Virus record (IMG/VR): IMGVR_UViG_3300033553_000795
Location: 1 to 58,183 of that record
Origin: a virus
Length of the DNA: 58,183 nucleotides
Direction: 5' to 3' (one strand)
Shown here: piece after piece, positions 1 to 58,183 of the stretch
How positions within the stretch are numbered: the stretch's first letter is position 1
Layout: every line of letters begins with the position of its first letter
Translations under genes and position numbers: made by a program
The notes under the pieces: model-generated
Database searches by the model: none
The model's input: the letters and a program-made list of their open reading frames with translations, nothing else
Told to the model about the DNA's origin: nothing

Positions 1-759
1 TTAAAAATTAGTGATGATCAACTCCTTTGCAGCTTTACCTTGCTTACCACCTACCGTATAAGTGATATCGACACTATCCATCGAAAGACCAGAAAAAACC
101 TGCCGCATCTCGGGAATATCGTTAACCGATATAATCATGCTGCCATTGATTGATTTGGCTAGATCAGCCATCCTTTCGTATTGGCTAAATGCAAAATTAA
201 CACCATAACCCTCAGTCCCCCAGTACGGCGGGTCTAAGTAAAATAAAGTGTGCGGCCTGTCATACTTGATAATACAGTCATCCCACGCCAAATGCTCAAT
301 GTACACGCGGGATAACCGCAAATGAGCGGCAGACAACTCCTCTTCAATCCGTAGTAAATTAAGCCTGGGCGCGGTAGTCGTAGCCGTACCAAATGTCTGA
401 CCGGATACCTTACCGCCAAACGCCATTTTTTGCAGATAGAAAAACCTTGCTGCCCTTTGTATGTCAGTCAACGTTTCAACATGCGTCAGCTTTAGCCACT
501 TATACATCTGACGACTGACCAGCGACCACTTGAATTGCCGGACAAACTCCTCTAAATGATTCTGCACCACCCGATACAGATTAACCAATTCGCCGTTGAT
601 ATCATTGATAACCTCAACGCGAACCGGTTCTTTAATGAAGAACAGCGCGGCCCCACCTGCAAACGGCTCAACATAACATCGATGCATAGGAAACATTGGC
701 AAGATGTATTTAGCCAAGCGCCGCTTGCCGCCTACCCAGGGAATAATTGGATTAGTCAT
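1..759 (-). CDS. DNA adenine N6-methyltransferase (D12/Dam class)
   Basis: 252 aa, complete. It should methylate adenine in DNA using S-adenosylmethionine. The N-terminal motif WVGGKRRL matches the AdoMet-binding motif I of D12-class enzymes, EPFAGGAALF follows at about residue 32, and the catalytic DPPYWG motif lies near residue 175. The start codon directly follows the com stop (TAA then ATG), with an AAAGAGG ribosome-binding site inside com, so translation is probably coupled. In Mu the gene at this position is mom. Here, as in FluMu-type prophages, a Dam-like enzyme takes its place, presumably protecting phage DNA from host restriction. The target sequence cannot be read from the protein. 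Family call is firm; the protective role is inferred from context. Confidence 0.93.
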   Translation of the reverse strand: MTNPIIPWVGGKRRLAKYILPMFPMHRCYVEPFAGGAALFFIKEPVRVEVINDINGELVNLYRVVQNHLEEFVRQFKWSLVSRQMYKWLKLTHVETLTDIQRAARFFYLQKMAFGGKVSGQTFGTATTTAPRLNLLRIEEELSAAHLRLSRVYIEHLAWDDCIIKYDRPHTLFYLDPPYWGTEGYGVNFAFSQYERMADLAKSINGSMIISVNDIPEMRQVFSGLSMDSVDITYTVGGKQGKAAKELIITNF

Positions 760-918
760 TTAAACCTCTTTATCGCTTGACGCTCTGGGCGTGCTGATGA
801 GAGGCTCTATGGCCTTCAGTTGATTCATTACCCCACATCGAGGGCACTTGATTGATAGCCAAATAAACTCAGCTTCAGCCAACTTCTTTCTGCAATGTCC
901 ACATCGCACTATTTCCAT
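760..918 (-). CDS. com: Com-like zinc-finger translational regulator
   Basis: 52 aa, read directly from the reverse strand. Two CxxC pairs (CGHC near residue 6 and CPRC near residue 25) are spaced as in Mu Com, and the segment IKCPRCGVMNQLKA resembles Mu Com around its second zinc knuckle. In Mu, Com binds mom mRNA and exposes its translation start. The adjacent downstream gene here is the methylase, so Com probably controls its translation. The gene follows gpG of element A after a 140-bp gap holding an imperfect inverted repeat. Start ATG at 918 has only a weak ribosome-binding site. The family call rests on the zinc pattern, the size and the neighbour. Confidence 0.85.
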   Translation of the reverse strand: MEIVRCGHCRKKLAEAEFIWLSIKCPRCGVMNQLKAIEPLISTPRASSDKEV

Positions 919-1058
919 TTTATCGAACTCGCGTGATAACCTAAGTCCGCTGTGTGCACAGCACGGTGCCTAGGCCAAACGCAGGCGCTTCCTGCTGAAG
1001 GTGGCCATTAATAGTGTTACAGCACCACTAATGGTCGCACCGTCTTTCTCTCAAATAT
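919..1058 (-). other. gpG-com intergenic region with inverted repeats
   Basis: No gene seen. It contains an imperfect inverted repeat (CCATTA at 1005-1010 with TAATGG at 1029-1034, some pairing in between) and a short perfect palindrome GCTGTG-TG-CACAGC at 949-962. Either could fold in mRNA or act as an operator ahead of com. No poly-U tract follows, so a classical terminator is not supported. Confidence 0.4.
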
Positions 1059-1508
1059 TCATAAATCCAAATGACGCTGAATAATACTGAGAATCTCTGC
1101 CTTATCCGCGTCAGAGATACCCAGATAAGGACGGCCAGGAATATCACCCCATAAATTGGGGAACTCCGCTTTAGTGCCGCCGAACTGCATCATTGCCGCC
1201 TGATCTTTATTACTGCCTATCAAAACGGCGAAATCACCATCTAGTTGATAACGGATAGTGTCCATCAATGAGCCAGTTACCCCAGTCAGCGGCCTATTGC
1301 CGGGTTTATGATCCAGCGTAACCTGACTATTAGCCGCCCAATGCTCGCCATCAGGCCCGGTTGTAGTCTCAAACCGACGTTTGGTTTGTTCCGTCACCTC
1401 CTCGCCGATGTCAACCAGCGCCGGGCGAATATTGCCCGTCCGCTCCAACAGTCGATGCAGCGCCGCCATCACCTCGGCATCATCAAAAACAATATCAATA
1501 TCAATCAT
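1059..1508 (-). CDS. G: Virion morphogenesis protein, Mu gpG / tail-completion family
   Basis: 149 aa. This is a Phage_tail_S/gpG-type protein that acts in head completion or head-tail joining. The family signature MMQFGGTKAEFP, followed by LWGDIPGRPYLGIS, is near residues 105-135. The start overlaps the end of MuF by 4 bp. A clear paralogue lies at 20104-20550 on the other strand, and both share MQFGGTKAEFP and the WGDIP.RP.LGIS block. This copy belongs to outer element A. Family call is strong. Confidence 0.9.
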   Translation of the reverse strand: MIDIDIVFDDAEVMAALHRLLERTGNIRPALVDIGEEVTEQTKRRFETTTGPDGEHWAANSQVTLDHKPGNRPLTGVTGSLMDTIRYQLDGDFAVLIGSNKDQAAMMQFGGTKAEFPNLWGDIPGRPYLGISDADKAEILSIIQRHLDL

Positions 1509-2272
1509 CGCCTTACCAAATCCGCCGATAATGCATCGGCAATCGGTTTAGGGTAGCGCGATAGATCCGGCTTGTAAGCCGATGCGCCAGGCGCGTAATC
1601 CCAGCCGTAATCAATGCCCTGTGGGATAGTGTGAACCTTGCCGTTGCGGTCGGTGTGCCTGTAAGTACCGTTATCCGGCGCGGCAATGCCTGGATATTCA
1701 TCAGCTGTTACCGCAGTGATCCGGCACCGACAGCCCCAGCCATTGGGCGTGAAATGAGTCGTCCACCACGGATCATCAAAACGCAGTACAGTACCCGACC
1801 ACGCCAGATGCAACGGGCGCGGATGCATTACCGTATCGTTGTGCAGATACTTCCAGTACGGTCTACTCTTTAATAGGTCAGGATCATGCAACTGCGCCCA
1901 GCGACCAGCGTTATAGCTGCTGCTCAAATTAGTTTGATAGATAACCCGGGTACGCCAGTCGCGCTCGCCGTTGTAGCTCCAGCCGTGTTTTTTAACGATA
2001 TCATCAAAGCGCTTGCGGAAGGCGTTGATGGTTTCGCCGTCTTGAATCGCGGCCAGCACCGCAGTAATTAAATCGGTCAACAACTCCGCCTTGGTTGCCC
2101 CGGCCACTACAAACGCCCGGTCATGCGCCGCTGTTAAAATATCATCCCAGAATTGGGTAGGCAGATTCAGCTTGTCCTTAAAAAAAGCAATCTGCTCGAC
2201 AAACGGCAAGGCAAAAACAGCCTGCATTGCCGCTGCATTTGCGGCGCTATCAAGTGGCGTTATCTCTGGCAT
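1505..2272 (-). CDS. F: MuF minor head protein (SPP1 gp7 family)
   Basis: 255 aa. Phage head morphogenesis protein of the Mu gpF/SPP1 gp7 family, a minor capsid component near the portal. The C-terminal half shows the typical MuF pattern: HNDTVMHPRPLH, then THFTPNGWGCRCRI with its CxC pair, at about residues 145-185. It ends soon after the MuF domain and carries no toxin-like extension, unlike the partial MuF at 18878-19753. The start ATG lies inside the 3' end of the upstream 49-aa gene, and the stop overlaps gpG. Full-length and probably the functional F of element A. Confidence 0.92.
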   Translation of the reverse strand: MPEITPLDSAANAAAMQAVFALPFVEQIAFFKDKLNLPTQFWDDILTAAHDRAFVVAGATKAELLTDLITAVLAAIQDGETINAFRKRFDDIVKKHGWSYNGERDWRTRVIYQTNLSSSYNAGRWAQLHDPDLLKSRPYWKYLHNDTVMHPRPLHLAWSGTVLRFDDPWWTTHFTPNGWGCRCRITAVTADEYPGIAAPDNGTYRHTDRNGKVHTIPQGIDYGWDYAPGASAYKPDLSRYPKPIADALSADLVRR

Positions 2273-2409
2273 TTAGGTACTACCCCACCTTTAAATGCAA
2301 TCCATACTGTCAGCATCGGCAGCACATTGATACAGACACGCCTGTTAAATATAGAGTAATGAGCACCAATCCAAAACGCACATGGATTGAATAAAACGCC
2401 AATTTTCAT
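2260..2409 (-). CDS. Small conserved-looking phage protein between portal and MuF
   Basis: 49 aa, found on the reverse strand between portal and MuF and overlapping the MuF start by 13 bp. It begins MKIGVLFNPCAFWIGAHYS and is hydrophobic and aromatic, with the pattern F.PC.FWIGAHYS....R.C.N.LP..TVWI..KGG. I recall small proteins of this pattern from other phages, but know no function for them. It fills a gap that would otherwise be empty in a tightly packed operon, and a moderate AAGG ribosome-binding site precedes it. Confidence 0.6.
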   Translation of the reverse strand: MKIGVLFNPCAFWIGAHYSIFNRRVCINVLPMLTVWIAFKGGVVPKCQR

Positions 2410-2410
2410 C

Positions 2411-4036
2411 TTAACGACCTTCACGTACATCAAACCGCCCGGCTAAATCCGCCGCAGCAAACGCCACACCCATCACTTTAGTCATTTTATCGGACGGCAA
2501 ATGACCATAGCCATTAACCAGCGCCGCTTGGAACGCTTCCAGGCTATCAGCATCATTTAGCATATTTTGAATGCTATCCAGCCAAGCTTTTAGCGGATCA
2601 GCAGCATTAGCGGCCAGAAGCGCCGTATGCGCATCTACAGAATCATCCAACTGGGCAGGATTATCCACCCGCCCAGGTTGGCTCTGGGTAGCGGCAGCTA
2701 TGTATTCTGAGGTCTTCGTAATTACACCGGCCAACCCAGTTGCAGCCTGACCGTCTTGCGCCGGAGCATTAGCACTACGCGATGGCTGCAAAATAGGCTC
2801 ATCATCTTCAGGCTCCGGTATTTTTAGTTTTAAATTGACATAACGCAATGGAATCCTGGCTCCTGCATTAGCCAACTTGGGCAACGCATCGGCATACAAC
2901 TGTAAATCGTCCGGCTCCTGAGTGTCGCTAACCCAGCTCGGACAACGATTATCCGCAAACAGCCCGTTCAGCATCGCCATCGGATAAACCAGATAACTAC
3001 TCAGCGTTTGATCCAACTGCGTCGCGTCATCGTCCCTAATATCCAGCCTGACCTCATTATGCACATCGCCCAGCGAGCGATTGCCGTTAGCGCCGGTCGA
3101 ACTGGTCAGCGTACCGCCCAAAATAGCCTTGGACTGGCTGGCCTCGCACCAATTGACCATCGCCATAAACGAATCGGCATTGCCCAAGGCCATCACCTGC
3201 TGCAACTCCAGCTGCATCGTGTCGGGAATAATCCCCGCCGCATTGTGGCCGATACTCAGCACCGTGCGCAGCAGATCGCGCTTTTCTTTATCAGAGGCCG
3301 TCGGCGAATATTTGCCCACCCGAATCGGCAAACCGTAAATTTCCAAAAACTCGGCCAGATCCCGCACCGAGTAATTTTTGTACAAATACGGCCAAGCCAG
3401 CGCCCGAAACAAACCGGATCTGGCGATATACCCAGCCCTGGACTTATGAAAATGCGGAATCCAGCCGAACGGTTGCAGCGGTACTCCATATACCGTACCG
3501 CTATCGCGTAAATGCAAGGTATTGCGTTGATCCGGCGGCGTAATAAACCAGGTCGGCGAACGGTGCTCGACCTGATTAGGAAACCACAACCCCGCCGCAG
3601 TACGCCCCCAGCCCAGCTCGATACACGAATAGCCGTGACCGATCGCATCCAGCGCATCCATACGCAAATTGCCGATATCGAGCTCATCGGTAATCAGATC
3701 CTGCAATAGTTTAGTGTGCTTTTTTTCAGTTGCCGAAGCATCGCGCGGCGGCCGTAGCTCCCAGTCCAGTTTTTTGACCGCCATTTCCCGCTTGCTCAAC
3801 TCAGCGCCGATATGCGTATCTTTCTCGCGCATATCCATAAACAGCTCCGCTTGGGCCTGCAAATTACCCTGCTCAGCTTCAATAAACAGCGAGGCCAGAC
3901 GTGCCGGAGTGAGTCCTTTAGACGGATGCTCGGCAAATTCGCGGTGCAATAGGGCCGACGTCGGCGAATCGGTCTGCCGCGCTTTAACGGCGGCCGGTGT
4001 CAGCTTCGATACCAGCCAATCTGTGATTAAACTCAT
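2411..4036 (-). CDS. Portal protein, Mu gp29 family (DUF935)
   Basis: 541 aa, in the usual DUF935 size range. It should form the dodecameric portal ring for DNA entry and head-tail connection. Recognisable stretches are DMREKDTHIGAELSKREMAV (about residues 68-87) and the SKAILGGTLTS motif with surrounding EVRLDIRDDDA (about 300-340). The start overlaps the large terminase stop by 1 bp, the normal gp28-gp29 order. It is the only portal gene in the window, so inner element B has none. Confidence 0.93.
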   Translation of the reverse strand: MSLITDWLVSKLTPAAVKARQTDSPTSALLHREFAEHPSKGLTPARLASLFIEAEQGNLQAQAELFMDMREKDTHIGAELSKREMAVKKLDWELRPPRDASATEKKHTKLLQDLITDELDIGNLRMDALDAIGHGYSCIELGWGRTAAGLWFPNQVEHRSPTWFITPPDQRNTLHLRDSGTVYGVPLQPFGWIPHFHKSRAGYIARSGLFRALAWPYLYKNYSVRDLAEFLEIYGLPIRVGKYSPTASDKEKRDLLRTVLSIGHNAAGIIPDTMQLELQQVMALGNADSFMAMVNWCEASQSKAILGGTLTSSTGANGNRSLGDVHNEVRLDIRDDDATQLDQTLSSYLVYPMAMLNGLFADNRCPSWVSDTQEPDDLQLYADALPKLANAGARIPLRYVNLKLKIPEPEDDEPILQPSRSANAPAQDGQAATGLAGVITKTSEYIAAATQSQPGRVDNPAQLDDSVDAHTALLAANAADPLKAWLDSIQNMLNDADSLEAFQAALVNGYGHLPSDKMTKVMGVAFAAADLAGRFDVREGR

Positions 4037-5475
4037 TACCAGGCCCCTTTTTGGCTAATATTCAAATCGTCTTTTCCCCAATACCTATCGTCTTTGCTGG
4101 GTATGGGCGTGTATTCAATCATCGACGCAGGCGTAGACGCCGCATGCACCCCCAGCGCCAGCGCCCAGAACCTGTCCGCGTGGCCGTTTTCAGACCGTTC
4201 CGCCGTAAACCTGACGTTCCCCGCAGCGGTCGCAACCTTAGTCACAGCGCGCAAATCAGCCCGGATAGCCGGTTTATAGGGGATGCGTATCTTCTTATCC
4301 TCCATGCGCCCGCGCACCGGATAAGCCAGTTCTTCTTTAATCCGATTGGTAAACGTCACCAGCTCCACGCGGTATTCACCGAACGCCCGCTGCGCATCAT
4401 CGCCCCAACCGATGCCCAGACCGGTATAGTCAACACAGGTACGCTCCATCAGCGCCATCACCGGCCACAACACCTTTTCCTGATCCGGCTTGGACATGTT
4501 TTGCAGCTCGATAATCTTGCGTGTGTACAGCACGTCGCCCAGCAGCTCAAACACCCACAGCACCGTTAAATCCTTTTTGCGGCCAATATCCAGCCCGGCG
4601 AACAGTTTCGCTCCGCGTCGCTTGGATTCTTCCAGATCGACTTCCCAAACCTCATGGCTGCCGTACTCGCAACCGGCAATCAGGTCGTATTCCAGGAACG
4701 CCGAACCATCATCGGCCGGATCGCACATGTATTCCTGGCGGAAACTTTCCTCATCGGCGCAACCGGACTTGATAAAATCGAAATACGCCGCCTCATCCAT
4801 AGCATGTACTTCATGCTCAGCAGGGAGTGACTTTTGCAGCTTGAATAAAAAGCCTTGGTCGAGCGCATCCTGCAAGGTCATCCGGTGCAGACTGATATTC
4901 TTGGGGTTGCCGTTCTCGCGGACTTCGCGGATCAGCTGATTGAAAAAATTATGACTGCCCCGATGGGTGGAAATCAGCTCCATAGAGCCGCCCCAGGTGA
5001 TACCCGGATAGGCGATGCTCCACAACTTGCGCGGATCGGGATGCAATGCAAACTCGTCCAGGATACGCCCGCCGCGCTTACCAGCCTGCGCGTCCGGATT
5101 ACTGGACATTGAATGGATGCGGCGGCCAGAGGCAAACTCCAGCACATAGGCCGTTAATTTGGTCTTCTCATCAATGACCCGCTCGCCCAGATCGGCGGCG
5201 GCGATGCTCATCACCTTCGCCCACATCTTGCAGTCTTCAATAAACAGCCGCGCTTGCAGATCGTCGCGGCTTGAGACCCATTGATCCCATTTACCGCCCG
5301 CCATCGAAGTACGCTCGTCAGCAGCATAAGCCGTAGACCAGCTGATACCGATTTGGCGGGCCTTTTCCATCAGTTTTAGCCGGGAGTTGTCCTTAATCCA
5401 GAGCTCCTGGCCAGCCAGGAAGATGCCGTCAGGATTAGGCGGGATAACCTTGGCGTTGCCGCGCTTAACACTCAT
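4036..5475 (-). CDS. Terminase large subunit, Mu gp28-like
   Basis: 479 aa. DNA-packaging motor: an ATPase domain at the N-terminus and a nuclease domain at the C-terminus. EKARQIGISWS near residue 37 is the usual terminase Walker A replacement. GRILDEFALH near residue 135 fits a Walker B/catalytic acid region. FAGLDIGRKKDLTVLWV near residue 290 fits the first acidic motif of the RNase H-like nuclease. It is the sole large terminase in the window. The short overlaps with the small terminase and portal genes indicate one packaging operon. Confidence 0.93.
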   Translation of the reverse strand: MSVKRGNAKVIPPNPDGIFLAGQELWIKDNSRLKLMEKARQIGISWSTAYAADERTSMAGGKWDQWVSSRDDLQARLFIEDCKMWAKVMSIAAADLGERVIDEKTKLTAYVLEFASGRRIHSMSSNPDAQAGKRGGRILDEFALHPDPRKLWSIAYPGITWGGSMELISTHRGSHNFFNQLIREVRENGNPKNISLHRMTLQDALDQGFLFKLQKSLPAEHEVHAMDEAAYFDFIKSGCADEESFRQEYMCDPADDGSAFLEYDLIAGCEYGSHEVWEVDLEESKRRGAKLFAGLDIGRKKDLTVLWVFELLGDVLYTRKIIELQNMSKPDQEKVLWPVMALMERTCVDYTGLGIGWGDDAQRAFGEYRVELVTFTNRIKEELAYPVRGRMEDKKIRIPYKPAIRADLRAVTKVATAAGNVRFTAERSENGHADRFWALALGVHAASTPASMIEYTPIPSKDDRYWGKDDLNISQKGAW

Positions 5476-6029
5476 GATACAGCTATACCCAGAGCTTCGC
5501 GGATGCGCAACACGCCTTGCTCGGATACACCTTCGGCTTTGGCCGCAGTCGTAGCCAAGCGCGCCGACTCTTCACGCTCCAGCTTGCGTATCTCCGCCTC
5601 AAACTCTCGCTTCCACTTGGCGCTGCCAATCGCCGACCGGTTTAAATCCGCAATAGCCCGCACCAGCTTTGGGATAGCCGCCATTCTGTCCGCTATCTCC
5701 AGTCCGTCAACCTCCTCAAACATGTCCATGATCTGATCCATGGCTACCATTTCGTTGGCTTCCATCAGGGCCGCTTTTTCATCGTCCGACGCACCGCGCA
5801 AGGCCTTGGCAATCTCCATGCGCTCACGGGCGCGAGCCATGGATTTTTCCATCTTGGCTTGCAAGTTCGAGCCATGCCGCCACACCGCCGTTTTGCTGAT
5901 TTGATAGCCCTGCTCCTGAAGCCAGCTTGTCAGACCGTCATAATCGCTAAATGCCTGATCGACCAAACGGGCATTTAATTGCTCGACTACCGCAGCGGGC
6001 AATAAGGCAATAGCCGGACGCGGTGCCAT
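5472..6029 (-). CDS. Terminase small subunit, Mu gp27-like (DUF3486)
   Basis: 185 aa from the ATG that overlaps the preceding stop (TAATG), the start I prefer over an upstream in-frame codon. It begins MAPRPAIALLPAAVVEQLN and has the helical AVWRHG...AKMEKSMARARE segment typical of DUF3486, followed by a charged coiled coil. It should recognise phage DNA and load the large terminase encoded next. Mu-type packaging initiates near the left phage end. Confidence 0.88.
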   Translation of the reverse strand: MAPRPAIALLPAAVVEQLNARLVDQAFSDYDGLTSWLQEQGYQISKTAVWRHGSNLQAKMEKSMARARERMEIAKALRGASDDEKAALMEANEMVAMDQIMDMFEEVDGLEIADRMAAIPKLVRAIADLNRSAIGSAKWKREFEAEIRKLEREESARLATTAAKAEGVSEQGVLRIREALGIAVS

Positions 6030-6325
6030 TAAATAGGCTCCGGCCGCGCAACGCCGGGAACCACTGACAGCCCCTGCTGAACATCGCCGCCTCGGGCGGT
6101 CAGCGTAGCCAGCCAAATGCCGTCCGGCTGCTTAGCAAGTACCAGCCCTTGCTCGTGCAGCCATTGCAGATCGGCGCGCACCAGGTCGGTAGAGGCGGCC
6201 TGGCCGCGACTGGACAAGGCCTTTTTTAAATCAACCTCATGCAACGTATAGGCATTCGCGGCATTCAACAGGCTCAATAGTGCCAGGCGGCGGTTGGCGA
6301 CAATCAGATCAGAGTAACTGCTCAT
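6029..6325 (-). CDS. Small winged-helix-like packaging-operon protein
   Basis: 98 aa. Helical N-terminus, then a segment resembling a winged helix (LHEVDLKKAL... VRADLQWLHEQGLVLAK... IWLATLTARG) and a C-terminal VVPGVARPEP tail. The gene at 6671-6994 has a similar layout and the similar tail VLPGIARP, so the two look like distant paralogues around the DUF2730 gene. The position matches genes of the Mu gp24-gp26 block. Function unknown; DNA binding is only inferred. Confidence 0.75.
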   Translation of the reverse strand: MSSYSDLIVANRRLALLSLLNAANAYTLHEVDLKKALSSRGQAASTDLVRADLQWLHEQGLVLAKQPDGIWLATLTARGGDVQQGLSVVPGVARPEPI

Positions 6326-6332
6326 GGGATAC

Positions 6333-6674
6333 CTACTTATTATTCATTAGATGATGATGGATCGTATTCAGCGTATTTCTGATCGCATGGAATTCGCCTT
6401 TCATTTCCTTGATCTCGCCGTTTAGCGTATCCAGCCGCTGATGCACGCGCTTGAAGTCATTATGATCGGGAGCATGTTTTACGTCCTGTTCCAGCCGCGT
6501 CAAGCGTTCCAATTGCCCATCCAGGCGATCATCAATGCTGTTCTCCAGAGTGGTAATGGTCGCACTGGTGATGCGCTGACGATTATTCAGCCAGCTCATA
6601 ATGCCTACAGCAGCAATCAGCAGCGTCTGAATCACGTCAAACCAGAATTTGGCTAATTCATATCCCGCGCTCAT
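6333..6674 (-). CDS. DUF2730 family membrane-anchored protein
   Basis: 113 aa. One N-terminal transmembrane segment (FDVIQTLLIAAVGIMSWL) is followed by a long charged coiled coil (residues 40-110), the layout of DUF2730 proteins found just upstream of terminase genes in Mu-like phages. Molecular role unknown. It overlaps the upstream gene by 4 bp. Confidence 0.82.
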   Translation of the reverse strand: MSAGYELAKFWFDVIQTLLIAAVGIMSWLNNRQRITSATITTLENSIDDRLDGQLERLTRLEQDVKHAPDHNDFKRVHQRLDTLNGEIKEMKGEFHAIRNTLNTIHHHLMNNK

Positions 6675-6994
6675 GCCGACAACGCCTGAACCGGGGACTT
6701 GATAGGCCGGGCAATACCCGGCAAAACATCCGTCGCATAATAAACAAAGCGCATGCCCTCATTGCGCATCATGCAAAACCAAGGGCCGGTAGACGACATA
6801 TCCAGCAGAATTAAACCGCCGCGCACCAGGTATTCCATGTTGCTGCGCACCTCATCTAAATCTGCATCCGGGTACTGAGATTTAATAACCGGCACGAGGG
6901 CGTTTTCATGGGTGCCGGACGGACAGGCGCTGCTGATCGTCAGCAGAATCAGCCAGCGGATAGTTTCGTTGCGTTGCGCTGAGCTTATCGTCAT
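6671..6994 (-). CDS. Small winged-helix-like protein, paralogue of 6029-6325
   Basis: 107 aa. Helical N-terminal half, then a VRSNMEYLVRGGLILLD segment, a GPWFCMM strand and the C-terminal VLPGIARP that is shared in form with the protein at 6029-6325. It overlaps the TraR-like gene and DUF2730 gene by 4 bp each, so it is translated within the lysis-packaging operon. Function unknown. Confidence 0.72.
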   Translation of the reverse strand: MTISSAQRNETIRWLILLTISSACPSGTHENALVPVIKSQYPDADLDEVRSNMEYLVRGGLILLDMSSTGPWFCMMRNEGMRFVYYATDVLPGIARPIKSPVQALSA

Positions 6995-7218
6995 TGCTTT
7001 TTCCTGATTTCATGTGTGAACTGGCAGTCTATGCAGCGGACGCAATTCGGTAATGCGCCCAGCCGGTCAGACGGTATATCAATACCGCAATCCAGACATT
7101 CGACAATGCCGTCGATGACCCATTGAGGCGGTAGGGCGTGATCGATCAGATGCTGGCGGATAGCCAGATCATTAGTAAATTGCGCCGTAGCGTTAGCGCG
7201 GTCGATATCGTCAGTCAT
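6991..7218 (-). CDS. TraR/DksA-family C4 zinc-finger protein
   Basis: 75 aa. The C-terminal half has the zinc finger ECLDCGIDIP...NCVRCIDCQ (C-x2-C-x17-C-x2-C), as in phage TraR-type DksA relatives, with a short helical N-terminus. Such proteins can bind the RNA polymerase secondary channel and adjust promoter choice. The late location matches the TraR gene of many Mu- and P2-like phages. Family call is firm; the transcriptional effect in this phage is inferred. Confidence 0.88.
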   Translation of the reverse strand: MTDDIDRANATAQFTNDLAIRQHLIDHALPPQWVIDGIVECLDCGIDIPSDRLGALPNCVRCIDCQFTHEIRKKQ

Positions 7219-7546
7219 CCGGAGAATCCCTTATCTGATGCGTACCGGTACCGCTCCCGGCGGTACTGGCACTTCCGCTATTTCTGGCAGTCGTTGATTT
7301 AATAATGACTTCGAGCTCTTCCGCATAGTGCCGCAGCAGCCGGTTGCGTGTAGCCAGCCGCTCATAAACAGCATCACTAACGCAGATCAGGTCGGTTGAC
7401 GGAATGGACGGCAGTACCGGTCGCGCCGGCAGCGGCAGCGCTTGCAGCATGATCCGTACCGGTTCCGGCGTCGTGCAGCCGGTCATCGCCAGACCAAGCG
7501 TTAGCAAAATCAGAGCGCTCAGCCAGATGTGTCGGGTTTGTAGCAT
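7211..7546 (-). CDS. Rz1-like outer-membrane lipoprotein (o-spanin)
   Basis: 111 aa. It begins with a lipoprotein signal ending in LAMTGC, a lipobox with the acylated Cys near residue 24, followed by a proline-rich stretch (LPLPARPVLPSIP) typical of Rz1. About half of the gene overlaps the Rz-like gene (7377-7754) in another frame, the classic nested Rz/Rz1 arrangement. With the inner-membrane partner it should fuse inner and outer membranes in the last step of lysis. Longer than lambda Rz1 because of a C-terminal extension of unknown use. Confidence 0.82.
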   Translation of the reverse strand: MLQTRHIWLSALILLTLGLAMTGCTTPEPVRIMLQALPLPARPVLPSIPSTDLICVSDAVYERLATRNRLLRHYAEELEVIIKSTTARNSGSASTAGSGTGTHQIRDSPDD

Positions 7547-7754
7547 CGAGTGTTTCCTTGCGGTGGGTTTCGTGGATAGTTTTCAGCGCCGTATCCAGCT
7601 GCTGGCGATTGTTATTGACAGACTCCGCAGCCTCGGCGCGCTGCTGTTGCAACGCGGCATGGTGTTGCTCGGCCTTGGCCTTGCCACGGTAGCCCAGCGC
7701 CACGATAATGGCAGCCAGCAATACAATCAGCCCGATACCCGTCAAAATCATCAT
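7377..7754 (-). CDS. Rz-like inner-membrane spanin (i-spanin)
   Basis: 125 aa. One N-terminal transmembrane helix (ILTGIGLIVLLAAIIVALGY) is followed by a periplasmic coiled coil rich in Q, A and E (AEQHHAALQQQRAEAAESV). This is the i-spanin layout. Its 3' half is nested with the Rz1-like gene, and its start overlaps the holin stop by 4 bp. The C-terminal low-complexity part (AASAAAAGATGTA) is a by-product of sharing DNA with the lipoprotein frame. The role in lysis is inferred from architecture and context. Confidence 0.8.
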   Translation of the reverse strand: MMILTGIGLIVLLAAIIVALGYRGKAKAEQHHAALQQQRAEAAESVNNNRQQLDTALKTIHETHRKETLDATNPTHLAERSDFANAWSGDDRLHDAGTGTDHAASAAAAGATGTAVHSVNRPDLR

Positions 7755-8023
7755 GACTCGCCTCGCGAGCAGCGAAAGCCGATCTTGTCGGTCGTCGCTA
7801 CCGTTAAATAACCATTAACAAAGCCGCCGATAATCGCAATGCCGGTCACCAACGTCAGTACATCATCAGCGGTTAAACCCAGCATCGACAGCAAGGGCGA
7901 CATCACCCCAGCAATAATCACCAAAGCATTAACCGCCTGCTGCCGGTTCTTCCAGATTGCCGGATTAGCCAGCGATTCGCCTGCCATCAACACCCGGCAT
8001 AACGATAAAATAAAAGCCATCAT
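7751..8023 (-). CDS. Putative holin
   Basis: 90 aa, starting at the ATG that follows the amidase stop by one base and is preceded by GGGGAG at good spacing. It shows an amphipathic N-terminus and about two hydrophobic stretches (VNALVIIAGVMSPLLSMLGL and VLTLVTGIAIIGGFVNGYL). Size, membrane topology and position between endolysin and spanins fit a holin that releases the amidase through the inner membrane. I did not recognise a specific holin family. Confidence 0.72.
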   Translation of the reverse strand: MMAFILSLCRVLMAGESLANPAIWKNRQQAVNALVIIAGVMSPLLSMLGLTADDVLTLVTGIAIIGGFVNGYLTVATTDKIGFRCSRGES

Positions 8024-8024
8024 G

Positions 8025-8549
8025 CTAATGACTCCCCGGCAAAATATGCCCGACCAAAGGAGCCATGCCGCCCGCCAACCACGCCGCCACATCAAAGCCG
8101 GGGCACGTTTTTAGCCACTCCTGCGGGTCAACGCGGCCATTGCGGTTGGTGTCGGGCGAGGTATCGCGATGCCCTATTACCGTGATGCCGGGGTAGCGTT
8201 TCTTGAAAATCTCAACTTGAGTTTTGAGGGTCGCCCATTGTTCCGGACTGAAAGCGTCGGTGCCGACCATACAGATGCCGATGCCGTTAGTGTTATAGCC
8301 GATGCAGTGTGCTCCGGTTTCCAGCTCATAGCGGCCGCATTCAGCGACACCGTTAACGCGATTGACGAAGTGATAGCCGATGTGTTTCAGCGTGGGTGCA
8401 TGGTGAGGAAACAGCGACATATTGCGAGTAAAACCGCGTTGTTTATGCCAACTGTCAATGTCCGCCGCCGTGAACGGCTTGCCGTTGGGCGTGGCGGCGC
8501 AATGGATGACCAAAAATTTGATGTGCGCAGCAGTGCGGCGATTGCTCAT
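8025..8549 (-). CDS. N-acetylmuramoyl-L-alanine amidase endolysin (Amidase_2)
   Basis: 174 aa. It should cleave the amide bond between N-acetylmuramate and L-alanine in peptidoglycan during lysis. The zinc-site pattern is visible: FLVIHCAAT (first His near residue 16), IGYHFVNR in the core, and VIGHRDTSPDTNRNGRVDP ending in KTCPGFDV, which holds the later His and Cys ligands. No signal peptide, so export needs the holin that follows. The gene is first in the late operon, 27 bases after the predicted late -10 box. Its ribosome-binding site is GGGGG. Confidence 0.94.
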   Translation of the reverse strand: MSNRRTAAHIKFLVIHCAATPNGKPFTAADIDSWHKQRGFTRNMSLFPHHAPTLKHIGYHFVNRVNGVAECGRYELETGAHCIGYNTNGIGICMVGTDAFSPEQWATLKTQVEIFKKRYPGITVIGHRDTSPDTNRNGRVDPQEWLKTCPGFDVAAWLAGGMAPLVGHILPGSH

Positions 8550-8575
8550 AAAGCCCCCTTTTGAATAGTGGGGCT

Positions 8576-8620
8576 AGTTTATGGAGTTAGGGGTTTAGCG
8601 GGCATCCGAAGCAGTTCGGA
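8576..8620 (-). promoter_or_regulatory. Late promoter of the lysis-packaging operon (P-lys)
   Basis: An activator-type palindrome lies at 8605-8620 (on the minus strand TCCGAAC-TG-CTTCGGA, one mismatch between arms). It is followed after exactly 23 bp by a -10 box TAAACT at 8581-8576. No good -35 box is seen. The same palindrome-23-minus10 layout occurs at 18826, 22109 and 44782. The palindrome would occupy about -51 to -36, where Mu Mor and C bind. The likely activator is the Mor-family protein at 9981-10379. Confidence 0.75.
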
Positions 8621-8648
8621 AGAGGGGTTTTAATGGAGAGAGGGAGTT

Positions 8649-8668
8649 GGGGCGGATGACTCCGCCCC
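8649..8668 (-). terminator. Strong hairpin ending the BRO cassette
   Basis: GGGGCGGA-TGAC-TCCGCCCC forms a perfect 8-bp stem with a 4-nt loop just after the 66-aa gene and just before the late promoter. No run of U follows on the minus strand, so termination may be partial or factor-assisted. The position suggests it separates early read-through from late transcription. Confidence 0.5.
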
Positions 8669-8675
8669 GGATAGA

Positions 8676-8876
8676 TTAGCCGGCTACAAACGGCATATCC
8701 TTGTCGGTCGGCAATTGGCTTTGCACTGCAACCAGTAACGCCGACAGGCCGCGCGGGTCAATCTGTACGATAGTTTTATCGGGAATCGCATCAACCAGAT
8801 CGCTGACCAGTTGCAGCGTATAGCGCGCGTGGTAAATGCATTGTTCTTGTTCTTCGCTGAGTTGGAAGTGGCTCAT
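8676..8876 (-). CDS. Small protein coupled to BRO-family gene
   Basis: 66 aa, mostly helical, with YTLQLVSDLVDAIPD and a GLSALLVAVQSQL segment. Its start overlaps the BRO stop (ATGA), so it is translationally coupled. The KilA-N gene at 20807-21607 is followed, with the same ATGA overlap, by a 73-aa protein with a similar pattern (LEAVSDL ... ALLLAFLL). The two look like equivalent members of C4-ant cassettes. Function unknown; an antirepressor partner is a guess. Confidence 0.68.
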   Translation of the reverse strand: MSHFQLSEEQEQCIYHARYTLQLVSDLVDAIPDKTIVQIDPRGLSALLVAVQSQLPTDKDMPFVAG

Positions 8877-9547
8877 ACTGTGCCGCCTTGGTTACGGATA
8901 GAGCGACGAACGATACCGGCATTGCGATAAAACCAGATCGATAGCGTATGCACTGTCCAGCCCTGATCGTGCAACTCAGTGATTTCCTTTTCTTCGGCCG
9001 CGGCAATCGGGCGCTGGGCACGAATAGCACGCTCTAATTGCGCGCGATTTTCCGCATGAATCAGTTTATGCCCATCAATCCTAAAATTTAGCTGCTTGTT
9101 TTGCTGGATCAGATGATCGGTATAAGCGTTGGCTTTTTCCTTGAAAACCTCATGCGCGTATTTTTGCGAGTCGATCAGTTGGCGTTGGGTGTCGAGCAGT
9201 TCTTGGGCGGTGGATTGCGGGGCGAGATAGCTGCCGGTTTTGTGGATAGCGGGGAGGACTTCTGAGGTTAGCCATTTTTTAACGGTTTTGGCTTCGGGTT
9301 TGGTGCTTCTGAGGACTGATGACCATAATCCAGACTCGTTGATGACATTGACGCCGCGATTTCCAAAACCGGCGATTTGCAGGTTTTGAACTTCATCTTC
9401 ATCTAGCTTTTTGGTCATTTCAAACGCGTCGCTGTATTCGAGTATTTCAGCAACTTCTTTGGCGATAAACCAAGATGCGCCTTGCTCGTCGGTAATGACA
9501 GTTAATTGATGGGATTGGAATTGGAAAGTTTGTAATGCTGTATTCAT
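8873..9547 (-). CDS. BRO-N domain antirepressor-like protein
   Basis: 224 aa. Residues about 1-100 match a BRO-N domain (WFIAKEVAEILEYSDA ... GLWSSVLRSTKPEAKTVKKW ... VLPAIHKTGSY). A charged coiled coil and a C-terminal helix-turn-helix-like end follow. Such proteins serve as phage antirepressors (Ant). I start it at ATG 9547, preceded by GGAG. The longer open frame back to 9814 only reads through the C4 RNA and its promoter. The C4 RNA upstream carries an element complementary to this ribosome-binding region, so translation is probably repressed by antisense pairing. Confidence 0.88.
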   Translation of the reverse strand: MNTALQTFQFQSHQLTVITDEQGASWFIAKEVAEILEYSDAFEMTKKLDEDEVQNLQIAGFGNRGVNVINESGLWSSVLRSTKPEAKTVKKWLTSEVLPAIHKTGSYLAPQSTAQELLDTQRQLIDSQKYAHEVFKEKANAYTDHLIQQNKQLNFRIDGHKLIHAENRAQLERAIRAQRPIAAAEEKEITELHDQGWTVHTLSIWFYRNAGIVRRSIRNQGGTV

Positions 9548-9569
9548 GTTGATCTCCGTTGAAATATTA

Positions 9570-9779
9570 GATAATCCGGCAACATGACGCCAATCATGGT
9601 GCCGGACTGGACAGGTTGGCGTACCAGGTTCAACGGACCCGGCCAGCCTTTTTAGGGGCTGCCTGCCCAGCCCGACATAATGAAGAGCTGGAGCGATGCA
9701 CACAAAAAAACCGCTTGAAGCGGCCATGTGCCGTTGAAATACCGAGACGCCAATCCCGTACGCTGGATTTTGCCAGCGC
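9570..9779 (-). ncRNA. C4-type antisense RNA controlling the BRO gene
   Basis: The leader between promoter and BRO start resembles C4 RNA of phages P1/P7 (GGGCTGGGCAGGCAGCCC hairpin, then a GCTGGCCGG block). It contains CCGTTGAA (minus strand of 9629-9636), the exact complement of TTCAACGG at 9563-9556, which runs into the GGAG ribosome-binding site. A second TTCAACGG copy upstream (9738-9731) matches the two-target layout of C4. ACGCCAA in the core can also pair with TTGGCGT copies on both sides. Boundaries are approximate. Confidence 0.75.
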
Positions 9780-9785
9780 ACAATT

Positions 9786-9814
9786 AGATTAGCCCTCGGG
9801 GTTGTTTTTGTCAA
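9786..9814 (-). promoter_or_regulatory. Sigma-70 promoter of the C4-BRO cassette
   Basis: TTGACA (9814-9809) and TAATCT (9791-9786) are separated by exactly 17 bp. The cassette at 20554 has the same TTGACA-N17-TAATCT promoter, including GGGC just before the -10 box. This is a strong constitutive-looking promoter. Confidence 0.8.
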
Positions 9815-9833
9815 ATTTCGAGATTACCCACTG

Positions 9834-9938
9834 CTACTCAAACAGCCAGTATAAAAAATAGCAAAACGCAATAAAGAGAGCTGCATAAGACATCAAAAAA
9901 ACAGATATGATGGTGTTGGTCTTGGGGAATAATGCCAT
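9834..9938 (-). CDS. 34-aa single-span membrane protein
   Basis: Read directly from the reverse strand: begins MALFPKTNTIISVF and is dominated by one hydrophobic helix (LMSYAALFIAFCYFLYWLF). A good AAGAGG ribosome-binding site precedes the ATG. It sits alone in a 165-bp gap between the Mor gene and the C4-BRO promoter. Function unknown; size and topology fit a small membrane modulator. Confidence 0.55.
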   Translation of the reverse strand: MALFPKTNTIISVFLMSYAALFIAFCYFLYWLFE

Positions 9939-9980
9939 GTTAATTACCTCTTAGTTATGCCTAAATCGGCGGTTAAAAAA

Positions 9981-10379
9981 TCAATCATCAATATCAAACA
10001 TATCCACCTGCCCGACATCCTCGTCCATACTATTGCAGATGGTCAGCACCTGGCGTTCGGTCAAACCGAACTTCCTGGCGACGTTAAACAGCGGCTCACG
10101 CTCTTTGCGCAACCGCCTGATCTCGGTATTGCGTAGCGCTCTAAAGGCCTTGGCGGCTTTGGGGATCTGGATAATCTCCCCGGCGAAGTTCTCGCAAAAG
10201 GCCGCGGCGGCTCTTGGACCCAGCACTTGACTCAGCTGATGCAGGGCATCAACCTGTTGCGGTACGCACACATGCCCGCCGCCGTAATGCTGCAGCAAGT
10301 CCATCGCGGTCTTGTCGCCGCAGTATTCCGCGATTTCCAGGAGTTTCGGGGGCAGCAAATGCCGGGGTAAGGGGTGCAT
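9981..10379 (-). CDS. mor: Mor/C-family transcriptional activator
   Basis: 132 aa, the usual Mor/C size. The N-terminal dimerisation region ends in GGGHVCVPQQ, which fits the conserved glycine-rich strand of Mor. The C-terminal helix-turn-helix is VARKFGLTERQVLTIC. Mu Mor and C activate the middle and late promoters by binding palindromes near -51 to -33. Only one family member is visible, so it may serve as the late activator here and is my candidate for binding the four TCCGAAG palindromes. It follows gemA by one base. Confidence 0.88.
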   Translation of the reverse strand: MHPLPRHLLPPKLLEIAEYCGDKTAMDLLQHYGGGHVCVPQQVDALHQLSQVLGPRAAAAFCENFAGEIIQIPKAAKAFRALRNTEIRRLRKEREPLFNVARKFGLTERQVLTICNSMDEDVGQVDMFDIDD

Positions 10380-10380
10380 A

Positions 10381-10860
10381 TTACTGAGCGACCGGGCCGT
10401 TAACGCGTTTTTGCCATTTCTTCAATGCCTCGATGACGCCGCTCGCTTGTGCCGTATCCAGCCATTGCAAGGCTTCGACGCCGGTCAAACGCTTGACGTA
10501 GTTAGCCAGACTGGCCTCGGACGGATCGCGCACAATGCCCTGGTTATGCATCTCCAGCCACAAGCTCCTGATTTTTTTGGATTGCCCGTCGTCGGCCAGC
10601 GCCCTGGATGACTTAGCTTGAGCCGGTTTAACCTTAAAGCCCAATCCCTTCATGACCTCGACCGCCTGGCACAGTTGGCCGATAGACATTGTCGAGGCCG
10701 AGTATTTGCCGTTTTTCAGGGTAGCGCCCTGCATCGGCAGCCAGATGCCGTAGTAAAACTCGTCATCCCAGCCCAGCTGATCTTTGCCGACTTGCAGCAG
10801 AGTATAGTAGCGTTTGCGGTTATCTGTCTCGGAGCGCGGTTGGTAATTTCTACGATTCAT
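10381..10860 (-). CDS. gemA: GemA regulatory protein (DUF1018)
   Basis: 159 aa. Family features: KRYYTLLQVGKDQLGWDDEFYY at the N-terminus, MSIGQLCQAVEVMKGLGFK in the middle and a C-terminal helical domain (VKRLTGVEALQWLDTAQASGVIEALKKW). In Mu, GemA modulates host gene expression and DNA topology in the early phase. The order gemA then mor is the normal Mu order. It overlaps the upstream 191-aa gene by 11 bp. Confidence 0.9.
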   Translation of the reverse strand: MNRRNYQPRSETDNRKRYYTLLQVGKDQLGWDDEFYYGIWLPMQGATLKNGKYSASTMSIGQLCQAVEVMKGLGFKVKPAQAKSSRALADDGQSKKIRSLWLEMHNQGIVRDPSEASLANYVKRLTGVEALQWLDTAQASGVIEALKKWQKRVNGPVAQ

Positions 10861-11425
10861 TGGATACTCTCTTAGCCTTGCCCTGCCAGCCTGACGGCGG
10901 GCCGGATTTTTGTTTAGGTTCTGCAGCTTTCTTGGCTACTGCTTTCGTGACAACCGCACCGACCGGTTGCATGCCCATCTGTGCGCCGGATTGCCCACGG
11001 TTGCGCTGCGCCTCGATCGCTTTGGCCTCAGTCGCAGCCAGTTGCTTTTCAACACGCCCGACCATGATCGACAGCAAATAACCGTTGGATTTCAGCGGCA
11101 GCACCAGCGCCGCGGGTTTATTGCTGACCAGCTTCATCATTTCGCCCTCCCAAGCCTGCATGGGCATTGCGTGGGTAATACCGCCCCGTACCACCGTGCC
11201 GCTTTTAATCATCGGCATCAGCTCTTGGGTCAGCGCCAGCCGCCGCGACCAGCGCAGCGACTGTATTTTCGGCTTAAACAGCTCCAGATAGCGGAGCAGA
11301 GCGCCGATCATGCTCGGCGGTATGCTTTGAATCAGCTCCGTCCACTCATTGCCTGCGGCCAGCTCCATGCCTTGGATAATGTCGATAGACGTGCCGCAGT
11401 AAGGGCAATCGAAACTGCAGCTCAT
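10850..11425 (-). CDS. Early protein with N-terminal CPYCG motif, unknown
   Basis: 191 aa. The first residues (CSFDCPYCGT) offer a possible zinc site, followed by a helical body with LLRYLELFKPKIQSLRWSRR and a basic, alanine- and lysine-rich tail (AKKAAEPKQKSGPP). The start overlaps the stop of the small DUF2786-like gene by 4 bp. Position and length fit an early gene preceding gemA in B3-like phages. I do not recognise a function; nucleic-acid binding is possible from the charge. Confidence 0.72.
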   Translation of the reverse strand: MSCSFDCPYCGTSIDIIQGMELAAGNEWTELIQSIPPSMIGALLRYLELFKPKIQSLRWSRRLALTQELMPMIKSGTVVRGGITHAMPMQAWEGEMMKLVSNKPAALVLPLKSNGYLLSIMVGRVEKQLAATEAKAIEAQRNRGQSGAQMGMQPVGAVVTKAVAKKAAEPKQKSGPPSGWQGKAKRVSNES

Positions 11426-11571
11426 CGTTGATAACCTAGACCTGTAGCGGGTGCGCTACCATCAAAGCCCGAGCCTGGCGGCAACGCCGTTGCTGCTTCG
11501 TTGGCGTTATTAATGGAGGCAAGTCTTAGGCATTTTTTAATTTTGCTGAGTATTTTGCTTGGCTCGCTCAT
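11422..11571 (-). CDS. Short DUF2786-like protein
   Basis: 49 aa, beginning MSEPSKILSKIKKCLRLAS. The segment ILSKIKKCLRLAS..NANEAATAL matches the start of DUF2786 domains, but the protein ends soon after, so it is shorter than most family members. It starts one base past the DUF3164 stop and overlaps the next gene (ATGA). It may be a trimmed but still translated gene. Function unknown. Confidence 0.6.
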   Translation of the reverse strand: MSEPSKILSKIKKCLRLASINNANEAATALPPGSGFDGSAPATGLGYQR

Positions 11572-11572
11572 A

Positions 11573-12190
11573 TCAAACCCCCGCAATATCCAGCGCCAAC
11601 TGGTCGAACTTGCCGTCGCTATTGCGCTCGTAAATCCGCAAATAGGCTTTAGTCCCCACCACTTGCATAGAGTCGCGCAACGCCTGCATAGCCAATTGCC
11701 ATTGCTCATCCTGTATATCGTATTGCAACAGCGTATAAATGCGCCCCAGGCTGATTTTGCCTTCCTGGTCGGTTTGAAAGGCATGCTCAACCAAGGCGAT
11801 AATCTCTACCCGGCTGCCCTCCGCCCAGCGATGAATACAGTCATCAACCAGTTTCTTTGCGGACTGCAAACGCTCATCGAATATTTTGATTTCCGCTTGG
11901 GACACCTTGATTTGATAACGTCCGTCGAATGAACACAGCGTGATATTGCCCTTGATGCCGCCCAGCTTGACCTTGTATTTCTCTGCTGACAATTCGGAAA
12001 ACGCCTGTATTTCGCCGAAGGTATCCGCTTTAAATCCGCCCAGCAGCTCGCGCAAATCGGCGACCTTGCCGATAATTTCCATCACCAACTCATTACGGAG
12101 CTTATCGATCTCGCTGACCAGTTGCAGCGGCACCAAGTGGCCTAGGCTGTTTTTTAAATAGCCTGTAGGTATGACTTCTTGTTGAGACAT
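11573..12190 (-). CDS. DUF3164 family early protein
   Basis: 205 aa. It begins MSQQEVIPTGYLKNSLGHLV (GYL.NS.GHLVP is typical of DUF3164) and continues with the ELLGGFKADTFGEIQAF and DGRYQIKVSQAEIKIFDERLQ segments characteristic of the family. Found in the early region of Mu- and B3-like phages between B and gemA; molecular function not known. Good conservation of length. Confidence 0.87.
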   Translation of the reverse strand: MSQQEVIPTGYLKNSLGHLVPLQLVSEIDKLRNELVMEIIGKVADLRELLGGFKADTFGEIQAFSELSAEKYKVKLGGIKGNITLCSFDGRYQIKVSQAEIKIFDERLQSAKKLVDDCIHRWAEGSRVEIIALVEHAFQTDQEGKISLGRIYTLLQYDIQDEQWQLAMQALRDSMQVVGTKAYLRIYERNSDGKFDQLALDIAGV

Positions 12191-12219
12191 TGTTTTTTTT
12201 CCTGTTGTTTAAAAAAAAT

Positions 12220-12290
12220 GTAGGTTGGGCAGCGTCTTTCTGCCCAACGTTTATTGGGTAATGTTGGGCAGAACAGTTTGCCCAACTTAC
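12220..12290. repeat. Palindromic REP/MITE-like element
   Basis: Ends GTAGGTTGGGC and GCCCAACTTAC are inverted, with further internal TTGGGCAG/CTGCCCAA copies. It lies in the 157-bp gap between the DUF3164 gene and the 115-aa gene. A related element with GTAGGTTGGG...CCCAACCTAC ends is at 18572-18647. These look like host-derived mobile palindromes. Confidence 0.7.
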
Positions 12291-12347
12291 ACCGTCACCA
12301 AAACCGCATCGACAGTGACACGGCGATCAGCACCACCGCCAACACCA

Positions 12348-12695
12348 TCAGCCCGTGCATTTGCGCGCCGCCCGGCGATAACCTTGCCCGGGCCAGCGGA
12401 TCACCTTGGAGGCGGCCGGTGCTCGCATCGGCTTATGCCAAACGACTTTGACCCCATCGACCACCGCCGCATAGGATTTGTACATCTTGCCGCCTTCCCA
12501 GCCTTGGCCGGTATAGGCCGATGGCAACAGCCGGGTCGCGGCATTAGGTTGGACATGGATCGCCGGTGTCCGTCCAGGCTGAGCATTGATGATAACCAGC
12601 CCCAAAAAATGCAGTTTGTTAACCACCCGGCTGATGTGTTCGACGGCTTCAGGGTCGTGATGGGTACCGATGAGTTCATAGCTTTTCATTGTCAT
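12348..12695 (-). CDS. Unknown early protein downstream of B
   Basis: 115 aa. It starts MTMKSYELIGTHHDPEAVEH. The middle has a VVNKLHFLGLVIINAQPGRTP segment, and the end is basic (WPGQGYRRAARKCTG). It follows the B ATPase gene by one base. A palindromic repeat lies just downstream. A 21-codon hydrophobic frame overlaps its 3' end, but I do not claim that as a gene. Function unknown. Confidence 0.62.
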   Translation of the reverse strand: MTMKSYELIGTHHDPEAVEHISRVVNKLHFLGLVIINAQPGRTPAIHVQPNAATRLLPSAYTGQGWEGGKMYKSYAAVVDGVKVVWHKPMRAPAASKVIRWPGQGYRRAARKCTG

Positions 12696-13850
12696 CTACG
12701 CCTCCAGAATTAAATCATTGGAAATCTTAGGAAACCCCAGCTGCGCCGCCTGATTCATCGCCGCCGTGACCAGATTATTGATCATCAACGGGTACATCAA
12801 ACTGACCGACTCGCGGGTTTTACCGGCCTTGGCGAAGATCAACCGGCCGCGGACGCCATCCAGTGCGTCTTTTTCAAACAGCTCATCAATGCCTTTGCCG
12901 ACCCGCTCGAATTTGAATTTCAGGTATTGATCCAGTTGCGCATCCAGCGGCGGCAGCTCGACCACTTCGCAGCGCTGCACCACTTCCCGCACCTCGGGCG
13001 AGCGCTCCGACAGCTTGATTTTCAGCTCGGTCTGACCGATCAGCACGATGCTCAGCAGCTTTTTAAAGCCGTCCTCCAGCTCGAAGAAGCGTTTTAAATG
13101 CTTGAGGGTGGCAATGCTCAGCCCGTGCGCCTCTTCGATGATCAAACAATGGTTAAACCCGGCGCGGCGGCTGTCTTTCAATATCCTGTGCAGTTGGCGG
13201 CTCTTGGCCTCCATGGACACGCGGGGTTTTTCCTGCGGGGCCAGGGTCAGGATAATACTGTCGGCAATCGCGCTGGCTTTCAGCGTTTTGCCGCGCACGT
13301 CGTTGTCTTCCATGCCCAATACATACGGCTCGATAATCAGGATCGGCGCGTCCTCGCGGGCGATGCGGTCGTGCAGGTCGCGGCGCAGCGTGGACTTGCC
13401 GGAACCGCTTTCGCCGATCACCGCAATAAAACCGCCGTGCATGGCCGTTGCCCACAGGTATTCCCGCACCCGGCGGATGTCCGGCGAGGTGAACACGTCC
13501 GCCGCCTCGTTGATGTCGTTGCTGAACGGGTCGCGGAAAAGACTAAAGTGCTGTCTCGCCGCTTGTGACAGCGCGGTTTTACGTAGTAACATATCGATAC
13601 CTTCTTGGTTGGGGGTGATGGTTGCAGGCGTTGAACCCGCAACCGCTGCAAACATTGCCGCGTCAACGGCAATATCTCGGACGACCAGTGCTTCGGTAAT
13701 CTTCCCCATCAGGGTGGTTTTATCCGGGCTGGTCGGCCATTTTTCATGGTTCAACAATTGCGCTACCAAAGCGGGCGACAAGCCGATGTCTCGGGCCAGT
13801 TGCGCCTGGCTGATGCCGTTGCTTAGCAGTCGATTTTTTAGGGCCAGCAT
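12696..13850 (-). CDS. B: Transposition target-DNA activator ATPase (MuB/B3 B-like)
   Basis: 384 aa. An N-terminal helix-turn-helix (GISQAQLARDIGLSPALVAQ, residues 13-32) is followed by an AAA+ domain with Walker A GESGSGKST near residue 146 and Walker B CLIIEEAH near residue 240. This is the layout of MuB-type proteins, which bind target DNA and stimulate the transposase. It lies two small steps downstream of A, the standard order. It also resembles the ExeA-like ATPase partner of some transposons, but the context fixes the role. Confidence 0.92.
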   Translation of the reverse strand: MLALKNRLLSNGISQAQLARDIGLSPALVAQLLNHEKWPTSPDKTTLMGKITEALVVRDIAVDAAMFAAVAGSTPATITPNQEGIDMLLRKTALSQAARQHFSLFRDPFSNDINEAADVFTSPDIRRVREYLWATAMHGGFIAVIGESGSGKSTLRRDLHDRIAREDAPILIIEPYVLGMEDNDVRGKTLKASAIADSIILTLAPQEKPRVSMEAKSRQLHRILKDSRRAGFNHCLIIEEAHGLSIATLKHLKRFFELEDGFKKLLSIVLIGQTELKIKLSERSPEVREVVQRCEVVELPPLDAQLDQYLKFKFERVGKGIDELFEKDALDGVRGRLIFAKAGKTRESVSLMYPLMINNLVTAAMNQAAQLGFPKISNDLILEA

Positions 13851-13852
13851 GA

Positions 13853-14065
13853 TTAGTGCCTGGCTGCCGATGCCATGGGCATGACATGCGCATCAAAACT
13901 ACGCCCGGCTAAAAAATCCTGCAATGCCGCCTCGATGACGCCACCCAGCACTTTTGCGGGGGTGTTATCGTCCGTTTCGCTGGGTCGGGCAAGACGCATT
14001 ACCTGCACGCTGATGCGTGATGTTGCGGTGTCTTCGTCTTCGATAATGATGATTGTTTTAGCCAT
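13853..14065 (-). CDS. Small protein between A and B, unknown
   Basis: 70 aa, beginning MAKTIIIIEDEDTATSRISV, with a two-strand then helix pattern and a C-terminal AALQDFLAGRSF segment. It fills the space between transposase and B ATPase, 2 bp from B, so it is clearly in the transposition operon. No domain recognised. Confidence 0.65.
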   Translation of the reverse strand: MAKTIIIIEDEDTATSRISVQVMRLARPSETDDNTPAKVLGGVIEAALQDFLAGRSFDAHVMPMASAARH

Positions 14066-14098
14066 TGGCGTTACCTCTGTTGGTTGGTGTTATTGTTA

Positions 14099-15862
14099 TT
14101 AAATCGCTCTTAATTGCGCGCGCCCGGTCGCGGCTCTACCCACTGCCAGATCCGCCAGCACCTGCTCCAAATCCTCCTCGGACGCCCCTTCGGGAAACCG
14201 CGACTGCACATCCGCCAGCAACTCCGGCCGGTAATCGCTACCCAAGCGCCCCAGCAGCCATTTAGCCGCCTGCACCGGGCTCAACTTCAACAGCTCAACA
14301 GTCGGGGCATTAACAGCCAAAGCCGTGCCGCGCTTGGGCATAAACGTTGCCAGCGCCTGTTTGGAGGCCAGCAGCGGGTCGATCTTGCCGTCAAACGGCA
14401 CATAATGTTTGTTGCCGCGCTTCTTCTCGGTTGCCGCCAGGGTGTCGGTACCGGCGGCCAGTTGATGGACGCGCTTGCGGTTGGTATCGGCTATGGTGTC
14501 CGGCTTGGCCTTATGTTCCTCGCCGATTACCGCCGCGCTCTCCCTGAAGCCCAGTGCGTTGGCTTTATCCTCATACAGCGCAATATGCTGCTCCTGGCCG
14601 TCTTCGCCCCAGATCACAGCCATCGCGGTATCGACCATAAACGGATGCCAATGCACGTACACGTCGCCTTTCACATACACGCCGGGCACATGATCGACTT
14701 TCCAGGTCCGGTTTTTAAACGAGATGGTTAAGTCGCCGCGTACCTGGCGTTTGATCGGCTCATCGGTTGCCAAACTCAGCAACACCTCGGCGCTGGGCGT
14801 AATGCGCAATTGCTCGGCAGTGATGGTCAGCCACACCGCAAAGCGGGTGCGTTTGGTCCGGCTGTGCTCTTTGGTGGCGTTCCACCACAGTTGATAGGTT
14901 TCCGCCAGCGCATTCAGCCCGTTAAAGTCGGTCGGGCGTTTTTTCATGAAGCGCAGCGCCTGCTCAAATGAGGTTTCCACCAAATGGTTGCCCTTTTCGA
15001 CGCTGCCCTTGGCCCGTGGATTGCGCCGCTTGTTGACGATCAGCTCAATGCCCATCCTAGTGCAAAACCGCCGCACCAGACCGCCGCTAGTCGCGCCCGG
15101 ATCGACCATCACGATCATCGGCGCACCGTGGAACGGATCGTTACCGGACTTTGGCGCCATCGCCCAGGCCAAAAACCGCACCGTATGCTCGCCTGATTCG
15201 GCATGCGGGTAATAGCGGTACCGGATTACCCCGCTGGCATGGTCGCTGACGACGTAACGAATCACCCGAAACTGCTCAATCGCTTTCAGATTTTGCGGCT
15301 TGTTTTTGTAATGCACCGCGTCGTCCAGCTCCACCAGTTCCGCGCCGCCGTCCGGCAGGTAATAAATCACGCACACCGAGCCGTCCACCTGCCACACATG
15401 ATTAGGGTGCAGCGATTGCAGATTGGTGTGCGGCGTCGCCTGGCGCAATTGCTCGGGGTGCAAGGTGTGGACCCGCAGGCCGTTGGCAATCGCCGAGTCC
15501 GACAGCGGCACCAGTTCCCCGGTCGCCGCGTCCAGCGTAGCGGCGGTAATTAGCCCGTTATCTCGTAGCACTTGAATCGCCTCCTTAACCGGCGTGATCT
15601 TGCGATTGTTCTTGCGGTAGCCTTCCAGGCAATAGGCCGACACCACATCGGCATCGGCGGCGCTCAGCGCCACTACCCCGGCATCGGAACGCCTTTTGCG
15701 CGGCTTGCCGACCGCGACTTTTTTTAAATGCCGCAACAAGGTGCTTCGGTTCTTGCCCAGCTCCTGGCAGGCGCGCCGGTAGATCGATTCCTTCTCGCCG
15801 TGGCCAGCCGCCGCCACGGCGTCGGCAATGCCCACCAGTTGTTGTATGTAGGCGGGATGCAT
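14099..15862 (-). CDS. A: DDE transposase (Mu A / B3 A-like)
   Basis: 587 aa. It should cut and join the phage ends for replicative transposition. After an N-terminal helix-turn-helix region (ELGKNRSTLLRHLKK near residue 35), the retroviral-integrase-like core shows WQVDGS (first Asp near 175), VMVDPGATSG (second Asp near 255) and RAKGSVEKGNH (Glu near 290). A Mu-transposase C-terminal beta-domain follows. Shorter than Mu A (663 aa), and in my judgement closer to B3/D3112-type enzymes. It is the only transposase in the window, so it would have to serve both elements. Confidence 0.94.
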   Translation of the reverse strand: MHPAYIQQLVGIADAVAAAGHGEKESIYRRACQELGKNRSTLLRHLKKVAVGKPRKRRSDAGVVALSAADADVVSAYCLEGYRKNNRKITPVKEAIQVLRDNGLITAATLDAATGELVPLSDSAIANGLRVHTLHPEQLRQATPHTNLQSLHPNHVWQVDGSVCVIYYLPDGGAELVELDDAVHYKNKPQNLKAIEQFRVIRYVVSDHASGVIRYRYYPHAESGEHTVRFLAWAMAPKSGNDPFHGAPMIVMVDPGATSGGLVRRFCTRMGIELIVNKRRNPRAKGSVEKGNHLVETSFEQALRFMKKRPTDFNGLNALAETYQLWWNATKEHSRTKRTRFAVWLTITAEQLRITPSAEVLLSLATDEPIKRQVRGDLTISFKNRTWKVDHVPGVYVKGDVYVHWHPFMVDTAMAVIWGEDGQEQHIALYEDKANALGFRESAAVIGEEHKAKPDTIADTNRKRVHQLAAGTDTLAATEKKRGNKHYVPFDGKIDPLLASKQALATFMPKRGTALAVNAPTVELLKLSPVQAAKWLLGRLGSDYRPELLADVQSRFPEGASEEDLEQVLADLAVGRAATGRAQLRAI

Positions 15863-15864
15863 GG

Positions 15865-16854
15865 TTATGCCTCGTCTTGCTGTTCTTGCGTCGCCATAAA
15901 CGCTTCAAACGCCTTAGCCTCGGCCCTGCCGGGCTCGTCTGCCGCCTGCTCGGCGTCAAGGATTGGCACAAAGCCCATATTGTCGGCGACGCCGTAAGCC
16001 GCAGTGATGATCAAGCCGACTGCCTGCCGCGCAGCCAGCTCGATATGCTTGGGCGGCTGGCCTTCGAATACCCGGTACAGCTTGGCGATCTCGCTGTTCA
16101 GCGTGGCGGTGACTTTTACCGTCAGTTCGCGGCTATATTCCTGCAAGCGCGAGAGCTGGAATTCGCCGGGCATCTGCACTTCGTCGATAGTTGTTCGCTT
16201 TTCCGCCTCCAATACCTGGATGCGGTTGGTTTTTTTCGTTAGGGATTCGTTGTATTCGCTGATGACCGTGTCTTTCGCAATCAAATCCCCGGTTAATAAT
16301 TCGACCTGTTTGGCTGAGGCTTCCTTTTCGCGGAAATGTTTGGCGGCCAGCTGCTGCATCAGGTCAAGTGCTTTATCCAGGTCTTCGGACTCAATCGCCT
16401 GAGCGATAATTAGGCGGTCGTCAGATGGCAGGGCTTTTAAGGCGTTATAGTCGCGTTGGCGAAAACCCAAGCGTTCTGCCTGCTCATACAGATTCGAGCC
16501 CAGCAGATTGTGGTTGCTCATCAGCTCCATAGTTCTTCTGTAAGATTTTCCAAGGAATGCGGTGCAGAACTCTGGAAAATCTGCGACCTGTCGCAAATTT
16601 CCAGCGTCGTCTTTGTAGGGCAATCCTTTGTATTGCTTGCTTTCACGGATATTTATTGCTGTTTCGGCGATCAATTTATCTGCGACGGTCGCAAAAAAGT
16701 CGGCAGCCTCAATTCGGCCCAACGATTTGAGTACATCAACGCTGGCTATTACCGCTGCATTAGCAATAGACATCTGATTGCCAGCCTCAACGAGTTGCTG
16801 CACATTGTTTTCCTGCGCCGGTGTTAGCGCTGTGCCAGTAGATTTATCGGTCAT
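15865..16854 (-). CDS. Early coiled-coil protein upstream of transposase
   Basis: 329 aa. It is mostly helical: an N-terminal region (ANAAVIASVDVLKSLGRIEAADFFATVADK), a central helical domain with GKSYRRTMELMSNHNLLG, a coiled coil around residues 170-230 and an acidic C-terminus. It sits 2 bp upstream of A. Large helical proteins at this place are usual in B3-like early operons, but I do not recognise a biochemical function. A DNA-binding or partition-like role is possible from the helical pattern. Confidence 0.72.
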   Translation of the reverse strand: MTDKSTGTALTPAQENNVQQLVEAGNQMSIANAAVIASVDVLKSLGRIEAADFFATVADKLIAETAINIRESKQYKGLPYKDDAGNLRQVADFPEFCTAFLGKSYRRTMELMSNHNLLGSNLYEQAERLGFRQRDYNALKALPSDDRLIIAQAIESEDLDKALDLMQQLAAKHFREKEASAKQVELLTGDLIAKDTVISEYNESLTKKTNRIQVLEAEKRTTIDEVQMPGEFQLSRLQEYSRELTVKVTATLNSEIAKLYRVFEGQPPKHIELAARQAVGLIITAAYGVADNMGFVPILDAEQAADEPGRAEAKAFEAFMATQEQQDEA

Positions 16855-16856
16855 GT

Positions 16857-17174
16857 TTATGTCCTGTTGATGCGTTGATTAAGTTCCGCCAGTTGTTTTT
16901 CGGCGGTGTTGAGTGAGTGCAGTATCTGCACGGCATGCCGCGCAAACCGCTCGCTCGGCCTGATTCGCCCGGTCTCCTGGATGCGCTCGGCAAACCCCGC
17001 CTGTTCCAGCGTGTTGACATAGCGGGTGATGTCGGTGCCGCTAAACCCAGTCGCCTCAATCAATTCCTTGGGGCTAAAGCCGTGCGCGAAGTTGCGCAGC
17101 AGTACATCCAGCACCGCCAGCACTTTGATCGCGCTTTTAATGTCCGAGCTTTTTTCCTTGATGGTGGTTTTCAT
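16857..17174 (-). CDS. IclR-type winged-helix regulator, early operon
   Basis: 105 aa from ATG 17174, which overlaps the stop of the 51-aa gene (ATGA). It begins MKTTIKEKSSDIKSAIKVL. Residues about 13-75 form an IclR-like winged helix (VLAVLDVLLRN... SPKELIEATGFSGTDITRYVNTLEQAGFAER). DNA-binding proteins of this type are common as the first genes of B3-like early operons. It probably regulates early transcription or assists replication. Confidence 0.78.
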   Translation of the reverse strand: MKTTIKEKSSDIKSAIKVLAVLDVLLRNFAHGFSPKELIEATGFSGTDITRYVNTLEQAGFAERIQETGRIRPSERFARHAVQILHSLNTAEKQLAELNQRINRT

Positions 17175-17326
17175 TTCGCCACCCGCTGCATATAGTGCTC
17201 GTGCCAGTTGACGTGGGGCCATTCCGCTCTGGGAGGCTGTTTAGGTAACGCCTGGATTTTGCGGCGAGCGGCTAACTGCTTGGCTCGGGCGGCTTCCAGA
17301 GGGGTTAGGTTGCTTGGTTGGGGCAT
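17171..17326 (-). CDS. First small gene of the early operon
   Basis: 51 aa, read directly from the reverse strand. It begins MPQPSNLTPLEAARAKQLAA and ends EWPHVNWHEHYMQRVAK. It has a good AGAGGAACG ribosome-binding site and a 4-bp overlap with the winged-helix gene. Basic N-terminal helix. No family recognised. Confidence 0.6.
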   Translation of the reverse strand: MPQPSNLTPLEAARAKQLAARRKIQALPKQPPRAEWPHVNWHEHYMQRVAK

Positions 17327-17421
17327 GATCGTTCCTCTTTTAGGTAGTTTTGCTTAGGTATTAATACGTACGTTGTTTTACGTAGGCAGTTGCGCGTATG
17401 GCGACATGCCTATACAGGCTG
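17327..17421 (-). promoter_or_regulatory. Likely early-operon promoter/operator region
   Basis: An AT-rich gap with ATACGTACGT and TTTTACGTAGG (17376-17386). The inverse CCTACGTAAAA occurs at 18657-18667, beyond the Rha/ner region. Facing copies of an 11-bp sequence on both sides suggest operators for an early regulator. No convincing -35/-10 pair was found by eye. Confidence 0.35.
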
Positions 17422-17655
17422 TTATTTTTGGTCGGGAAGATCCGGCTTATCAGCCGATTTAAAAATATATTTCATGGCGACGGCGTAAGTGTCTCCCCAG
17501 AATTTCGCCTGGTCTTCAGGACTGATCAGGCTGGGCATAAAAAAACTAACGCCGCCGGTAGGGTGACTCAGCATCGTAATCATGAGCCGATGAGCATCGC
17601 TGGGGTTTTGTTCGCAAAATGCGGCAAAAAAATCTTTAGCGTTTATGCGTTTCAT
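17422..17655 (-). CDS. Small protein downstream of Rha, unknown
   Basis: 77 aa from the ATG with AGGAG upstream, beginning MKRINAKDFFAAFCEQNPSD. The C-terminal part SPEDQAKFWGDTYAVAMKYIF is helical. It lies 10 bp after the Rha gene in the same direction and probably shares its transcript. No domain recognised. Confidence 0.6.
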   Translation of the reverse strand: MKRINAKDFFAAFCEQNPSDAHRLMITMLSHPTGGVSFFMPSLISPEDQAKFWGDTYAVAMKYIFKSADKPDLPDQK

Positions 17656-17665
17656 GGGGAGGCTC

Positions 17666-18202
17666 CTAGTTATGCAGCAAGCCAGCATCACGCATACGGC
17701 GCTTGTTGGCGGTGATGGTATCGGGCGAACGGTGTCCGGTTAGTGCGCAAGTTTGACGGCGCGACAGGCCGTTATCATGGGCTTGCTCAATGGTCAGCCA
17801 ATGTCGGCGCAGATAGCCCAGCGCATTGGCTCGGCGTTCAACGCGGGCTTTGAGGGCGGTTTCCATGCTGCGGAATGCGGTCAGGAAATCGATCTTCCAT
17901 TGCAAGGCTTGCTTGCCGGTGAAACCCATCGCCAACAGGGCAAAACCGTCATGGGTCATCTTGTACATGAGGCGCGGCTTTTTTTGCTCGTCAAGATATT
18001 TCGCGGGCGCAAAATTGCGCTCGCTAAACTCTTTGTCGGGGCATTCGGTAATCAGTTTATTGATGGTTTTGAGGACATCTTTATGTTGCTTTCGAAAATG
18101 CTCAGCTACCTTGAGCGAGGTGGTAAATGTATGACCGTCGACTATATCGACCAGCAGGGTTTCCGGGAACAGGTCGGTGTTTTTGGTTGGGGTGATTGGC
18201 AT
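17666..18202 (-). CDS. Rha-family phage regulatory protein
   Basis: 178 aa. The N-terminal domain matches Rha/pRha (TTSLKVAEHFRKQHKDVLKTI ... YKMTHDGFALLAMGFTGKQAL ... KIDFLTAFRSME, residues 28-115). A short C-terminal domain with SRRQTCALTGHRSPDTI may bind DNA. Rha proteins act in regulation of temperate phages and are often interchangeable with BRO and KilA-N modules. The ribosome-binding site GGAG is clear. It is a third ant-like gene in the window, but no C4-like leader was found ahead of it. Confidence 0.86.
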   Translation of the reverse strand: MPITPTKNTDLFPETLLVDIVDGHTFTTSLKVAEHFRKQHKDVLKTINKLITECPDKEFSERNFAPAKYLDEQKKPRLMYKMTHDGFALLAMGFTGKQALQWKIDFLTAFRSMETALKARVERRANALGYLRRHWLTIEQAHDNGLSRRQTCALTGHRSPDTITANKRRMRDAGLLHN

Positions 18203-18211
18203 GATGATCTC

Positions 18212-18304
18212 CTAAGCTGCTTGTTCGGGCTGCTTGTCGTAGCGGTTGGGCCATAGCTCTGCAAGCGACAGGCCGGTTTTAGATGCAATCAAATCAGCGG
18301 TGCG
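18212..18304 (-). pseudogene. ner: 3' remnant of a ner-like regulator gene
   Basis: The reverse-strand frame ending at 18212 reads RTADLIASKTGLSLAELWPN then RYDKQPEQAA. The LG(K)SLAELWPNRYD ending is typical of Ner-type DNA-binding proteins of Mu-like phages. Upstream in frame there is a stop after about 15 unrelated codons, and no helix-turn-helix half is found in the other frames. So only the last 30 or so codons survive. It lies just ahead of Rha. Confidence 0.6.
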
Positions 18305-18335
18305 TCTTGATGTGCTGCAATGCCAACAGGAGATT

Positions 18336-18533
18336 ATGACGGCGTTTTTTTATGCCGTAATAGCAACCCACCCAGCGCCCGGACAACTGAAGCAAAATTT
18401 TTCCGAAGGCAGCGAGCGAATAATAGCCAACAACATGACCAAGTCGCTTCCTGATGATTGGATTCGGCAAGCAATTGTCTACCGCGATATGCTAATGCAT
18501 GGGATTGATCACAAAATTGCTCAAAGCTCTTAA
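18336..18533 (+). CDS. Possible 65-aa protein, unknown
   Basis: Begins MTAFFYAVIATHPAPGQLKQ and contains SLPDDWIRQAIVYRDMLMHG, which looks like genuine protein rather than a shadow frame. AGGAG stands only 3 bp ahead of the ATG. It runs opposite to the early operon, next to the ner remnant. A 69-codon frame exists on the other strand, so the direction is uncertain. Confidence 0.35.
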   Translation: MTAFFYAVIATHPAPGQLKQNFSEGSERIIANNMTKSLPDDWIRQAIVYRDMLMHGIDHKIAQSS

Positions 18534-18571
18534 AATGGGGCATGGGTATCTCCTAAAGAAATATTGTAGTC

Positions 18572-18647
18572 GTAGGTTGGGCTAAGGTACGAAGCCCAAC
18601 ACATGGACGCTAAAAATGTTGGGCTTTCTTGCGTCAACCCAACCTAC
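18572..18647. repeat. Palindromic REP/MITE-like element
   Basis: GTAGGTTGGG at the left end and CCCAACCTAC at the right end are exact inverted repeats, with internal AAGCCCAAC/GTTGGGCTT. Related in ends to the element at 12220-12290. It sits in the gap between the divergent arms of element A. Confidence 0.72.
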
Positions 18648-18825
18648 GTATCCTTACCTACGTAAAAACGCGTACAGCCGCAAAAACGGCCTTTACGCCA
18701 ACTCTCACATCATTAAGCGCCAAAAATACCCGCCAGCGCGTTTATAAACGCCCGTAACAATCATTTAAGTGGGTTGCGCGGGTTGTATTTTGCTATAGTG
18801 TAAACACTCCCCAGTAAACACCCCT
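18643..18825 (+). other. Non-coding gap ahead of the late promoter of the right arm
   Basis: No gene seen. It contains CCTACGTA twice (18643-18650 and 18657-18664), 14 bp apart, possibly operators. It also has TTGTATTTTGCTA (18783-18795), a 13-mer found again at 21976-21988 ahead of the other protease gene. Confidence 0.45.
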
Positions 18826-18870
18826 TCCGAAGCACTTCGGATACCCGCCCACCTTGTGGCTGTCTATCAT
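18826..18870 (+). promoter_or_regulatory. Late promoter of element A right arm (P-I)
   Basis: Perfect palindrome TCCGAAG-CA-CTTCGGA at 18826-18841, then 23 bp, then -10 box TATCAT at 18865-18870. The expected transcription start falls on or next to ATG 18878, so the first gene would be read from a leaderless message. It has the same layout as the sites at 8605, 22109 and 44782. Confidence 0.78.
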
Positions 18871-18877
18871 GCAGCCC

Positions 18878-19753
18878 ATGAACAAAAAACAGCCTCTTAA
18901 ATCTAATCAGCTATCTGCCCATATCGGTATCGCCGCCTGTACGTTCGCGCTCGGCGCTTCCGTTGATGGTTCAATGCAATTATTGACCGATCCTGATTTT
19001 TTAAAGATTTATCCGAATTGGAAGTATATCCACAACGATACCGTAGCCCACCCGCGCCCGCTGCATCAAAGCTGGAACGGTACAGTGTTGCCGCATGATG
19101 ATCCGTGGTGGGATACCCATTTTACGCCTAACGGTTATGGTTGCCGATGCCGCATTGCCTCCGCCGATCCCGGCGAGTACAAAGGCCATCCAGCCCCGGA
19201 TGACGGCACTTACGAAAAAATAGACCGCAACGGCGAAGTGCATACCCTGCCCAAGGGCGTGGATTACGGCTTTAACTATGCGCCGGGCAAAAGCAATCTG
19301 GTCAAGGCGGTCGAGATTCAACAGCAAAAGCAGGAAGCGCTGCCGTGGCAATTGGCCCGCGCCAATGTCAAGGATCTGGTTAATGGCTCTATTTTTACAG
19401 ACTTCTTTGCCGGGAAACTGCGCGGGGAATTCCCCATTGCGGTGCTGCCTGCGGCCGATCAGGCCTTGTTAGGCTCGGAGACGGCGACGGTATTGCTGTC
19501 GCAGCATTCCTTGGCCGCGCACTTGGTCGCCCATCCAGAAATCGGCTTAACGGATTATTTGAACGTTCAGGAGATTCTGGAAACCGGCGAGGTTTACCGT
19601 CAAGGCGAGGAGCGTCTGGTTTATCTGACGATTGGTGACATTGTTTATCGGGCGGCCTTAAAGCGCACCGCAGATGGCAAGAAGAATTACTTTTTGACGC
19701 TGTTTAAGAACCAGGAAGGCAGCAGGCCAAAGCAAACGGACAGGATCAGATAA
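18878..19753 (+). CDS. Chimera: protease-I leader fused to MuF 3' half with PBECR2-like nuclease domain
   Basis: 291 aa, in frame across an insertion junction. Residues 1-35 are the N-terminus of a Mu-I-type protease (compare MNKKNPL... at 22161). From residue 37 it is MuF (DPDFLKIYPNWKYIHNDTV, then TPNGYGCRCRI). Residues about 165-290 resemble the PBECR2 nuclease domain found at MuF C-termini (QHSLAAHLVAHPEIGLTDYL, GEVYRQGEERLVYLTIGD, YRAALKRTADGKKNYFLTLF). The 5' part belongs to element A, the rest to element B. The late promoter of A now drives it. Whether the fusion is functional or an accident is open; the MuF N-terminal half is missing. The nuclease call is from pattern memory. Confidence 0.7.
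   Translation: MNKKQPLKSNQLSAHIGIAACTFALGASVDGSMQLLTDPDFLKIYPNWKYIHNDTVAHPRPLHQSWNGTVLPHDDPWWDTHFTPNGYGCRCRIASADPGEYKGHPAPDDGTYEKIDRNGEVHTLPKGVDYGFNYAPGKSNLVKAVEIQQQKQEALPWQLARANVKDLVNGSIFTDFFAGKLRGEFPIAVLPAADQALLGSETATVLLSQHSLAAHLVAHPEIGLTDYLNVQEILETGEVYRQGEERLVYLTIGDIVYRAALKRTADGKKNYFLTLFKNQEGSRPKQTDRIR
18980..18984. other. Left copy of TTATT target duplication
   Basis: TTATT at the point where protease-I coding sequence stops and MuF sequence begins. The matching copy is at 41526-41530. Joining the base after 18984 to 41531 restores an uninterrupted protease gene. Confidence 0.7.
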
Positions 19754-19887
19754 GGGCGCCGGTCGCGGGGCACGCGCTCCCCGCTAGACCTCATCAACCG
19801 CCAAAGCGGAAGGGCTCGTAAGCGATTTACGACGACCGGCCTTTTCAGTATAAACTAACCCCTAAAATTTACCACTCAGGAGCCGCG
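19754..19887 (+). other. Gap with hairpins between MuF chimera and 71-aa gene
   Basis: Contains a GCGGGG...CCCCGC hairpin, an inverted repeat TCGTAA-N5-TTACGA (19816-19832) and a TATAAACT box (19849-19856) ahead of the next gene. The last two could form a promoter with a different operator from the TCCGAAG type, but there is only this one example. Confidence 0.3.
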
Positions 19888-20103
19888 ATGCACAGTATTG
19901 AAACCCTAAAAAACCTGTTAACGTCAGGCGCAGGACTGCGCATTGACGCCAATATGGTCAGTATTAACAGCCTCAATGAATTGGCCGCTATTGCTCACAG
20001 CAACGGTGCCAGGCTCACCATCACCAACGCCAATCATGTTCTCAAGGATTCGCTGGAGCGGTTGGCCGTGGTCGGCGGGCAGTTTGTCAGCTTCGAGTTT
20101 TAA
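19888..20103 (+). CDS. Small protein between MuF and gpG of element B
   Basis: 71 aa, beginning MHSIETLKNLLTSGAGLRID. It alternates strand and helix (SINSLNELAAIAHSNGARLTI ... SLERLAVVGGQFVSFEF), giving two repeats of the form L..LA..A...G.....I. AGGAG is 6 bp upstream. Function unknown. Its place right behind a nuclease-like domain makes an immunity role thinkable, but nothing in the sequence proves it. Confidence 0.65.
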   Translation: MHSIETLKNLLTSGAGLRIDANMVSINSLNELAAIAHSNGARLTITNANHVLKDSLERLAVVGGQFVSFEF

Positions 20104-20550
20104 ATGATTGAAATAAGCGTCGACGACCGCGAGCTCCAGGCGGCCTTGCGCAACCTGCAGCAGGTAACAGGCAACCTGCGCCCTGCTCTGCAAAAAATAG
20201 GCGATAAGCTAAAAGACTCCACCCAGCAACGCTTTGGCAGCCAGACCGCTCCCGACGGTTCGGCGTGGCTGGGCAATGCCGAGTCCACGATTGCGCGTAA
20301 GGGCCGCAGCCAGCCGTTGACCGAGCACGGTACTCTGGGCGATACCATCGATTCTCAATTGCTGGGCAATGACGGCGTGCAGATCGGCAGCCCGATGAAA
20401 TACGCGGCGATGATGCAGTTCGGCGGCACCAAGGCCGAATTTCCGGCTCTATGGGGCGATATTCCAGCGCGGCCGTTTTTGGGCATTTCTGCCGATGACC
20501 GCAATGCCGTCATCGAGATTATTACCCGCCACCTGGAACAGGCTGTTTAA
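20104..20550 (+). CDS. G: Virion morphogenesis protein gpG of element B
   Basis: 148 aa. Paralogue of 1059-1508, sharing MMQFGGTKAEFP, LWGDIP.RPFLGIS and the VTGNLRPAL segment near the N-terminus. It should act in head completion or head-tail joining of element B. It starts directly after the stop of the 71-aa gene. The sequence has diverged well beyond a recent duplication, which supports two different phages. Confidence 0.9.
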   Translation: MIEISVDDRELQAALRNLQQVTGNLRPALQKIGDKLKDSTQQRFGSQTAPDGSAWLGNAESTIARKGRSQPLTEHGTLGDTIDSQLLGNDGVQIGSPMKYAAMMQFGGTKAEFPALWGDIPARPFLGISADDRNAVIEIITRHLEQAV

Positions 20551-20553
20551 GTT

Positions 20554-20582
20554 TTGACAAAGGCCGCGCAAAGGGCTAATCT
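20554..20582 (+). promoter_or_regulatory. Sigma-70 promoter of the C4-KilA-N cassette
   Basis: TTGACA (20554-20559), 17 bp, TAATCT (20577-20582), starting 4 bp after the gpG stop. Same boxes and spacing as the BRO cassette promoter at 9786-9814, including the GGGC before the -10 box. Confidence 0.8.
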
Positions 20583-20589
20583 GCTCGGG

Positions 20590-20790
20590 CACTGGCAAAG
20601 CCGGTGTCGGGACTCTAACCCCCGCAATAACAAAAGGTGCCGGCGCACACTATCATGCGCTTTTTTTATGTCTATCGAATTATGGTGGGCTGGCATGGGC
20701 CGCCTTCGGGCGGGCCGCTCCTTTTGGCGGTGGTTAGAACCCGTGTCAGTCCATCGCCCGATTCTAACTATAGGGTGATGGTCTTCTTAC
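20590..20790 (+). ncRNA. C4-type antisense RNA controlling the KilA-N gene
   Basis: C4-like leader with GGTGGGCTGG, a GGGCCGCCTTCGGGCGGGCC hairpin and a following single-stranded block. TCCTTTTG (20719-20726) is exactly complementary to CAAAAGGA (20792-20799), the ribosome-binding site of the KilA-N gene. A CAAAAGG copy also lies upstream (20631-20637), as in the BRO cassette. GGGTGAT at 20773-20779 can pair with ATCGCCC in the core using one wobble pair. The pairing elements differ from the BRO locus but keep complementarity. Confidence 0.75.
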
Positions 20791-20806
20791 TCAAAAGGAA
20801 ACTATC

Positions 20807-21607
20807 ATGACTACCGAATTATCCCTCAATATTTCCGGTATTGCTGTCGCCCAAGACAGTTCAGGCCGTTTCAATCTGACTGATCTGCATAAGGCTGCTG
20901 GTGGATTATCTCAGCACGAGCCTAATCGATGGCTTAGAAATCAACAAACTAAAGACCTGGTTGATGAATTGCGTAAGCCATTGATTTATACGGATACCCA
21001 AATTAGGGTATCCGACAAAATCAAGCACTTAGAACCTATCAGTATCGTCAAAAGCTTTTTCATGACTCAAGGCACCTTTGTCGTAGAAGAATTGGTCTAT
21101 GCTTATGCGATGTGGATCAGCCCAGCCTTTCATTTGCAGGTGATACGCTCCTATGCCGCCTTGGCTAAAGGCCTACAGCCCGCGCCGTCCGCCATGCCTG
21201 CCAGCATTGAAGCCCGCATGGAACGCATGGAAGGCTTTATGGAGACCATGGCCAGCAATATGTGCACCATGGCCGAAGTCTCGGTACAGCAGGCGCAAAA
21301 ACTGGATGTGACTGCCCGCTATATTGGCTTGCTGGAGGTCAACCAGAAAGGCACGGTTAAGATCACCCGCACCGTCGAAGCCGAAGCTCTGGCGCTGGCC
21401 GCGCAAGGGGTATCGATGACCGACATTGCCAAGGTGGTGCGGGTTTCGCGGGCTTCGGTCAGCTTGCTGGTGCGCGGCAAGTATCCCTGGTCATACTCTC
21501 AGGCCGCCTTGCCGCCCGCCTCGGTGCAGGACGTGGCGGACAGCATGGTTGCCGCCGAACGTGACCTATTGTTGGCCAGGCTGGCTAAACTGGACGGTGC
21601 CCAATGA
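20807..21607 (+). CDS. KilA-N domain antirepressor-like protein
   Basis: 266 aa. Residues about 15-115 match KilA-N (GRFNLTDLHKAAGG ... EPNRWLRNQQTKDLVDEL ... VVEELVYAYAMWISPAFHLQVIRSY). A coiled coil and a C-terminal helix-turn-helix (GVSMTDIAKVVRVSRASVSLL) follow. DNA-binding phage regulators of this kind often act as antirepressors. Start ATG has AAAGGA upstream, the target of the C4 antisense element. It lies between gpG and the protease, where Mu-like phages normally have no regulator, so the cassette looks like a moron. Confidence 0.9.
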   Translation: MTTELSLNISGIAVAQDSSGRFNLTDLHKAAGGLSQHEPNRWLRNQQTKDLVDELRKPLIYTDTQIRVSDKIKHLEPISIVKSFFMTQGTFVVEELVYAYAMWISPAFHLQVIRSYAALAKGLQPAPSAMPASIEARMERMEGFMETMASNMCTMAEVSVQQAQKLDVTARYIGLLEVNQKGTVKITRTVEAEALALAAQGVSMTDIAKVVRVSRASVSLLVRGKYPWSYSQAALPPASVQDVADSMVAAERDLLLARLAKLDGAQ

Positions 21608-21825
21608 GCGCAACACTGGACGCACTGGATCGCATTGACCATATCACCGCCTGCCTGGAAGCGGTCAGCGATCTGATGATTCCGGCCAGCGACTTGCATG
21701 CGGTAGACCGCGGAAAGCAGGCCTTGCTGCTGGCGTTCCTGCTGACCGAATACCGCATTGCCTCGGATAATTTAGGGCAGGCGCTTAAACCGGGCAAGGT
21801 CAATGTATTACATTCTGCCGCTTAG
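21604..21825 (+). CDS. Small protein coupled to KilA-N gene
   Basis: 73 aa; start overlaps the KilA-N stop (ATGA). Helical, with ITACLEAVSDLMIPASDL and QALLLAFLLTEYRI. It resembles in layout the 66-aa gene coupled to the BRO gene at 8676-8876. A hairpin terminator follows 57 bp downstream. Function unknown. Confidence 0.68.
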   Translation: MSATLDALDRIDHITACLEAVSDLMIPASDLHAVDRGKQALLLAFLLTEYRIASDNLGQALKPGKVNVLHSAA

Positions 21826-21881
21826 CCTATGCCAAAAAAACCCATTAACGGCTGGCAAGCCGCATAAGCTATAGGATGTTA

Positions 21882-21912
21882 AAAACGCACTTGGCTCGAC
21901 TGAGTGCGTTTT
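21882..21912 (+). terminator. Rho-independent-like terminator after the KilA-N cassette
   Basis: AAAACGCACT pairs perfectly with AGTGCGTTTT around an 11-nt loop; the stem ends in TTTT on the plus strand. It closes the C4-KilA-N transcription unit. Confidence 0.75.
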
Positions 21913-22108
21913 CCCCCTTAAATCCCCGGTTTTGGAAAATGCCGATTTAAAAAAGCTAGGCAGAAGCGATTTAAGTTGTATTTTGCTAAAACCCACATAT
22001 CGAGCCGAAAAAAAATTTAACACTCAATTAACGCATACCCTCGACAGCCTCAGCGCTGTTTGTGCGGTAAAGTCACGACCCATGTCCCTGCACAGATAAA
22101 ATCCCCAT

Positions 22109-22153
22109 TCCGAAGCCCGTCACATTCCCGTTTTATCGATGACTGCCTATGAT
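22109..22153 (+). promoter_or_regulatory. Late promoter of element B head operon (P-I)
   Basis: Left half-site TCCGAAG at 22109-22115 is intact and the right half is degenerate. The window 22109-22124, then 23 bp, leads to -10 box TATGAT at 22148-22153, the same spacing as the three element A promoters. The expected start falls on ATG 22161, so the message would be leaderless. The weaker right half may reflect a different activator in element B. Confidence 0.65.
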
Positions 22154-22160
22154 GCAGTCC

Positions 22161-23186
22161 ATGAACAAAAAAAACCCACTCATTGCTGCTTGTCTATTCT
22201 CGCTGTCGCCGGGCGCGGACGGCGCTATCCAGTTATTCCCTGCCGGTCAGTTTGATGCGCCTCGCGGTGCGATGGCAGGCAGCGGCCCGTGGTTTATCGA
22301 TGCCTCCATTGCCGCGGCCTTGATAGCGCGGGTCACTCAGCGGACCAATGATATTGCGGTCGACTACGAACATCAAACCCTGGCTACCGCCAAGAACGGC
22401 CAGCCTGCCCCGGCGGCCGGTTGGCTTGCGCCCGCCAATCTGCATTGGGTGGACGGCAAGGGCTTGATGGCCGCCGATCCCCAATGGACAGCCAAAGCGG
22501 CGGCGCATATTGCCACCGGGGAATACCGCTATTTATCCCCGGTATTTTCGTATGAGCCGACCACCGGCCGCGTGCTCGATCTGCTCCATGTCGCCTTAAC
22601 CAACAATCCGGCCATCGACGGTATGGACGCGGTGCTGTTGGCAGCCGCGACCGCTTTTAACCTTAACCCATCATCACAGGAGTCCTTTATGGATCTGAAA
22701 CTTTTAACTTTACTGGGCCTTAAAGAAGGGGCAACGCCTGAAGAAGTGCTGGCCGCCACCACTGCCTTGCATACCGGCAATCAGCAATTACATCAACAAC
22801 TGGCCGACAAGGACATTGCGATTGCGGCGGCATCATTGACCACGCCGGAGACAGCGGTTGCTGCTATCACCGGCTTGCAGGCGCAACTGGCGGCATTGAC
22901 CGCTCAGGTGAACGACGGTCAGGTCGATGAGATGATCGCCGCCGCTAAAGCGCAAGGCAAGTTGTTGCCGGTGCAGGAGCCTTGGGCGCGGAGTTTGGAA
23001 AAGAGCGCACTCCAGGCTTATCTGGATGTGGCGCAACCGGTCGCGGCGCTGAACGCGCAGCAATCCAGCGGCAGACAGTTGGACGCTAGCGGCGTCGCGG
23101 TGCTGACAGCCGAGCAGATTGCGGTGTGCTCGCAATTGGGCTTGTCCCAGGATGACTTTAAAAAAACCTTGGCTGAAGATGCATAA
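22161..23186 (+). CDS. I: Mu I-type prohead protease/scaffold, element B
   Basis: 341 aa from ATG 22161; upstream in-frame ATGs overlap the predicted -10 box. N-terminal Mu-like protease domain: IQLFPAGQFDAPRGAM, TNDIAVDYEHQT, YRYLSPVFSYEPTTGRVLDLL, ALTNNPAIDGMDAVLL. The C-terminal half is a helical scaffold. An internal ATG at 22689, in frame with AGGAG 6 bp upstream, would give a separate 165-aa scaffold protein equivalent to Mu gpZ. It processes and shapes the prohead of element B. This copy is intact, unlike that of element A. Confidence 0.92.
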   Translation: MNKKNPLIAACLFSLSPGADGAIQLFPAGQFDAPRGAMAGSGPWFIDASIAAALIARVTQRTNDIAVDYEHQTLATAKNGQPAPAAGWLAPANLHWVDGKGLMAADPQWTAKAAAHIATGEYRYLSPVFSYEPTTGRVLDLLHVALTNNPAIDGMDAVLLAAATAFNLNPSSQESFMDLKLLTLLGLKEGATPEEVLAATTALHTGNQQLHQQLADKDIAIAAASLTTPETAVAAITGLQAQLAALTAQVNDGQVDEMIAAAKAQGKLLPVQEPWARSLEKSALQAYLDVAQPVAALNAQQSSGRQLDASGVAVLTAEQIAVCSQLGLSQDDFKKTLAEDA

Positions 23187-23421
23187 GTTGATTGCAGAAA
23201 GCCGCAGTATCCGCGTGGCGCTACTGAAGGCGCTGTATCTGGCCTTGCATGCCGATCCCGGTCAAGGCTGGGTTTGGCGGCGGGAATTGGAACGGCAAGC
23301 GGGGAGCGCGATTGATTTTGAATTGAACTACTTGAGTGAGCGCCACTACTTGCAAGCTGACGGCCCCAAGTACCGCATCAGCGCCACGGGCATCGATTTT
23401 ATTGAACAGGAGAACGACTAA
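23179..23421 (+). CDS. Small winged-helix-like protein in the head operon
   Basis: 80 aa from ATG 23179, overlapping the protease stop. It begins MHKLIAESRSIRVALLKALY. The pattern VWRRELERQAG...DFELNYLSERHYLQADGPKYRISATGIDFIE suggests a winged-helix fold. Element A has no equivalent at 42560, so it is specific to B. Role unknown; DNA binding inferred. Confidence 0.7.
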   Translation: MHKLIAESRSIRVALLKALYLALHADPGQGWVWRRELERQAGSAIDFELNYLSERHYLQADGPKYRISATGIDFIEQEND

Positions 23422-23822
23422 TGGCTGTACTGACGAAAGACCGCAATACCGCGCAACGCCAAGGCGACGAGTTTAACCATCCGGTGGCCGCCGCCGCCCA
23501 TATTTTCGCCGGGTCACTGGTGGTGCTGGATGCGGCGCGTAATGCCAAACCCGGCTTAACCGCTACCGGCCTGATTGCGCTCGGCCGCGCCGAAGAGGCC
23601 GTCGATAACACCACCGGTGCGGCCGGAGACAAGACGGTGCAGGTACGCAACGGGGTGTTTTTGTTTGCCAATGACGGCAGCATCGCCCGCGCCGATTTAG
23701 GCGGCACCGCTTATATCGTCGACGATCAAACCGTTGCCGACACCGACGGCACCGGCACCCGTAGCGCCGCTGGCAAGATTGTCGATGTCGATGCTGCCGG
23801 CGTCTGGATCAGAATCGCTTAA
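23421..23822 (+). CDS. Capsid decoration protein, DUF2190 family (element B)
   Basis: 133 aa. DUF2190 pattern: MAVLTKDRNTAQRQGDEF at the start, AGSLVVLDAARNAKPG, VRNGVFLFANDG, a variable loop, and a C-terminal GVWIRIA. Members bind the outside of the capsid or form head fibres. It overlaps the winged-helix gene stop by 1 bp and precedes the major capsid gene. Paralogue of 42560-42952. Confidence 0.87.
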   Translation: MAVLTKDRNTAQRQGDEFNHPVAAAAHIFAGSLVVLDAARNAKPGLTATGLIALGRAEEAVDNTTGAAGDKTVQVRNGVFLFANDGSIARADLGGTAYIVDDQTVADTDGTGTRSAAGKIVDVDAAGVWIRIA

Positions 23823-23841
23823 TTTTTAGAGGAATCGAACC

Positions 23842-24744
23842 ATGTTAGTCAACAAAAGCTCTATCCAGAGCATTTTTACCGGCCTGAAAACCACCTTCAA
23901 TAACGCCCTGACCGCGCAAACCGGCAACTGGCAGGCGACCGCGATGGAAGTGCAGTCCAACAGCCGGGGCGAGGATTACGCCTGGTTAAGCCGCTTCCCG
24001 ATGATGCGCAAATGGATCGGCGAGAAGTCGATCAAAGCCTTGGCGGCCAACAAGTTTACGGCGGTCAACGAGGATTGGGAAACCACGATTGCGGTCAAAC
24101 GCAACGACATCGAAGACGACAGCATCGGCATTTACAGCGCCCAGGCACATATGGCGGGCGATTCGGCGGCGGAACTGCCGTACATCATCATCGATGAGCT
24201 GAAAAACAACGGCTTTATCAATACCGGCATCGACGGCCAGTTTTTTTACGACACCGACCACGAGGTTAAAGGGGCTTCGGTGTCCAACAAGCTGGCGACG
24301 GTCTTGAGCACGGCAACCCCGGCGACAGCGGCGGCCGGTTACGGCGCGGCCAGAATAGCGATCATGAAGTTTACCGACGAAGAAGGCATGCCCTTGAGGC
24401 TGGTGCCGGATACGCTGGAAGTTCCGCCTGCGCTGGAAGCGATTGCTAACAAGCTGATTAACGCCGACAAGCTGGACGACAACAGCCCTAACCCGTACAG
24501 AGGCACGGCCACGGTGATCGTTAACCCGGCGCTGACTTCAGATACCGCGTGGTTTCTGCATGTGACCTCCAAAGCGGTGAAGCCGTTTATCCTGCAAATG
24601 CGTAAGCGTCCGGTGTTTGTGTCGCAAACGTCGATGGAAAATGACGACGTGTTTTCCAAGGCGGAATACAAGTTCGGCGCGGAAGCACGCGCTACCGGGG
24701 TTTATGGCTTCTGGCAGTTGTCAGTGGGCAGCACCGGCGCTTAA
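23842..24744 (+). CDS. T: Major capsid protein, Mu gpT family (element B)
   Basis: 300 aa, in the normal gpT length range. It starts MLVNKSSIQSIFTGLKTTFN and contains the gpT landmarks DYAWLSRFPMMRKWIGEK, DWETTIAVKRNDIEDD, FYDTDHEV and a C-terminal ARATGVYGFWQLSVGST. It should form the HK97-fold shell of element B. GAGGAA ribosome-binding site. The element A paralogue at 42963-44009 is very similar through the mature region but has an added signal peptide. Confidence 0.95.
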   Translation: MLVNKSSIQSIFTGLKTTFNNALTAQTGNWQATAMEVQSNSRGEDYAWLSRFPMMRKWIGEKSIKALAANKFTAVNEDWETTIAVKRNDIEDDSIGIYSAQAHMAGDSAAELPYIIIDELKNNGFINTGIDGQFFYDTDHEVKGASVSNKLATVLSTATPATAAAGYGAARIAIMKFTDEEGMPLRLVPDTLEVPPALEAIANKLINADKLDDNSPNPYRGTATVIVNPALTSDTAWFLHVTSKAVKPFILQMRKRPVFVSQTSMENDDVFSKAEYKFGAEARATGVYGFWQLSVGSTGA

Positions 24745-24795
24745 TAACCTATTCAAACGGGCGGCCAGGCGGTCGCCCCTACCTGAGGAACTATC

Positions 24796-24987
24796 ATGGC
24801 TGAATTAACCAAGCCCACTAAAAAACCGACCGCCAAAGGCTATCTGGTCACGGTCAAGAAAGACGGCTTTCGCCGTTTGGGTCGCGCCTGGATGGGTAGC
24901 ACGCTGGTCGAAGCGACGGATCTAAAGGCGTTTGAGCTGGCGGTGCTTGAGGCCGACCCGATGTTTACCGTTGAGGCTCAGGACTAA
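24796..24987 (+). CDS. FluMu_N/HI1506-like small protein (element B)
   Basis: 63 aa. The segment KKDGFRRLGRAWMGSTLVEA ... FELAVLEADPMFTVE matches the short FluMu_N domain found between capsid and gp36 genes of Mu-like phages. Function unknown. A host-type GGGCGG...CGCCCC repeat occupies the short gap ahead of it. Paralogue of 44022-44300. Confidence 0.78.
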   Translation: MAELTKPTKKPTAKGYLVTVKKDGFRRLGRAWMGSTLVEATDLKAFELAVLEADPMFTVEAQD

Positions 24988-24990
24988 GCC

Positions 24991-25410
24991 GTGAGTTATT
25001 GCACGCTGACTGATCTGATCGACCGGTTTTCAGAACAGGAACTTATCCAGCTGGCCGATCACGACAATGATGGCGTGATTGATGTGGCGGTGGTTGACCG
25101 GGCGATTAGCGACGCCGACGGCGAGATTGACGGCTATCTGTCCAGCCGCTATGCCGCTCCGATTACTCCGGTGCCCAAGTCGATTACCCGTATTGCCTGC
25201 GATATGAGCCGGTATTACTTGTATGACGACCTGGCGACGGAACAGGTGACCAAGCGCTATAACGATGCAGTCAAGTTTTTAATCGGCGTGGCCAAGGGCG
25301 ACATCAGTATCGGCATTACCGCGCTGGGCGCTAAGCCCTCCAGCCAGAATACCGCGCAGATGCAGACCGGCGGCACCGTTTTTAACCGCAAAGACAAGAG
25401 CTTTATCTGA
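24991..25410 (+). CDS. gp36-like head-tail connector (DUF1320), element B
   Basis: 139 aa, GTG start. DUF1320 pattern: YCTLTDLIDRFSEQELIQLAD, AISDADGEIDGYLSSRY and MSRYYLYDD. It fits a gp6/gp36-type adaptor under the portal. The stop overlaps the next start. Paralogue of 44300-44704, with the same motifs. Confidence 0.88.
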   Translation: MSYCTLTDLIDRFSEQELIQLADHDNDGVIDVAVVDRAISDADGEIDGYLSSRYAAPITPVPKSITRIACDMSRYYLYDDLATEQVTKRYNDAVKFLIGVAKGDISIGITALGAKPSSQNTAQMQTGGTVFNRKDKSFI

Positions 25411-25958
25411 TGAATGCTAACGGCATTAACGGCTTGCAAGCCGCGATCGTGGCCGATTTTGGCCAATATTTAAGCGGCGTGCAGGTGGCGATCTATGCCG
25501 GGCAGTTTTCCGAGGTGGCGACTAAAAAAACCTTAATCAACGTGCCTGCGGTGTGGCTGGATTTTGAAAGCGGCAAGCAAGGCGCCGATACCGGCACCGA
25601 GCAGGTCGAGCTGGTATGCACCTTTACGGCCTATGCGATTACCCGAGTGCTGAACAACGCCCGCGCTCGCAACCAGGACGCTCAGGCGCTGGCTCAGCAG
25701 GTATTGCTCAGGCTGCAAAACAACCGGTTTGGCTTGAGCGCTATCAGCAGGCCCTCGGGCATTGACCTCAAGCCGATGAACTATGCCTATCTGGTCGATA
25801 ACGGCTTAGGCGTGTGCGCCATCCGCTGGCAACAAAGCCTGTATTTGGGCGAGTCTGTCTGGGACAGTACCGGCGTAACCCCCACTGAAGTCTGGCTGGG
25901 TCTGTCACCTGAAATCGGCATTCCCTACGTCGACAAATACATCCGGGGGGATTTATGA
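25410..25958 (+). CDS. gp37-like neck/tail-terminator protein, element B
   Basis: 182 aa. It overlaps the gp36 stop (ATGA-type) and precedes baseplate gene V by 4-bp overlap. Features: PAVWLDFESGKQGADTGTEQ, VELVCTFTAYAITRVLN and QALAQQVLLRLQNNRFG. Position and pattern fit the Mu gp37/tail-terminator group, which joins head to tail. It is the last Mu-like gene before the P2-like tail module. Confidence 0.78.
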   Translation: MNANGINGLQAAIVADFGQYLSGVQVAIYAGQFSEVATKKTLINVPAVWLDFESGKQGADTGTEQVELVCTFTAYAITRVLNNARARNQDAQALAQQVLLRLQNNRFGLSAISRPSGIDLKPMNYAYLVDNGLGVCAIRWQQSLYLGESVWDSTGVTPTEVWLGLSPEIGIPYVDKYIRGDL

Positions 25959-26518
25959 GCTTTGAATCAACCGAACTGGACCGGCGCATCAGCAACCTGA
26001 TCCGCCTTGGCACCATCGACCAGGCCGACTATGCCACGGCCAAAGTACGCGTTAAAGCCGGGGATATTTTAACCGGCTGGATACCCTGGGTTAACCAACG
26101 CGCGGGCGGCGATGTCAGTTGGCATGCGCCGGAAGTCGGCGAGCAGGTGTTGATTTTAGCGCCGTCAGGCGAGCTGAATCAGGGCGTGGTGCTGACAGGA
26201 TTATTTCAGGCGGCGCATGCTCAACCGGTCAACACCCCGGACAAACAGCACACTGTATACAAAGACGGCGCGGTGATCGAATACGACCGCGCCTTGCATC
26301 ATCTGAAAGCGGTGTTGCCGGCAGGTGCGACAGTCGAATTAATAGCAACCGGCGGCATTGCCTTTACCGGCGACTTGACCGTGACCGGCAATATCAAAGC
26401 AAGCGGCGACATTACCGACCATACCCGCAGCATGCAGGGCGATCGTGGCATTTACAACGGCCATACCCATGACGATCCGCAAGGCGGAAGCGTGGCGCCG
26501 ACAGGACAGACACAATGA
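25955..26518 (+). CDS. V: Baseplate spike protein gpV (P2-like)
   Basis: 187 aa. OB-fold N-terminus (LGTIDQADYATAKVRVKAGD, W.PWVNQRAGGDVSWHAPE VGEQVLIL) and a beta-helical spike end with repeated G.I..TG..T..G....G. HTHDD near the C-terminus fits a metal-binding tip (HxH). P2 gpV punctures the outer membrane. It is the first gene of the contractile-tail module. Confidence 0.92.
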   Translation: MSFESTELDRRISNLIRLGTIDQADYATAKVRVKAGDILTGWIPWVNQRAGGDVSWHAPEVGEQVLILAPSGELNQGVVLTGLFQAAHAQPVNTPDKQHTVYKDGAVIEYDRALHHLKAVLPAGATVELIATGGIAFTGDLTVTGNIKASGDITDHTRSMQGDRGIYNGHTHDDPQGGSVAPTGQTQ

Positions 26519-26859
26519 GCCTGAGCGGCGTTAATCGCAAAACCGGCGCGGCCTTGGCGGGTATCGGCCATTTAAAGCAGTCGATTATCGACATCCTGAC
26601 CACGCCTATCGGCACAAGGGTGATGCGCAGAGAATACGGCTCGCGGCTATTTGCTTTGATTGACGCCCCAATGAATAGTGGCACCATCATCGATATAGTG
26701 GCCGCCACCGCCGAGGCATTGGATAAGTGGGAGCCGCGCATCCGACTAGACCGCGTTGAACTTGCCGCGGTCACCGCCACCGGCCGTGTCGAACTGACGT
26801 TATACGGACTTTACCGTCCGAACGGCGAGCCAATCAAGCTGGAGGGCATCATCTTATGA
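26515..26859 (+). CDS. W: Baseplate wedge protein gpW (T4 gp25-like)
   Basis: 114 aa. The gp25/gpW pattern is clear: HLKQSIIDILTTPIGTRVMRREYGSRLF...D.P. and a C-terminal LYRPNGEPIKLEGI. It joins sheath to baseplate wedge. Overlaps V and J by 4 bp each. Confidence 0.93.
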   Translation: MSLSGVNRKTGAALAGIGHLKQSIIDILTTPIGTRVMRREYGSRLFALIDAPMNSGTIIDIVAATAEALDKWEPRIRLDRVELAAVTATGRVELTLYGLYRPNGEPIKLEGIIL

Positions 26860-27725
26860 ATGCGCTCGACTTTACCCGGATAGCGCCGCCCAGCATTATC
26901 GAGCCGCTCAGTTTCGAGTTGATTTTTGCCGCGATGCTGGCGGATTTGCAGGCGCGCGATGCAACTTTCAGCGCGTTGGTTGAATCCGACCCGGCTTACA
27001 AGATTTTAGAAGTCGCCGCTTACCGCGAGTTGCTGCTCAGGCTGCGCATCAACGAGAGCGCACGCAGCAATTTATTGGCGTTTGCGATCGGCGGCGATCT
27101 GGATCAGCTGGCCGCCAATTACGGCGTGGTGCGCATGACCATGGTGGCCGCCGACCCGCTAGCCACGCCGCCGGTGATAGAGGTATTGGAGAGCGATGAC
27201 CGACTCAGGACGCGGCTGCAATTGCGCATCGCGGCATTAGCGGCTAACGGCACCGCCGAGCATTACCGCTTTGTCGCGCTGTCGGCGCATGCCGACGTGA
27301 TCGACGCCGCCGCCTTGCAGACCTTGCCCGGCTCGGTGCTGGTGGTGATTTGGTTACCGGATGGCAGTACCGCTTTGCCGGTTATTGCCGCGCGCTTCCT
27401 GGCGGATGATGTCAGGCCGTTGGGGGTTGCCGTCGCCGTTGCCCAGGCCATGCCGATTATTATTGACGTGCAGGCGACGCTGTATACCGAGCCGACCGCA
27501 CCAACCAACTTGGTGTCAACGCTCAGCGCCACTTTGCCTGTCGCCATTGCCGACTACGCCCGGCTAGGCCGCGATATGCCGTTGTCATGGCTGATTTCGC
27601 GGCTGCATGTGGACGGGGTTTCTCGGGTCGCGTTGCAGGCGCCGACGACAAATAAAGTTCTGGAACCGAACGAATACGCGGTTGCCGGGCAAATTAATTT
27701 AATTAACGGCGGCAGCGCATGGTGA
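26856..27725 (+). CDS. J: Baseplate wedge protein gpJ (P2-like)
   Basis: 289 aa. gpJ pattern: LADLQARDATFSALVESDPAYKILEVAAYRELLLRLRINESARS, NLLAFAIGGDLDQLA, and the C-terminal PLSWLISRLHVDGVSRVAL. It forms the wedge with W and I. The stop originally overlapped the start of gene I (TGATG), but a palindromic repeat now separates them. Confidence 0.93.
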   Translation: MNALDFTRIAPPSIIEPLSFELIFAAMLADLQARDATFSALVESDPAYKILEVAAYRELLLRLRINESARSNLLAFAIGGDLDQLAANYGVVRMTMVAADPLATPPVIEVLESDDRLRTRLQLRIAALAANGTAEHYRFVALSAHADVIDAAALQTLPGSVLVVIWLPDGSTALPVIAARFLADDVRPLGVAVAVAQAMPIIIDVQATLYTEPTAPTNLVSTLSATLPVAIADYARLGRDMPLSWLISRLHVDGVSRVALQAPTTNKVLEPNEYAVAGQINLINGGSAW

Positions 27726-27876
27726 TGTCGGCCTTAGACGCGAATAAATTCCCTCGTTCCCACGCTCCTGCGTGGGAATGCCTGGGGCTTACAGGTCACG
27801 GGGGTTACCACGCAGAGCGTGGGAACCAGGGCATGGTGGTGTCGGTCTTAGACGCGCGAATAAATTCGCTCCCACA
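27726..27876. repeat. REP-type insertion between J and I
   Basis: Contains CGTTCCCACGCTCCTGCGTGGGAA, then TACCACGCAGAGCGTGGGAA, and the partial repeats TGATGTCGGCCTTAGACGCG / TGGTGTCGGTCTTAGACGCG. The sequence TGGTGATGTCGG that overlaps the J stop recurs at the start of gene I, consistent with a duplicated target. It is non-coding. Confidence 0.75.
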
Positions 27877-27882
27877 ATGGTG

Positions 27883-29100
27883 ATGTCGGCGTTATTGCCG
27901 CCCAATGCCACCACGGAAGAAATGGCGCTGGTTGATGCGATTTGCCGCGCCGAACTGGATACCCTGGTTGCCGCGCCCCGCGCATTAAAATCCAATGTCG
28001 CCGAACCGATACAGCCGTGGCTGGCGGCGGAGTGGGGCCTAGCCGATTTGGCCGGTTTTTTTGACGACACCCAGGCATTGCTGGAGGCCGGTTGGCCGTG
28101 GCTGCAAGTGCGCGGCACGGCGGCATCGGTGCAACTGGCGTTGTCATGGATTGCTATGCCGGTCACGCTGGAAGAAGACGGCGCGCGGCTGCAAATCGAT
28201 ACCGGCACGCCGGAAGCGCCCGCTCAGCTGGACGCTATCAAACACTTAGTCAACGCCTCGATTCCGGCGCATGTGCAGCTTTATCGCTTGTATCACGGCT
28301 ACGACCGCCGCGTGTTGCACAGTTCGACCGGAGACCGTTGGGATGACGCGTTTTTGTCCGACGATTCCGGCGTGTGGATCGACGGCATTAAATTAAGTTT
28401 TGGCCGTACCTGGTTAATTAACGCGGTGCGCCCGGCGACACTGTCCGGCGTGCAGTTCTACCGGCTGCATAGCGCGCTGATCCGCTACCCGGACGTGTTG
28501 CGCTGGGGCGTGATGCGCTTTGGTGACGCCTTTGTACGCAATAACCCGGTTATGCGCGGGCATTTGATGGGCATTATTAATGCCGTCGGCCTGCCTGATC
28601 CGCTATTGATGACCGGCAACCGGCGCATGGCCAGGGCGGCGTTTTTATTGTCCGAAGACGCGCGTCTGGGCGAGCCTAACACCCGCTTCGGCGGCTACAG
28701 CGAGACCGCATTAAACCGGTTTTACTGGTCTGAACCCGAATCGATGCTCTCGGATTTTGATTATGGTCGGCATAAATCGCCAATAGAAGAAGTCTGGATC
28801 ATGACCACAGGCATCGGCAATATGGTACCGGATTTTACCCAGATCATCGCAGCGGTCACCCCCAGCCGTCGGCACAGTCTCACTGCCGATTGGCGGGGAC
28901 AGCTGCTGATGGACGGCAGCTTGCGCTGGTCTGACGCCAAATTGACCGAGTCGACCGGGCTGTTATTTATCGACCGCCGCCATGTCAGCGACTACACCGG
29001 CATAGGGCCGCGCGGCAGCAACTACGGCTGGACCGGCGGCTGGGACGACCGGCGCTGGGGCGGCGACAACAGTATCACCCACCAAACATTGACTGCATAA
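27883..29100 (+). CDS. I: Baseplate wedge protein gpI (P2-like), extended
   Basis: 405 aa from ATG 27883 (MSALLPPNATTEEMALVDAI); a run of 35 upstream in-frame codons is repeat sequence and was excluded. Residues 1-165 match P2 gpI (HLAAEWGLADLAGFFDD-like region, LEAGWPWLQVRGTAASVQLAL). Residues 165-405 add a domain rich in W, D and R (RWDDAFLSDDSGVWIDG, YSETALNRFYWSE) not present in P2 gpI. The extra part probably connects to the fibre proteins encoded next. Confidence 0.85.
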   Translation: MSALLPPNATTEEMALVDAICRAELDTLVAAPRALKSNVAEPIQPWLAAEWGLADLAGFFDDTQALLEAGWPWLQVRGTAASVQLALSWIAMPVTLEEDGARLQIDTGTPEAPAQLDAIKHLVNASIPAHVQLYRLYHGYDRRVLHSSTGDRWDDAFLSDDSGVWIDGIKLSFGRTWLINAVRPATLSGVQFYRLHSALIRYPDVLRWGVMRFGDAFVRNNPVMRGHLMGIINAVGLPDPLLMTGNRRMARAAFLLSEDARLGEPNTRFGGYSETALNRFYWSEPESMLSDFDYGRHKSPIEEVWIMTTGIGNMVPDFTQIIAAVTPSRRHSLTADWRGQLLMDGSLRWSDAKLTESTGLLFIDRRHVSDYTGIGPRGSNYGWTGGWDDRRWGGDNSITHQTLTA

Positions 29101-29110
29101 AGGATAGATC

Positions 29111-29593
29111 ATGGCAACTTTAACTAACAGCGGACGCACGGCGCTCGCCATCGCACTCGCCGCACAAACCCTGCATTTTGCCTGGGGCACCGGCGATGCC
29201 GCCTGGGATGCCACGCCGGTACCGGAATCGGTTGACGACACCGCGCTGATCAATGAAATCGGCCGCCGTTCGGTGACCCAGGTCATGTACGTGGTCGAAG
29301 ACGCGCTCGGCGAAATCGTAGTGCCGACCGGCCGCTATGCGGTCTCGGAGACGCCGACGCGGCATATCCTGTTTCGCATCGCTTACGACTTTGCCGATGC
29401 CGCTGCCTCACAGATCAGAGAGGTCGCGCTGTTTGCCGGCACCGAGGTTATCGCCGGACTACCGGCCGGGCAGTTTTACTTTGACCCTACCCAGATCGCC
29501 GCGCCCGGCACTCTGGTGGCGTTGGAGCGCATCCCGGTCATTAACCGCTCGCCGTCGACCCGCGAGACTTTTGAACACGTACTGACTTTATAA
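29111..29593 (+). CDS. Tail-fibre/baseplate connector protein
   Basis: 160 aa. It resembles the N-terminal part of P2 gpH-type fibre proteins (LTNSGRTALAIALAAQTLHFAWGTGD... ALINEIGRRSVTQVMYV ... IREVALFAGTEVI). It should attach fibres to the baseplate. Position after I fits H in P2, but it is only the connector portion, so the fibre is split over several genes. Confidence 0.75.
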   Translation: MATLTNSGRTALAIALAAQTLHFAWGTGDAAWDATPVPESVDDTALINEIGRRSVTQVMYVVEDALGEIVVPTGRYAVSETPTRHILFRIAYDFADAAASQIREVALFAGTEVIAGLPAGQFYFDPTQIAAPGTLVALERIPVINRSPSTRETFEHVLTL

Positions 29594-29602
29594 GGACCCC
29601 TC

Positions 29603-31543
29603 ATGCCAACTATGCCCAGCGCGTACTTTAACCGCTTTGACCCGAGCAAAAACTTTGACGCACATTTGTTCCGCGCCGGTTTTGCGGTGCAAAGCGCCGA
29701 ATTCAATGAAGTGCAATCCAGTTTTGCCAGCCGCGTTCAGGATATTAGCGACGCGATATTTCGCGATGGCGACGTGATCCGCGATGCCCGCGTGATCGTC
29801 AATGCCGCAACCGGCGATACCATCGCCGAGGCCGGAGCGGTTTACATTCGCGGCGCGGTGCGTAATGTCGTCTTAAAAGACATGACAGTGCCCCTTGTCG
29901 GCTTGATTGCTATCGGTTTGTATTTGCAAGAAACCGTCATCACCGAACTGGAAGACCCAAGCTTGCGCGACCCGTCGATCGGCACCCGCAACTACCAGGA
30001 GCCGGGCGCATCGCGGTTGAAAATTGAGGCGGTCTGGGGCTTTGCCAACGATGGACAACTGGGCGAATTTTTCCCGGTTTATCAGGTTGAAAACGGCATC
30101 TTGCGCGCTAAAGAGCCGCCGCCGAATCTTGACGGCGTCACCCAGGCTCTGGCCCGTTACGACCGTGACAGCTCCGGTGGCTCTTATGTAGTGAACGGTC
30201 TCAGTGTTGCCGCCGTCGCCGACTTGATCGGAGGCGAACAGGTGTACACAGTCAGTGAGGGCCGCGCCCGGGTCAACGGTTTCGGCGTCGAACAGAATAC
30301 CTCGCGGCGCTTGATTTATGCGGCTATCCCGGATTTGCGCCTGCTGGACTCAGAACCGCATGCCAGCACCACGGTTGCCGCCCAGCGCATTGATCTGGAC
30401 AGGTCGCCGGTTGCCGACATCAGTCAGGTGCGTATTACCAAACAAGTGACGCAAACGATAGTGCATGGCGGTTTTACCGGCGCACAAGACCCGTTGCCTG
30501 ATACTTCGGTGATTAGCATTTTATCGGCGGTGCAGGGCGCAACGACTTACGTGCTGGGCACGGAATACAAATTAACCGCCGGGAAGGTTGACTGGAGTTT
30601 GCCCGGAGCCGAACCCGATCCCGGCAGTTCTTACGACGTGACCTATCAGTATATCGCCACGGTGATTCCGACCGCCGTTGACAGCACCGGCTTTACCGTG
30701 ACCGGGGCGGTAGTCGACTCGCTGGTATTGACTAATTACAGCCAAATGTTACCGCGTATTGACAGTCTGGCGATTAGCGCCGACGGAGCATTGACCTGGA
30801 TTGCCGGGGTATCGTCAGACTGGAACCCGCAGGCTCCGGCGATACCAGTTAATTTACTATTGTTGGCGAAAGTGCGGCAAACGTGGACCGCAGACCGCAC
30901 GGTCAGCAATGACAGCGTGCGCGTAGTGCCGATGTCGGAACTATCGGTTATCCAGAATAAAATAGACCGATTGGCCGAACTGATTGCCCAGCAAAGTTTG
31001 ACATCTGACGCGCAATTACGCGAGAGCGGCGTAAAAAAGGGTGTATTGGTCGATGCGTTTTTGTCGGATGACATGCGCGATTTAGGCAGTGCGCAAACGG
31101 CGGCGATTTTTGGCGGTGAGCTGACGCTGCCGATTGCGGGGGTTGTTGCCGCCGTATCCGCCGACGTGAGCACGCGCACCGCCTTGACCTATAACCTGTC
31201 GCCGGTGTTGCAGCAAACCTTACGCACCGGCAGTATGAAAGTTAACCCGTATATGGCGTTTGATCCCATTCCGGCCACGGTGGTATTGACCCCGGCAATC
31301 GACCGCTGGACAGTCATTGAAACCGTGTCGGCGGGGCCGATCACTCAGCGGCTCACTGTCGGCAGCGGCAATGCCTCCAGCACCGGCACCAGCACCAGCA
31401 CGGTGTTGCTGTCGTCGAGCCGCAGCGCCATTGAAACCCTACGCCCGATTGACGTGCATTTTAGCGTCAGCGGTTTTGGTGCCAATGAGGCGCTAACGGC
31501 GCTTAATTTTGACGGCATCAGCGTTGCCGCAACTGCCATTTAA
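29603..31543 (+). CDS. DUF4815-like structural protein of the fibre region
   Basis: 646 aa. It begins MPTMPSAYFNRFDPSKNFDA and has the DUF4815 layout: FRAGFAVQSAEFNEVQS, GDVIRDARVIVN, then long beta-rich regions with DPGSSYDVTYQYIAT and a C-terminal serine- and threonine-rich part. Such proteins sit between baseplate and fibres in phages with similar tails. Role inferred from position. Confidence 0.78.
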   Translation: MPTMPSAYFNRFDPSKNFDAHLFRAGFAVQSAEFNEVQSSFASRVQDISDAIFRDGDVIRDARVIVNAATGDTIAEAGAVYIRGAVRNVVLKDMTVPLVGLIAIGLYLQETVITELEDPSLRDPSIGTRNYQEPGASRLKIEAVWGFANDGQLGEFFPVYQVENGILRAKEPPPNLDGVTQALARYDRDSSGGSYVVNGLSVAAVADLIGGEQVYTVSEGRARVNGFGVEQNTSRRLIYAAIPDLRLLDSEPHASTTVAAQRIDLDRSPVADISQVRITKQVTQTIVHGGFTGAQDPLPDTSVISILSAVQGATTYVLGTEYKLTAGKVDWSLPGAEPDPGSSYDVTYQYIATVIPTAVDSTGFTVTGAVVDSLVLTNYSQMLPRIDSLAISADGALTWIAGVSSDWNPQAPAIPVNLLLLAKVRQTWTADRTVSNDSVRVVPMSELSVIQNKIDRLAELIAQQSLTSDAQLRESGVKKGVLVDAFLSDDMRDLGSAQTAAIFGGELTLPIAGVVAAVSADVSTRTALTYNLSPVLQQTLRTGSMKVNPYMAFDPIPATVVLTPAIDRWTVIETVSAGPITQRLTVGSGNASSTGTSTSTVLLSSSRSAIETLRPIDVHFSVSGFGANEALTALNFDGISVAATAI

Positions 31544-31554
31544 AGGACACAATC

Positions 31555-32766
31555 ATGATTAATGCGAATGCATCCGGTGTCGTCACCGGAAAATTTACCA
31601 TCCCCGCCGACGTCCAGAGCGGCGCCAAGCGCGTCGAGTTTTTAGGCGGCGGCGGCAGTCGCGGCGAGGCGTTATTTGTCGGCCAGGGCGATTTGCAGAT
31701 TAACACCCTGCAACAGGTCACCCGAATTACCACCACGTTATGGTGGCAAAATGTTGATCCACTGGCGCAAACTTTTACCCTTAACGACAATACCCAGATC
31801 GGCGGTGTTGATTTATGGTTTACGGCGAAAGGCACCTCGCCGGTGATTGTGCAGATCCGCGAGACCACAACCGGGTTTCCCAATCAAGCTATCCTCGCCG
31901 AAGCGCGGCTGTTGCCCGCCAACATTAGCATCACCGCCGCGACGCCCGCGCTATTCCCCGCGCCGGTGAATTTACAGGCCAGGACGGAGTACGCCATTGT
32001 GGTGATGACCGATGATGCCGTCACCGAGCTTGCCATAGCCGAGCTGGGAAAATGGGACAATTTTGCTCAGCGCTGGGTGACCAGTCAGCCGTTTCAGGTT
32101 GGCGTATTGCTAAGTTCGAGCAATGCCAGCACTTGGACTGCACATCAGGATAAAGATATGGCATTTCGCTTGTTGGCGGCTAATTACACCCAAACCAACA
32201 GAAATGTAGCGCTTGGAACCGTTGCTGTGACCGCCGCTACCGACTTGATGCTGTTGGCTTTATCTGACAGCCCTAATTCAGCGGCGCGGATTGAATACAA
32301 TTTGGCATTGCCTGACGGCAGCACGGTCAAAGTATCGGACGGCCAGCCGGTGCGCCTGCCTGTCGCCATTACCGGCGATGTCGCGGTGTCGGCAACACTG
32401 TCGGGCACGATCAGCAGTTCGCCCGTCTTATTTCCCGGCTCGCAACTGGTCAGCGGGCAGGTAGCGGATACGGCCGACTATATCAGCCGGGCCATCCCTG
32501 CCGGGACAGCGGCGCGGGTGCGGGTGATATTTGATGCGCTGATTCCGGCCGGTGCCAGCGTGGCGGTATCGGCTGCGGGTATTGACATTGGCGATACCTT
32601 TGAGCCGGTTGCCTATCAAAGCAGCCTTGCCATTGGCGACGGCTGGATGGAAATGGCGCATGAACTGGCGTCAATCACCGAGGCCAGCATCCGCGTCAAA
32701 CTAACGCTGGGCGGCAACAGCGCCGCGCGTCCCCGAGTGCGTAACTTGCGCGTTATTGTTTTGTAA
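31555..32766 (+). CDS. Beta-rich fibre-region protein, partner of DUF4815 gene
   Basis: 403 aa. Jelly-roll-like beta segments (FTLNDNTQIGGVDLWFTAKG, IVQIRETTTGFPNQAILAEA, ARTEYAIVVMTDDAVTELAI) typical of structural tail proteins, with the C-terminal PRVRNLRVIVL. It follows the DUF4815 gene by 11 bp with AAAGGA. No enzymatic motif seen. Confidence 0.7.
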   Translation: MINANASGVVTGKFTIPADVQSGAKRVEFLGGGGSRGEALFVGQGDLQINTLQQVTRITTTLWWQNVDPLAQTFTLNDNTQIGGVDLWFTAKGTSPVIVQIRETTTGFPNQAILAEARLLPANISITAATPALFPAPVNLQARTEYAIVVMTDDAVTELAIAELGKWDNFAQRWVTSQPFQVGVLLSSSNASTWTAHQDKDMAFRLLAANYTQTNRNVALGTVAVTAATDLMLLALSDSPNSAARIEYNLALPDGSTVKVSDGQPVRLPVAITGDVAVSATLSGTISSSPVLFPGSQLVSGQVADTADYISRAIPAGTAARVRVIFDALIPAGASVAVSAAGIDIGDTFEPVAYQSSLAIGDGWMEMAHELASITEASIRVKLTLGGNSAARPRVRNLRVIVL

Positions 32767-32778
32767 GGGGACTTAAAT

Positions 32779-33117
32779 ATGGCTGAAATTACCGCACATC
32801 TGAGCCTGCCGCTGCCGTCGCCTGCTAACACCCTGGCGGTTGATGTGCTGCGCATCCGCGAGGCGTTTACAGCGCTGGATGCCAAGATTGCCGCGCTGGA
32901 TACCTTGCTGTCCAGCGATGACGTGACCTTGGATAGCGTCCAAGAGCTGGTGGCGGCAATCAAGGCCAGTCAAACAGAAATGGGTGCGGTCACGGCCCAG
33001 GTAGCCGCACAACTCGCGGTGCAAGATGCCCAGGTAGCCGCACAACTCACGGCGCAAGATGCTCAGGTAGCCGCACAACTCGCCGATTTATCGGCTCTTG
33101 TTTACGCAGGACTCTAA
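32779..33117 (+). CDS. Short helical fibre-region protein with tandem repeat
   Basis: 112 aa. The N-terminal half is VDVLRIREAFTALDAKIAALD, a coiled-coil start. Near the end an 11-residue unit (QVAAQLxxQDA) is repeated about three times, encoded by 33-bp tandem DNA units around 32996-33095. It may trimerise with the fibre encoded next. Confidence 0.65.
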   Translation: MAEITAHLSLPLPSPANTLAVDVLRIREAFTALDAKIAALDTLLSSDDVTLDSVQELVAAIKASQTEMGAVTAQVAAQLAVQDAQVAAQLTAQDAQVAAQLADLSALVYAGL

Positions 33118-33118
33118 T

Positions 33119-34048
33119 ATGCCATTATCCGATTTAACCAATTTTAGAAACGAATATTTAGCCGAAGTGGGGGCACGTCTGACAGCGGCAACGATAACCA
33201 CAGCGACCGACACCGACTTATTACTACAGTCGGCGCTGTTAAAAGCTTACGATGCGGTCAATCAATTTGATCCACTTGGCCCTGGTGCGGTATCGATACT
33301 GTCGATCATGACCGGCGCAGAACTGGAAACATGGTTGCAAGATGCGAGTAACAGACAGTCATTTGAAACTGTAGTCGCCAGTTCCACGGCGATGACGGCG
33401 GTGATCAACGATACTGCGGCGTGGGCAACGATTGTCGCCAGTTCCACGGCGATGACGGCGGTGATCAACGATACTGCGGCGTGGGCAACGATTGTCGCCA
33501 GTTCCACGGCGATGACGGCGGTTGCGGCCAGTTCCACGGCGATGACGGCGGTTGCGGCCAGCGACATTGCCTCTGACGCGGTATTTACCAACACCGTTTC
33601 GCGTCTTGCTATTTATAACGACAACATTGCCCTGTCAGCTTTTCAGGCCAATCCGAATCAAGTGCAGCGGCAAATTGGCATTGCCGGGCGCACCACGTCG
33701 GCAAGCGCGACGGTTTCGAGTTTCGAATACGTTGCGAATGGCACAAAAGTTATCTTACTGAGGATGTGGACGACAGGTGGGTCAGAGAATCCATCACTCA
33801 ATTTTGCCAGGGGGTATACAGGAGTCTCTAACGCTACAACCGCAGGTATTATTGTGCCCATTACGGGGGAAAATCTGGGTAAAACAACGGTGGCGTTCGG
33901 GCATACAACGACGTATGCAGACAGCGGCACTTATCCAGCTGCATCTAATGATAATGCCAATGTGGTTTGTGCGGCAAACGGCTTAAAACGACATACATGG
34001 TCGATAGTTGGCAGTACTACGCAAAACGTCATCTACATCACTGTTTAA
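33119..34048 (+). CDS. Putative tail fibre/receptor-binding protein
   Basis: 309 aa from ATG 33119, one base after the previous stop. Residues about 85-150 are tandem repeats (VASSTAMTAVINDTAAWATI). The C-terminal 130 residues are beta-rich and glycine/threonine-rich (RGYTGVSNATTAGIIVPITG, TYADSGTYPAASNDNANVV), as expected for a receptor-binding tip. Codon use in the tip is more AT-rich than in its neighbours, which fits exchange of the tip region. Confidence 0.68.
   Translation: MPLSDLTNFRNEYLAEVGARLTAATITTATDTDLLLQSALLKAYDAVNQFDPLGPGAVSILSIMTGAELETWLQDASNRQSFETVVASSTAMTAVINDTAAWATIVASSTAMTAVINDTAAWATIVASSTAMTAVAASSTAMTAVAASDIASDAVFTNTVSRLAIYNDNIALSAFQANPNQVQRQIGIAGRTTSASATVSSFEYVANGTKVILLRMWTTGGSENPSLNFARGYTGVSNATTAGIIVPITGENLGKTTVAFGHTTTYADSGTYPAASNDNANVVCAANGLKRHTWSIVGSTTQNVIYITV
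33374..33560 (+). repeat. In-frame 60-bp tandem repeats in the tail fibre gene
   Basis: Two identical 60-bp units (33374-33433 and 33434-33493), then a partial unit and two 30-bp versions ending near 33560. Unit length is a multiple of 3, so copy-number change keeps the frame and only alters shaft length. Confidence 0.9.
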
Positions 34049-34056
34049 GGAAAAAT

Positions 34057-34716
34057 ATGAAACTGGTTATCGATTTATTAACAAACACTATTGCCGGATC
34101 AACCAATGATCCTGCTTTTAACCCATCATCAACACAAGTCCTCATCGATACGCCCGAAGATTTCGACAGCGCAACATCAGCAGAATGGGCCTACGACGGC
34201 ATGACCGTCAGTCACGATCCCATGGCGGCAATGGAACGGGCAAAAACCGCCAGAAAATCACGCATTAAAGCCGAGGCTGGGCAACTGATCGCCGCTTCGG
34301 ACTGGAAATTAAATAGGGCAAAAGAGCAGGAACAGGCAGGCTGGTCTGATTTAGCGGCGGTTGATGCGATTTTGGTGCAGCGCGAAACCATCAGGCAATC
34401 GTCAAACGCGGCAGAACTGGCGGTTGATGCGCTGACTGATGTCGTCAGCGTTATCGGCTTTACTTGGGTTGTTGATGTCGTTGTTATTGCACCCAGGCGA
34501 TTAACCAGTTATGCGCTGCTGTCCCGATTCACCTCGGCGGAAATCGAGGCTGTGTTAGCGGCCGCTGAGACCAATGCGGCGCTACGGGTCTGGTGGGAAA
34601 AATTCAAACTGGCGGCGTCTATCGACTTGAATAATGCCGATACCATAGCGGGCATTAATGCGTTTGAAACAGCCGGGCTATTAACAGCTGGCCGTGCTGC
34701 AGAAATTTTATTGTAA
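34057..34716 (+). CDS. Tail-fibre assembly/chaperone-like protein
   Basis: 219 aa from ATG 34057, which has AGGAAAA upstream. It starts MKLVIDLLTNTIAGSTNDPA. The middle is helical and charged (AKTARKSRIKAEAGQLIAASDWKLNRAKEQ), a pattern seen in fibre-assembly proteins (RDWKL..A..). The C-terminus has alternating helix and strand. Immediately downstream of the fibre gene, so a chaperone or fibre-linked role is likely. Confidence 0.6.
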   Translation: MKLVIDLLTNTIAGSTNDPAFNPSSTQVLIDTPEDFDSATSAEWAYDGMTVSHDPMAAMERAKTARKSRIKAEAGQLIAASDWKLNRAKEQEQAGWSDLAAVDAILVQRETIRQSSNAAELAVDALTDVVSVIGFTWVVDVVVIAPRRLTSYALLSRFTSAEIEAVLAAAETNAALRVWWEKFKLAASIDLNNADTIAGINAFETAGLLTAGRAAEILL

Positions 34717-34733
34717 TTTAACAGGAGAAACCC

Positions 34734-36233
34734 ATGGCTGAACAATTTTTACACGGCGTTGAGATCGTCGAGATAGACGATGGCGCACGCCCGATTAGCG
34801 TTATTAAATCATCGGTTATCGGTTTGATCGGTACCGCACCCAACAGCGCTGCTGCGGCGACCGCCAGCCTGTTGACCGGCTTGGTCGCCAATAATAACGC
34901 GATGACGTACACGGCCGTAACGCCGGGGAAAGCGGGCAATAACATCACGGTGCAGCACAAAGACCCAAAAGCCAACGGCGCGGCGTTGTCGGTCACGGTG
35001 TCCGGCACCGCGATTACGGTTAATTTGGCTACTTCTGCAATCGGCGTTATCACCTCGACCGCTGCGCTGGTTATCGCCGCGATTGCAGCTAGCACCACGG
35101 CGGCATTACTGGTGACCGCTACCGCCACGGGGGCATCAACCGGTGTCGGTCTGGTCGGCGCATCGGTCAAGGTGCAACCGTTATCCGGCGGTCTGGATGA
35201 AGCCTTTCCGCTGAATGTCCCGGTGTTAGTGACCGGCAGCCGCACTGAGGCCGCCGGTCTTGATACCGTGGGCGACAAGCTGGGCACCTTGCCTGATGCG
35301 CTGGACGCGATTTTCGACCAGGCCGGGGCGATGGTCGTCGTTATCCGTGTCGCTGAAGGCATCGATGCTGCCGCCACCAAAACCAATATCATCGGCGGCA
35401 TCAATGCCGGGGTGCAGGTGTTTTTAAATGCTGAATCGGTGGTCAAGGTGACGCCGCGCATTTTGATTGCGCCGGGCTTTTCGCATGAAGTCGCGATTGT
35501 CTCCGAGTTACTGGGCATTGCCGATCAACTGAAAGCGGTCATCATTGCCGATGGTCCCAACACTGACGATGCTACCGCGATCAGCTACCGCGAAAACTTC
35601 GGCAGCAAGCGGGTTTATATCATCGACCCGCAAGTCAAGGTTTGGGATACGGTCAGCAATTCGGAAATCAATCAGCCGGTATCGGCACGCGTTGCCGGGC
35701 TGATTGCCAAATCCGACAATGAGCGCGGTTTCTGGTGGAGTCCTTCCAACCGCGAGATCTACGGCATTACCGGCACCGCGCGCGCTATCGGCTTTAGCCT
35801 GGGCGACGCCAATGCCCGGGCCAATTATCTAAATGAAAACGAGGTAGCCACCATTATCCAAAAGGACGGCTATCGCTTATGGGGCAATCGCACTTGCTCG
35901 TCTGATCAGAAATGGGCGTTCTTGTCGGTAGTCAGAACGGCCGATATGATTCACGAGTCTCTGCTGGCGGCGCACCTGTGGGCGGTCGATCGTAACATCA
36001 CCAAGACCTATATTGAGGATGTGATTGAGGGCGTGAACGGTTATCTGCGGCACCTGGTCGGCGTCGGCGCAATCTTGGGCGGCACTTGCTGGGCCAATCC
36101 CGATTTGAACACGGCGGACAGTATCAGCCAGGGCAAAATTTATTTTGACTTTGATTTTACCCCACCCTATCCGGCTGAACACATCGTTTTCCGCAGCCAT
36201 TTGGTTAATGATTACATCAAGGAATTATTCTAA
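34734..36233 (+). CDS. FI: Contractile tail sheath protein gpFI
   Basis: 499 aa; P2 FI is about 396 aa. The sheath core is recognisable: HGVEIVEIDDGARPISVIKS at the start, DKLGTLPDALDAIFDQAGAMVVVIRV, RILIAPGFSH, and the C-terminal AVDRNITKTYIEDVIEGVNGYL. An extra domain of about 110 residues (48-160, TYTAVTPGKAGNNITVQHKD through VQPLSGG) is inserted near the N-terminus and would decorate the sheath surface. Contraction drives the tube through the envelope. Confidence 0.95.
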   Translation: MAEQFLHGVEIVEIDDGARPISVIKSSVIGLIGTAPNSAAAATASLLTGLVANNNAMTYTAVTPGKAGNNITVQHKDPKANGAALSVTVSGTAITVNLATSAIGVITSTAALVIAAIAASTTAALLVTATATGASTGVGLVGASVKVQPLSGGLDEAFPLNVPVLVTGSRTEAAGLDTVGDKLGTLPDALDAIFDQAGAMVVVIRVAEGIDAAATKTNIIGGINAGVQVFLNAESVVKVTPRILIAPGFSHEVAIVSELLGIADQLKAVIIADGPNTDDATAISYRENFGSKRVYIIDPQVKVWDTVSNSEINQPVSARVAGLIAKSDNERGFWWSPSNREIYGITGTARAIGFSLGDANARANYLNENEVATIIQKDGYRLWGNRTCSSDQKWAFLSVVRTADMIHESLLAAHLWAVDRNITKTYIEDVIEGVNGYLRHLVGVGAILGGTCWANPDLNTADSISQGKIYFDFDFTPPYPAEHIVFRSHLVNDYIKELF

Positions 36234-36736
36234 TGTTGAACGATATTTTAAAGAATTTAAACCTGTTCGTTGACGGTCGCGGCTATGCCGGTAACGTCGA
36301 GGAACTGACCCCGCCCAAATTGACCCTGAAAACTGAGGATTTCAGAAACGGCGGTATGGATGCGCCGGTGGAAGTCGAGATGGGCATGGACAAACTGGAA
36401 GCGTCTTTTTCTTTGACCCAATACGATGCCGAAGTGCTGAAAATTTTCGGCCTGGCACCGGGCAACACCAAGCCGCTGACCTTTCGCGGTTCGTTAGCTA
36501 GCGAGGACGGCGTAGAAAAGCCGGTGGTTATCCAGTTACAGGGCATGTTAAAGGAAGTCGATCAGGGCAGCTGGAAGCCGGGCGACAAAGCCACGCTCAA
36601 GGGCACGGTGGCGGTGCGTTATTACAAGCACACGATTAACGGCGAAGTGGTGCATGAAATCGACGTGCCGAACATGATCCGCATCGTCAATGGTGTCGAT
36701 CAATTGGCGCAAACGCGCAAAAATCTGGGGATGTAA
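36233..36736 (+). CDS. FII: Tail tube protein gpFII
   Basis: 167 aa, P2 FII-like. LNDILKNLNLFVDGRGYAGN at the start, PKLTLKTEDFRNGGMDAPVE, GMDKLEASFSL and the C-terminal VRYYKHTINGEVVHEIDV are typical of the family. It overlaps the sheath stop by 1 bp. It forms the inner tube of the contractile tail. Confidence 0.95.
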   Translation: MLNDILKNLNLFVDGRGYAGNVEELTPPKLTLKTEDFRNGGMDAPVEVEMGMDKLEASFSLTQYDAEVLKIFGLAPGNTKPLTFRGSLASEDGVEKPVVIQLQGMLKEVDQGSWKPGDKATLKGTVAVRYYKHTINGEVVHEIDVPNMIRIVNGVDQLAQTRKNLGM

Positions 36737-36883
36737 ATGCAAGATTATACGGTTTTAAACGTGTTCGACGGCCATGCGCTCGGCGACATCATCACGCTGA
36801 ATAGCAGACAGGCTAAATACCTGTTGTTGTCCGGTCATATCCAATTAAAAGCGGCTGATAAGCCGGTCAAGGCGGCAAAATGA
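36737..36883 (+). CDS. Small protein between tube and chaperone genes
   Basis: 48 aa, read directly: begins MQDYTVLNVFDGHALGDIIT and ends AADKPVKAAK. It starts right after the tube stop and overlaps the start of E by 4 bp. The pattern G..I.L...QA.YLL..G.I is shared by the 51-aa protein at 45571-45726 in element A. Function unknown. Confidence 0.65.
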   Translation: MQDYTVLNVFDGHALGDIITLNSRQAKYLLLSGHIQLKAADKPVKAAK

Positions 36884-37259
36884 GCGCAACCACTATCGAA
36901 CTGAAACACCCGGAACAAGGCGGCATTACTGAGTTGGTAATGCGCCGCCCCAAGGTTCGCGATATGCTGGCCTCGGAAAAAGCCAAGGGCGGCGATGCGG
37001 ATAAGGAGATTACCTTGTTTGCTAATTTATGTGAAGCGGTACCAGCCACGATTGAAGCGCTGGATATGGCCGATTATCAGCAATTGCAACAGGCGTACCA
37101 GGGTTTTTTGTCTTAACCGCCAACGATGCGCGGATGGGATGCGTGGTGTTGGCATCCCATACCGGCTGGCCGCTGTATGAGTTGCTGGAACTTAATGGCG
37201 ACGAGCTGATCGCATGGCTTGAGGCAACGAAAGCAACACAGACAAGAGCGCAACGATGA
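36880..37259 (+). CDS. E: Tail assembly chaperones gpE and gpE+E' (programmed -1 frameshift)
   Basis: The zero frame gives gpE, 78 aa (stop at 37114-37116). A slippery T-TTT-TTG at 37104-37110 precedes the stop. A -1 shift gives a 126-aa E+E' that continues GFFVLTANDARMGCVVLASH ... GWPLYELLELNGDELIAWL and stops at 37257-37259. P2 uses the same slip heptamer at the same place. The two forms chaperone the tape measure. The E' part overlaps the 3' end of an antisense membrane gene. Confidence 0.88.
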
Positions 37260-37443
37260 CAACATAGGGCACAAAGGCGACCAGCGCAATAAACGGCATG
37301 GCGATAGCGGCGGCTATTAAGGCCGCCCAGGCTGGGGTTTGCTCCTGCATGGCGGCAATGAAGAAGCCGACAAAGCTGAGCGTCATAATCAAGTGCGGGT
37401 GATACGGCCAGTTAATAATGCGGTCGAAAATGGATGTTGGCAT
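37192..37443 (-). CDS. Antisense small membrane protein (possible moron)
   Basis: 83 aa, opposite to the tail operon, between E' and the tape measure gene. It begins MPTSIFDRIINWPYHPHLIM and has two or three hydrophobic spans (LIMTLSFVGFFIAAM, WAALIAAAIAMPFIALVAFV, VVIVALLSVLLSL), ending in a basic tail. GAGGG stands ahead of the ATG. No plus-strand gene covers 37260-37526, which makes a real gene plausible. A superinfection-exclusion type role is a guess only. Confidence 0.5.
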   Translation of the reverse strand: MPTSIFDRIINWPYHPHLIMTLSFVGFFIAAMQEQTPAWAALIAAAIAMPFIALVAFVPYVVIVALLSVLLSLPQAMRSARRH

Positions 37444-37464
37444 AAAACCCTCAAAAGGATACTC

Positions 37465-37488
37465 GTTCCCACGCTCCCGCGTGGGAAT
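37465..37488. repeat. REP palindrome
   Basis: GTTCCCACGC and GCGTGGGAAT form an inverted repeat with a 4-nt centre, the same family as in the J-I gap. It lies between the antisense gene start and the tape measure start. Confidence 0.75.
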
Positions 37489-37526
37489 GCATACGGAACC
37501 CGAAAAATACAGGATCAGTATAGATC

Positions 37527-39824
37527 ATGGCTAACAATATATCACTGGGCATTGTCATCGGTGCGGCGCTATCGAGCACTGTGGGCCGCGCTTTCCAGTC
37601 GCTGGACCAGCGCGCAACCGGTCTGGGCCGAAGCCTCCAGCAGGTGCGCCTGGGGCGTGCGGCCGGGGCTGATGTGGCCCGGTACCGGACGCAACTGGAA
37701 ACCTTGCGCGCGACTCAGCAGCAATTTGGCGCCAGTAATACCCATTTATGGGGACAGATTGCGCGTACCGAACGCTCGTTACGCGATGCCGAGCGAGCGG
37801 CGGAACGTTACGGCCTCGATGTCGGCAACATTACCCGCGAAAACCGTCGGCTGTTACAGTCGGAACAGGCTATCGCGCGGCAATTGCAGCGCACTAATCA
37901 ACTGCGGTCTAACCGCGACCAGCGGGCTAATTTAGGCGGGCAGATCGTCGGCACTATCGGCATGGCGTATGCAGCGGCGCTGCCGGTCAAAAAAGCCATT
38001 GAATTCGAGTCGGTGATGGCTGACGTGCGCAAAGTCGTCGACATGACTGATGCCGAATTTAAGGCGATGAGCAAGTCCATTCTGGATATGTCGGCGACCA
38101 TGCCGATGGCCGCCAGCGGCATTGGTGCGATTATGTCCGCCGCCGGGCAATCAGGCATCGCTAAGTCTGAGCTGTTGGATTTTGCCAAAGCAGCGGTACA
38201 GATGGGGGTTGCGTTCGATTTGACCGGCGACCAGGCCGGGCAAATGATGGCTAACTGGCGCGCGGGTATGAATTTGTCGCAGGCCGAAACGGTGGCGCTG
38301 GCCGATGCGGTCAACCATTTATCCAACAATATGAACGCCACCGCTCCGGCCATTGGCGAAGTGGTACAGCGGCAGGGGGCAGTGGCCAGAGCCGCCGGAT
38401 TAAGCGCGGTGCAAACAGCGGCCTTGAGTGCGGCCTTGCTCAGCTCGGGCGCCGCGCCGGAAATTGCGGCAACGGCGTTAAAGAATCTGACCAATGCGCT
38501 GACCAAGGGCGGATCGGCCACTAAGTCGCAGATTGCGGTGTTTAAGCAACTGGGCTTTGATTCCACAGCGGTTGCTGCGTCGATGCAAAAAGACGCGGCG
38601 GGAACGATTAAAAACGTATTCGAGGCGCTGGCGAAAGCGCCAAAAGAGATACAAGGCTCGTTGGTCGGCGGCCTGTTCGGCGAGGAAGCCAAGGGCGCGA
38701 TTTCGCCACTGCTGGCGAATATGGGCAATCTGACAAAAGCGTTTGCAGAAACCGCCGATGCGGGGAAGTTTTCCGGGTCGATGCTGGCAGAGTACGAGGT
38801 TCGATCAAAGACGACGGCGAATAGCTTGGAGCTGCTAAGCGGCAAGACTACGCGGCTGGCGATCAATATCGGCAGTCTGCTGTTGCCTGCGCTGAATACT
38901 GTCGTCGGCGCATTGGGCGGCGGCATCGGCGCGGTGACGGGGCTGGCGGAGAAATTCCCGCTATTGACGCAGGTGATCGTGGGCGCGGCAGTCGGCCTGG
39001 TGGCGCTAAAGGTGGTAACACTGGCCGGTGGCTTTGCGATGACCATTCTTTCTGACGGCCTGGTTATCGCCGGCGGCATTATGGATTTTTTCCGGCTGTC
39101 AACGATGCGGGCTAATGCCGCGCTGGTTTGGCAAAAGGCCGTTGCGCTGGGCACGGCTATCCAGCAAAAGGCGCTGGCGATTTCGACCGGCGTGGTCACG
39201 GCGGCGCAGTGGCTGTGGAATGCGGCTGTGTCTGCCAGTTCTATCGGTCGCGTGGCCATTGGCATTGCGGCGATGGCCGTTGCCCAAAAAGCCACGGCCG
39301 TCTGGACCGGGGTAGTCACCGCCGCCCAATGGCTGTGGAATGCCGCACTGTCGGCAAACCCGATCGGCCTAGTGGTTATCGGCATTACTGCCTTTGGAGC
39401 GCTGGCCTATACGGTCTATAAAAACTGGGAACCGATCATGAACTGGTTCCAGGAGAAGTTCGCTTGGCTGTCAGGTGCGGTGGATTGGGTAAAAGGCATT
39501 GGCGGCGTGATCGGCGGTGCTGTGTCTGCCGTGGGGGGGGCTATAGGATTGACGTCTGCGCCCAATCCGGTCATTGGCAGCGCTGCGCTGTCGAAATCAA
39601 CAAAGGGATCTGAAGTGCTGGCCAAGGCCTTGGCCCCGCCCGTGTCGGCTGCTCCTGCGGCCAACCCGGCAACCAGTCCACGAGTGACGCCAGTGGGCAA
39701 TCAAACCAATACTTTCCATATTACCCAGCTGCCCGGCGAAGATCAAAAGGGCCTGGCAGATCGCGTCGCCGCAACCTTAAGACGCCAACAACAAGCCGAC
39801 CAACGCAGGGCCCTATATGACTAA
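37527..39824 (+). CDS. T: Tail tape measure protein gpT (P2-like, TP901 core)
   Basis: 765 aa. The TP901-type core is around residues 135-400 (FESVMADVRKVVDMTDAEF, KLDFAKAAVQMG-like helix, AETVALADAVNHLSNNMNAT, GAAPEIAATALKNLTNAL). Hydrophobic helices follow (residues 455-600) with duplicated VVTAAQWLWNAA segments. At about 1.5 angstrom per residue the tail would be near 115 nm. It is the length ruler and membrane-active part of the contractile tail. Confidence 0.93.
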   Translation: MANNISLGIVIGAALSSTVGRAFQSLDQRATGLGRSLQQVRLGRAAGADVARYRTQLETLRATQQQFGASNTHLWGQIARTERSLRDAERAAERYGLDVGNITRENRRLLQSEQAIARQLQRTNQLRSNRDQRANLGGQIVGTIGMAYAAALPVKKAIEFESVMADVRKVVDMTDAEFKAMSKSILDMSATMPMAASGIGAIMSAAGQSGIAKSELLDFAKAAVQMGVAFDLTGDQAGQMMANWRAGMNLSQAETVALADAVNHLSNNMNATAPAIGEVVQRQGAVARAAGLSAVQTAALSAALLSSGAAPEIAATALKNLTNALTKGGSATKSQIAVFKQLGFDSTAVAASMQKDAAGTIKNVFEALAKAPKEIQGSLVGGLFGEEAKGAISPLLANMGNLTKAFAETADAGKFSGSMLAEYEVRSKTTANSLELLSGKTTRLAINIGSLLLPALNTVVGALGGGIGAVTGLAEKFPLLTQVIVGAAVGLVALKVVTLAGGFAMTILSDGLVIAGGIMDFFRLSTMRANAALVWQKAVALGTAIQQKALAISTGVVTAAQWLWNAAVSASSIGRVAIGIAAMAVAQKATAVWTGVVTAAQWLWNAALSANPIGLVVIGITAFGALAYTVYKNWEPIMNWFQEKFAWLSGAVDWVKGIGGVIGGAVSAVGGAIGLTSAPNPVIGSAALSKSTKGSEVLAKALAPPVSAAPAANPATSPRVTPVGNQTNTFHITQLPGEDQKGLADRVAATLRRQQQADQRRALYD

Positions 39825-40206
39825 TGTAATGATGCGCCTGGGAGCGTTTAACTTTTCGATCAGCACCGCCGCTTATCAGGCATTCAGTCGCTCGACCGCC
39901 TACCGTTGGCAAGCCGTCGAGCGCTATGGCAGACTGCCGGCGCAACAATACACCGGCCCAGGTGAAGATTCGATCACGCTGTCCGGAGAAATCTATCCCG
40001 ATTATTCCGGTGGCCTGCATCAGATCGATGGCATGCGTACTGAAGCAGCAAAAGGTCTGCCGCTGTTGCTGGTCGACGGCAATGGCTATGTATGGAAAAA
40101 GTGGGTGATCCAGACAATTGATGATGCCCAAGAGATTTTTTTAGCCAATGGCACGCCGCGTAAAATGTTCTTCACGCTGAAAATAACCCAATACGGGGAG
40201 GACTGA
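39817..40206 (+). CDS. U: Tail terminator/assembly protein gpU (P2-like)
   Basis: 129 aa. gpU pattern: MRLGAFNFSISTAAYQAFSR, YRWQAVERYGRLPAQQYTGPGEDSITLSGEIYPDY and KWVIQTIDDAQEIF...GTPRKMFFTLKI. Starts inside the end of the tape measure gene. Confidence 0.93.
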   Translation: MTNVMMRLGAFNFSISTAAYQAFSRSTAYRWQAVERYGRLPAQQYTGPGEDSITLSGEIYPDYSGGLHQIDGMRTEAAKGLPLLLVDGNGYVWKKWVIQTIDDAQEIFLANGTPRKMFFTLKITQYGED

Positions 40207-40412
40207 TGGCGCAATATCGCACTAAAACCGGCGACATGATTGATGCTATTTGCCATAAATACTATGGACGGCAGTCTGGTGTGGTTGAACGGGTCTATGA
40301 GGCTAACCGGGGATTAGCGGATTACGGCACGCTATTACCGTCTGGTCTGGTGATTGAGCTGCCCGATATACCGGCCATTGAAGCCGTTAACACTATAAAG
40401 TTGTGGGATTGA
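40206..40412 (+). CDS. X: Tail protein gpX (LysM-like)
   Basis: 68 aa. YRTKTGDMIDAICHKYYGRQ, then VVERVYEANRGLADYG and LLPSGLVIELPDI form the short LysM-type fold of P2 gpX, a baseplate hub component. Overlaps the gpU stop by 1 bp. Confidence 0.92.
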   Translation: MAQYRTKTGDMIDAICHKYYGRQSGVVERVYEANRGLADYGTLLPSGLVIELPDIPAIEAVNTIKLWD

Positions 40413-40413
40413 T

Positions 40414-41385
40414 ATGAGGCCGTTATGTAAAGTGCTGGCCGATAATGTCGATATTACCGACGTGCTTAACCGGCGCCTGATTAGCATTAAAACAACGGAT
40501 GAAGCGGGCATCAAATCCGATACCTGCACGATTGATCTGGATGATCGAGACGGCGTGATAGAGCTGCCCAGGCGCGGCGTCAAGTTGTCAGTCTGGCTCG
40601 GCTACGAGCAAACAGGCTTGGTCAAGATCGGCATTTACACCGTTGACGAGGTGTCGATGTCCGGATTTCCCGAGGTTATCAGCATCAACGCCAAGGCGGC
40701 GGACATGCGCGGGGATCTGAAAGCGCCCAAAACCCGATACTTTGACAACATGACTCTGGGCGCACTGGTAGAAACCATCGCCGGTGCAAATAGCCTGATC
40801 GGGAAAACGTCCGCCGCGCTGGCATCGGTGTTGCTTGGCCATGTCGACCAGACCCAGGAGTCTGATTTAAATCTGTTAACCCGACTGGCTAAAAAATACG
40901 GCGGCGTGGCGAAAGTGACCAACGATCATTTGATTGTCGCCAAAGCCGGGGAATCAAAAAGCGTTTCCGGCGCCAGTTTGGACACTATCCTTATTGATAA
41001 ACGCCAGGTGTCCAGCTATCACGCCAGCATCACGGAGAGAGGCAGTTATGCAGCGGTAACGGCCAGTTATCACGATAAGCTGACAGCGCAGGATGTCGCC
41101 ATCAGCACCAGCGAAGACAAGCCCGCATTTGTGTTGCGCCATACCTACGATACCCGGCAGCAAGCTCTTGAAGCCGCGCAGGCTAAAAAGGCCGCGCTGG
41201 ACCAAGGAACGGCGACGGTTGATGTCAGTCTATCGATCGGCAACGGTAATCTGTTTGCGGAATCGCCGTTACTATTGACGGGATTTAGATCCGGCATTAG
41301 CGGCGTTGGCTGGACCGCTACCCGCGTTGAGCATTCGTTTAGCAGTGCCGGGTTTATTACGACCGTTAATGGGGAGATTAAGTGA
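40414..41385 (+). CDS. D: Baseplate hub protein gpD (P2-like)
   Basis: 323 aa. gpD pattern: VDITDVLNRRLISIKTTDEA, DTCTIDLDDRDGVIELPRRG, ARLAKKYGG-type NLLTRLAKKYGGVAKVT and a C-terminal VGWTATRVEHSFSSAGF. It forms the hub on which spike V sits. Last tail gene of element B; the phage end follows about 140 bp later. Confidence 0.93.
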   Translation: MRPLCKVLADNVDITDVLNRRLISIKTTDEAGIKSDTCTIDLDDRDGVIELPRRGVKLSVWLGYEQTGLVKIGIYTVDEVSMSGFPEVISINAKAADMRGDLKAPKTRYFDNMTLGALVETIAGANSLIGKTSAALASVLLGHVDQTQESDLNLLTRLAKKYGGVAKVTNDHLIVAKAGESKSVSGASLDTILIDKRQVSSYHASITERGSYAAVTASYHDKLTAQDVAISTSEDKPAFVLRHTYDTRQQALEAAQAKKAALDQGTATVDVSLSIGNGNLFAESPLLLTGFRSGISGVGWTATRVEHSFSSAGFITTVNGEIK

Positions 41386-41390
41386 CGTTA

Positions 41391-41424
41391 TTGACATCCT
41401 CACCGACATAAAGAGAAGGGGATT
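41391..41424 (-). mobile_element. IS200/IS605-like end remnant
   Basis: TTGACATCCTC...GGGGATT resembles the right end of IS200/IS605 elements on the minus strand (GGGGATT...GGATGTCAA is typical), with ATCCTC and GGGGAT able to pair. The inner stem is degraded and no transposase is present. Call is from pattern memory. Confidence 0.35.
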
Positions 41425-41525
41425 TACGCTATTTCCCGTTAAATTGCGGGATATTCGGTGGTTTCCCCGTTAATTAGTGCGCCAAATATCGCGCAAAACT
41501 ACGCCAAATATCGCGCGGCGTTACA
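41425..41525 (+). other. Right terminus of transposable element B
   Basis: CGCCAAATATCGCGC occurs twice (41480-41494 and 41502-41516), start-to-start 22 bp, the size of a MuA binding site. Looser TTCCCGTTAA / TTCCCCGTTAA copies lie further in. The region ends in GTTACA, so the phage end read inward starts TGTAAC, matching the TG...CA rule for Mu-type ends, and abuts the TTATT duplication. The transposase at 14099-15862 is the only candidate to act on it here. Confidence 0.65.
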
Positions 41526-41530
41526 TTATT
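41526..41530. other. Right copy of TTATT target duplication
   Basis: TTATT directly after the CA of the element B end, followed by CCCAGCCGG of the protease gene. Same 5 bp as 18980-18984; 5 bp is the Mu target-duplication length. Confidence 0.7.
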
Positions 41531-42560
41531 CCCAGCCGGAACGTTTGATGCGCTGCGCGGCGCATTACGCGGCAAAGGCCCTTGGCGGCTGGATGCCGAA
41601 TCGGCAAAACGATTAATCAGTGTCGTCTCGCAACGTACAAACGACATTGTCGTCGATTATGAACACCAATCGATTTTAACGACTCAAAACGGCAAACCTG
41701 TTGTAGCCGCTGGCTGGATTGGTCCGCAAACGTTGGAATGGCGAGAGCCGCCCGCTGCGCATCCTGGTCTATTTGCCATCAGTCCGAAATGGACTGCTGC
41801 CGCATCGGCGCATATTGCCGCTGATGAAATCCGCTATGTCTCCCCGGTATTTAGCTATGACGCCAAAACCGGCGAGGTGCTGGATATCCTGAATGTCGCT
41901 TTAACCAATAACCCCGCGATTGATGGCATGCAGGCTGTATCTGTTGCTGCCGCCAGTTTTTTGGCATCCACCTCTTTAATCAACCCACAGGAGTCCGCTA
42001 TGGATGAACTGCTCGAACGATTGCGCTATCTGCTCAATCTGCCACTCACGTCCACTGCCGAGGAAATCTCAGCCGAATTGGATAAATTAAAAACCATGAT
42101 TGCCGGGGCCGACGGCGCAACGGCGGGCTTGTCGGCATTGTTAACAAGCAAAGCGGATGAGATTGCGGCATTGTCGGCTCAGGTCGGCGCAGCGGTTGAC
42201 TTAACTCACTATGCGCCCATCGGCGTGGTTAAAGAGTTGCAAGATCAGGTAGCGGCTTTATCCGGCAATGCGGCTGAAGATCGTGTTGCCAAGCTGATCA
42301 ACCAAGGCAAATCTGATGGACGGATTATCGGGGAACAGCTGGAAAGCTATTTGACCAATCTGGGTAAGCAGGATTTTGCGGCGCTATCCGGTTATTTAGA
42401 TTCCGCGCAACCGATTGCGGCACTCTCGGGTATGCAAACCGGCGGCAAAGCGCCTGAGTTTGATACAGGCGGCAACGATTTAACGGCCGATGAGCTGGCA
42501 GTTTGCAGCGGCCTCGGCATTGATCCACTCGAATTCAAAAAAACCAAAGGAGATAAATAA
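41531..42560 (+). pseudogene. I: Interrupted 3' part of Mu I-type protease/scaffold, element A
   Basis: The frame reads FPAGTFDALRGALRGKGPW, TNDIVVDYEHQS, IRYVSPVFSYDAKTGEVLDIL and ALTNNPAIDGM, all landmarks of the intact copy at 22161. No start codon lies between the upstream stop near 41473 and this sequence. The missing first 36 codons are at 18878-18984; joined they give a 378-aa protease. An internal ATG at 42001 with AGGAG 6 bp upstream would still give a 186-aa Z-type scaffold protein, so that half may remain expressed if a transcript reaches it. Confidence 0.85.
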
Positions 42561-42952
42561 TGGGTGCATTAGTTAAAGACCGGAACACCCCGGCCCGTAA
42601 CGGCGACCAGTTCGTTTACGGCGTCGCGGGATCAACCAAAATTTATGCGGGCTCATTAGTTTGCGTAAACGCCTCAGGATTTGCGGTACCGGGTTCGGTG
42701 GCGACCACATTGAAAGCGGTCGGCCGCGCCGATGAACAAGTCGACAACACGGCCGTCACCGACGGCGCAAAAACAATCGCCGTCCGCAAAGGCGTTTTTA
42801 ACTTCGCCAATGCCGGCGACGTGACCATCGCGCACCTGGAAACAAATATCTACATCAATGACGATCAGACCGTTTCGTCAGTATCCACCGGAAAATCGGT
42901 GGCCGGAAAATGCGTCGCAGTCGATTCTGACGGCGTTTGGATTGAAATTTAA
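42560..42952 (+). CDS. Capsid decoration protein, DUF2190 family (element A)
   Basis: 130 aa. MGALVKDRNTPARNGDQFVY, AGSLVCVNASGFAVPGS, VRKGVFNFANAGDVTIA and the C-terminal GVWIEI match the element B paralogue at 23421-23822. Start overlaps the protease stop (TAATG). It should decorate the capsid of element A. Confidence 0.87.
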   Translation: MGALVKDRNTPARNGDQFVYGVAGSTKIYAGSLVCVNASGFAVPGSVATTLKAVGRADEQVDNTAVTDGAKTIAVRKGVFNFANAGDVTIAHLETNIYINDDQTVSSVSTGKSVAGKCVAVDSDGVWIEI

Positions 42953-42962
42953 GGAACCCTTT

Positions 42963-44009
42963 ATGAAAAAAACAAACGTATTCGCCAGTCTCTTGATGAC
43001 CCTGGCATTCATCGGCACGGCGGCATTTGCATTCAGCGGCACCGTTTTGGCCGCCCCGGCCATGCCCTCGCCGGACGGGGTTATCTCGTTGGTATTCGGC
43101 GGCATACTGGTCAATGCATCGGCGATTAATAGCATTTTTACCGGACTAAAAACGGTCTTTAATAATGCATTAAAAGCGCAGCCGGGCAATTGGCAGGCTA
43201 CGGCCATGGAGGTTCCAAGCTCCGGGGCCAGCGAAGATTACGCCTGGCTAAGCCGCTTTCCGATGATGCGAAAATGGGTGGGGGAAAAATTTGTTAAATC
43301 GCTGGAGGCCGGAAAATATACCAAGGTCAACGAGGATTGGGAAACCACGATTGCCGTTAAACGCAATGATATAGAGGACGATAGGCTCGGCATCTATAAC
43401 ACCCAGGCGCAGATGGCAGGCGATAGCGCCAGCGAATTGAACGATATTATTGTCGATGGTCTAAAAAACGGCGCATTTGCCAATACGGGTATCGATGGGC
43501 AATATTTTTATGACACCGATCATGAAGTTAAGGGCGCCTCGGTATCGAATAAATTAACGACGGTGCTGAGCTCCGCTACCCCGACAGCGGCAGCGGCCGG
43601 TTATGGCGCCGCCAGGATGGCGGTGATGAAGTTTACCGATGAGGAGGGTATGCCGCTCAGACTGGTACCCGACACGTTAGAGGTTCCTCCGGCACTGGAA
43701 GCCATCGCCAAAAAGTTGCTGGAAGCCGACAAGCTGGATGACAATAGCCCGAATCCCTACAAAGGCACGGCTAAGCTGCTGCTAAATCCGGCGCTGACTT
43801 CCGATACTGTCTGGTTTCTGCATGTGACAACTAAGGCGGTTAAGCCATTTATCGTACAAATGCGTAAGAAACCGGTCTTTGTTTCGCAAACATCATCGGA
43901 AAATGATGACGTGTTTATGAAGGCGGAATTTAAATTCGGCGCAGAGGCTCGGGCAACCGGGGTTTACGGTTTCTGGCAGTTATCTGTCGGCAGCACCGGT
44001 GCGGGTTAA
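42963..44009 (+). CDS. T: Major capsid protein, Mu gpT family, with N-terminal signal peptide (element A)
   Basis: 348 aa from ATG 42963 (AAGGAA, 6-bp spacing). Residues about 49-348 match element B gpT closely (NSIFTGLKTVFNNALKAQPG, DYAWLSRFPMMRKWVGEK, FYDTDHEVKGASVSNKL, YGFWQLSVGST). The usual start codon of gpT has become ATA, and 48 extra residues precede it: MKKTN, a 20-residue hydrophobic stretch and TVLAAPA, a standard Sec signal peptide with a plausible cleavage site. No other capsid gene of A is visible. Whether the extension is cleaved, exported or removed by the phage protease is unknown. Confidence 0.88.
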   Translation: MKKTNVFASLLMTLAFIGTAAFAFSGTVLAAPAMPSPDGVISLVFGGILVNASAINSIFTGLKTVFNNALKAQPGNWQATAMEVPSSGASEDYAWLSRFPMMRKWVGEKFVKSLEAGKYTKVNEDWETTIAVKRNDIEDDRLGIYNTQAQMAGDSASELNDIIVDGLKNGAFANTGIDGQYFYDTDHEVKGASVSNKLTTVLSSATPTAAAAGYGAARMAVMKFTDEEGMPLRLVPDTLEVPPALEAIAKKLLEADKLDDNSPNPYKGTAKLLLNPALTSDTVWFLHVTTKAVKPFIVQMRKKPVFVSQTSSENDDVFMKAEFKFGAEARATGVYGFWQLSVGSTGAG

Positions 44010-44021
44010 TAGGGGATTGTC

Positions 44022-44300
44022 ATGACTGAATCAACAAAAACCGTCGCGGGCATCAGGGTAAGAACCGCGCAAGTCGGCTTTCGCCGGGGCGGTCGGGAAT
44101 GGTCGGGTGTGACAGAAGTCGCGGCCAGCGAATTTACACAAGCGCAGCTCGAACAAATCTGCGCCGAGCCGCTGTTGGTGGTCGAGGATATCGAGATTGG
44201 GCAGGAGCCGGATGCAGTTAATGGATTGATGGATGATGCTGTAGGGGCGGATTCATCCGCCCAGGCAGCCGCCAAACCAGCCGGAAAGCCGACTAAATAA
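44022..44300 (+). CDS. FluMu_N/HI1506-like protein (element A)
   Basis: 92 aa. VRTAQVGFRRGGREWSGVTEV and ALEQICAEPLLVVEDIEI-type segments match the FluMu_N domain, as in 24796-24987. Its C-terminal end (GADSSAQAAAKPAGKP) is encoded by a host-type GTAGGGGCGGATTCATCCGCC repeat, so the tail of the protein was created or lengthened by repeat insertion. Confidence 0.75.
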   Translation: MTESTKTVAGIRVRTAQVGFRRGGREWSGVTEVAASEFTQAQLEQICAEPLLVVEDIEIGQEPDAVNGLMDDAVGADSSAQAAAKPAGKPTK

Positions 44301-44704
44301 TGCCGTACTGCACCCAGCAAAACCTGATCGACCGGTTCGGTGCCGCCGAGTTGATACAGCGCACTGATCGCACCGGAACCGGTGCGATTGATACGGCGGT
44401 ATTAAACGAGGCTATCGCCGATGCCGATGCGGAAATCGACGGCTACTTAACGGCATACCCATTGCCGTTAACGACGATCCCCGCTAATTTAGAGCGCATG
44501 GCCTGCGATATCGCCCGTTATTATTTGTACGACGACGGGATGATCGAGCAGGTAAAAACGCGTTATGACAATGCGATCAGTTATCTAAAGCTGGTCGCCA
44601 AGGGCGTAATCAGTATTGCGCCGGACGCCTCCGGAACGGTAGCCGCGCCCAGCAGCAATAGCGTTGAATTCCAATCCAACCGCTCGGTGTTCGGCCGGGA
44701 ATAA
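44300..44704 (+). CDS. gp36-like head-tail connector (DUF1320), element A
   Basis: 134 aa. YCTQQNLIDRFGAAELIQRT, AIADADAEIDGYLTAYPL and IARYYLYDDG are the DUF1320 landmarks shared with 24991-25410. Starts on the last base of the previous stop. It should form the connector ring below the portal. Confidence 0.88.
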   Translation: MPYCTQQNLIDRFGAAELIQRTDRTGTGAIDTAVLNEAIADADAEIDGYLTAYPLPLTTIPANLERMACDIARYYLYDDGMIEQVKTRYDNAISYLKLVAKGVISIAPDASGTVAAPSSNSVEFQSNRSVFGRE

Positions 44705-44781
44705 ATCTCTCTTTATGCATCGGGCGCCACCGTGCCCGATTGCTCTACCTCGCTCTATCTATCCTCTGTTGTATCCGCCCT

Positions 44782-44826
44782 TCCGAAGTCTTTCGGATAC
44801 CTCCTCTCTTCATGCCTGGTTAAACT
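44782..44826 (+). promoter_or_regulatory. Late promoter of the element A tail operon
   Basis: Palindrome TCCGAAG-TC-TTTCGGA (44782-44797, one mismatch), 23 bp, -10 box TAAACT (44821-44826). The TAAACTRGCC context equals that of P-lys. It lies between gp36 and gp37, so the non-contractile tail operon has its own late promoter, as in Mu where tail genes also have a separate C-dependent promoter. Confidence 0.75.
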
Positions 44827-44832
44827 GGCCGC

Positions 44833-44949
44833 ATGTTTCAATTCACATTCGACCTCATCTGCCAAATGACTTGTCTTACGACAATCCATCGACAGATAGA
44901 GGTCGGCGGATTGCCTCGCGGTAAACGACGAGGTTACCTGAAAGGCTAA
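44833..44949 (+). CDS. Possible leaderless 38-codon ORF
   Basis: ATG 44833 lies 6 bp after the late -10 box, where transcription should start, so it could be translated without leader. It begins MFQFTFDLICQMTCLTTIHR and ends with a basic RGKRRGYLKG. No homology recognised, so it may be chance. Confidence 0.25.
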   Translation: MFQFTFDLICQMTCLTTIHRQIEVGGLPRGKRRGYLKG

Positions 44950-45024
44950 CAATGCTAAAGCATCGTTGTCAACGTTGAACGAATCTCCCTGAAGGGAGCG
45001 GTTTCAAACCAACAAGGAAATTTG
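44950..45024 (+). mobile_element. Hairpin-containing gap, IS200/IS605-like end
   Basis: CTCCC-TGAA-GGGAG hairpin (44985-44998) in the context GAATCTCCC...GGGAGCGGTTTCAA resembles IS200/IS605 right ends, here in the plus direction. No transposase gene is present. Together with 41391-41424 it brackets the element A head genes. Low confidence. Confidence 0.3.
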
Positions 45025-45087
45025 ATGAAAATTTATCCTAATATTCCTCAAAACAACTTACCCCTACGCAGGCAGGCCGGTGCTTAG
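45025..45087 (+). CDS. 20-aa leader peptide ahead of gp37
   Basis: ATG 45025 has AAGGAA upstream. The frame reads MKIYPNIPQNNLPLRRQAGA and stops 8 bp into the GTG start of the gp37-like gene, so it may couple translation. It could also be the old gp37 start displaced by a frameshift. Confidence 0.35.
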   Translation: MKIYPNIPQNNLPLRRQAGA

Positions 45088-45526
45088 TTATTTATCGGCA
45101 TCCGGCTTGATTATGCAACGCCTGGTTGATGAGCAGGTGGCTGATGATAAAAAAGTGCGTCCGGCGCCCTCGGCTGCATGGGCGATTGCGAACGCGTTGG
45201 ATGCGTCGGTTAACGTTATTTTCTACGACGATTTACCGGATGAAAGTACCGGAGGCTCATCCCAGCGCGGTAAGGTGCAGAGTAGCCAGCAGCTGTGGTT
45301 GGTCATCGTCTCGGCACGGAATGTTGCCGATGCCGGGGTGCGATCCAGCCTGGATGCGGGCATTATTTTTTTGAATACCTTAGTCGCTTTGCAAGGTTAC
45401 CGGCTGTCGGCGGAGCATGGCGAACTGCAGCGTAAGCGCTTGCCGTACCGCGCCATTTACGATAACGGGTTTGCCCATCTGCCCGCGTTATTTTCCACAA
45501 AAGTCATCACTACCGGCAGCGCCTAG
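45080..45526 (+). CDS. gp37-like tail terminator, element A
   Basis: 148 aa, GTG start overlapping the leader frame. The Gp37-type pattern includes IMQRLVDEQV at the N-terminus, SSQQLWLVIVSARNVADAGV in the middle and LDAGIIFLNTLVALQGYRL near the end. It should cap the non-contractile tail and join it to the head. It differs from the element B protein at 25410-25958, in keeping with another tail type. Confidence 0.75.
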   Translation: MLSYLSASGLIMQRLVDEQVADDKKVRPAPSAAWAIANALDASVNVIFYDDLPDESTGGSSQRGKVQSSQQLWLVIVSARNVADAGVRSSLDAGIIFLNTLVALQGYRLSAEHGELQRKRLPYRAIYDNGFAHLPALFSTKVITTGSA

Positions 45527-45570
45527 CGCCGGTGAATTATTTACCTCCATTAATCGATAGGAGTCGCCCC

Positions 45571-45726
45571 ATGGCCGATTTACCCAAGAAAGCCAACAAG
45601 CCTAAACGTTGCCGGGCAGTGTTGAAAAAAGCCCACACCCACGCCGGTACCCAATACCCGCCCGGCGCTGAAATCGAAATCACCGAAACCCAAGCCAAAG
45701 TCTTAACCGACCAAGGCGTTATTTAA
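45571..45726 (+). CDS. Small protein upstream of the tail tube gene
   Basis: 51 aa from ATG 45571, beginning MADLPKKANKPKRCRAVLKK. The segment GTQYPPGAEIEITETQAKVL then TDQGVI resembles the 48-aa protein of element B (G..I.L...QA.YL...G.I). It stands at the same place relative to the tube gene. Function unknown. Confidence 0.68.
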   Translation: MADLPKKANKPKRCRAVLKKAHTHAGTQYPPGAEIEITETQAKVLTDQGVI

Positions 45727-45743
45727 TTTAAAGAGGAACGAAC

Positions 45744-46487
45744 ATGGCAGGTTTTTTAGGCTCAGGCCGCATTTATGTAGATCGCAAAGTCGCTGGGGTT
45801 TTCCAGGGATATAAATATATCGGTAACGCGACTAAGTTCGAGATCAAGGAGAACTCGGAAAAAAAGGAGCGTATATCAAAAGACCGGGCCAACTACGGCT
45901 CGGCGCTGAATACGGTGTTTATCAAGAAGCCCGCCGAGGTCAATATCGCGTTGGACGACCTGGACAAGGACAGTCTGGCGCTGGTGTTTTTGGGCAATAC
46001 CTCGGCGGTTTCGGTCACCGGCGCAACCGTCACTGACGAAGTCGCGACAGGTTTTAAGGGTCTGATTTTAAAAACCGCCCAGCGCAAAATCAGCGCAGTC
46101 GTTATCACCGACTCGACCGCCGTGACCACCTTCGCGCTCGGTACCGATTACGAAATCACCGACGCCAGTCTGGGATTAATCAAGGTCTTGGCCGCTGGTA
46201 CCATTACTGACGGTCAGTCGCTGAAGATCGACTACACCTACGCCTCCATGACCAGCAACAAGGTGGCGGGCGGCACCAATTCCAACATCATCGTGCGCAT
46301 ATTGTTTGATGGCATCAATCAGGCCGACCAAAGCAAAGCCGTGGTTAACGTGTTCGAGGGGGTGTTGTCGCCCACGTCCGGGGTCGATTTCCTGGCCGAT
46401 GATTTTACCTCGATGGAGCTGGCAGGCATTGCCAATGTGCCTGCGGGCGAAACGGCAGCCTACGAAGTCGAACTGGACGTGGTCTAA
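45744..46487 (+). CDS. Major tail tube protein of a non-contractile tail
   Basis: 247 aa. It begins MAGFLGSGRIYVDRKVAGVF. The IGNATKFEIKENSEKKERIS segment, an inserted Ig-like part (ATTFALGTDYEITDASLG-type) and a C-terminal VFEGVLSPTSGVDFLADDFTSMEL are typical of siphophage tube proteins of B3-like transposable phages. No sheath gene accompanies it, so the tail is non-contractile. Confidence 0.82.
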   Translation: MAGFLGSGRIYVDRKVAGVFQGYKYIGNATKFEIKENSEKKERISKDRANYGSALNTVFIKKPAEVNIALDDLDKDSLALVFLGNTSAVSVTGATVTDEVATGFKGLILKTAQRKISAVVITDSTAVTTFALGTDYEITDASLGLIKVLAAGTITDGQSLKIDYTYASMTSNKVAGGTNSNIIVRILFDGINQADQSKAVVNVFEGVLSPTSGVDFLADDFTSMELAGIANVPAGETAAYEVELDVV

Positions 46488-46490
46488 CCG

Positions 46491-46927
46491 ATGCGGCTGC
46501 AGCAATCGGTTAGGCTCGATGAATTGCGCACGGTAACCGTGCGCGAGTTGCGGGTGCGTGACGCCCGCAAGTTGTTGTCACAGGCGAAAAGCCTGGATCA
46601 GGTCGATATGCAGACGCTGATGGTCGAGCGCTTTGACGAGCTGGTCGTGCTGCTCGGCGACGGCATTGCCATGCCGGACGGCGAGACGCTGGAGGACCTG
46701 ACGTTCAGCGAGGTCGCTTTAGTCAAAGCCGCGTTGCTGGAGGTCAACGCGGCTTTTTTAGACCTGATGTGGATGGCGCCGGAAAAAGCGCCAAACCCGC
46801 AGCCAACAGTTTAGCTAACTTCGACCGCGCCTGTATTGCCCTGATTGAACGCGGGCATTCAGGCGTTTTCGAGTATGGCTGGACTTTCTTTATCGCCGCG
46901 TTGACCTATTCACCCGAGAAATCATAA
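46491..46927 (+). CDS. Tail assembly chaperones with -1 frameshift (G/GT type)
   Basis: The zero frame gives 107 aa ending at 46814. An open -1 frame starting within GGAAAAAGC (46781-46789) would extend the first 99 residues by 46 codons (SAKPAANSLANFDRACIALI ... GVFEYGWTFFIAALTYSP) to the stop at 46925-46927, giving 145 aa. Upstream of the tape measure this is the place of lambda G/GT. The slip site is A-rich but not a textbook heptamer. Confidence 0.78.
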
Positions 46928-46930
46928 GCC

Positions 46931-49900
46931 ATGTCCGGAAACAATAATCTAGCAATGCGCATCATCCTCCGCCTGCAGGATGATGCCAGTCGCGGCCTCG
47001 ATACGGCCCGGGGCCATGTGCGCGGCATTGGCCAGGAAGTTGATCGCGTTAAACAGCTGATGGTCGGCTTTTTCAGCTTTGTGGCGATTAAAGCCGGTAT
47101 CGAGCAGGTAATAAAATTAAGCGATAAGTTTGCCAGCCTATCGGCTCGGATAAAGCTGTCAACGACATCTCAAGGCGAATATAACGCCGCGCAAGAGCAA
47201 TTATTTGCTATCGCTCAGCGTAGTCGCACGTCGCTGGAGTCGGTCATCGGCCTCTATGCCAAGGTTCAAATCGGCATTCGCAGCCTGGGCGGCACCCAGC
47301 AACAAGCCTTCGTCACCACCGAGGCGGTCACGCAGGCATTCAAGATTTCCGGCGCATCGGCCAGCGAATCGGCAGGCGGCATTCAACAGCTGACGCAATC
47401 GATGTCCAGTGGCGTGTTGCGCGGCGAAGAATTCAACTCAGTGATGGAGAACGGCTCTCGAGTCGCGCAAGCGCTGGCCGACGGCCTGAATGTCCCGATC
47501 GGCAAGTTGCGCGGCATGGCCGAGGCCGGTGAACTGACCTCAACGCGGGTGATTAACGCGCTGCTCTCGCAAAAAGACGTGTTGGCAGCCGAGTATGCCC
47601 AGCTGCCGGTCACCGTATCCGGCGCGTTCCAGAAGCTGGAAAACCAGTTTTTAAAGTATATCGGCACCTCAAAAAACGCCAGCGAGGCGACGCGCAGCAT
47701 TGCCGACAGCATTGAATTTATTACCGGCCATCTGAATGACTTGGTCAGTCTGGCGGTCACCGGCGGCAAAGTGTTGCTGGCGATGTTCGCGGCCAGCAAG
47801 ATCAACGCGCTGCTACGCTATAACCAAGGCCTTATCGCTTCAGCCGCCGCCGCCCGAGCCGATGCGACCGCCGCCGAACTGAACCGGATTCAAACAATTG
47901 CGCTGCTCGAAGCCAAGGCCGCCGCTGCCCGAGCCGGGGTGACGGCGCAGCGGGCGATGGTTGAAGAAGCCCGTCTGGGCGTGGCCCTGGCCGCCACCAC
48001 CCACGAACGCTCGCTGGCAACCGCACGACTGACCGCCGAACTGAACCGGCTGGGTGTCGCACAAGGCCGCGCCAGCGCGGCGACGGCAAATCTGGCGGCC
48101 GCTCAGGACGTAGCCGCGGTCAGCACCACACGCCTGAGCCGGGCCTTTGCCGCGTTGGGCGGTTTGAGCGGCATGGTTAACGGCGTGTTCGGAGCCTGGA
48201 TAGCCTGGGACATCGGCACCACCATCGGCAACTGGGGCTTGCAGTTCGCCTGGGTGCAAAAGGTCGGGGCCAATATCGCGCAAATGACCGCCAAATTTGT
48301 CGCGTTCGGTGCCTTTATGACCACGCCGTTATCGCTGGCCAGCTGGCAGGCGTTCGCAGCAGAACTGGACAATATCGACGTCCATTTTGACGGCGTGCGG
48401 GCCAGCATCGGCAAGACCACTCAAGCCCATGCTGACGGCTCGTCCAGTATGGCGCAGACCGAAGCGGAAAAAAGCGCACTGATTGAAGCCGAAGCGCTGA
48501 AGCAGCAGACCGCGTTTGCCAGCGTACGAACAGCCGCCAAAGCCCTGTCCGACAGCATCAGCGCCGAAGCCAAGGCGCAAACGGCGGCGATTGAGCAGGC
48601 CTTGATCGAGCGCCTGGGGCTGATCGATGCGATGGACATCAGCGAAGCGGCAAAAGATAGCTTGCGGGTCACGGCGAAACTGGCGGCGTCAACCGCCGAA
48701 GTGACGCTGCAGCAAAACACCGCAGAGCAAAAACTGGCGGTTATCGACCAGGAATATGCCGCCGAATTGACATTGGCGGCAACCAACGCCCAGCGCAGCG
48801 GCGAGATAGAAAGCCAAAAGCGGCAGGATAAATTGGCGGTTTATACCGGCCTGGCCGACTATTATCAGGGCGAGGTCAACCGGCTGTCCGGCGTTTATGC
48901 CAGCGAGTTGCAACGGGCGCAGCAAGCCAAGCAGCAACTGCAAAATCTGAATCAGAGCCACGAACAGGCGCTGTTCAACATCAAATTAATGGGCATGGGC
49001 GAGCGCGAAAAAATTGATGCGCAAGAGTCCTTATTTAATGACAAGCTCAGACAGATCAAAACGGAACGCGCCAAGGGCGAACAGGCCGACCAGGGCAAAA
49101 TAAACGCCTTGCTGGGCGATGCGCGCGGCTTGCATGACCAGATCACCCGCGCTGCCGGTACCGGTTCCTCGGCGCTGTCCAAAGCTAAAAGCCGCGAAAA
49201 CATTTTGTGGGCGCAGGAAAAAACCACGCTCGAAGCCAATGCAGCGGCGCACGAAAGCAATGCCGACCGCGCTAAAATCGCGCGTAACGGCGTCAATAAG
49301 AAGTTGCAGGCCACGCAAGCGACTATCAAAGACATGACCGACAAGCTCAATGCCGAGTATGCGCTGAAAATCGGCATCGATACCGCCAGTCTGAGTGCCG
49401 CGCAATCCCTGATTGCTAGGCTGGTTGCGCCGGAAACCAAAACCATTTACATCAACACCGTCGAAACCGGCAGCGCGGCCGCGCAAGCCACCGGCGGCCC
49501 GGCCGGACAACCCACAGGCCAACCGTGGCGCTTTAACCTTGGCGGTTTTTTGCCCAGAACCGGCAAACTGCCGGGCTTCGGCGGCGGCGACAAAATCAAA
49601 GCGCTGCTGGAATCCGGGGAATTTATCGTCCGCAAAGAGGCGGTTAAAAAATTAGGTATGCCGTTTATGCACCTGGTCAATGACGGACAACAACCGGTCG
49701 GCGAGGTGATCCGTCGGGCCACCGGCGGCCCTGTGGATGCGGACAAAATCAGGCGCGACAGTGCGGCGGCGAAAAAAGTCAATTATGCTGATGTGGCGAA
49801 TCATTTATTCAGCATCACTCAGGGCATTGGCAACATGAGCTCGCGCGACGTTAGCAACCGGGGGGTCTACTCGGGAACGGCTGATCGAGTTGATCAAACT

Positions 49901-50452
49901 ATATGGACAGCATTGATGGCGCAATTGACGGCATTTTTGAGTGATAGCGGCCTTCCTCATCTAAAAGGCCGGGCGGAAAGTTTGATGCAAGGCACCTTGC
50001 TGGATGCCCAAGGCGGCGATTTCAACGCTGCCATGACACACGCCAAGGAGAAGATTCGTTTGCTGGTTGAAGACCAGCAAATTGCCGACATGAAGGCGCA
50101 AGAAAAAGCCGACATAAAGGCGCAAGAAAAAGCCGCCAGGAAGGCGCAAGCGGTTAATGGCGGGCAAGTGCAGGCCACGCTGACATCAGACAACCGCCCG
50201 GCAGGGCAAGGGCTGACATCCGCGCTCGCAATATCCCAGCTGTCGCAAGCTAAAACACTATCCCTGCCGCAGCCGGTGTTGCCCGCTAAAACCACTGGCG
50301 GCACCGCGCAGGCACAAGCTCAAGGCTCGTCTAATACCATGAAAGTGCAGTTTGTCTCGCCGAGTGGCAGCCAGTCAGCGGGGCACTTTACCCCCGGCGA
50401 CGCCACGGCCATTTTGCAAATTTTGAAAGATTCGGGAGCGAGGACAGTATGA
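46931..50452 (+). CDS. Tape measure protein of the non-contractile tail
   Basis: 1173 aa. The N-terminal tape-measure domain (residues 60-220) shows KFASLSARIKLSTTSQGEYN, VTEAVTQAFKISGASASESA-type and FNSVMENGSRVAQALADGLN. Long coiled coils follow, with hydrophobic spans near 410-460 and a C-terminal GFLPRTGKLPGFGGGDKIKALLESGEF motif common at tape measure ends. At 1.5 angstrom per residue it predicts a tail near 175 nm. Confidence 0.92.
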   Translation: MSGNNNLAMRIILRLQDDASRGLDTARGHVRGIGQEVDRVKQLMVGFFSFVAIKAGIEQVIKLSDKFASLSARIKLSTTSQGEYNAAQEQLFAIAQRSRTSLESVIGLYAKVQIGIRSLGGTQQQAFVTTEAVTQAFKISGASASESAGGIQQLTQSMSSGVLRGEEFNSVMENGSRVAQALADGLNVPIGKLRGMAEAGELTSTRVINALLSQKDVLAAEYAQLPVTVSGAFQKLENQFLKYIGTSKNASEATRSIADSIEFITGHLNDLVSLAVTGGKVLLAMFAASKINALLRYNQGLIASAAAARADATAAELNRIQTIALLEAKAAAARAGVTAQRAMVEEARLGVALAATTHERSLATARLTAELNRLGVAQGRASAATANLAAAQDVAAVSTTRLSRAFAALGGLSGMVNGVFGAWIAWDIGTTIGNWGLQFAWVQKVGANIAQMTAKFVAFGAFMTTPLSLASWQAFAAELDNIDVHFDGVRASIGKTTQAHADGSSSMAQTEAEKSALIEAEALKQQTAFASVRTAAKALSDSISAEAKAQTAAIEQALIERLGLIDAMDISEAAKDSLRVTAKLAASTAEVTLQQNTAEQKLAVIDQEYAAELTLAATNAQRSGEIESQKRQDKLAVYTGLADYYQGEVNRLSGVYASELQRAQQAKQQLQNLNQSHEQALFNIKLMGMGEREKIDAQESLFNDKLRQIKTERAKGEQADQGKINALLGDARGLHDQITRAAGTGSSALSKAKSRENILWAQEKTTLEANAAAHESNADRAKIARNGVNKKLQATQATIKDMTDKLNAEYALKIGIDTASLSAAQSLIARLVAPETKTIYINTVETGSAAAQATGGPAGQPTGQPWRFNLGGFLPRTGKLPGFGGGDKIKALLESGEFIVRKEAVKKLGMPFMHLVNDGQQPVGEVIRRATGGPVDADKIRRDSAAAKKVNYADVANHLFSITQGIGNMSSRDVSNRGVYSGTADRVDQTIWTALMAQLTAFLSDSGLPHLKGRAESLMQGTLLDAQGGDFNAAMTHAKEKIRLLVEDQQIADMKAQEKADIKAQEKAARKAQAVNGGQVQATLTSDNRPAGQGLTSALAISQLSQAKTLSLPQPVLPAKTTGGTAQAQAQGSSNTMKVQFVSPSGSQSAGHFTPGDATAILQILKDSGARTV

Positions 50453-50829
50453 GCATAACCCTGGACGGCATCGCGCTGCCGGAAGACCTGATTTGGACTG
50501 ACGAATTCGACTGGTCGCCACGCCAGCAAAAACAAAGCTACACGCTCACCGGCGCGTTGGTGGTTGAGCTGGGCATCAAGCAAAAAGGCCGGTCAATGAC
50601 CTTAGTGGGCGGCGAGCAGGCGGCCTGGATTGAACGCAGTGTGTTGCTGTCGCTGTATGCCAAGTTGGACAGTGCCAGCGTGATGACCTTAACGCTCAAT
50701 GATGCGCGGGTGTTCAGCGTGGTGTTTAGCGCCGACTCGCGACCGATTGATGCCGCACTGATTATCGATTATTCCACACCCGCCAGCACCGACTGGTATT
50801 CGTTAACGCTTAAATTACTGCAGGTTTAA
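50449..50829 (+). CDS. Minor tail protein downstream of tape measure
   Basis: 126 aa, overlapping the tape measure stop by 4 bp. It has a beta-rich pattern (LPEDLIWTDEFDWSPRQQKQ, SYTLTGALVVELGIKQKGRS, WYSLTLKLLQV). Similar small beta proteins follow the tape measure in B3-like phages. A distal-tail role is inferred from position only. Confidence 0.7.
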   Translation: MSITLDGIALPEDLIWTDEFDWSPRQQKQSYTLTGALVVELGIKQKGRSMTLVGGEQAAWIERSVLLSLYAKLDSASVMTLTLNDARVFSVVFSADSRPIDAALIIDYSTPASTDWYSLTLKLLQV

Positions 50830-50831
50830 CC

Positions 50832-53800
50832 ATGGCCATCCTTTCAGGCGACATAAAACTACTCAAATCGGATACCATGTCCGACGTGCCCGAAGGCGGT
50901 GGCGCGATTACCGGCGAATTGATTTTAAGCGGCGAAAGCAACAATATTTTCGACGACATCAGCACCTTGGACAGGGTCTACGGCGCTGTGCATATGCGCA
51001 AAGTGTTCCCTGCGGTACAAACCCAAAACACCGATCGTTATTTTGGTTCTCATGTCATCATCAGCAAATTGCCGGGCGACGGCAAGATCGGCGTCAATCT
51101 GTTCAATACCGGCGATTATTTCGACCGGCGACCCGCAGCAAAAAGCCGGGTGGAGAATTACCGGGCCAGGGGGCCTGTTTACGCCGGGTTTTTATGGGCG
51201 ACACAGTACATGGGCAGCCGCGCCGTTACCGTTTTTCAAGGCGAGTCGGCAAAAATTCCCGGCATTGGCGATGTGCTGGAGCTGGTATCGGCTACCGCCT
51301 CGCAAGCGATCAAGATCACCCGGCTCGACGCATCGATGCAGACCTTTACTGACGACCGGGGCGCTTACATTCGCCGGATTCTTGAAATCGAAATATCCGA
51401 TGTGCTGACCGCTGATTTTGTCGGGGTGCAGATGAGCCGGTATGACGCTTTTAATCCGGCGCCTGCTGCTGTCATTCATAAAACCGTAGTCGCCAATGCA
51501 GCAAGGTACTACAGTGCCAGGCCGCTGGCGATTCCGGCCGTCTTGGGCGCATTGACTGTTAAAACCGATTCCGTTTACAGTCAGGTGGTACCGAGTTCGC
51601 AGTCCGAATTGGCCTTGGTCGATGTCACCGCAGGCAGTAACGCCGTGCCGGTGATCGAGTCGGGGCCGGATGTGACCCTGAGTTTGGGCAGCGTATCCGG
51701 CGCGATTTATAACCGATATTTGGGCGGCCCTATCACGCCAGGGTCGTTGACCGTTGATTTTTCGGGGTTTGGTTTCTTGTGTACCGATGTGGCCGGTACC
51801 CTGACCCGTACCAGTGACGGCGTGGCGTACGGTACGGTGATTTATGCGACCGGCGAGCTGCGCTTTAATACACCGGCCTCTTTTACCGGCACAGGAGGCG
51901 CGCTTATCGCCACCTTCAAACCCGCCGCCGCCCCGATCCGCGTTGCCGACACCACCTCGATACGGGTCACCGCCGCCAACCGGGGCTATGTGTGGACGAT
52001 CAATCTCAACCCGCCGCCGCAACCGGGCGCATTGTCGGTCAGCTACCGGGCGTTAAATTCCTGGTACGAGCTGCGCGACAATGTCAACGGCGGCCTGCAG
52101 GCTGAAGAGCAGGGCATCGGCTCAGGGTCTGTCAATTACGCGACCGGCTCGGTGACCTTGACCACCGCCGCCTTGCCGGATGCCGACAGCGACATCATTT
52201 ATGCCTGGGGCCAGCCTGTCGATATTTTTAACCGCTCAGGCCTCGCGCCGGGAAAATTCAAGATCACGCACCCGCTGGCGAACGCTGCTTTTGATGCGTC
52301 CACCTTGACCATCAGTTGGAACGACGGCGCAGAACGCACCGCCACGGCCAACGCCGCCGGGGTCATTTCCGGCTATGCGACCGGACAGCTCAATCTGACC
52401 ACGGGCCTGGTTGAGTTCACGCCGACGACAGTGCCGCTGGGCGGGACCGAGTTCACTTTTTCCTATAGCTACGGACCCGCGATCAGCAAAACGCTGACCG
52501 CGTTTAATGTGGTCGGCAACGACGTGACCCTGGATGTGGGCGATACCAACCTTATCCCCGGATCGCTAAAAGTGAGCTGGGATGCGCCGTGGGCCGCCGA
52601 TCCGCTATACACCGTGCCGGTCGCCGCCGGTACAGTGCCGCAGCAGGATACCGATAACGCCGCAGGCGCTTTAGTCGGCGGGCGCTCGTCAACAATCGAT
52701 TACGCCGCCGGAACGCTGACCTTTGACGCGACAATTACTACATTATATAAAGCCGCCAATTTTTGGAAGTCATTACACACGCCCTCTTTCGGCGGCATGG
52801 CGGGCGGAATGTATAACACCATCACCGGCTACAGCAACACCAGCGTACAGACCACCATCCCGGCCGCCTTTACTGTGACGTACCGCACCGCCGCAGCAGG
52901 GTCGGCGGCCAGCGAAACGCTAAATTTTACCCAGATAGAGATCGATTTAACGCCCGGTTACGCCGAGACCATTGTTCCGGGTTCGGCAAGGTTTACCCTC
53001 GGCGGCCGCAACTATGTGGACCGCCTTGGGCAGCTTTATTATGCCATTGATAGTGTGACCGGCGCCGGCACCTACGCCGGCACCATCGACTACACATCAG
53101 GACAGTGCGTGCTCAGCAACTGGGCCACCGGCGGCGTCGGCACGGTTGGCCTGGTGTCCCTGGCGACGACCATGAATTTTGCGCCGATCGAGTTTGCGGT
53201 CGGGCGTACTCCGGCCGCACCGATCAAACCCGGGGTGTTTCAGGTCCGGGCTGTACCGGCCGACGGCGGCGGCCAGATCACGGCCACGGCCGACAATATC
53301 GGCCGTTTCCTGACGGCCGACATGGACGGCTTCATCGAGTACGAAACCGGGGTCTGGCGGGTACGCTTCGGTCAACGGGTGACCGCGGCAGGCAACGAGG
53401 CCGAGCCGTGGTACGACCCTGCCGAAGTTGTCGAGGGGCAAATCTTCAAGCCGCGTTATGTGCTGGCCGACACCATTTTTTACAATACCGTCGCCTATAC
53501 TTATCTGCCGCTATCTGCGGCCATTCTAGGACTTGATCCGGTGCGCCTGCCGTCCGACGGTCGGGTGCCGGTGTATGCGCCCGGCGATGTGGTGGTGGTG
53601 CTCAACGACCAAACCAGCGTGGGCACCTTTACCAGTGGAGGTACCTTGGACTTAGGCCGGGTTAGGTTGGCTAAGTTGACTGTCCGTGATGCAGCCGGTA
53701 ACGCGTTGCCCTCGGATAAATACAGCGCCGATCTGGATACCGGCATCATTACCTGGGGCGATTTAAACGGTATCAGCCAGCCGATCAGCATTGTTGACCG

Positions 53801-54374
53801 CATCGAAGACATGGCGGTGTTATCCGATGTGCAAATCAACGGCCAGCTGTCGCTGTCGCAACCCTTGACCCATGCCTACCCTGTTGCAGGAACGCTGGTA
53901 TCGAATGCCATTGTCTACGGCACGATTTACGCCCGAACCTCGGTACCCTTCGACCAGCAGACCTGGACGAACGTCTGGTCTGACACGCCTATAGGCAACA
54001 CAGTGGCCGCGCAGTACAACAACACCCAGTACCCGATTGTGGTTAACAACGCCAGCTGCATCGCTGAAAGCTGGATTTGTCAGTTCACCAGCTCGACAGC
54101 ATTCAACGTCATCGGCAAGAACATTGGCCAGATTGTGACCGGCGCTTCAACGTCCACAGTGACGGCCCCCATTAACCCCAACACCGGCGAGCCGTATTTC
54201 ACCATTCCCGCCGCAGGCTGGGGCGGCGGTTGGTCATCGGGCAACGTGCTGCGCTTCAACACCTTTGCCGCCAATGTGCCTGTGTGGGTCATTCAGGCGA
54301 TTGCTCAAGGCGAAGCCACCGACGACGATTACACGCTGGCCTTGGAACTTCGCGGTGATATTGACCAACCTTAA
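50832..54374 (+). CDS. Large tail-tip protein with repeated beta modules
   Basis: 1180 aa. The N-terminal 220 residues look like a distinct domain (FGSHVIISKLPGDGKIGVNL, ISDVLTADFVGVQMSRYDAF). From about residue 290 onward, modules of 70-110 residues recur with the form PGSL.V......G.I.YATG.L.F (for example PGSLTVDFSG, PGALSVSYRA, PGSLKVSWDA, PGSARFTLGG, PGVFQVRAVP). A tip or fibre-like role is likely. Giant proteins at this place occur in D3112/B3-type phages. Confidence 0.75.
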   Translation: MAILSGDIKLLKSDTMSDVPEGGGAITGELILSGESNNIFDDISTLDRVYGAVHMRKVFPAVQTQNTDRYFGSHVIISKLPGDGKIGVNLFNTGDYFDRRPAAKSRVENYRARGPVYAGFLWATQYMGSRAVTVFQGESAKIPGIGDVLELVSATASQAIKITRLDASMQTFTDDRGAYIRRILEIEISDVLTADFVGVQMSRYDAFNPAPAAVIHKTVVANAARYYSARPLAIPAVLGALTVKTDSVYSQVVPSSQSELALVDVTAGSNAVPVIESGPDVTLSLGSVSGAIYNRYLGGPITPGSLTVDFSGFGFLCTDVAGTLTRTSDGVAYGTVIYATGELRFNTPASFTGTGGALIATFKPAAAPIRVADTTSIRVTAANRGYVWTINLNPPPQPGALSVSYRALNSWYELRDNVNGGLQAEEQGIGSGSVNYATGSVTLTTAALPDADSDIIYAWGQPVDIFNRSGLAPGKFKITHPLANAAFDASTLTISWNDGAERTATANAAGVISGYATGQLNLTTGLVEFTPTTVPLGGTEFTFSYSYGPAISKTLTAFNVVGNDVTLDVGDTNLIPGSLKVSWDAPWAADPLYTVPVAAGTVPQQDTDNAAGALVGGRSSTIDYAAGTLTFDATITTLYKAANFWKSLHTPSFGGMAGGMYNTITGYSNTSVQTTIPAAFTVTYRTAAAGSAASETLNFTQIEIDLTPGYAETIVPGSARFTLGGRNYVDRLGQLYYAIDSVTGAGTYAGTIDYTSGQCVLSNWATGGVGTVGLVSLATTMNFAPIEFAVGRTPAAPIKPGVFQVRAVPADGGGQITATADNIGRFLTADMDGFIEYETGVWRVRFGQRVTAAGNEAEPWYDPAEVVEGQIFKPRYVLADTIFYNTVAYTYLPLSAAILGLDPVRLPSDGRVPVYAPGDVVVVLNDQTSVGTFTSGGTLDLGRVRLAKLTVRDAAGNALPSDKYSADLDTGIITWGDLNGISQPISIVDRIEDMAVLSDVQINGQLSLSQPLTHAYPVAGTLVSNAIVYGTIYARTSVPFDQQTWTNVWSDTPIGNTVAAQYNNTQYPIVVNNASCIAESWICQFTSSTAFNVIGKNIGQIVTGASTSTVTAPINPNTGEPYFTIPAAGWGGGWSSGNVLRFNTFAANVPVWVIQAIAQGEATDDDYTLALELRGDIDQP

Positions 54375-54386
54375 ACGAGAAACAAC

Positions 54387-54797
54387 ATGAGCTTATCTTT
54401 TGCAACAACCCTACGATCCGTCCGTGCTACCGCTATCCGTGACGCGCTGGACGCTGCCGCGACACCGGGCAAGTTTTTATTGTACGACGGCACCCAACCG
54501 GCGACTGGTGCGGCGATTACCACAGAAACGCTGATCGGAACCTGCGTATTGTCCAAACCGTGCGGCACGGTGACTGACGGCGTGTTGTCCTTTGCCGCCA
54601 TTGCTGATGACCCGGTTGCCGATGCGACCGGCACGATTGGTTGGGCAAGAGCGGTTGACGGTGATGACGTGTTCGTTATGGATATGAGCTGTGGCGTCAC
54701 CGGCGGCACGGAAGTGTTGCTGTTTAACACCCTGTCGGCGCAGGCTGGCGGGGTGATTCAGATTTTAGGCGGATCAATTGCTGAGGGGAATGCGTAA
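54387..54797 (+). CDS. Small tail-tip protein
   Basis: 136 aa, beginning MSLSFATTLRSVRATAIRDA. Helix at the start, then beta strands (GKFLLYDGTQPATGAAITTE, LLFNTLSAQAGGVIQILGGS). It overlaps the next start by 1 bp. Role unknown beyond a tail-tip location. Confidence 0.7.
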   Translation: MSLSFATTLRSVRATAIRDALDAAATPGKFLLYDGTQPATGAAITTETLIGTCVLSKPCGTVTDGVLSFAAIADDPVADATGTIGWARAVDGDDVFVMDMSCGVTGGTEVLLFNTLSAQAGGVIQILGGSIAEGNA

Positions 54798-55864
54798 TGG
54801 CAGGCGATATGCACTATGGCAATGTGTCACTGTTGCTTCATTGTAATGGTACGGATAACTCAACGACGTTTATTGATAGTTCGCGGACCACGAAAACGGT
54901 CTCATCTGTCAATGGCGCAAAAATTAGCAATGCCCAAAGTAAATTCGGAGGTTCTTCAGGCTATTTTGACGGCAGCAATGATTATTTAACTGCCCCGGCA
55001 TCGTCGGATTTTGTATTTGGTATGGACGATTTTACTATCGAAGCTTGGATTTACTTGCCTGCAAACCCGACTGGGTTATATGCCGCCATCATAGACATTA
55101 GAAACACTGGGGCGGGTGCTGGAAGTGTGTTGTTTATGCTTGATTCTTCACGAACATTGGGTTATTACGGAGCCAGTACAGTACGCACTTCGCAAACGGT
55201 CCCCCTCAACCAATGGACGCACGTGGCATTAAGTAGGCAAGGCGGTACATCCAGATTGTTCATTGACGGGGTTGTCGGTGCTAGTGTTAGTGACACGGAT
55301 AATAAATCAAGTTTAGCAATACCGCATATTGGTTCCGTCCATGACAAAGCGAACCCTGCGTTTTATGGGTATATCAATGACTTGCGCGTTACTAAGGGTA
55401 TAGCGCGTTATACCACCAACTTTACACCCCTCTCAGTGGCATTTTCAAGTTACCAATCACAAATCCCTGGAACGCTTACGGAATCACTGGCTGCCACTAC
55501 CTTTGTCGCTGAAGCTCACGACACAACGACGGGCGTACTCGTGGGCACAAAAGCATTTACAGGTGCCAACTTCACTGTTGATATTAAAACCACAGCTAAA
55601 GCCTGCAACGTCACCGTGCGCATCCCCTATAAAATTTGGACGTTATCAACCTATTACGCTTTAAATGACCTAGTATTTCCATCTGACCCCCTTACCACGC
55701 CTTATTATTACAAACGTATTGCTGTCGGCACATCCGGCGCAACTGAGCCCACTTGGGCAATCACCCCCGGCGCACAAGTCGATGACGGCGCAATAACCGA
55801 TGCCTGGGAATTGGTCGAACGCTTGGTGCAACCTATCACGCACGGCCCGCTGATACCGTCTTAA
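54797..55864 (+). CDS. LamG/concanavalin-like lectin-domain tail protein
   Basis: 355 aa. Residues about 5-215 form a LamG/laminin-G-type fold (LLLHCNGTDNSTTFIDSS, FGGSSGYFDGSNDYLTAP, MDDFTIEAWIYLPANP, WTHVALSRQGGTSRLFIDGV). The rest is beta-rich. Such domains bind carbohydrate, so it probably recognises the cell surface. Codon use is more AT-rich than in the upstream tail genes, which fits an exchanged host-range module. Confidence 0.85.
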   Translation: MAGDMHYGNVSLLLHCNGTDNSTTFIDSSRTTKTVSSVNGAKISNAQSKFGGSSGYFDGSNDYLTAPASSDFVFGMDDFTIEAWIYLPANPTGLYAAIIDIRNTGAGAGSVLFMLDSSRTLGYYGASTVRTSQTVPLNQWTHVALSRQGGTSRLFIDGVVGASVSDTDNKSSLAIPHIGSVHDKANPAFYGYINDLRVTKGIARYTTNFTPLSVAFSSYQSQIPGTLTESLAATTFVAEAHDTTTGVLVGTKAFTGANFTVDIKTTAKACNVTVRIPYKIWTLSTYYALNDLVFPSDPLTTPYYYKRIAVGTSGATEPTWAITPGAQVDDGAITDAWELVERLVQPITHGPLIPS

Positions 55865-58183
55865 ATGGCTTACACGCCGTCCACCAGCTTTACGCTGTCG
55901 GGTGTTTACACGCCTACGGCGGCGTTTGACTTTAATTTAAGCATTGCCGGGGTTTTAGCGGCAACCACCGATGATGCAGTTGCTCAATTTGTCGGCAACA
56001 TCGTTGAAGTTATTAGCGTTGCCGGTCAGTTATCGGTTACAACGGATGACGCTACGGCGTCATTAGCTGGGCATGTCGGTTTACAAGGTGTGCTGTCAAT
56101 TAGCACCGACGATGCCACCGCTTTGTATATCGGCAAAAACGTTGCTAATCAAGGCGTTTTATCGGCTACCACCGATGATGCCATCGGCGTTTTCAGCGGC
56201 AAATACGATGCTAATGTGCCGCGTTATACTGTAGGCATTGTCATTTCAGACCAGCAACAAGCGCTGCAAGCCGCGTTAAAAGTTGAGTTCGTTTATCAGC
56301 AAACTGTTCCTGCGCCTTTATACGCCACATCAATACAGCAACGGGCCGCACCGTTAACTCACGCCGTTGACCTGGTTGTTGAGCAGGCTTTGTTGCTTAG
56401 GCTGGAGTATTCGGCGACGGTCGAGCAGGCGATCCCTTTGCCTGATGACTTTGCCTTGGTCGTTGAGCAGACCTTATTGCTTAGGCCGGATTATTCGGCT
56501 GTCGTTGAGCAGGCCATCCCACTGTCTGATGGTTTTATAGCCGGTTTTGACCTGCTCGAATTTACCTACACAGAAACCACGCACCCGGTTGCAGATACCG
56601 GCGTTACCATCCACCACAAATTAAAATACGTGGCCGATGAGCCGCCGCTTGAGTTTAGATACACGCCTAGCACGAGTTTTGTCTTGCAAGGCAACGCCGA
56701 TTACAACCCCGCTGATGCATTTGTCTGGCCTTACGTTGTGCCGTTGATTGAGCTGAGTATCACCCACCAACGTGGCGTTATCCGTTCCGAAACCGAATCT
56801 CGTTTCCAACGTGCCTTGCGCCTTGGTGTCGAGTTCCGCTCCCACGTTCAAGATGCTATGCGCATCTGGACAGGCGGCAGCGCGTCGCCTTGGGTGCCTA
56901 CTCAGGTTTACCCGCCGAATCCTGACCCTGTCGATCCGCCCGGTCATGTCACTGTCACCATTCCCGTCCAGGATACCTATATCATGCAACACACCATCAC
57001 CGTTACCCTGCTCGACTTAACGCCAATCTCGATGGAGTCGGTCAATTTAAGCCTAGATGCCGATTCGTTCGCATGGCAGTTTTCCGGAACCCTGTTGGAC
57101 AAATCCGATCTGGTCAAAGTCCAGCAGGTGGGTAGCGACGAGCCAGTGCAGCTGGTCATCACCATCAACGGCTACAGCTGGAAAGTGTTAGTCGAACGTA
57201 TTGAACACAGCCGCCAATTTGCCGAACGTAATATCACGCTGTCCGGTCGCGGCTTGACGGCATTACTGGGGCAACCTTACGAACAACCGACCAGTGCTAC
57301 GCAATCGTCAACGCTGTCCGTACAACAGCTGGCAGAACTGCAACTGCCTACCGGCTGGACAATCAACTGGACAGCGGCGGTGTGGAATATTCCGTCCGGA
57401 GCCTACAGCTACAACAACCAGACACCGATACAAGCGCTGGCGGCATTGGTGGGCGATATTGGCGCTATGATTGTGCCCAGCCGCAATGCGCAGACATTGA
57501 ACATCATGCCGCGTTATCCGGTGTTACCGTGGGATTTTGGCCTGCTGTCGCCGGATGTGGTCATCCCCGAAGATGTTATCACCGAGTTAAGCCAGCGCCC
57601 AGTCGTGCCGTATCAGGCCAATGGCGTCTATGTGCATGGATCCGAAATTGGCGGCATTCTGGCGTGGTGCAGGCTGGGTGGTACGGATGGCGCAAGGCTG
57701 GCTTCGACCACGTCCAATGCGCTGATGACTGATGCTATTGGTTGCCGTGCGCTGGGTGAGCGCATTATTGCAGGTCAGTACACTCAGCCGTCGGTGCGTT
57801 CATTGTCAGTGCCAATGGATGGCGTTATCGTGCCATTGGTCAGCGTCGGCCAGTTGGTCAGCGTGACCTTGGACGGTGTAAGCATTAAAGGTATCGTCAA
57901 CAGCGTGTCGATAGCAGCCTCGCTGGGCAGCGTCAGACAGACCATCCAAATCGGCGAAGAAACGCCCAATACCTGGGCGATGTTTAAGGAGCTGCTGCCG
58001 CGTGATCCGCTGCTGGTCGGTACGTTATCTGTGACCGATAGCGTTACCAGTTTGATAACGCTATTAGATGGCGGCGTGGTGCGAGTGCGTGGGACGGGGG
58101 CTGTGGGCGGGAAGTATTACATTAGGGCAGGAAAAATAGATGGCGAGGCTCCGGCGATGGGGCAGAATGAGATTGTGCTTTAA
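55865..58183 (+). CDS. Tail hub/tip protein with N-terminal repeats
   Basis: 772 aa, complete at the window end. Residues 30-115 contain four repeats of the form GVL..TTDDA......G, and residues 165-220 repeat VVEQ.LLLR.DYSA.VEQAIPL. From about residue 375 the sequence resembles a gpD/gp27-type hub (MQHTITVTLLDLTPISMESV, WKVLVERIEHSRQFAERNI, QANGVYVHGSEIGGILAWCR, LVSVGQLVSVTLDGV). It should form the tip through which DNA exits. It starts one base after the LamG gene stop. Confidence 0.78.
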   Translation: MAYTPSTSFTLSGVYTPTAAFDFNLSIAGVLAATTDDAVAQFVGNIVEVISVAGQLSVTTDDATASLAGHVGLQGVLSISTDDATALYIGKNVANQGVLSATTDDAIGVFSGKYDANVPRYTVGIVISDQQQALQAALKVEFVYQQTVPAPLYATSIQQRAAPLTHAVDLVVEQALLLRLEYSATVEQAIPLPDDFALVVEQTLLLRPDYSAVVEQAIPLSDGFIAGFDLLEFTYTETTHPVADTGVTIHHKLKYVADEPPLEFRYTPSTSFVLQGNADYNPADAFVWPYVVPLIELSITHQRGVIRSETESRFQRALRLGVEFRSHVQDAMRIWTGGSASPWVPTQVYPPNPDPVDPPGHVTVTIPVQDTYIMQHTITVTLLDLTPISMESVNLSLDADSFAWQFSGTLLDKSDLVKVQQVGSDEPVQLVITINGYSWKVLVERIEHSRQFAERNITLSGRGLTALLGQPYEQPTSATQSSTLSVQQLAELQLPTGWTINWTAAVWNIPSGAYSYNNQTPIQALAALVGDIGAMIVPSRNAQTLNIMPRYPVLPWDFGLLSPDVVIPEDVITELSQRPVVPYQANGVYVHGSEIGGILAWCRLGGTDGARLASTTSNALMTDAIGCRALGERIIAGQYTQPSVRSLSVPMDGVIVPLVSVGQLVSVTLDGVSIKGIVNSVSIAASLGSVRQTIQIGEETPNTWAMFKELLPRDPLLVGTLSVTDSVTSLITLLDGGVVRVRGTGAVGGKYYIRAGKIDGEAPAMGQNEIVL

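Follow-up and report, generated by a model that had tools for sequence, protein, structure and literature searches.

The 58,183-nt viral sequence analysed here (the window, taken at its full length) carries two cassettes, one with a Bro-N (BRO) gene and one with a KilA-N gene, and each is very probably a C4-type antisense-RNA switch that silences an antirepressor-like gene during lysogeny. We base this assignment on the Rfam C4 hits, the P1-like layout and spacings, the cognate matches of the antisense segments a' and b' to their targets, and the occurrence of swapped specificities among related phages. The double use of a C4-type antirepressor switch, already suggested by the initial annotation of this DNA, is supported by our analysis, with control predicted to be exerted on translation. 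The two genes probably break viral dormancy, and their switches probably operate without cross-talk.

Organization of the two cassettes

Both cassettes follow a common plan: a promoter, a terminated leader of ~75 nt, a C4-like RNA, the Bro-N or KilA-N gene, and a small gene that overlaps the latter by ATGA. The BRO cassette as a whole runs from 9814 down to 8676 on the minus strand, and the KilA-N cassette spans 20554-21825 on the plus strand.

BRO cassette
9786-9814, minus: promoter, TTGACA-N17-TAATCT, recognized from the sequence
9704-9779, minus: leader, isrK/c4-a1b1-like (RF01394 above gathering; RF03163 sub-threshold)
9747-9753, minus: a1 target copy TTGGCGT, within leader hairpin 2
9731-9738, minus: b1 target copy TTCAACGG, in a single-stranded part of the predicted leader fold
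9704-9725, minus: intrinsic terminator closing the leader, GGCCGCTTCAAGCGG-T7
9595-9682, minus: C4 antisense RNA (RF01695, 53.5 bits)
9629-9637, minus: b' TCCGTTGAA, inside C4
9616-9622, minus: a' ACGCCAA, inside C4
9587-9593, minus: a2 target TTGGCGT, just after C4
9555-9563, minus: b2 target TTCAACGGA, overlapping the Shine-Dalgarno sequence of the BRO gene
8873-9547, minus: BRO (Bro-N) antirepressor-like gene (Pfam Bro-N 1.9e-18; PHROG anti-repressor Ant 1.7e-41)
8676-8876, minus: small gene, ATGA overlap (8873-8876) with the BRO stop

KilA-N cassette
20554-20582, plus: promoter, TTGACA-N17-TAATCT, recognized from the sequence
20589-20667, plus: leader, isrK-like (RF01394, 30 bits over the full model length, E 1e-4, below gathering)
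20614-20619, plus: a1 target copy TCTAAC, for the most part unpaired in the leader fold
20631-20637, plus: b1 target copy CAAAAGG
20643-20667, plus: intrinsic terminator closing the leader, GCGC-loop-GCGC-T7
20678-20761, plus: C4 antisense RNA (RF01695, 66.7 bits)
20719-20726, plus: b' TCCTTTTG, inside C4
20733-20739, plus: a' GTTAGAA, inside C4
20762-20768, plus: a2 target TTCTAAC
20792-20799, plus: b2 target CAAAAGGA, overlapping the Shine-Dalgarno sequence of the KilA-N gene
20807-21607, plus: KilA-N antirepressor-like gene (Pfam KilA-N 4.5e-20; PHROG transcriptional regulator 1.3e-40)
21604-21825, plus: small gene, ATGA overlap (21604-21607) with the KilA-N stop

All elements proposed in the initial annotation, namely the identical promoters, the C4-like folds, the pairing of each antisense element with its own target, the second upstream copy of each target and the ATGA-coupled small genes, lie at, or a few bases from, where they had been placed. 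The covariance search that it had called for finds the C4 fold in both leaders, and both elements exceed the gathering cut-off of the C4 model RF01695 (45 bits). The BRO leader also scores above the cut-off of the isrK model RF01394 (58.9 bits against 50), while its match to the c4-a1b1 model RF03163 stays below gathering (34 bits, E 4.5e-7; cut-off 46.7). For the KilA-N leader, c4-a1b1 was not among the matches at E<=1; the a1 and b1 sequences are nevertheless present.

The Bro-N and KilA-N domains score well above their Pfam cut-offs (67.3 bits against 25.6 and 71.9 bits against 23.8, respectively). The ANT/KilAC domain PF03374, which is present in P1 Ant1 and KilA, was not found by Pfam in either protein of the window, so the putative antirepressor function is assigned from the Bro-N and KilA-N domains and the PHROG names. 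A scan of the genome contigs with the BRO protein found no relative. The coupled small genes of both cassettes match no family in Pfam and PHROG scans; the one behind the KilA-N gene is 47% identical to its counterpart behind the KilA-N gene of another locus, L139. We also considered that the BRO C4 might lie within a coding frame fused to BRO (313-aa ORF, 8873-9814), and rejected this on finding so long an open frame in just 54 of the 129 loci that have a start.

Bipartite pairing of C4 with two target copies

The initial annotation had described one complementary segment per cassette, corresponding to b' and b2 (TCCGTTGAA with TTCAACGGA for BRO, TCCTTTTG with CAAAAGGA for KilA-N), and both of these pairings are borne out. 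It had overlooked a second one, formed by a' (ACGCCAA with TTGGCGT in BRO; GTTAGAA with TTCTAAC in KilA-N, where a1 reads TCTAAC), which matches both a1 and a2 and is the main specificity segment. The downstream target at the ribosome-binding site is complementary to 7 nt of a' and 9 nt of b' in BRO, and to 7 nt of a' and 8 nt of b' in KilA-N. The upstream second copy of the target that it had pointed out is real, and not new: it equals the a1/b1 site annotated in P1 and represented by Rfam RF03163. Beyond what had been described, this copy sits inside the isrK/c4-a1b1-like terminated leader.

When the flanks were shuffled with conservation of dinucleotides, both downstream matches (a2 and b2) were reached in 0/5000 shuffles for each cassette, both upstream matches with a frequency of 0.0004 (BRO) or 0.007 (KilA-N), and all four matches in 0/5000. 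An 8-nt b match taken by itself is weaker evidence, because b2 includes the Shine-Dalgarno sequence, which inflates b matches; non-cognate b pairs also match over at least 8 nt in a few percent of cases. Summed over a and b, the predicted duplex energies favor the cognate combinations (BRO: -24.1 vs -13.1 kcal/mol crossed; KilA-N: -20.9 vs -13.6 kcal/mol crossed), but with the Shine-Dalgarno sequence common to the sites the ranking of b sites by energy is just moderately discriminating, and we therefore used exact matches and permutations instead.

Covariation among C4 loci of the host family

The host is a Methylococcales/Methylomonas-like assembly (DnaE 79% identical to a Methylococcales MAG and 74% to Methylomonas). 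C4 elements occur in 110 of 237 genomes of this family, i.e. in nearly half, with at most five per genome, and the window's own genome contains four. We collected 133 non-identical C4 loci from the family (139 with six viral loci added) and compared exact 6-mer complementarity between cognate and non-cognate combinations. Cognate a' segments match a2 in 121/133 loci (non-cognate 4.4%) and a1 in 127/133 (19%); the b pairing is less conserved, with matches to b2 in 94/133 (11%) and to b1 in 80/133 (16%). For each of the four sites, 0/1000 permutations gave a value as high. A single a' core fits a1 and a2 together in 117 of the 139 loci, compared with 4.0% of non-cognate combinations, and among the 133 loci there are ~90 different a' segments. 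There are 19 pairs of loci in which the downstream genes are at least 80% identical but the a' cores differ; in 16 of these, the match at a1 and a2 is complete on both sides. Some members are common to several pairs, which are hence non-independent. The covariation of each antisense element with its own target, from which the initial annotation had argued with the two cassettes, accordingly extends to the 133 loci, as it does to the near-identical phages described below.

Other parts of the cassette recur as well. The promoter pattern TTGAC-N16-18-TAnnnT lies upstream in 107 of the 133 loci and a terminator-like T-run precedes C4 in 128. In the predicted leader folds a1 is largely unpaired (0.75 vs a leader mean of 0.45). 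Among 85 downstream proteins scanned, the antirepressor-type domains comprise Bro-N (11), KilA-N (10), Rha (4), AntA (3), ORF6N (3) and P22_AR_N (1). Some of the collected loci look P4-like, e.g. L039 with int-alpA.

Exchange of whole switches between near-identical phages

Three viral contigs (L219, L220 and L221, the last equal to L222), 98.5-99.6% identical over more than 10 kb, possess three different C4 specificities. They represent Mu-like phages with the BRO cassette between the Mor and endolysin genes, the same place as in the window. L219 and L221 are 99.4-99.6% identical on either side of a segment that cannot be aligned, which begins where the Mor gene ends and stops shortly ahead of the BRO start; there L221 carries a KilA-N-type module (TCCTTTTGA with TTCAAAAGGA), the whole module being replaced up to the BRO start codon. 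Between L219 and L220 (98.5% over 13.3 kb) a' is changed from ACGCCAA to AGACCAA, and both a1 and a2 are altered to fit. The b2 match in these two is just 5 nt long, so that their specificity depends more on a. Whole switches are thus exchanged between almost identical phages.

Genomic context

The outer parts of the window are mirrored by a relative, G240: its early arm, from transposase to DNA methyltransferase, corresponds to the window from ~18.2 kb down to 1, and its divergent late arm to the window from ~41.7 kb on, with 70% identity in the matching part of the tape measure. G240 lacks the window's 18.85-41.4 kb, in which a second head and contractile-tail gene set and the KilA-N cassette are located; therefore the BRO cassette belongs to the resident Mu-like phage and the KilA-N cassette came with the nested segment. 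The two cassettes share one prophage region, but lie on segments of different phage origin, that of KilA-N being a nested stretch with late genes of another Mu-like phage. L139 carries a related KilA-N cassette at the equivalent spot in a different phage. We rejected an interpretation of the window as two separate complete prophages, as G240 has the same two divergent arms, so that the minus arm is of one phage type with what follows from ~41.7 kb on the plus strand. It is possible that the region represents a composite prophage in decay, and hence the cassettes may be inactive.

Proposed mechanism and alternatives

From the computed folds and complementarities we infer a course of transcription, processing, translational repression, antirepressor activity and immunity that would be the same for both cassettes. 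A single transcript would start at each promoter; part of it probably stops at the terminator after ~75 nt, giving an isrK-like RNA with a1 and b1, while the read-through RNA would include C4, which would then be excised. The a' and b' segments of C4 could pair with a2 and b2 and mask the Shine-Dalgarno sequence of the BRO or KilA-N gene, so that translation would be blocked in trans and the coupled small gene probably silenced along with it. The a1/b1 copies would let C4 act on the leader too, as a decoy, a terminator aid or both. Since both a' and b' differ between the cassettes, the switches should not silence each other and each should constitute a separate immunity type, like P1 vs P7.

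We consider it rather unlikely that activation of the Gifsy-1 IsrK type dominates, with the short terminated leader turning translation on in trans and the C4 segment serving mainly as a cis inhibitory structure. Such activation of anrP translation by the short IsrK leader has been reported (PMC4825925), and the isrK match of the BRO leader above gathering and the mostly unpaired a1, conserved in 127/133 loci, are in line with it. However, the gene activated in Gifsy-1 is orf45, to which anrP is translationally coupled, whereas here the gene, in the manner of icd of P1, begins after C4 and b2 falls on its own ribosome-binding site; moreover, activation is not exclusive of silencing, as one pairing can serve both. 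Control of the P4 type, in which C4 bound to a1/b1 of the nascent RNA would terminate transcription (cf. CI RNA on seqA) and the block at b2 would be secondary, also appears unlikely. In P4 the site corresponding to a1/b1 functions in termination (PMC10111431). The T-run upstream of C4 in 128/133 loci and the detection of P4 CI/seqA relatives by the same two Rfam models (PMC10111431) agree with such control, but b2 overlaps the Shine-Dalgarno sequence and the a2-b2 geometry equals that of P1, where this site is annotated as acting in repression of icd-ant translation. Gifsy-1-like trans activation and P4-like termination can both hold as roles of a1/b1. Finally, it is highly improbable that C4 is a relic without target specificity and the complementarity a mere reflection of an anti-Shine-Dalgarno-like sequence in a structured leader and of shared ancestry: b' loops often contain CCTTT, b2 has the ribosome-binding site and non-cognate b matches are frequent (11%), but the a' sites lie outside the Shine-Dalgarno sequence and show the strongest covariation (121/133 vs 4.4%), the BRO b pairing is mostly outside the AGGAG-like core, and three sites change in coordination between phages otherwise 98.5% identical.

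With the C4-type switch as the preferred reading, we tentatively suggest, as a possibility rather than an expectation, that whole a1/b1-C4-a2/b2 blocks pass from phage to phage as portable units of RNA-based immunity. Their diversification would be so rapid that nearly all elements within a bacterial family represent types of their own, and several C4 prophages could share a cell without cross-talk; the terminated a1/b1 leader would serve as an intrinsic decoy for C4 and thereby determine the threshold of induction. Near-identical phages that differ mainly in the C4 module provide a natural experiment on the origin and spread of RNA-based immunity types and on what keeps these apart, and the natural compensatory variants make the disputed role of a1/b1 (decoy, activator or terminator aid) directly testable.

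Comparison with known systems

C4 control of ant is established for phages P1 and P7, with related forms of this immunity characterized in P4 and Gifsy-1, and C4 of P1 is cut out of its precursor by RNase P. The P1 record AF234172 annotates a1, b1, C4, a2 and b2, and P1 hits the same Rfam models, its isrK score of 35.1 being itself below the cut-off of 50. The cassettes share with the P1/P7 immI region the C4 fold, the order promoter-a1-b1-C4-a2-b2-gene and the bipartite a'/b' pairing. Spacings in P1, BRO and KilA-N are 14, 15 and 17 nt for a1-b1, 29, 30 and 29 nt for a2-b2, and 18, 16 and 15 nt for b2-start, i.e. they agree within 1-3 nt, whereas b1-C4 differs more (74, 56 and 47 nt). In P1, b2 is followed by icd and then ant. 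The present cassettes have no icd-like gene in this position, their b2 being situated directly at the ribosome-binding site of Bro-N or KilA-N; also, unlike P1/P7, they are carried by Mu-like transposable phages of methanotrophs. The duplicated upstream target has been named "c4-a1b1" (PMC2864571). As cited in PMC5320573, the P1 and P7 specificities are separated by small changes in a' (4 nt), and many C4 RNAs in one genome have been published there.

The isrK-orf45-anrP region of Salmonella Gifsy-1 is arranged similarly: its terminated isrK leader is followed by a structured, complementary segment and by a gene of antirepressor type. It differs in its translated segment orf45, for which the present cassettes have no evident counterpart. 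The CI RNA of satellite P4 with seqA/seqC, and C4/isrK in the Bro zones of PICIs, likewise place an antisense RNA between an upstream and a downstream target and involve genes of the Bro network (PMC10111431); P4 differs in acting by early transcription termination within eta, and the present phages are not P4-like.

In the literature searched, no paper connects C4 to Mu-like phages. The type of switch (P1/P7 C4, c4-a1b1, P4 CI/seqA, Gifsy-1 IsrK), the duplicated target, the finding that specificities can differ by a few a' bases and the presence of many C4 RNAs in a single genome are already published, while the phage hosts, the predicted direct action on Bro-N and KilA-N genes with no icd involved, and the large natural data set of compensatory changes are new.

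A single genome, L039, carries twin C4 loci with 10 kb between them, a stretch that includes an int-alpA RNA and a tRNA:

4620-4704, minus strand, C4 locus 1 of L039
15094-15178, plus strand, C4 locus 2 of L039

The starts of the genes downstream of the twins are nearly identical; the a and b sites, through which a C4 RNA pairs with its targets, differ between the two loci, and each set is matched internally.

In the window, a segment of a second Mu-like phage, contractile-tail genes included, is nested at 18854-41400. The N-terminus of its first ORF (18854-19753) resembles that of the head protease gene at 22149, and it is fused to the C-terminal part of an F-like head protein; the fused ORF is likely a recombination joint. 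At its border with the host (window 1-759), the phage DNA stops with a gene for a DNA adenine methyltransferase. This gene is separated from the host dnaE by a gap of 167 bp (G000, the host genome, contig C48:13224-13391) and also forms the end of several related viral contigs (L220, L221 and L222). A short ORF with a hydrophobic stretch (34 aa, 9834-9938, minus strand), flanked by Mor on one side and the BRO cassette on the other, could possibly encode a small membrane peptide. The ~197 bp sequence at 44833-45029 has two more copies (93% identity) further along the same contig:

7212-7407 of L007, repeat copy
12601-12797 of L007, repeat copy

The host genome possesses two C4 loci beyond the cassettes of the window, L002 (contig C65) and L004 (contig C3), both followed by small genes other than Bro-N/KilA-N. 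With integrase and primase-like genes nearby, L004 resembles a P4-type satellite.

Follow-up and report, generated by a model that had tools for sequence, protein, structure and literature searches.

The target duplication of transposable phages is 5 bp long in Mu and 6 bp in B3 (PMC8705779), and B3-like phages carry an inverted early operon (PMC5977238). In Ab30, 0.4% of transposition events fall inside the phage's own existing copies (PMC5977238), and Mu strongly avoids its own genome, with Mu genome immunity nearly abolishing self-insertion (PMC7350765). Repair of Mu insertions has been proposed, from genetic data, to involve double-strand breaks and RecBCD entry at the Mu ends (PMC3325207). 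Transposable phages are known, though rarely, to end up nested in one another; the literature we searched gave no named cases of nested prophages, though published ones may exist.

Here we describe a transposable phage, S, whose protease gene is interrupted by the right part of another, M. The window, meaning the whole stretch of DNA analysed, comprises 58,183 nucleotides (C48:13391-71573) of a bacterial genome assembly of 2.83 Mb in 69 contigs, 86.7% complete. In contrast to the self-insertions of Ab30 and Mu, two different phages are involved, in a natural genome, the event is fixed, and the inner element is truncated on its left. The interest of the case lies in this heterotypic pair, in the left scar and in the presence of two alternative right ends.

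The transposase A of S shares 39% identity across 99% of its length with that of UMP151/Fc02-type phages (Pseudomonas B3-like), the inverted early operon is shared with the B3-like phages (PMC5977238) and the Fc02 map, and the 6-bp target duplication is that reported for B3 (PMC8705779). However, terminase, portal, gp30 and gp31 lie in the leftward arm of S and in the rightward arm of Fc02, and for this reason we term S B3-like, not a member of the B3 group. Mu I- and F-type head genes and TG...CA ends are common to this system and the Mu/D3112 group, and the M capsid shares ~56% identity with those of phages like LPB1 and MP29; the duplication here is 6 bp, against the 5 bp of Mu, and the end core is GATATTT. 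The sheath, tube, tape measure, gpU, gpD and wedges of M are P2-type, with sheath relatives such as PPpW-3, Persinger and Mica, and relatives with P2-type contractile tails also occur among prophages of the same host genus. Unlike these P2-type relatives, M combines its P2-type tail with a head of Mu type and the right end of a transposable phage; the relatives searched included no complete phage of this make-up. As a separate observation, the draft of one strain, Methylophaga thiooxydans DMS010, contains 12 loci (L021-L031, L036) of the same Mu-like phage, and 11 of the 21-kb stretches are letter-identical, which could reflect a recently active multicopy phage or an assembly artefact.

RESULTS

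The outer phage is complete and lies between dnaE and rne

The dnaE gene ends at C48:13224, to the left of S, and rne lies on the right side. In two genomes of the same genus (G008 and G002), the matched dnaE-rne stretches are 124 and 283 bp apart and phage-free, indicating that the whole dnaE-rne content of C48 has been inserted. S occupies C48:13237-71714, 58,478 bp including the M block, and both of its ends are intact, with the form TG-N11-GATATTT. Its left terminus, TGACAGGGAGTGAGATATTT, starts at C48:13237, just beyond the window edge, and its right terminus, TGACGCGCCGTGCGATATTT, the inverted counterpart of the left, ends at C48:71714, also beyond the window. GCTGAC borders both termini, so that the TG...CA ends are flanked by a perfect 6-bp duplication. 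Without positions 18985-41530, S measures 35,932 bp, near its intact relatives (35,236, 35,773, 37,454 and 38,784 bp). S is one complete B3-like transposable siphophage prophage, interrupted by M.

Two of the relatives also show their insertions at base resolution: G306, an element of 37,454 bp with ends like those of S, is flanked by the 6-bp duplication GCCATT, and G212, of 38,784 bp with the left end TG-N11-GATAAATG, by TCTGCA. In another relative, G305 (L183), two right-end-like sequences (40472 and 40674) stand 202 bp apart at the end of the phage contig, possibly a duplicated or nested end.

The genes of S (Table 1) include those for the transposase A (PHROG 310 transposase, 2.7e-81) and the ATPase B (PHROG 296, 6.4e-70), and its early operon is inverted, with tnpA and tnpB leftward and the head and tail genes rightward. 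The left arm is shared with G302 (DAM 89%, TnpA 87%), and G297 has a TnpA of 88% identity and an intact protease. Both relatives have the divergent two-arm layout of S alone, and the second structural block is absent from them; the idea that the 22.5-kb block is a fixed part of one phage was rejected on these grounds. Among G302, G297, G305, G306, G212 and G304, the terminase-portal-gp30 and protease-capsid-tail blocks exchange places across the early region, so that a single transposase family includes several arm layouts. At its N terminus the protein encoded by the S capsid gene is extended by a signal-peptide-like segment (MKKTNVFASLLMTLAFIGTAAFAFSGTVLAAPAMP...), which is unusual in a capsid protein. 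The M capsid (MLVNKSSI...) lacks this segment; in L041, L042 and L048 the capsid is likewise preceded by a hydrophobic stretch of similar kind.

Table 1. Features of the outer phage S and the inner element M, in window coordinates.
Feature	Position	Strand	Remarks
S left arm	1..18984	-	Pfam/PHROG matches
S DAM methylase	1-759	leftward	
S gp31	1059-1508	leftward	
S gp30	1505-2272	leftward	
S portal	2411-4036	leftward	
S terminase	4036-5475	leftward	
S gp27-like	5472-6116	leftward	
S amidase	8025-8549	leftward	lysis
S gp16-like and Mor-like genes	left arm	leftward	
S transposition protein B	12696-13850	leftward	
S transposase A	14099-15862	leftward	
S Rha	17666-18202	leftward	
S protease (Mu I-like head-maturation), first part	18878..18984	+	first 35 codons plus 2 nt
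Left target copy	18980..18984	+	TTATT, 5 of 6 expected bp
M, left-truncated transposable phage	18985..41525	+	22,541 bp; Mu-type head, P2-type contractile tail
M gp30 (Mu F-like), C-terminal part	18985..19753	+	5' side cut
M gp31 (virion morphogenesis)	20104..20550	+	
M KilA-N/HTH gene	20807..21607	+	between gp31 and protease, within head module
M protease	22149..23186	+	intact; 48% identity to S protease
M decoration protein and major capsid protein	23421..24744	+	
M contractile tail	25955..41385	+	
M spike	25955	+	
M wedges gpW/gpJ/gpI	26515-29100	+	
M sheath	34734-36233	+	85% to G020 and L194
M tube	36233-36736	+	
M tape measure	37527-39824	+	
M gpU	39817	+	
M gpD	40414-41385	+	
M right terminus	41480..41525	-	two 15-bp sites CGCCAAATATCGCGC, 22 bp apart
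Right target copy	41526..41531	+	TTATTC, 6 bp
S protease, remainder	41531..42560	+	no start codon, no internal stop
S right arm	42560..58183	+	starts with decoration gene at 42560
S major capsid	42858 or 42963-44009	+	likely start 42963
S FluMu-N-like gene	44022	+	followed by gp36/gp37
S siphophage tail tube	45744	+	
S tape measure	46931-50452	+	followed by tail-tip and fibre genes

The protease gene of S is split by M

An earlier note on this DNA, made from the sequence alone, had read 18878-18984 as 36 codons of a protease whose start-less rest lay at 41531-42560. The coordinates are correct and the second frame is open from the junction to 42560, but the codon count is not: the first part holds 35 codons and 2 nt. 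The TTATT that the note saw at both junctions was found at 18980-18984 and 41526-41530, and deletion of 18985-41530, by which it expected the frame to be restored, does so: joining 1..18984 to 41531 onward gives a 378-aa open frame reading ...DGSMQLFPAGTFDALR... The restored protein is 74% identical to the intact protease of L048, 72.5% to that of L041 and 67-68% to those of L042, L044 and L045, with no gap at the joint, and the uninterrupted proteases of L048, L041, L042 and others align with it end to end. Across the insertion site the relatives read DGSMQLFPAGTFDA, and L042 has the identical uninterrupted DNA, ATGCAATTATTCCC.

At the left junction the reading frame runs on from the first 35 protease codons into the C-terminal part of gp30, leaving ~291 aa open (18878-19753). 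Such an in-frame protease-gp30 fusion has a 1-in-3 chance, and function is not required to account for it.

M is a remnant with a genuine right terminus

The DNA identity between M and S is at most 76-77%, in short matched stretches (the best long match, 76%, is in the capsid gene), which marks them as different phages. The M block (18985-41525) lacks a left end as well as genes for transposase, terminase and portal. The genome assembly yielded neither a second portal nor a second transposase, its sole TnpA homologue being that of S; relocation of the left half of M to elsewhere in the genome was rejected, as no further copy of either gene turned up. No complete, near-identical M phage was found in IMG/VR, the best gp30 relative being at 73% (L041), and no M head genes were detected in the contigs of the best sheath relatives (85%) within the stretch examined. 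M is the remnant of a transposable phage, of which only the right ~22.5 kb is present; the claim that the insert is a whole phage with TG and CA ends had to be given up, as it is truncated inside gp30 and its left end is absent.

The outer right-end site of M reads ...GTTACA, with its last base at 41525 (reverse complement TGTAACGCCGCGCGATATTTGG), and is adjoined by the target copy TTATTC. We built an end weight matrix on 11 ends, the M right end included, and scanned the block on both strands. Position 41525 scored 30.4 bits and ranked first of 45,354 positions, the second best being its own inner copy 22 bp inward; in a leave-one-out scoring it reached 28.3 bits, other true ends lying at 18-30. 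This score, together with the adjoining S protease sequence, identifies 41525 as a genuine transposable-phage right terminus within an S gene. The right boundary does end in CA as proposed, followed by TTATT (TTATTC at full length), and this end and the duplicated target bear out two transposable phages, one nested in the protease gene of the other.

The left junction falls in the middle of gp30

The joint at 18984/18985 lies mid-gp30, and the match to Pfam Phage_Mu_F begins only at model position 76 of 112. Intact gp30 relatives read SYAAGRYAQL/TDPD... across the joint (context from 25 relatives). No end-like site was found at 18985 with the weight matrix, and the candidate TG at 18984 (TGACCGATCCTGATTTTTTAAAG) scored -5.1 bits, compared with 18-30 for true ends. 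On the left the target copy reads TTATT and the next base is G, whereas the right copy is TTATTC, so the duplication is incomplete. The gp30 relatives often read CAR-TTG/TTA-ACC at the joint, giving a TT/ATT overlap of 2-3 bp with the S flank; because a near-identical M phage was not found, the original M sequence here is taken from these relatives. In a colinear relative (G298), ~19 kb separate the left end from the matching gp30 point, suggesting that about that much may be missing from M. The left junction is known from one metagenome-assembled contig.

Two further points of the earlier note fail at this boundary: it lies mid-gene and has no Mu-type end, and what the note read as the 5-bp duplication of Mu is a B3-type 6-bp duplication of which 5 bp are present. 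The two checks on relatives that the note proposed do come out in its favour, since relatives carry an unbroken protease and are free of the block. It had also ascribed the doubled structural genes to a single event: it was right that no dual-virion phage is needed, but the left junction is not explained by one simple transposition. A joint inside gp30 with 5 of 6 target bp implies that either the insertion itself was aberrant or the left end underwent a second event.

DISCUSSION

We propose that S (35.9 kb) would have inserted itself between dnaE and rne, duplicating 6 bp, and that M, carrying terminal sequences of the S family, would then have transposed into the S protease gene at TTATTC. 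The right end of M would have joined normally, while the left end and about half of the M genome would have been lost and gp30 joined, through the 2-3 bp of microhomology, to an S flank that lacks 1 bp of a full target copy. On the left, a transposase-made break at the M end may have been followed by failed repair, degradation into M and end joining. Nested M with a normal right end, its left half lost through an end-triggered break, is the reading to which we assign a probability of roughly 0.87. The nesting, the integrity of S, the M right end and the missing left half are read directly from the DNA, while the order and chemistry of the left-side loss are our reconstruction.

Another origin of the left scar would be a complete M, inserted normally with both ends and the 6-bp duplication, that later lost its left half by an unrelated deletion. 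The normal right end and right target copy agree with this, and the microhomology at the left joint suits an illegitimate deletion. However, such a deletion must stop by chance within 1 bp of the M left end, and we estimate that a breakpoint would fall in the 6-bp target copy in ~1% of cases even within a 500-bp neighbourhood, so we consider this course of events unlikely. As the S sequence runs to within 1 bp of the expected position of the M left end, the loss most likely began at that end, and most likely dates to the insertion or soon after it.

It could also be supposed that only the right 22.5 kb ever moved, by a one-ended or pseudo-end transposition using the right end and an end-like site in gp30 at 18984 (TGACCGATCCTGATTTTTTAAAG). 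This site begins with TGAC as the S ends do, its TGA and T-rich parts are correctly spaced, and the weak resemblance at 18982-18984 is among the top ~1% of block positions. Yet it lacks the GATATTT core, lies in ordinary gp30 coding sequence and, at -5.1 bits, scores so far below true ends that a pseudo-left-end in gp30 was rejected; a cut before the TG would moreover leave a 4-bp duplication, while the three intact insertions show 6. Transposition from such a site is improbable.

An assembly error at the left junction could have joined two prophages, the real M being complete or elsewhere, and a single metagenome-assembled contig from a genome 86.7% complete leaves some room for it. The 2-3 bp shared at the joint are nevertheless insufficient for an assembler to bridge, the genome has no additional portal or transposase copy, and the joint sits at the exact target base facing a true right end, unlike a random chimera, all of which makes an artefact very improbable. 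A dual-virion phage, whose one genome would encode both capsids and both tails with the block as a permanent component, would fit the two full structural sets in one orientation. It has next to no chance, however, given that the split protease contains a genuine transposon end and target copy, that relatives lack the block, and that the total is 58.5 kb compared with 35-39 kb. The stretch from the S left end to the M right end was also tried as the original phage and rejected by the pairing of ends, since GCTGAC pairs the two S ends and TTATT(C) pairs the M right end with the protease joint.

With M nested in S, what looked like a single phage having a double set of capsid and tail genes is explained as two viruses. 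Their DNA divergence suggests that self-avoidance may have applied incompletely between them. With the S protease broken and a length of 58.5 kb, compared with 35-39 kb in intact relatives, the composite is probably not transmissible as it stands. The S left end and the M right end enclose 41,679 bp, a unit with a full gene set, made up of the S transposase, terminase and portal together with the intact protease, capsid and contractile tail of M. As the single left end of S can now be paired with either of two right ends, S could in principle launch a chimeric phage with the other tail, a prospect that we regard as doubtful.

The locus is thus a natural example, resolved to the base, of a transposable phage lodged in a different one, even though Mu is known to avoid itself, and its scar of left-end failure can be compared with models of insertion repair. 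The end consensus and the 6-bp duplication permit exact delimitation of other insertions of this phage group. The two right ends also point to a route of tail swapping that can be tested; if the S transposase accepts the M right end, this would be a direct route by which transposable phages exchange whole tail modules.
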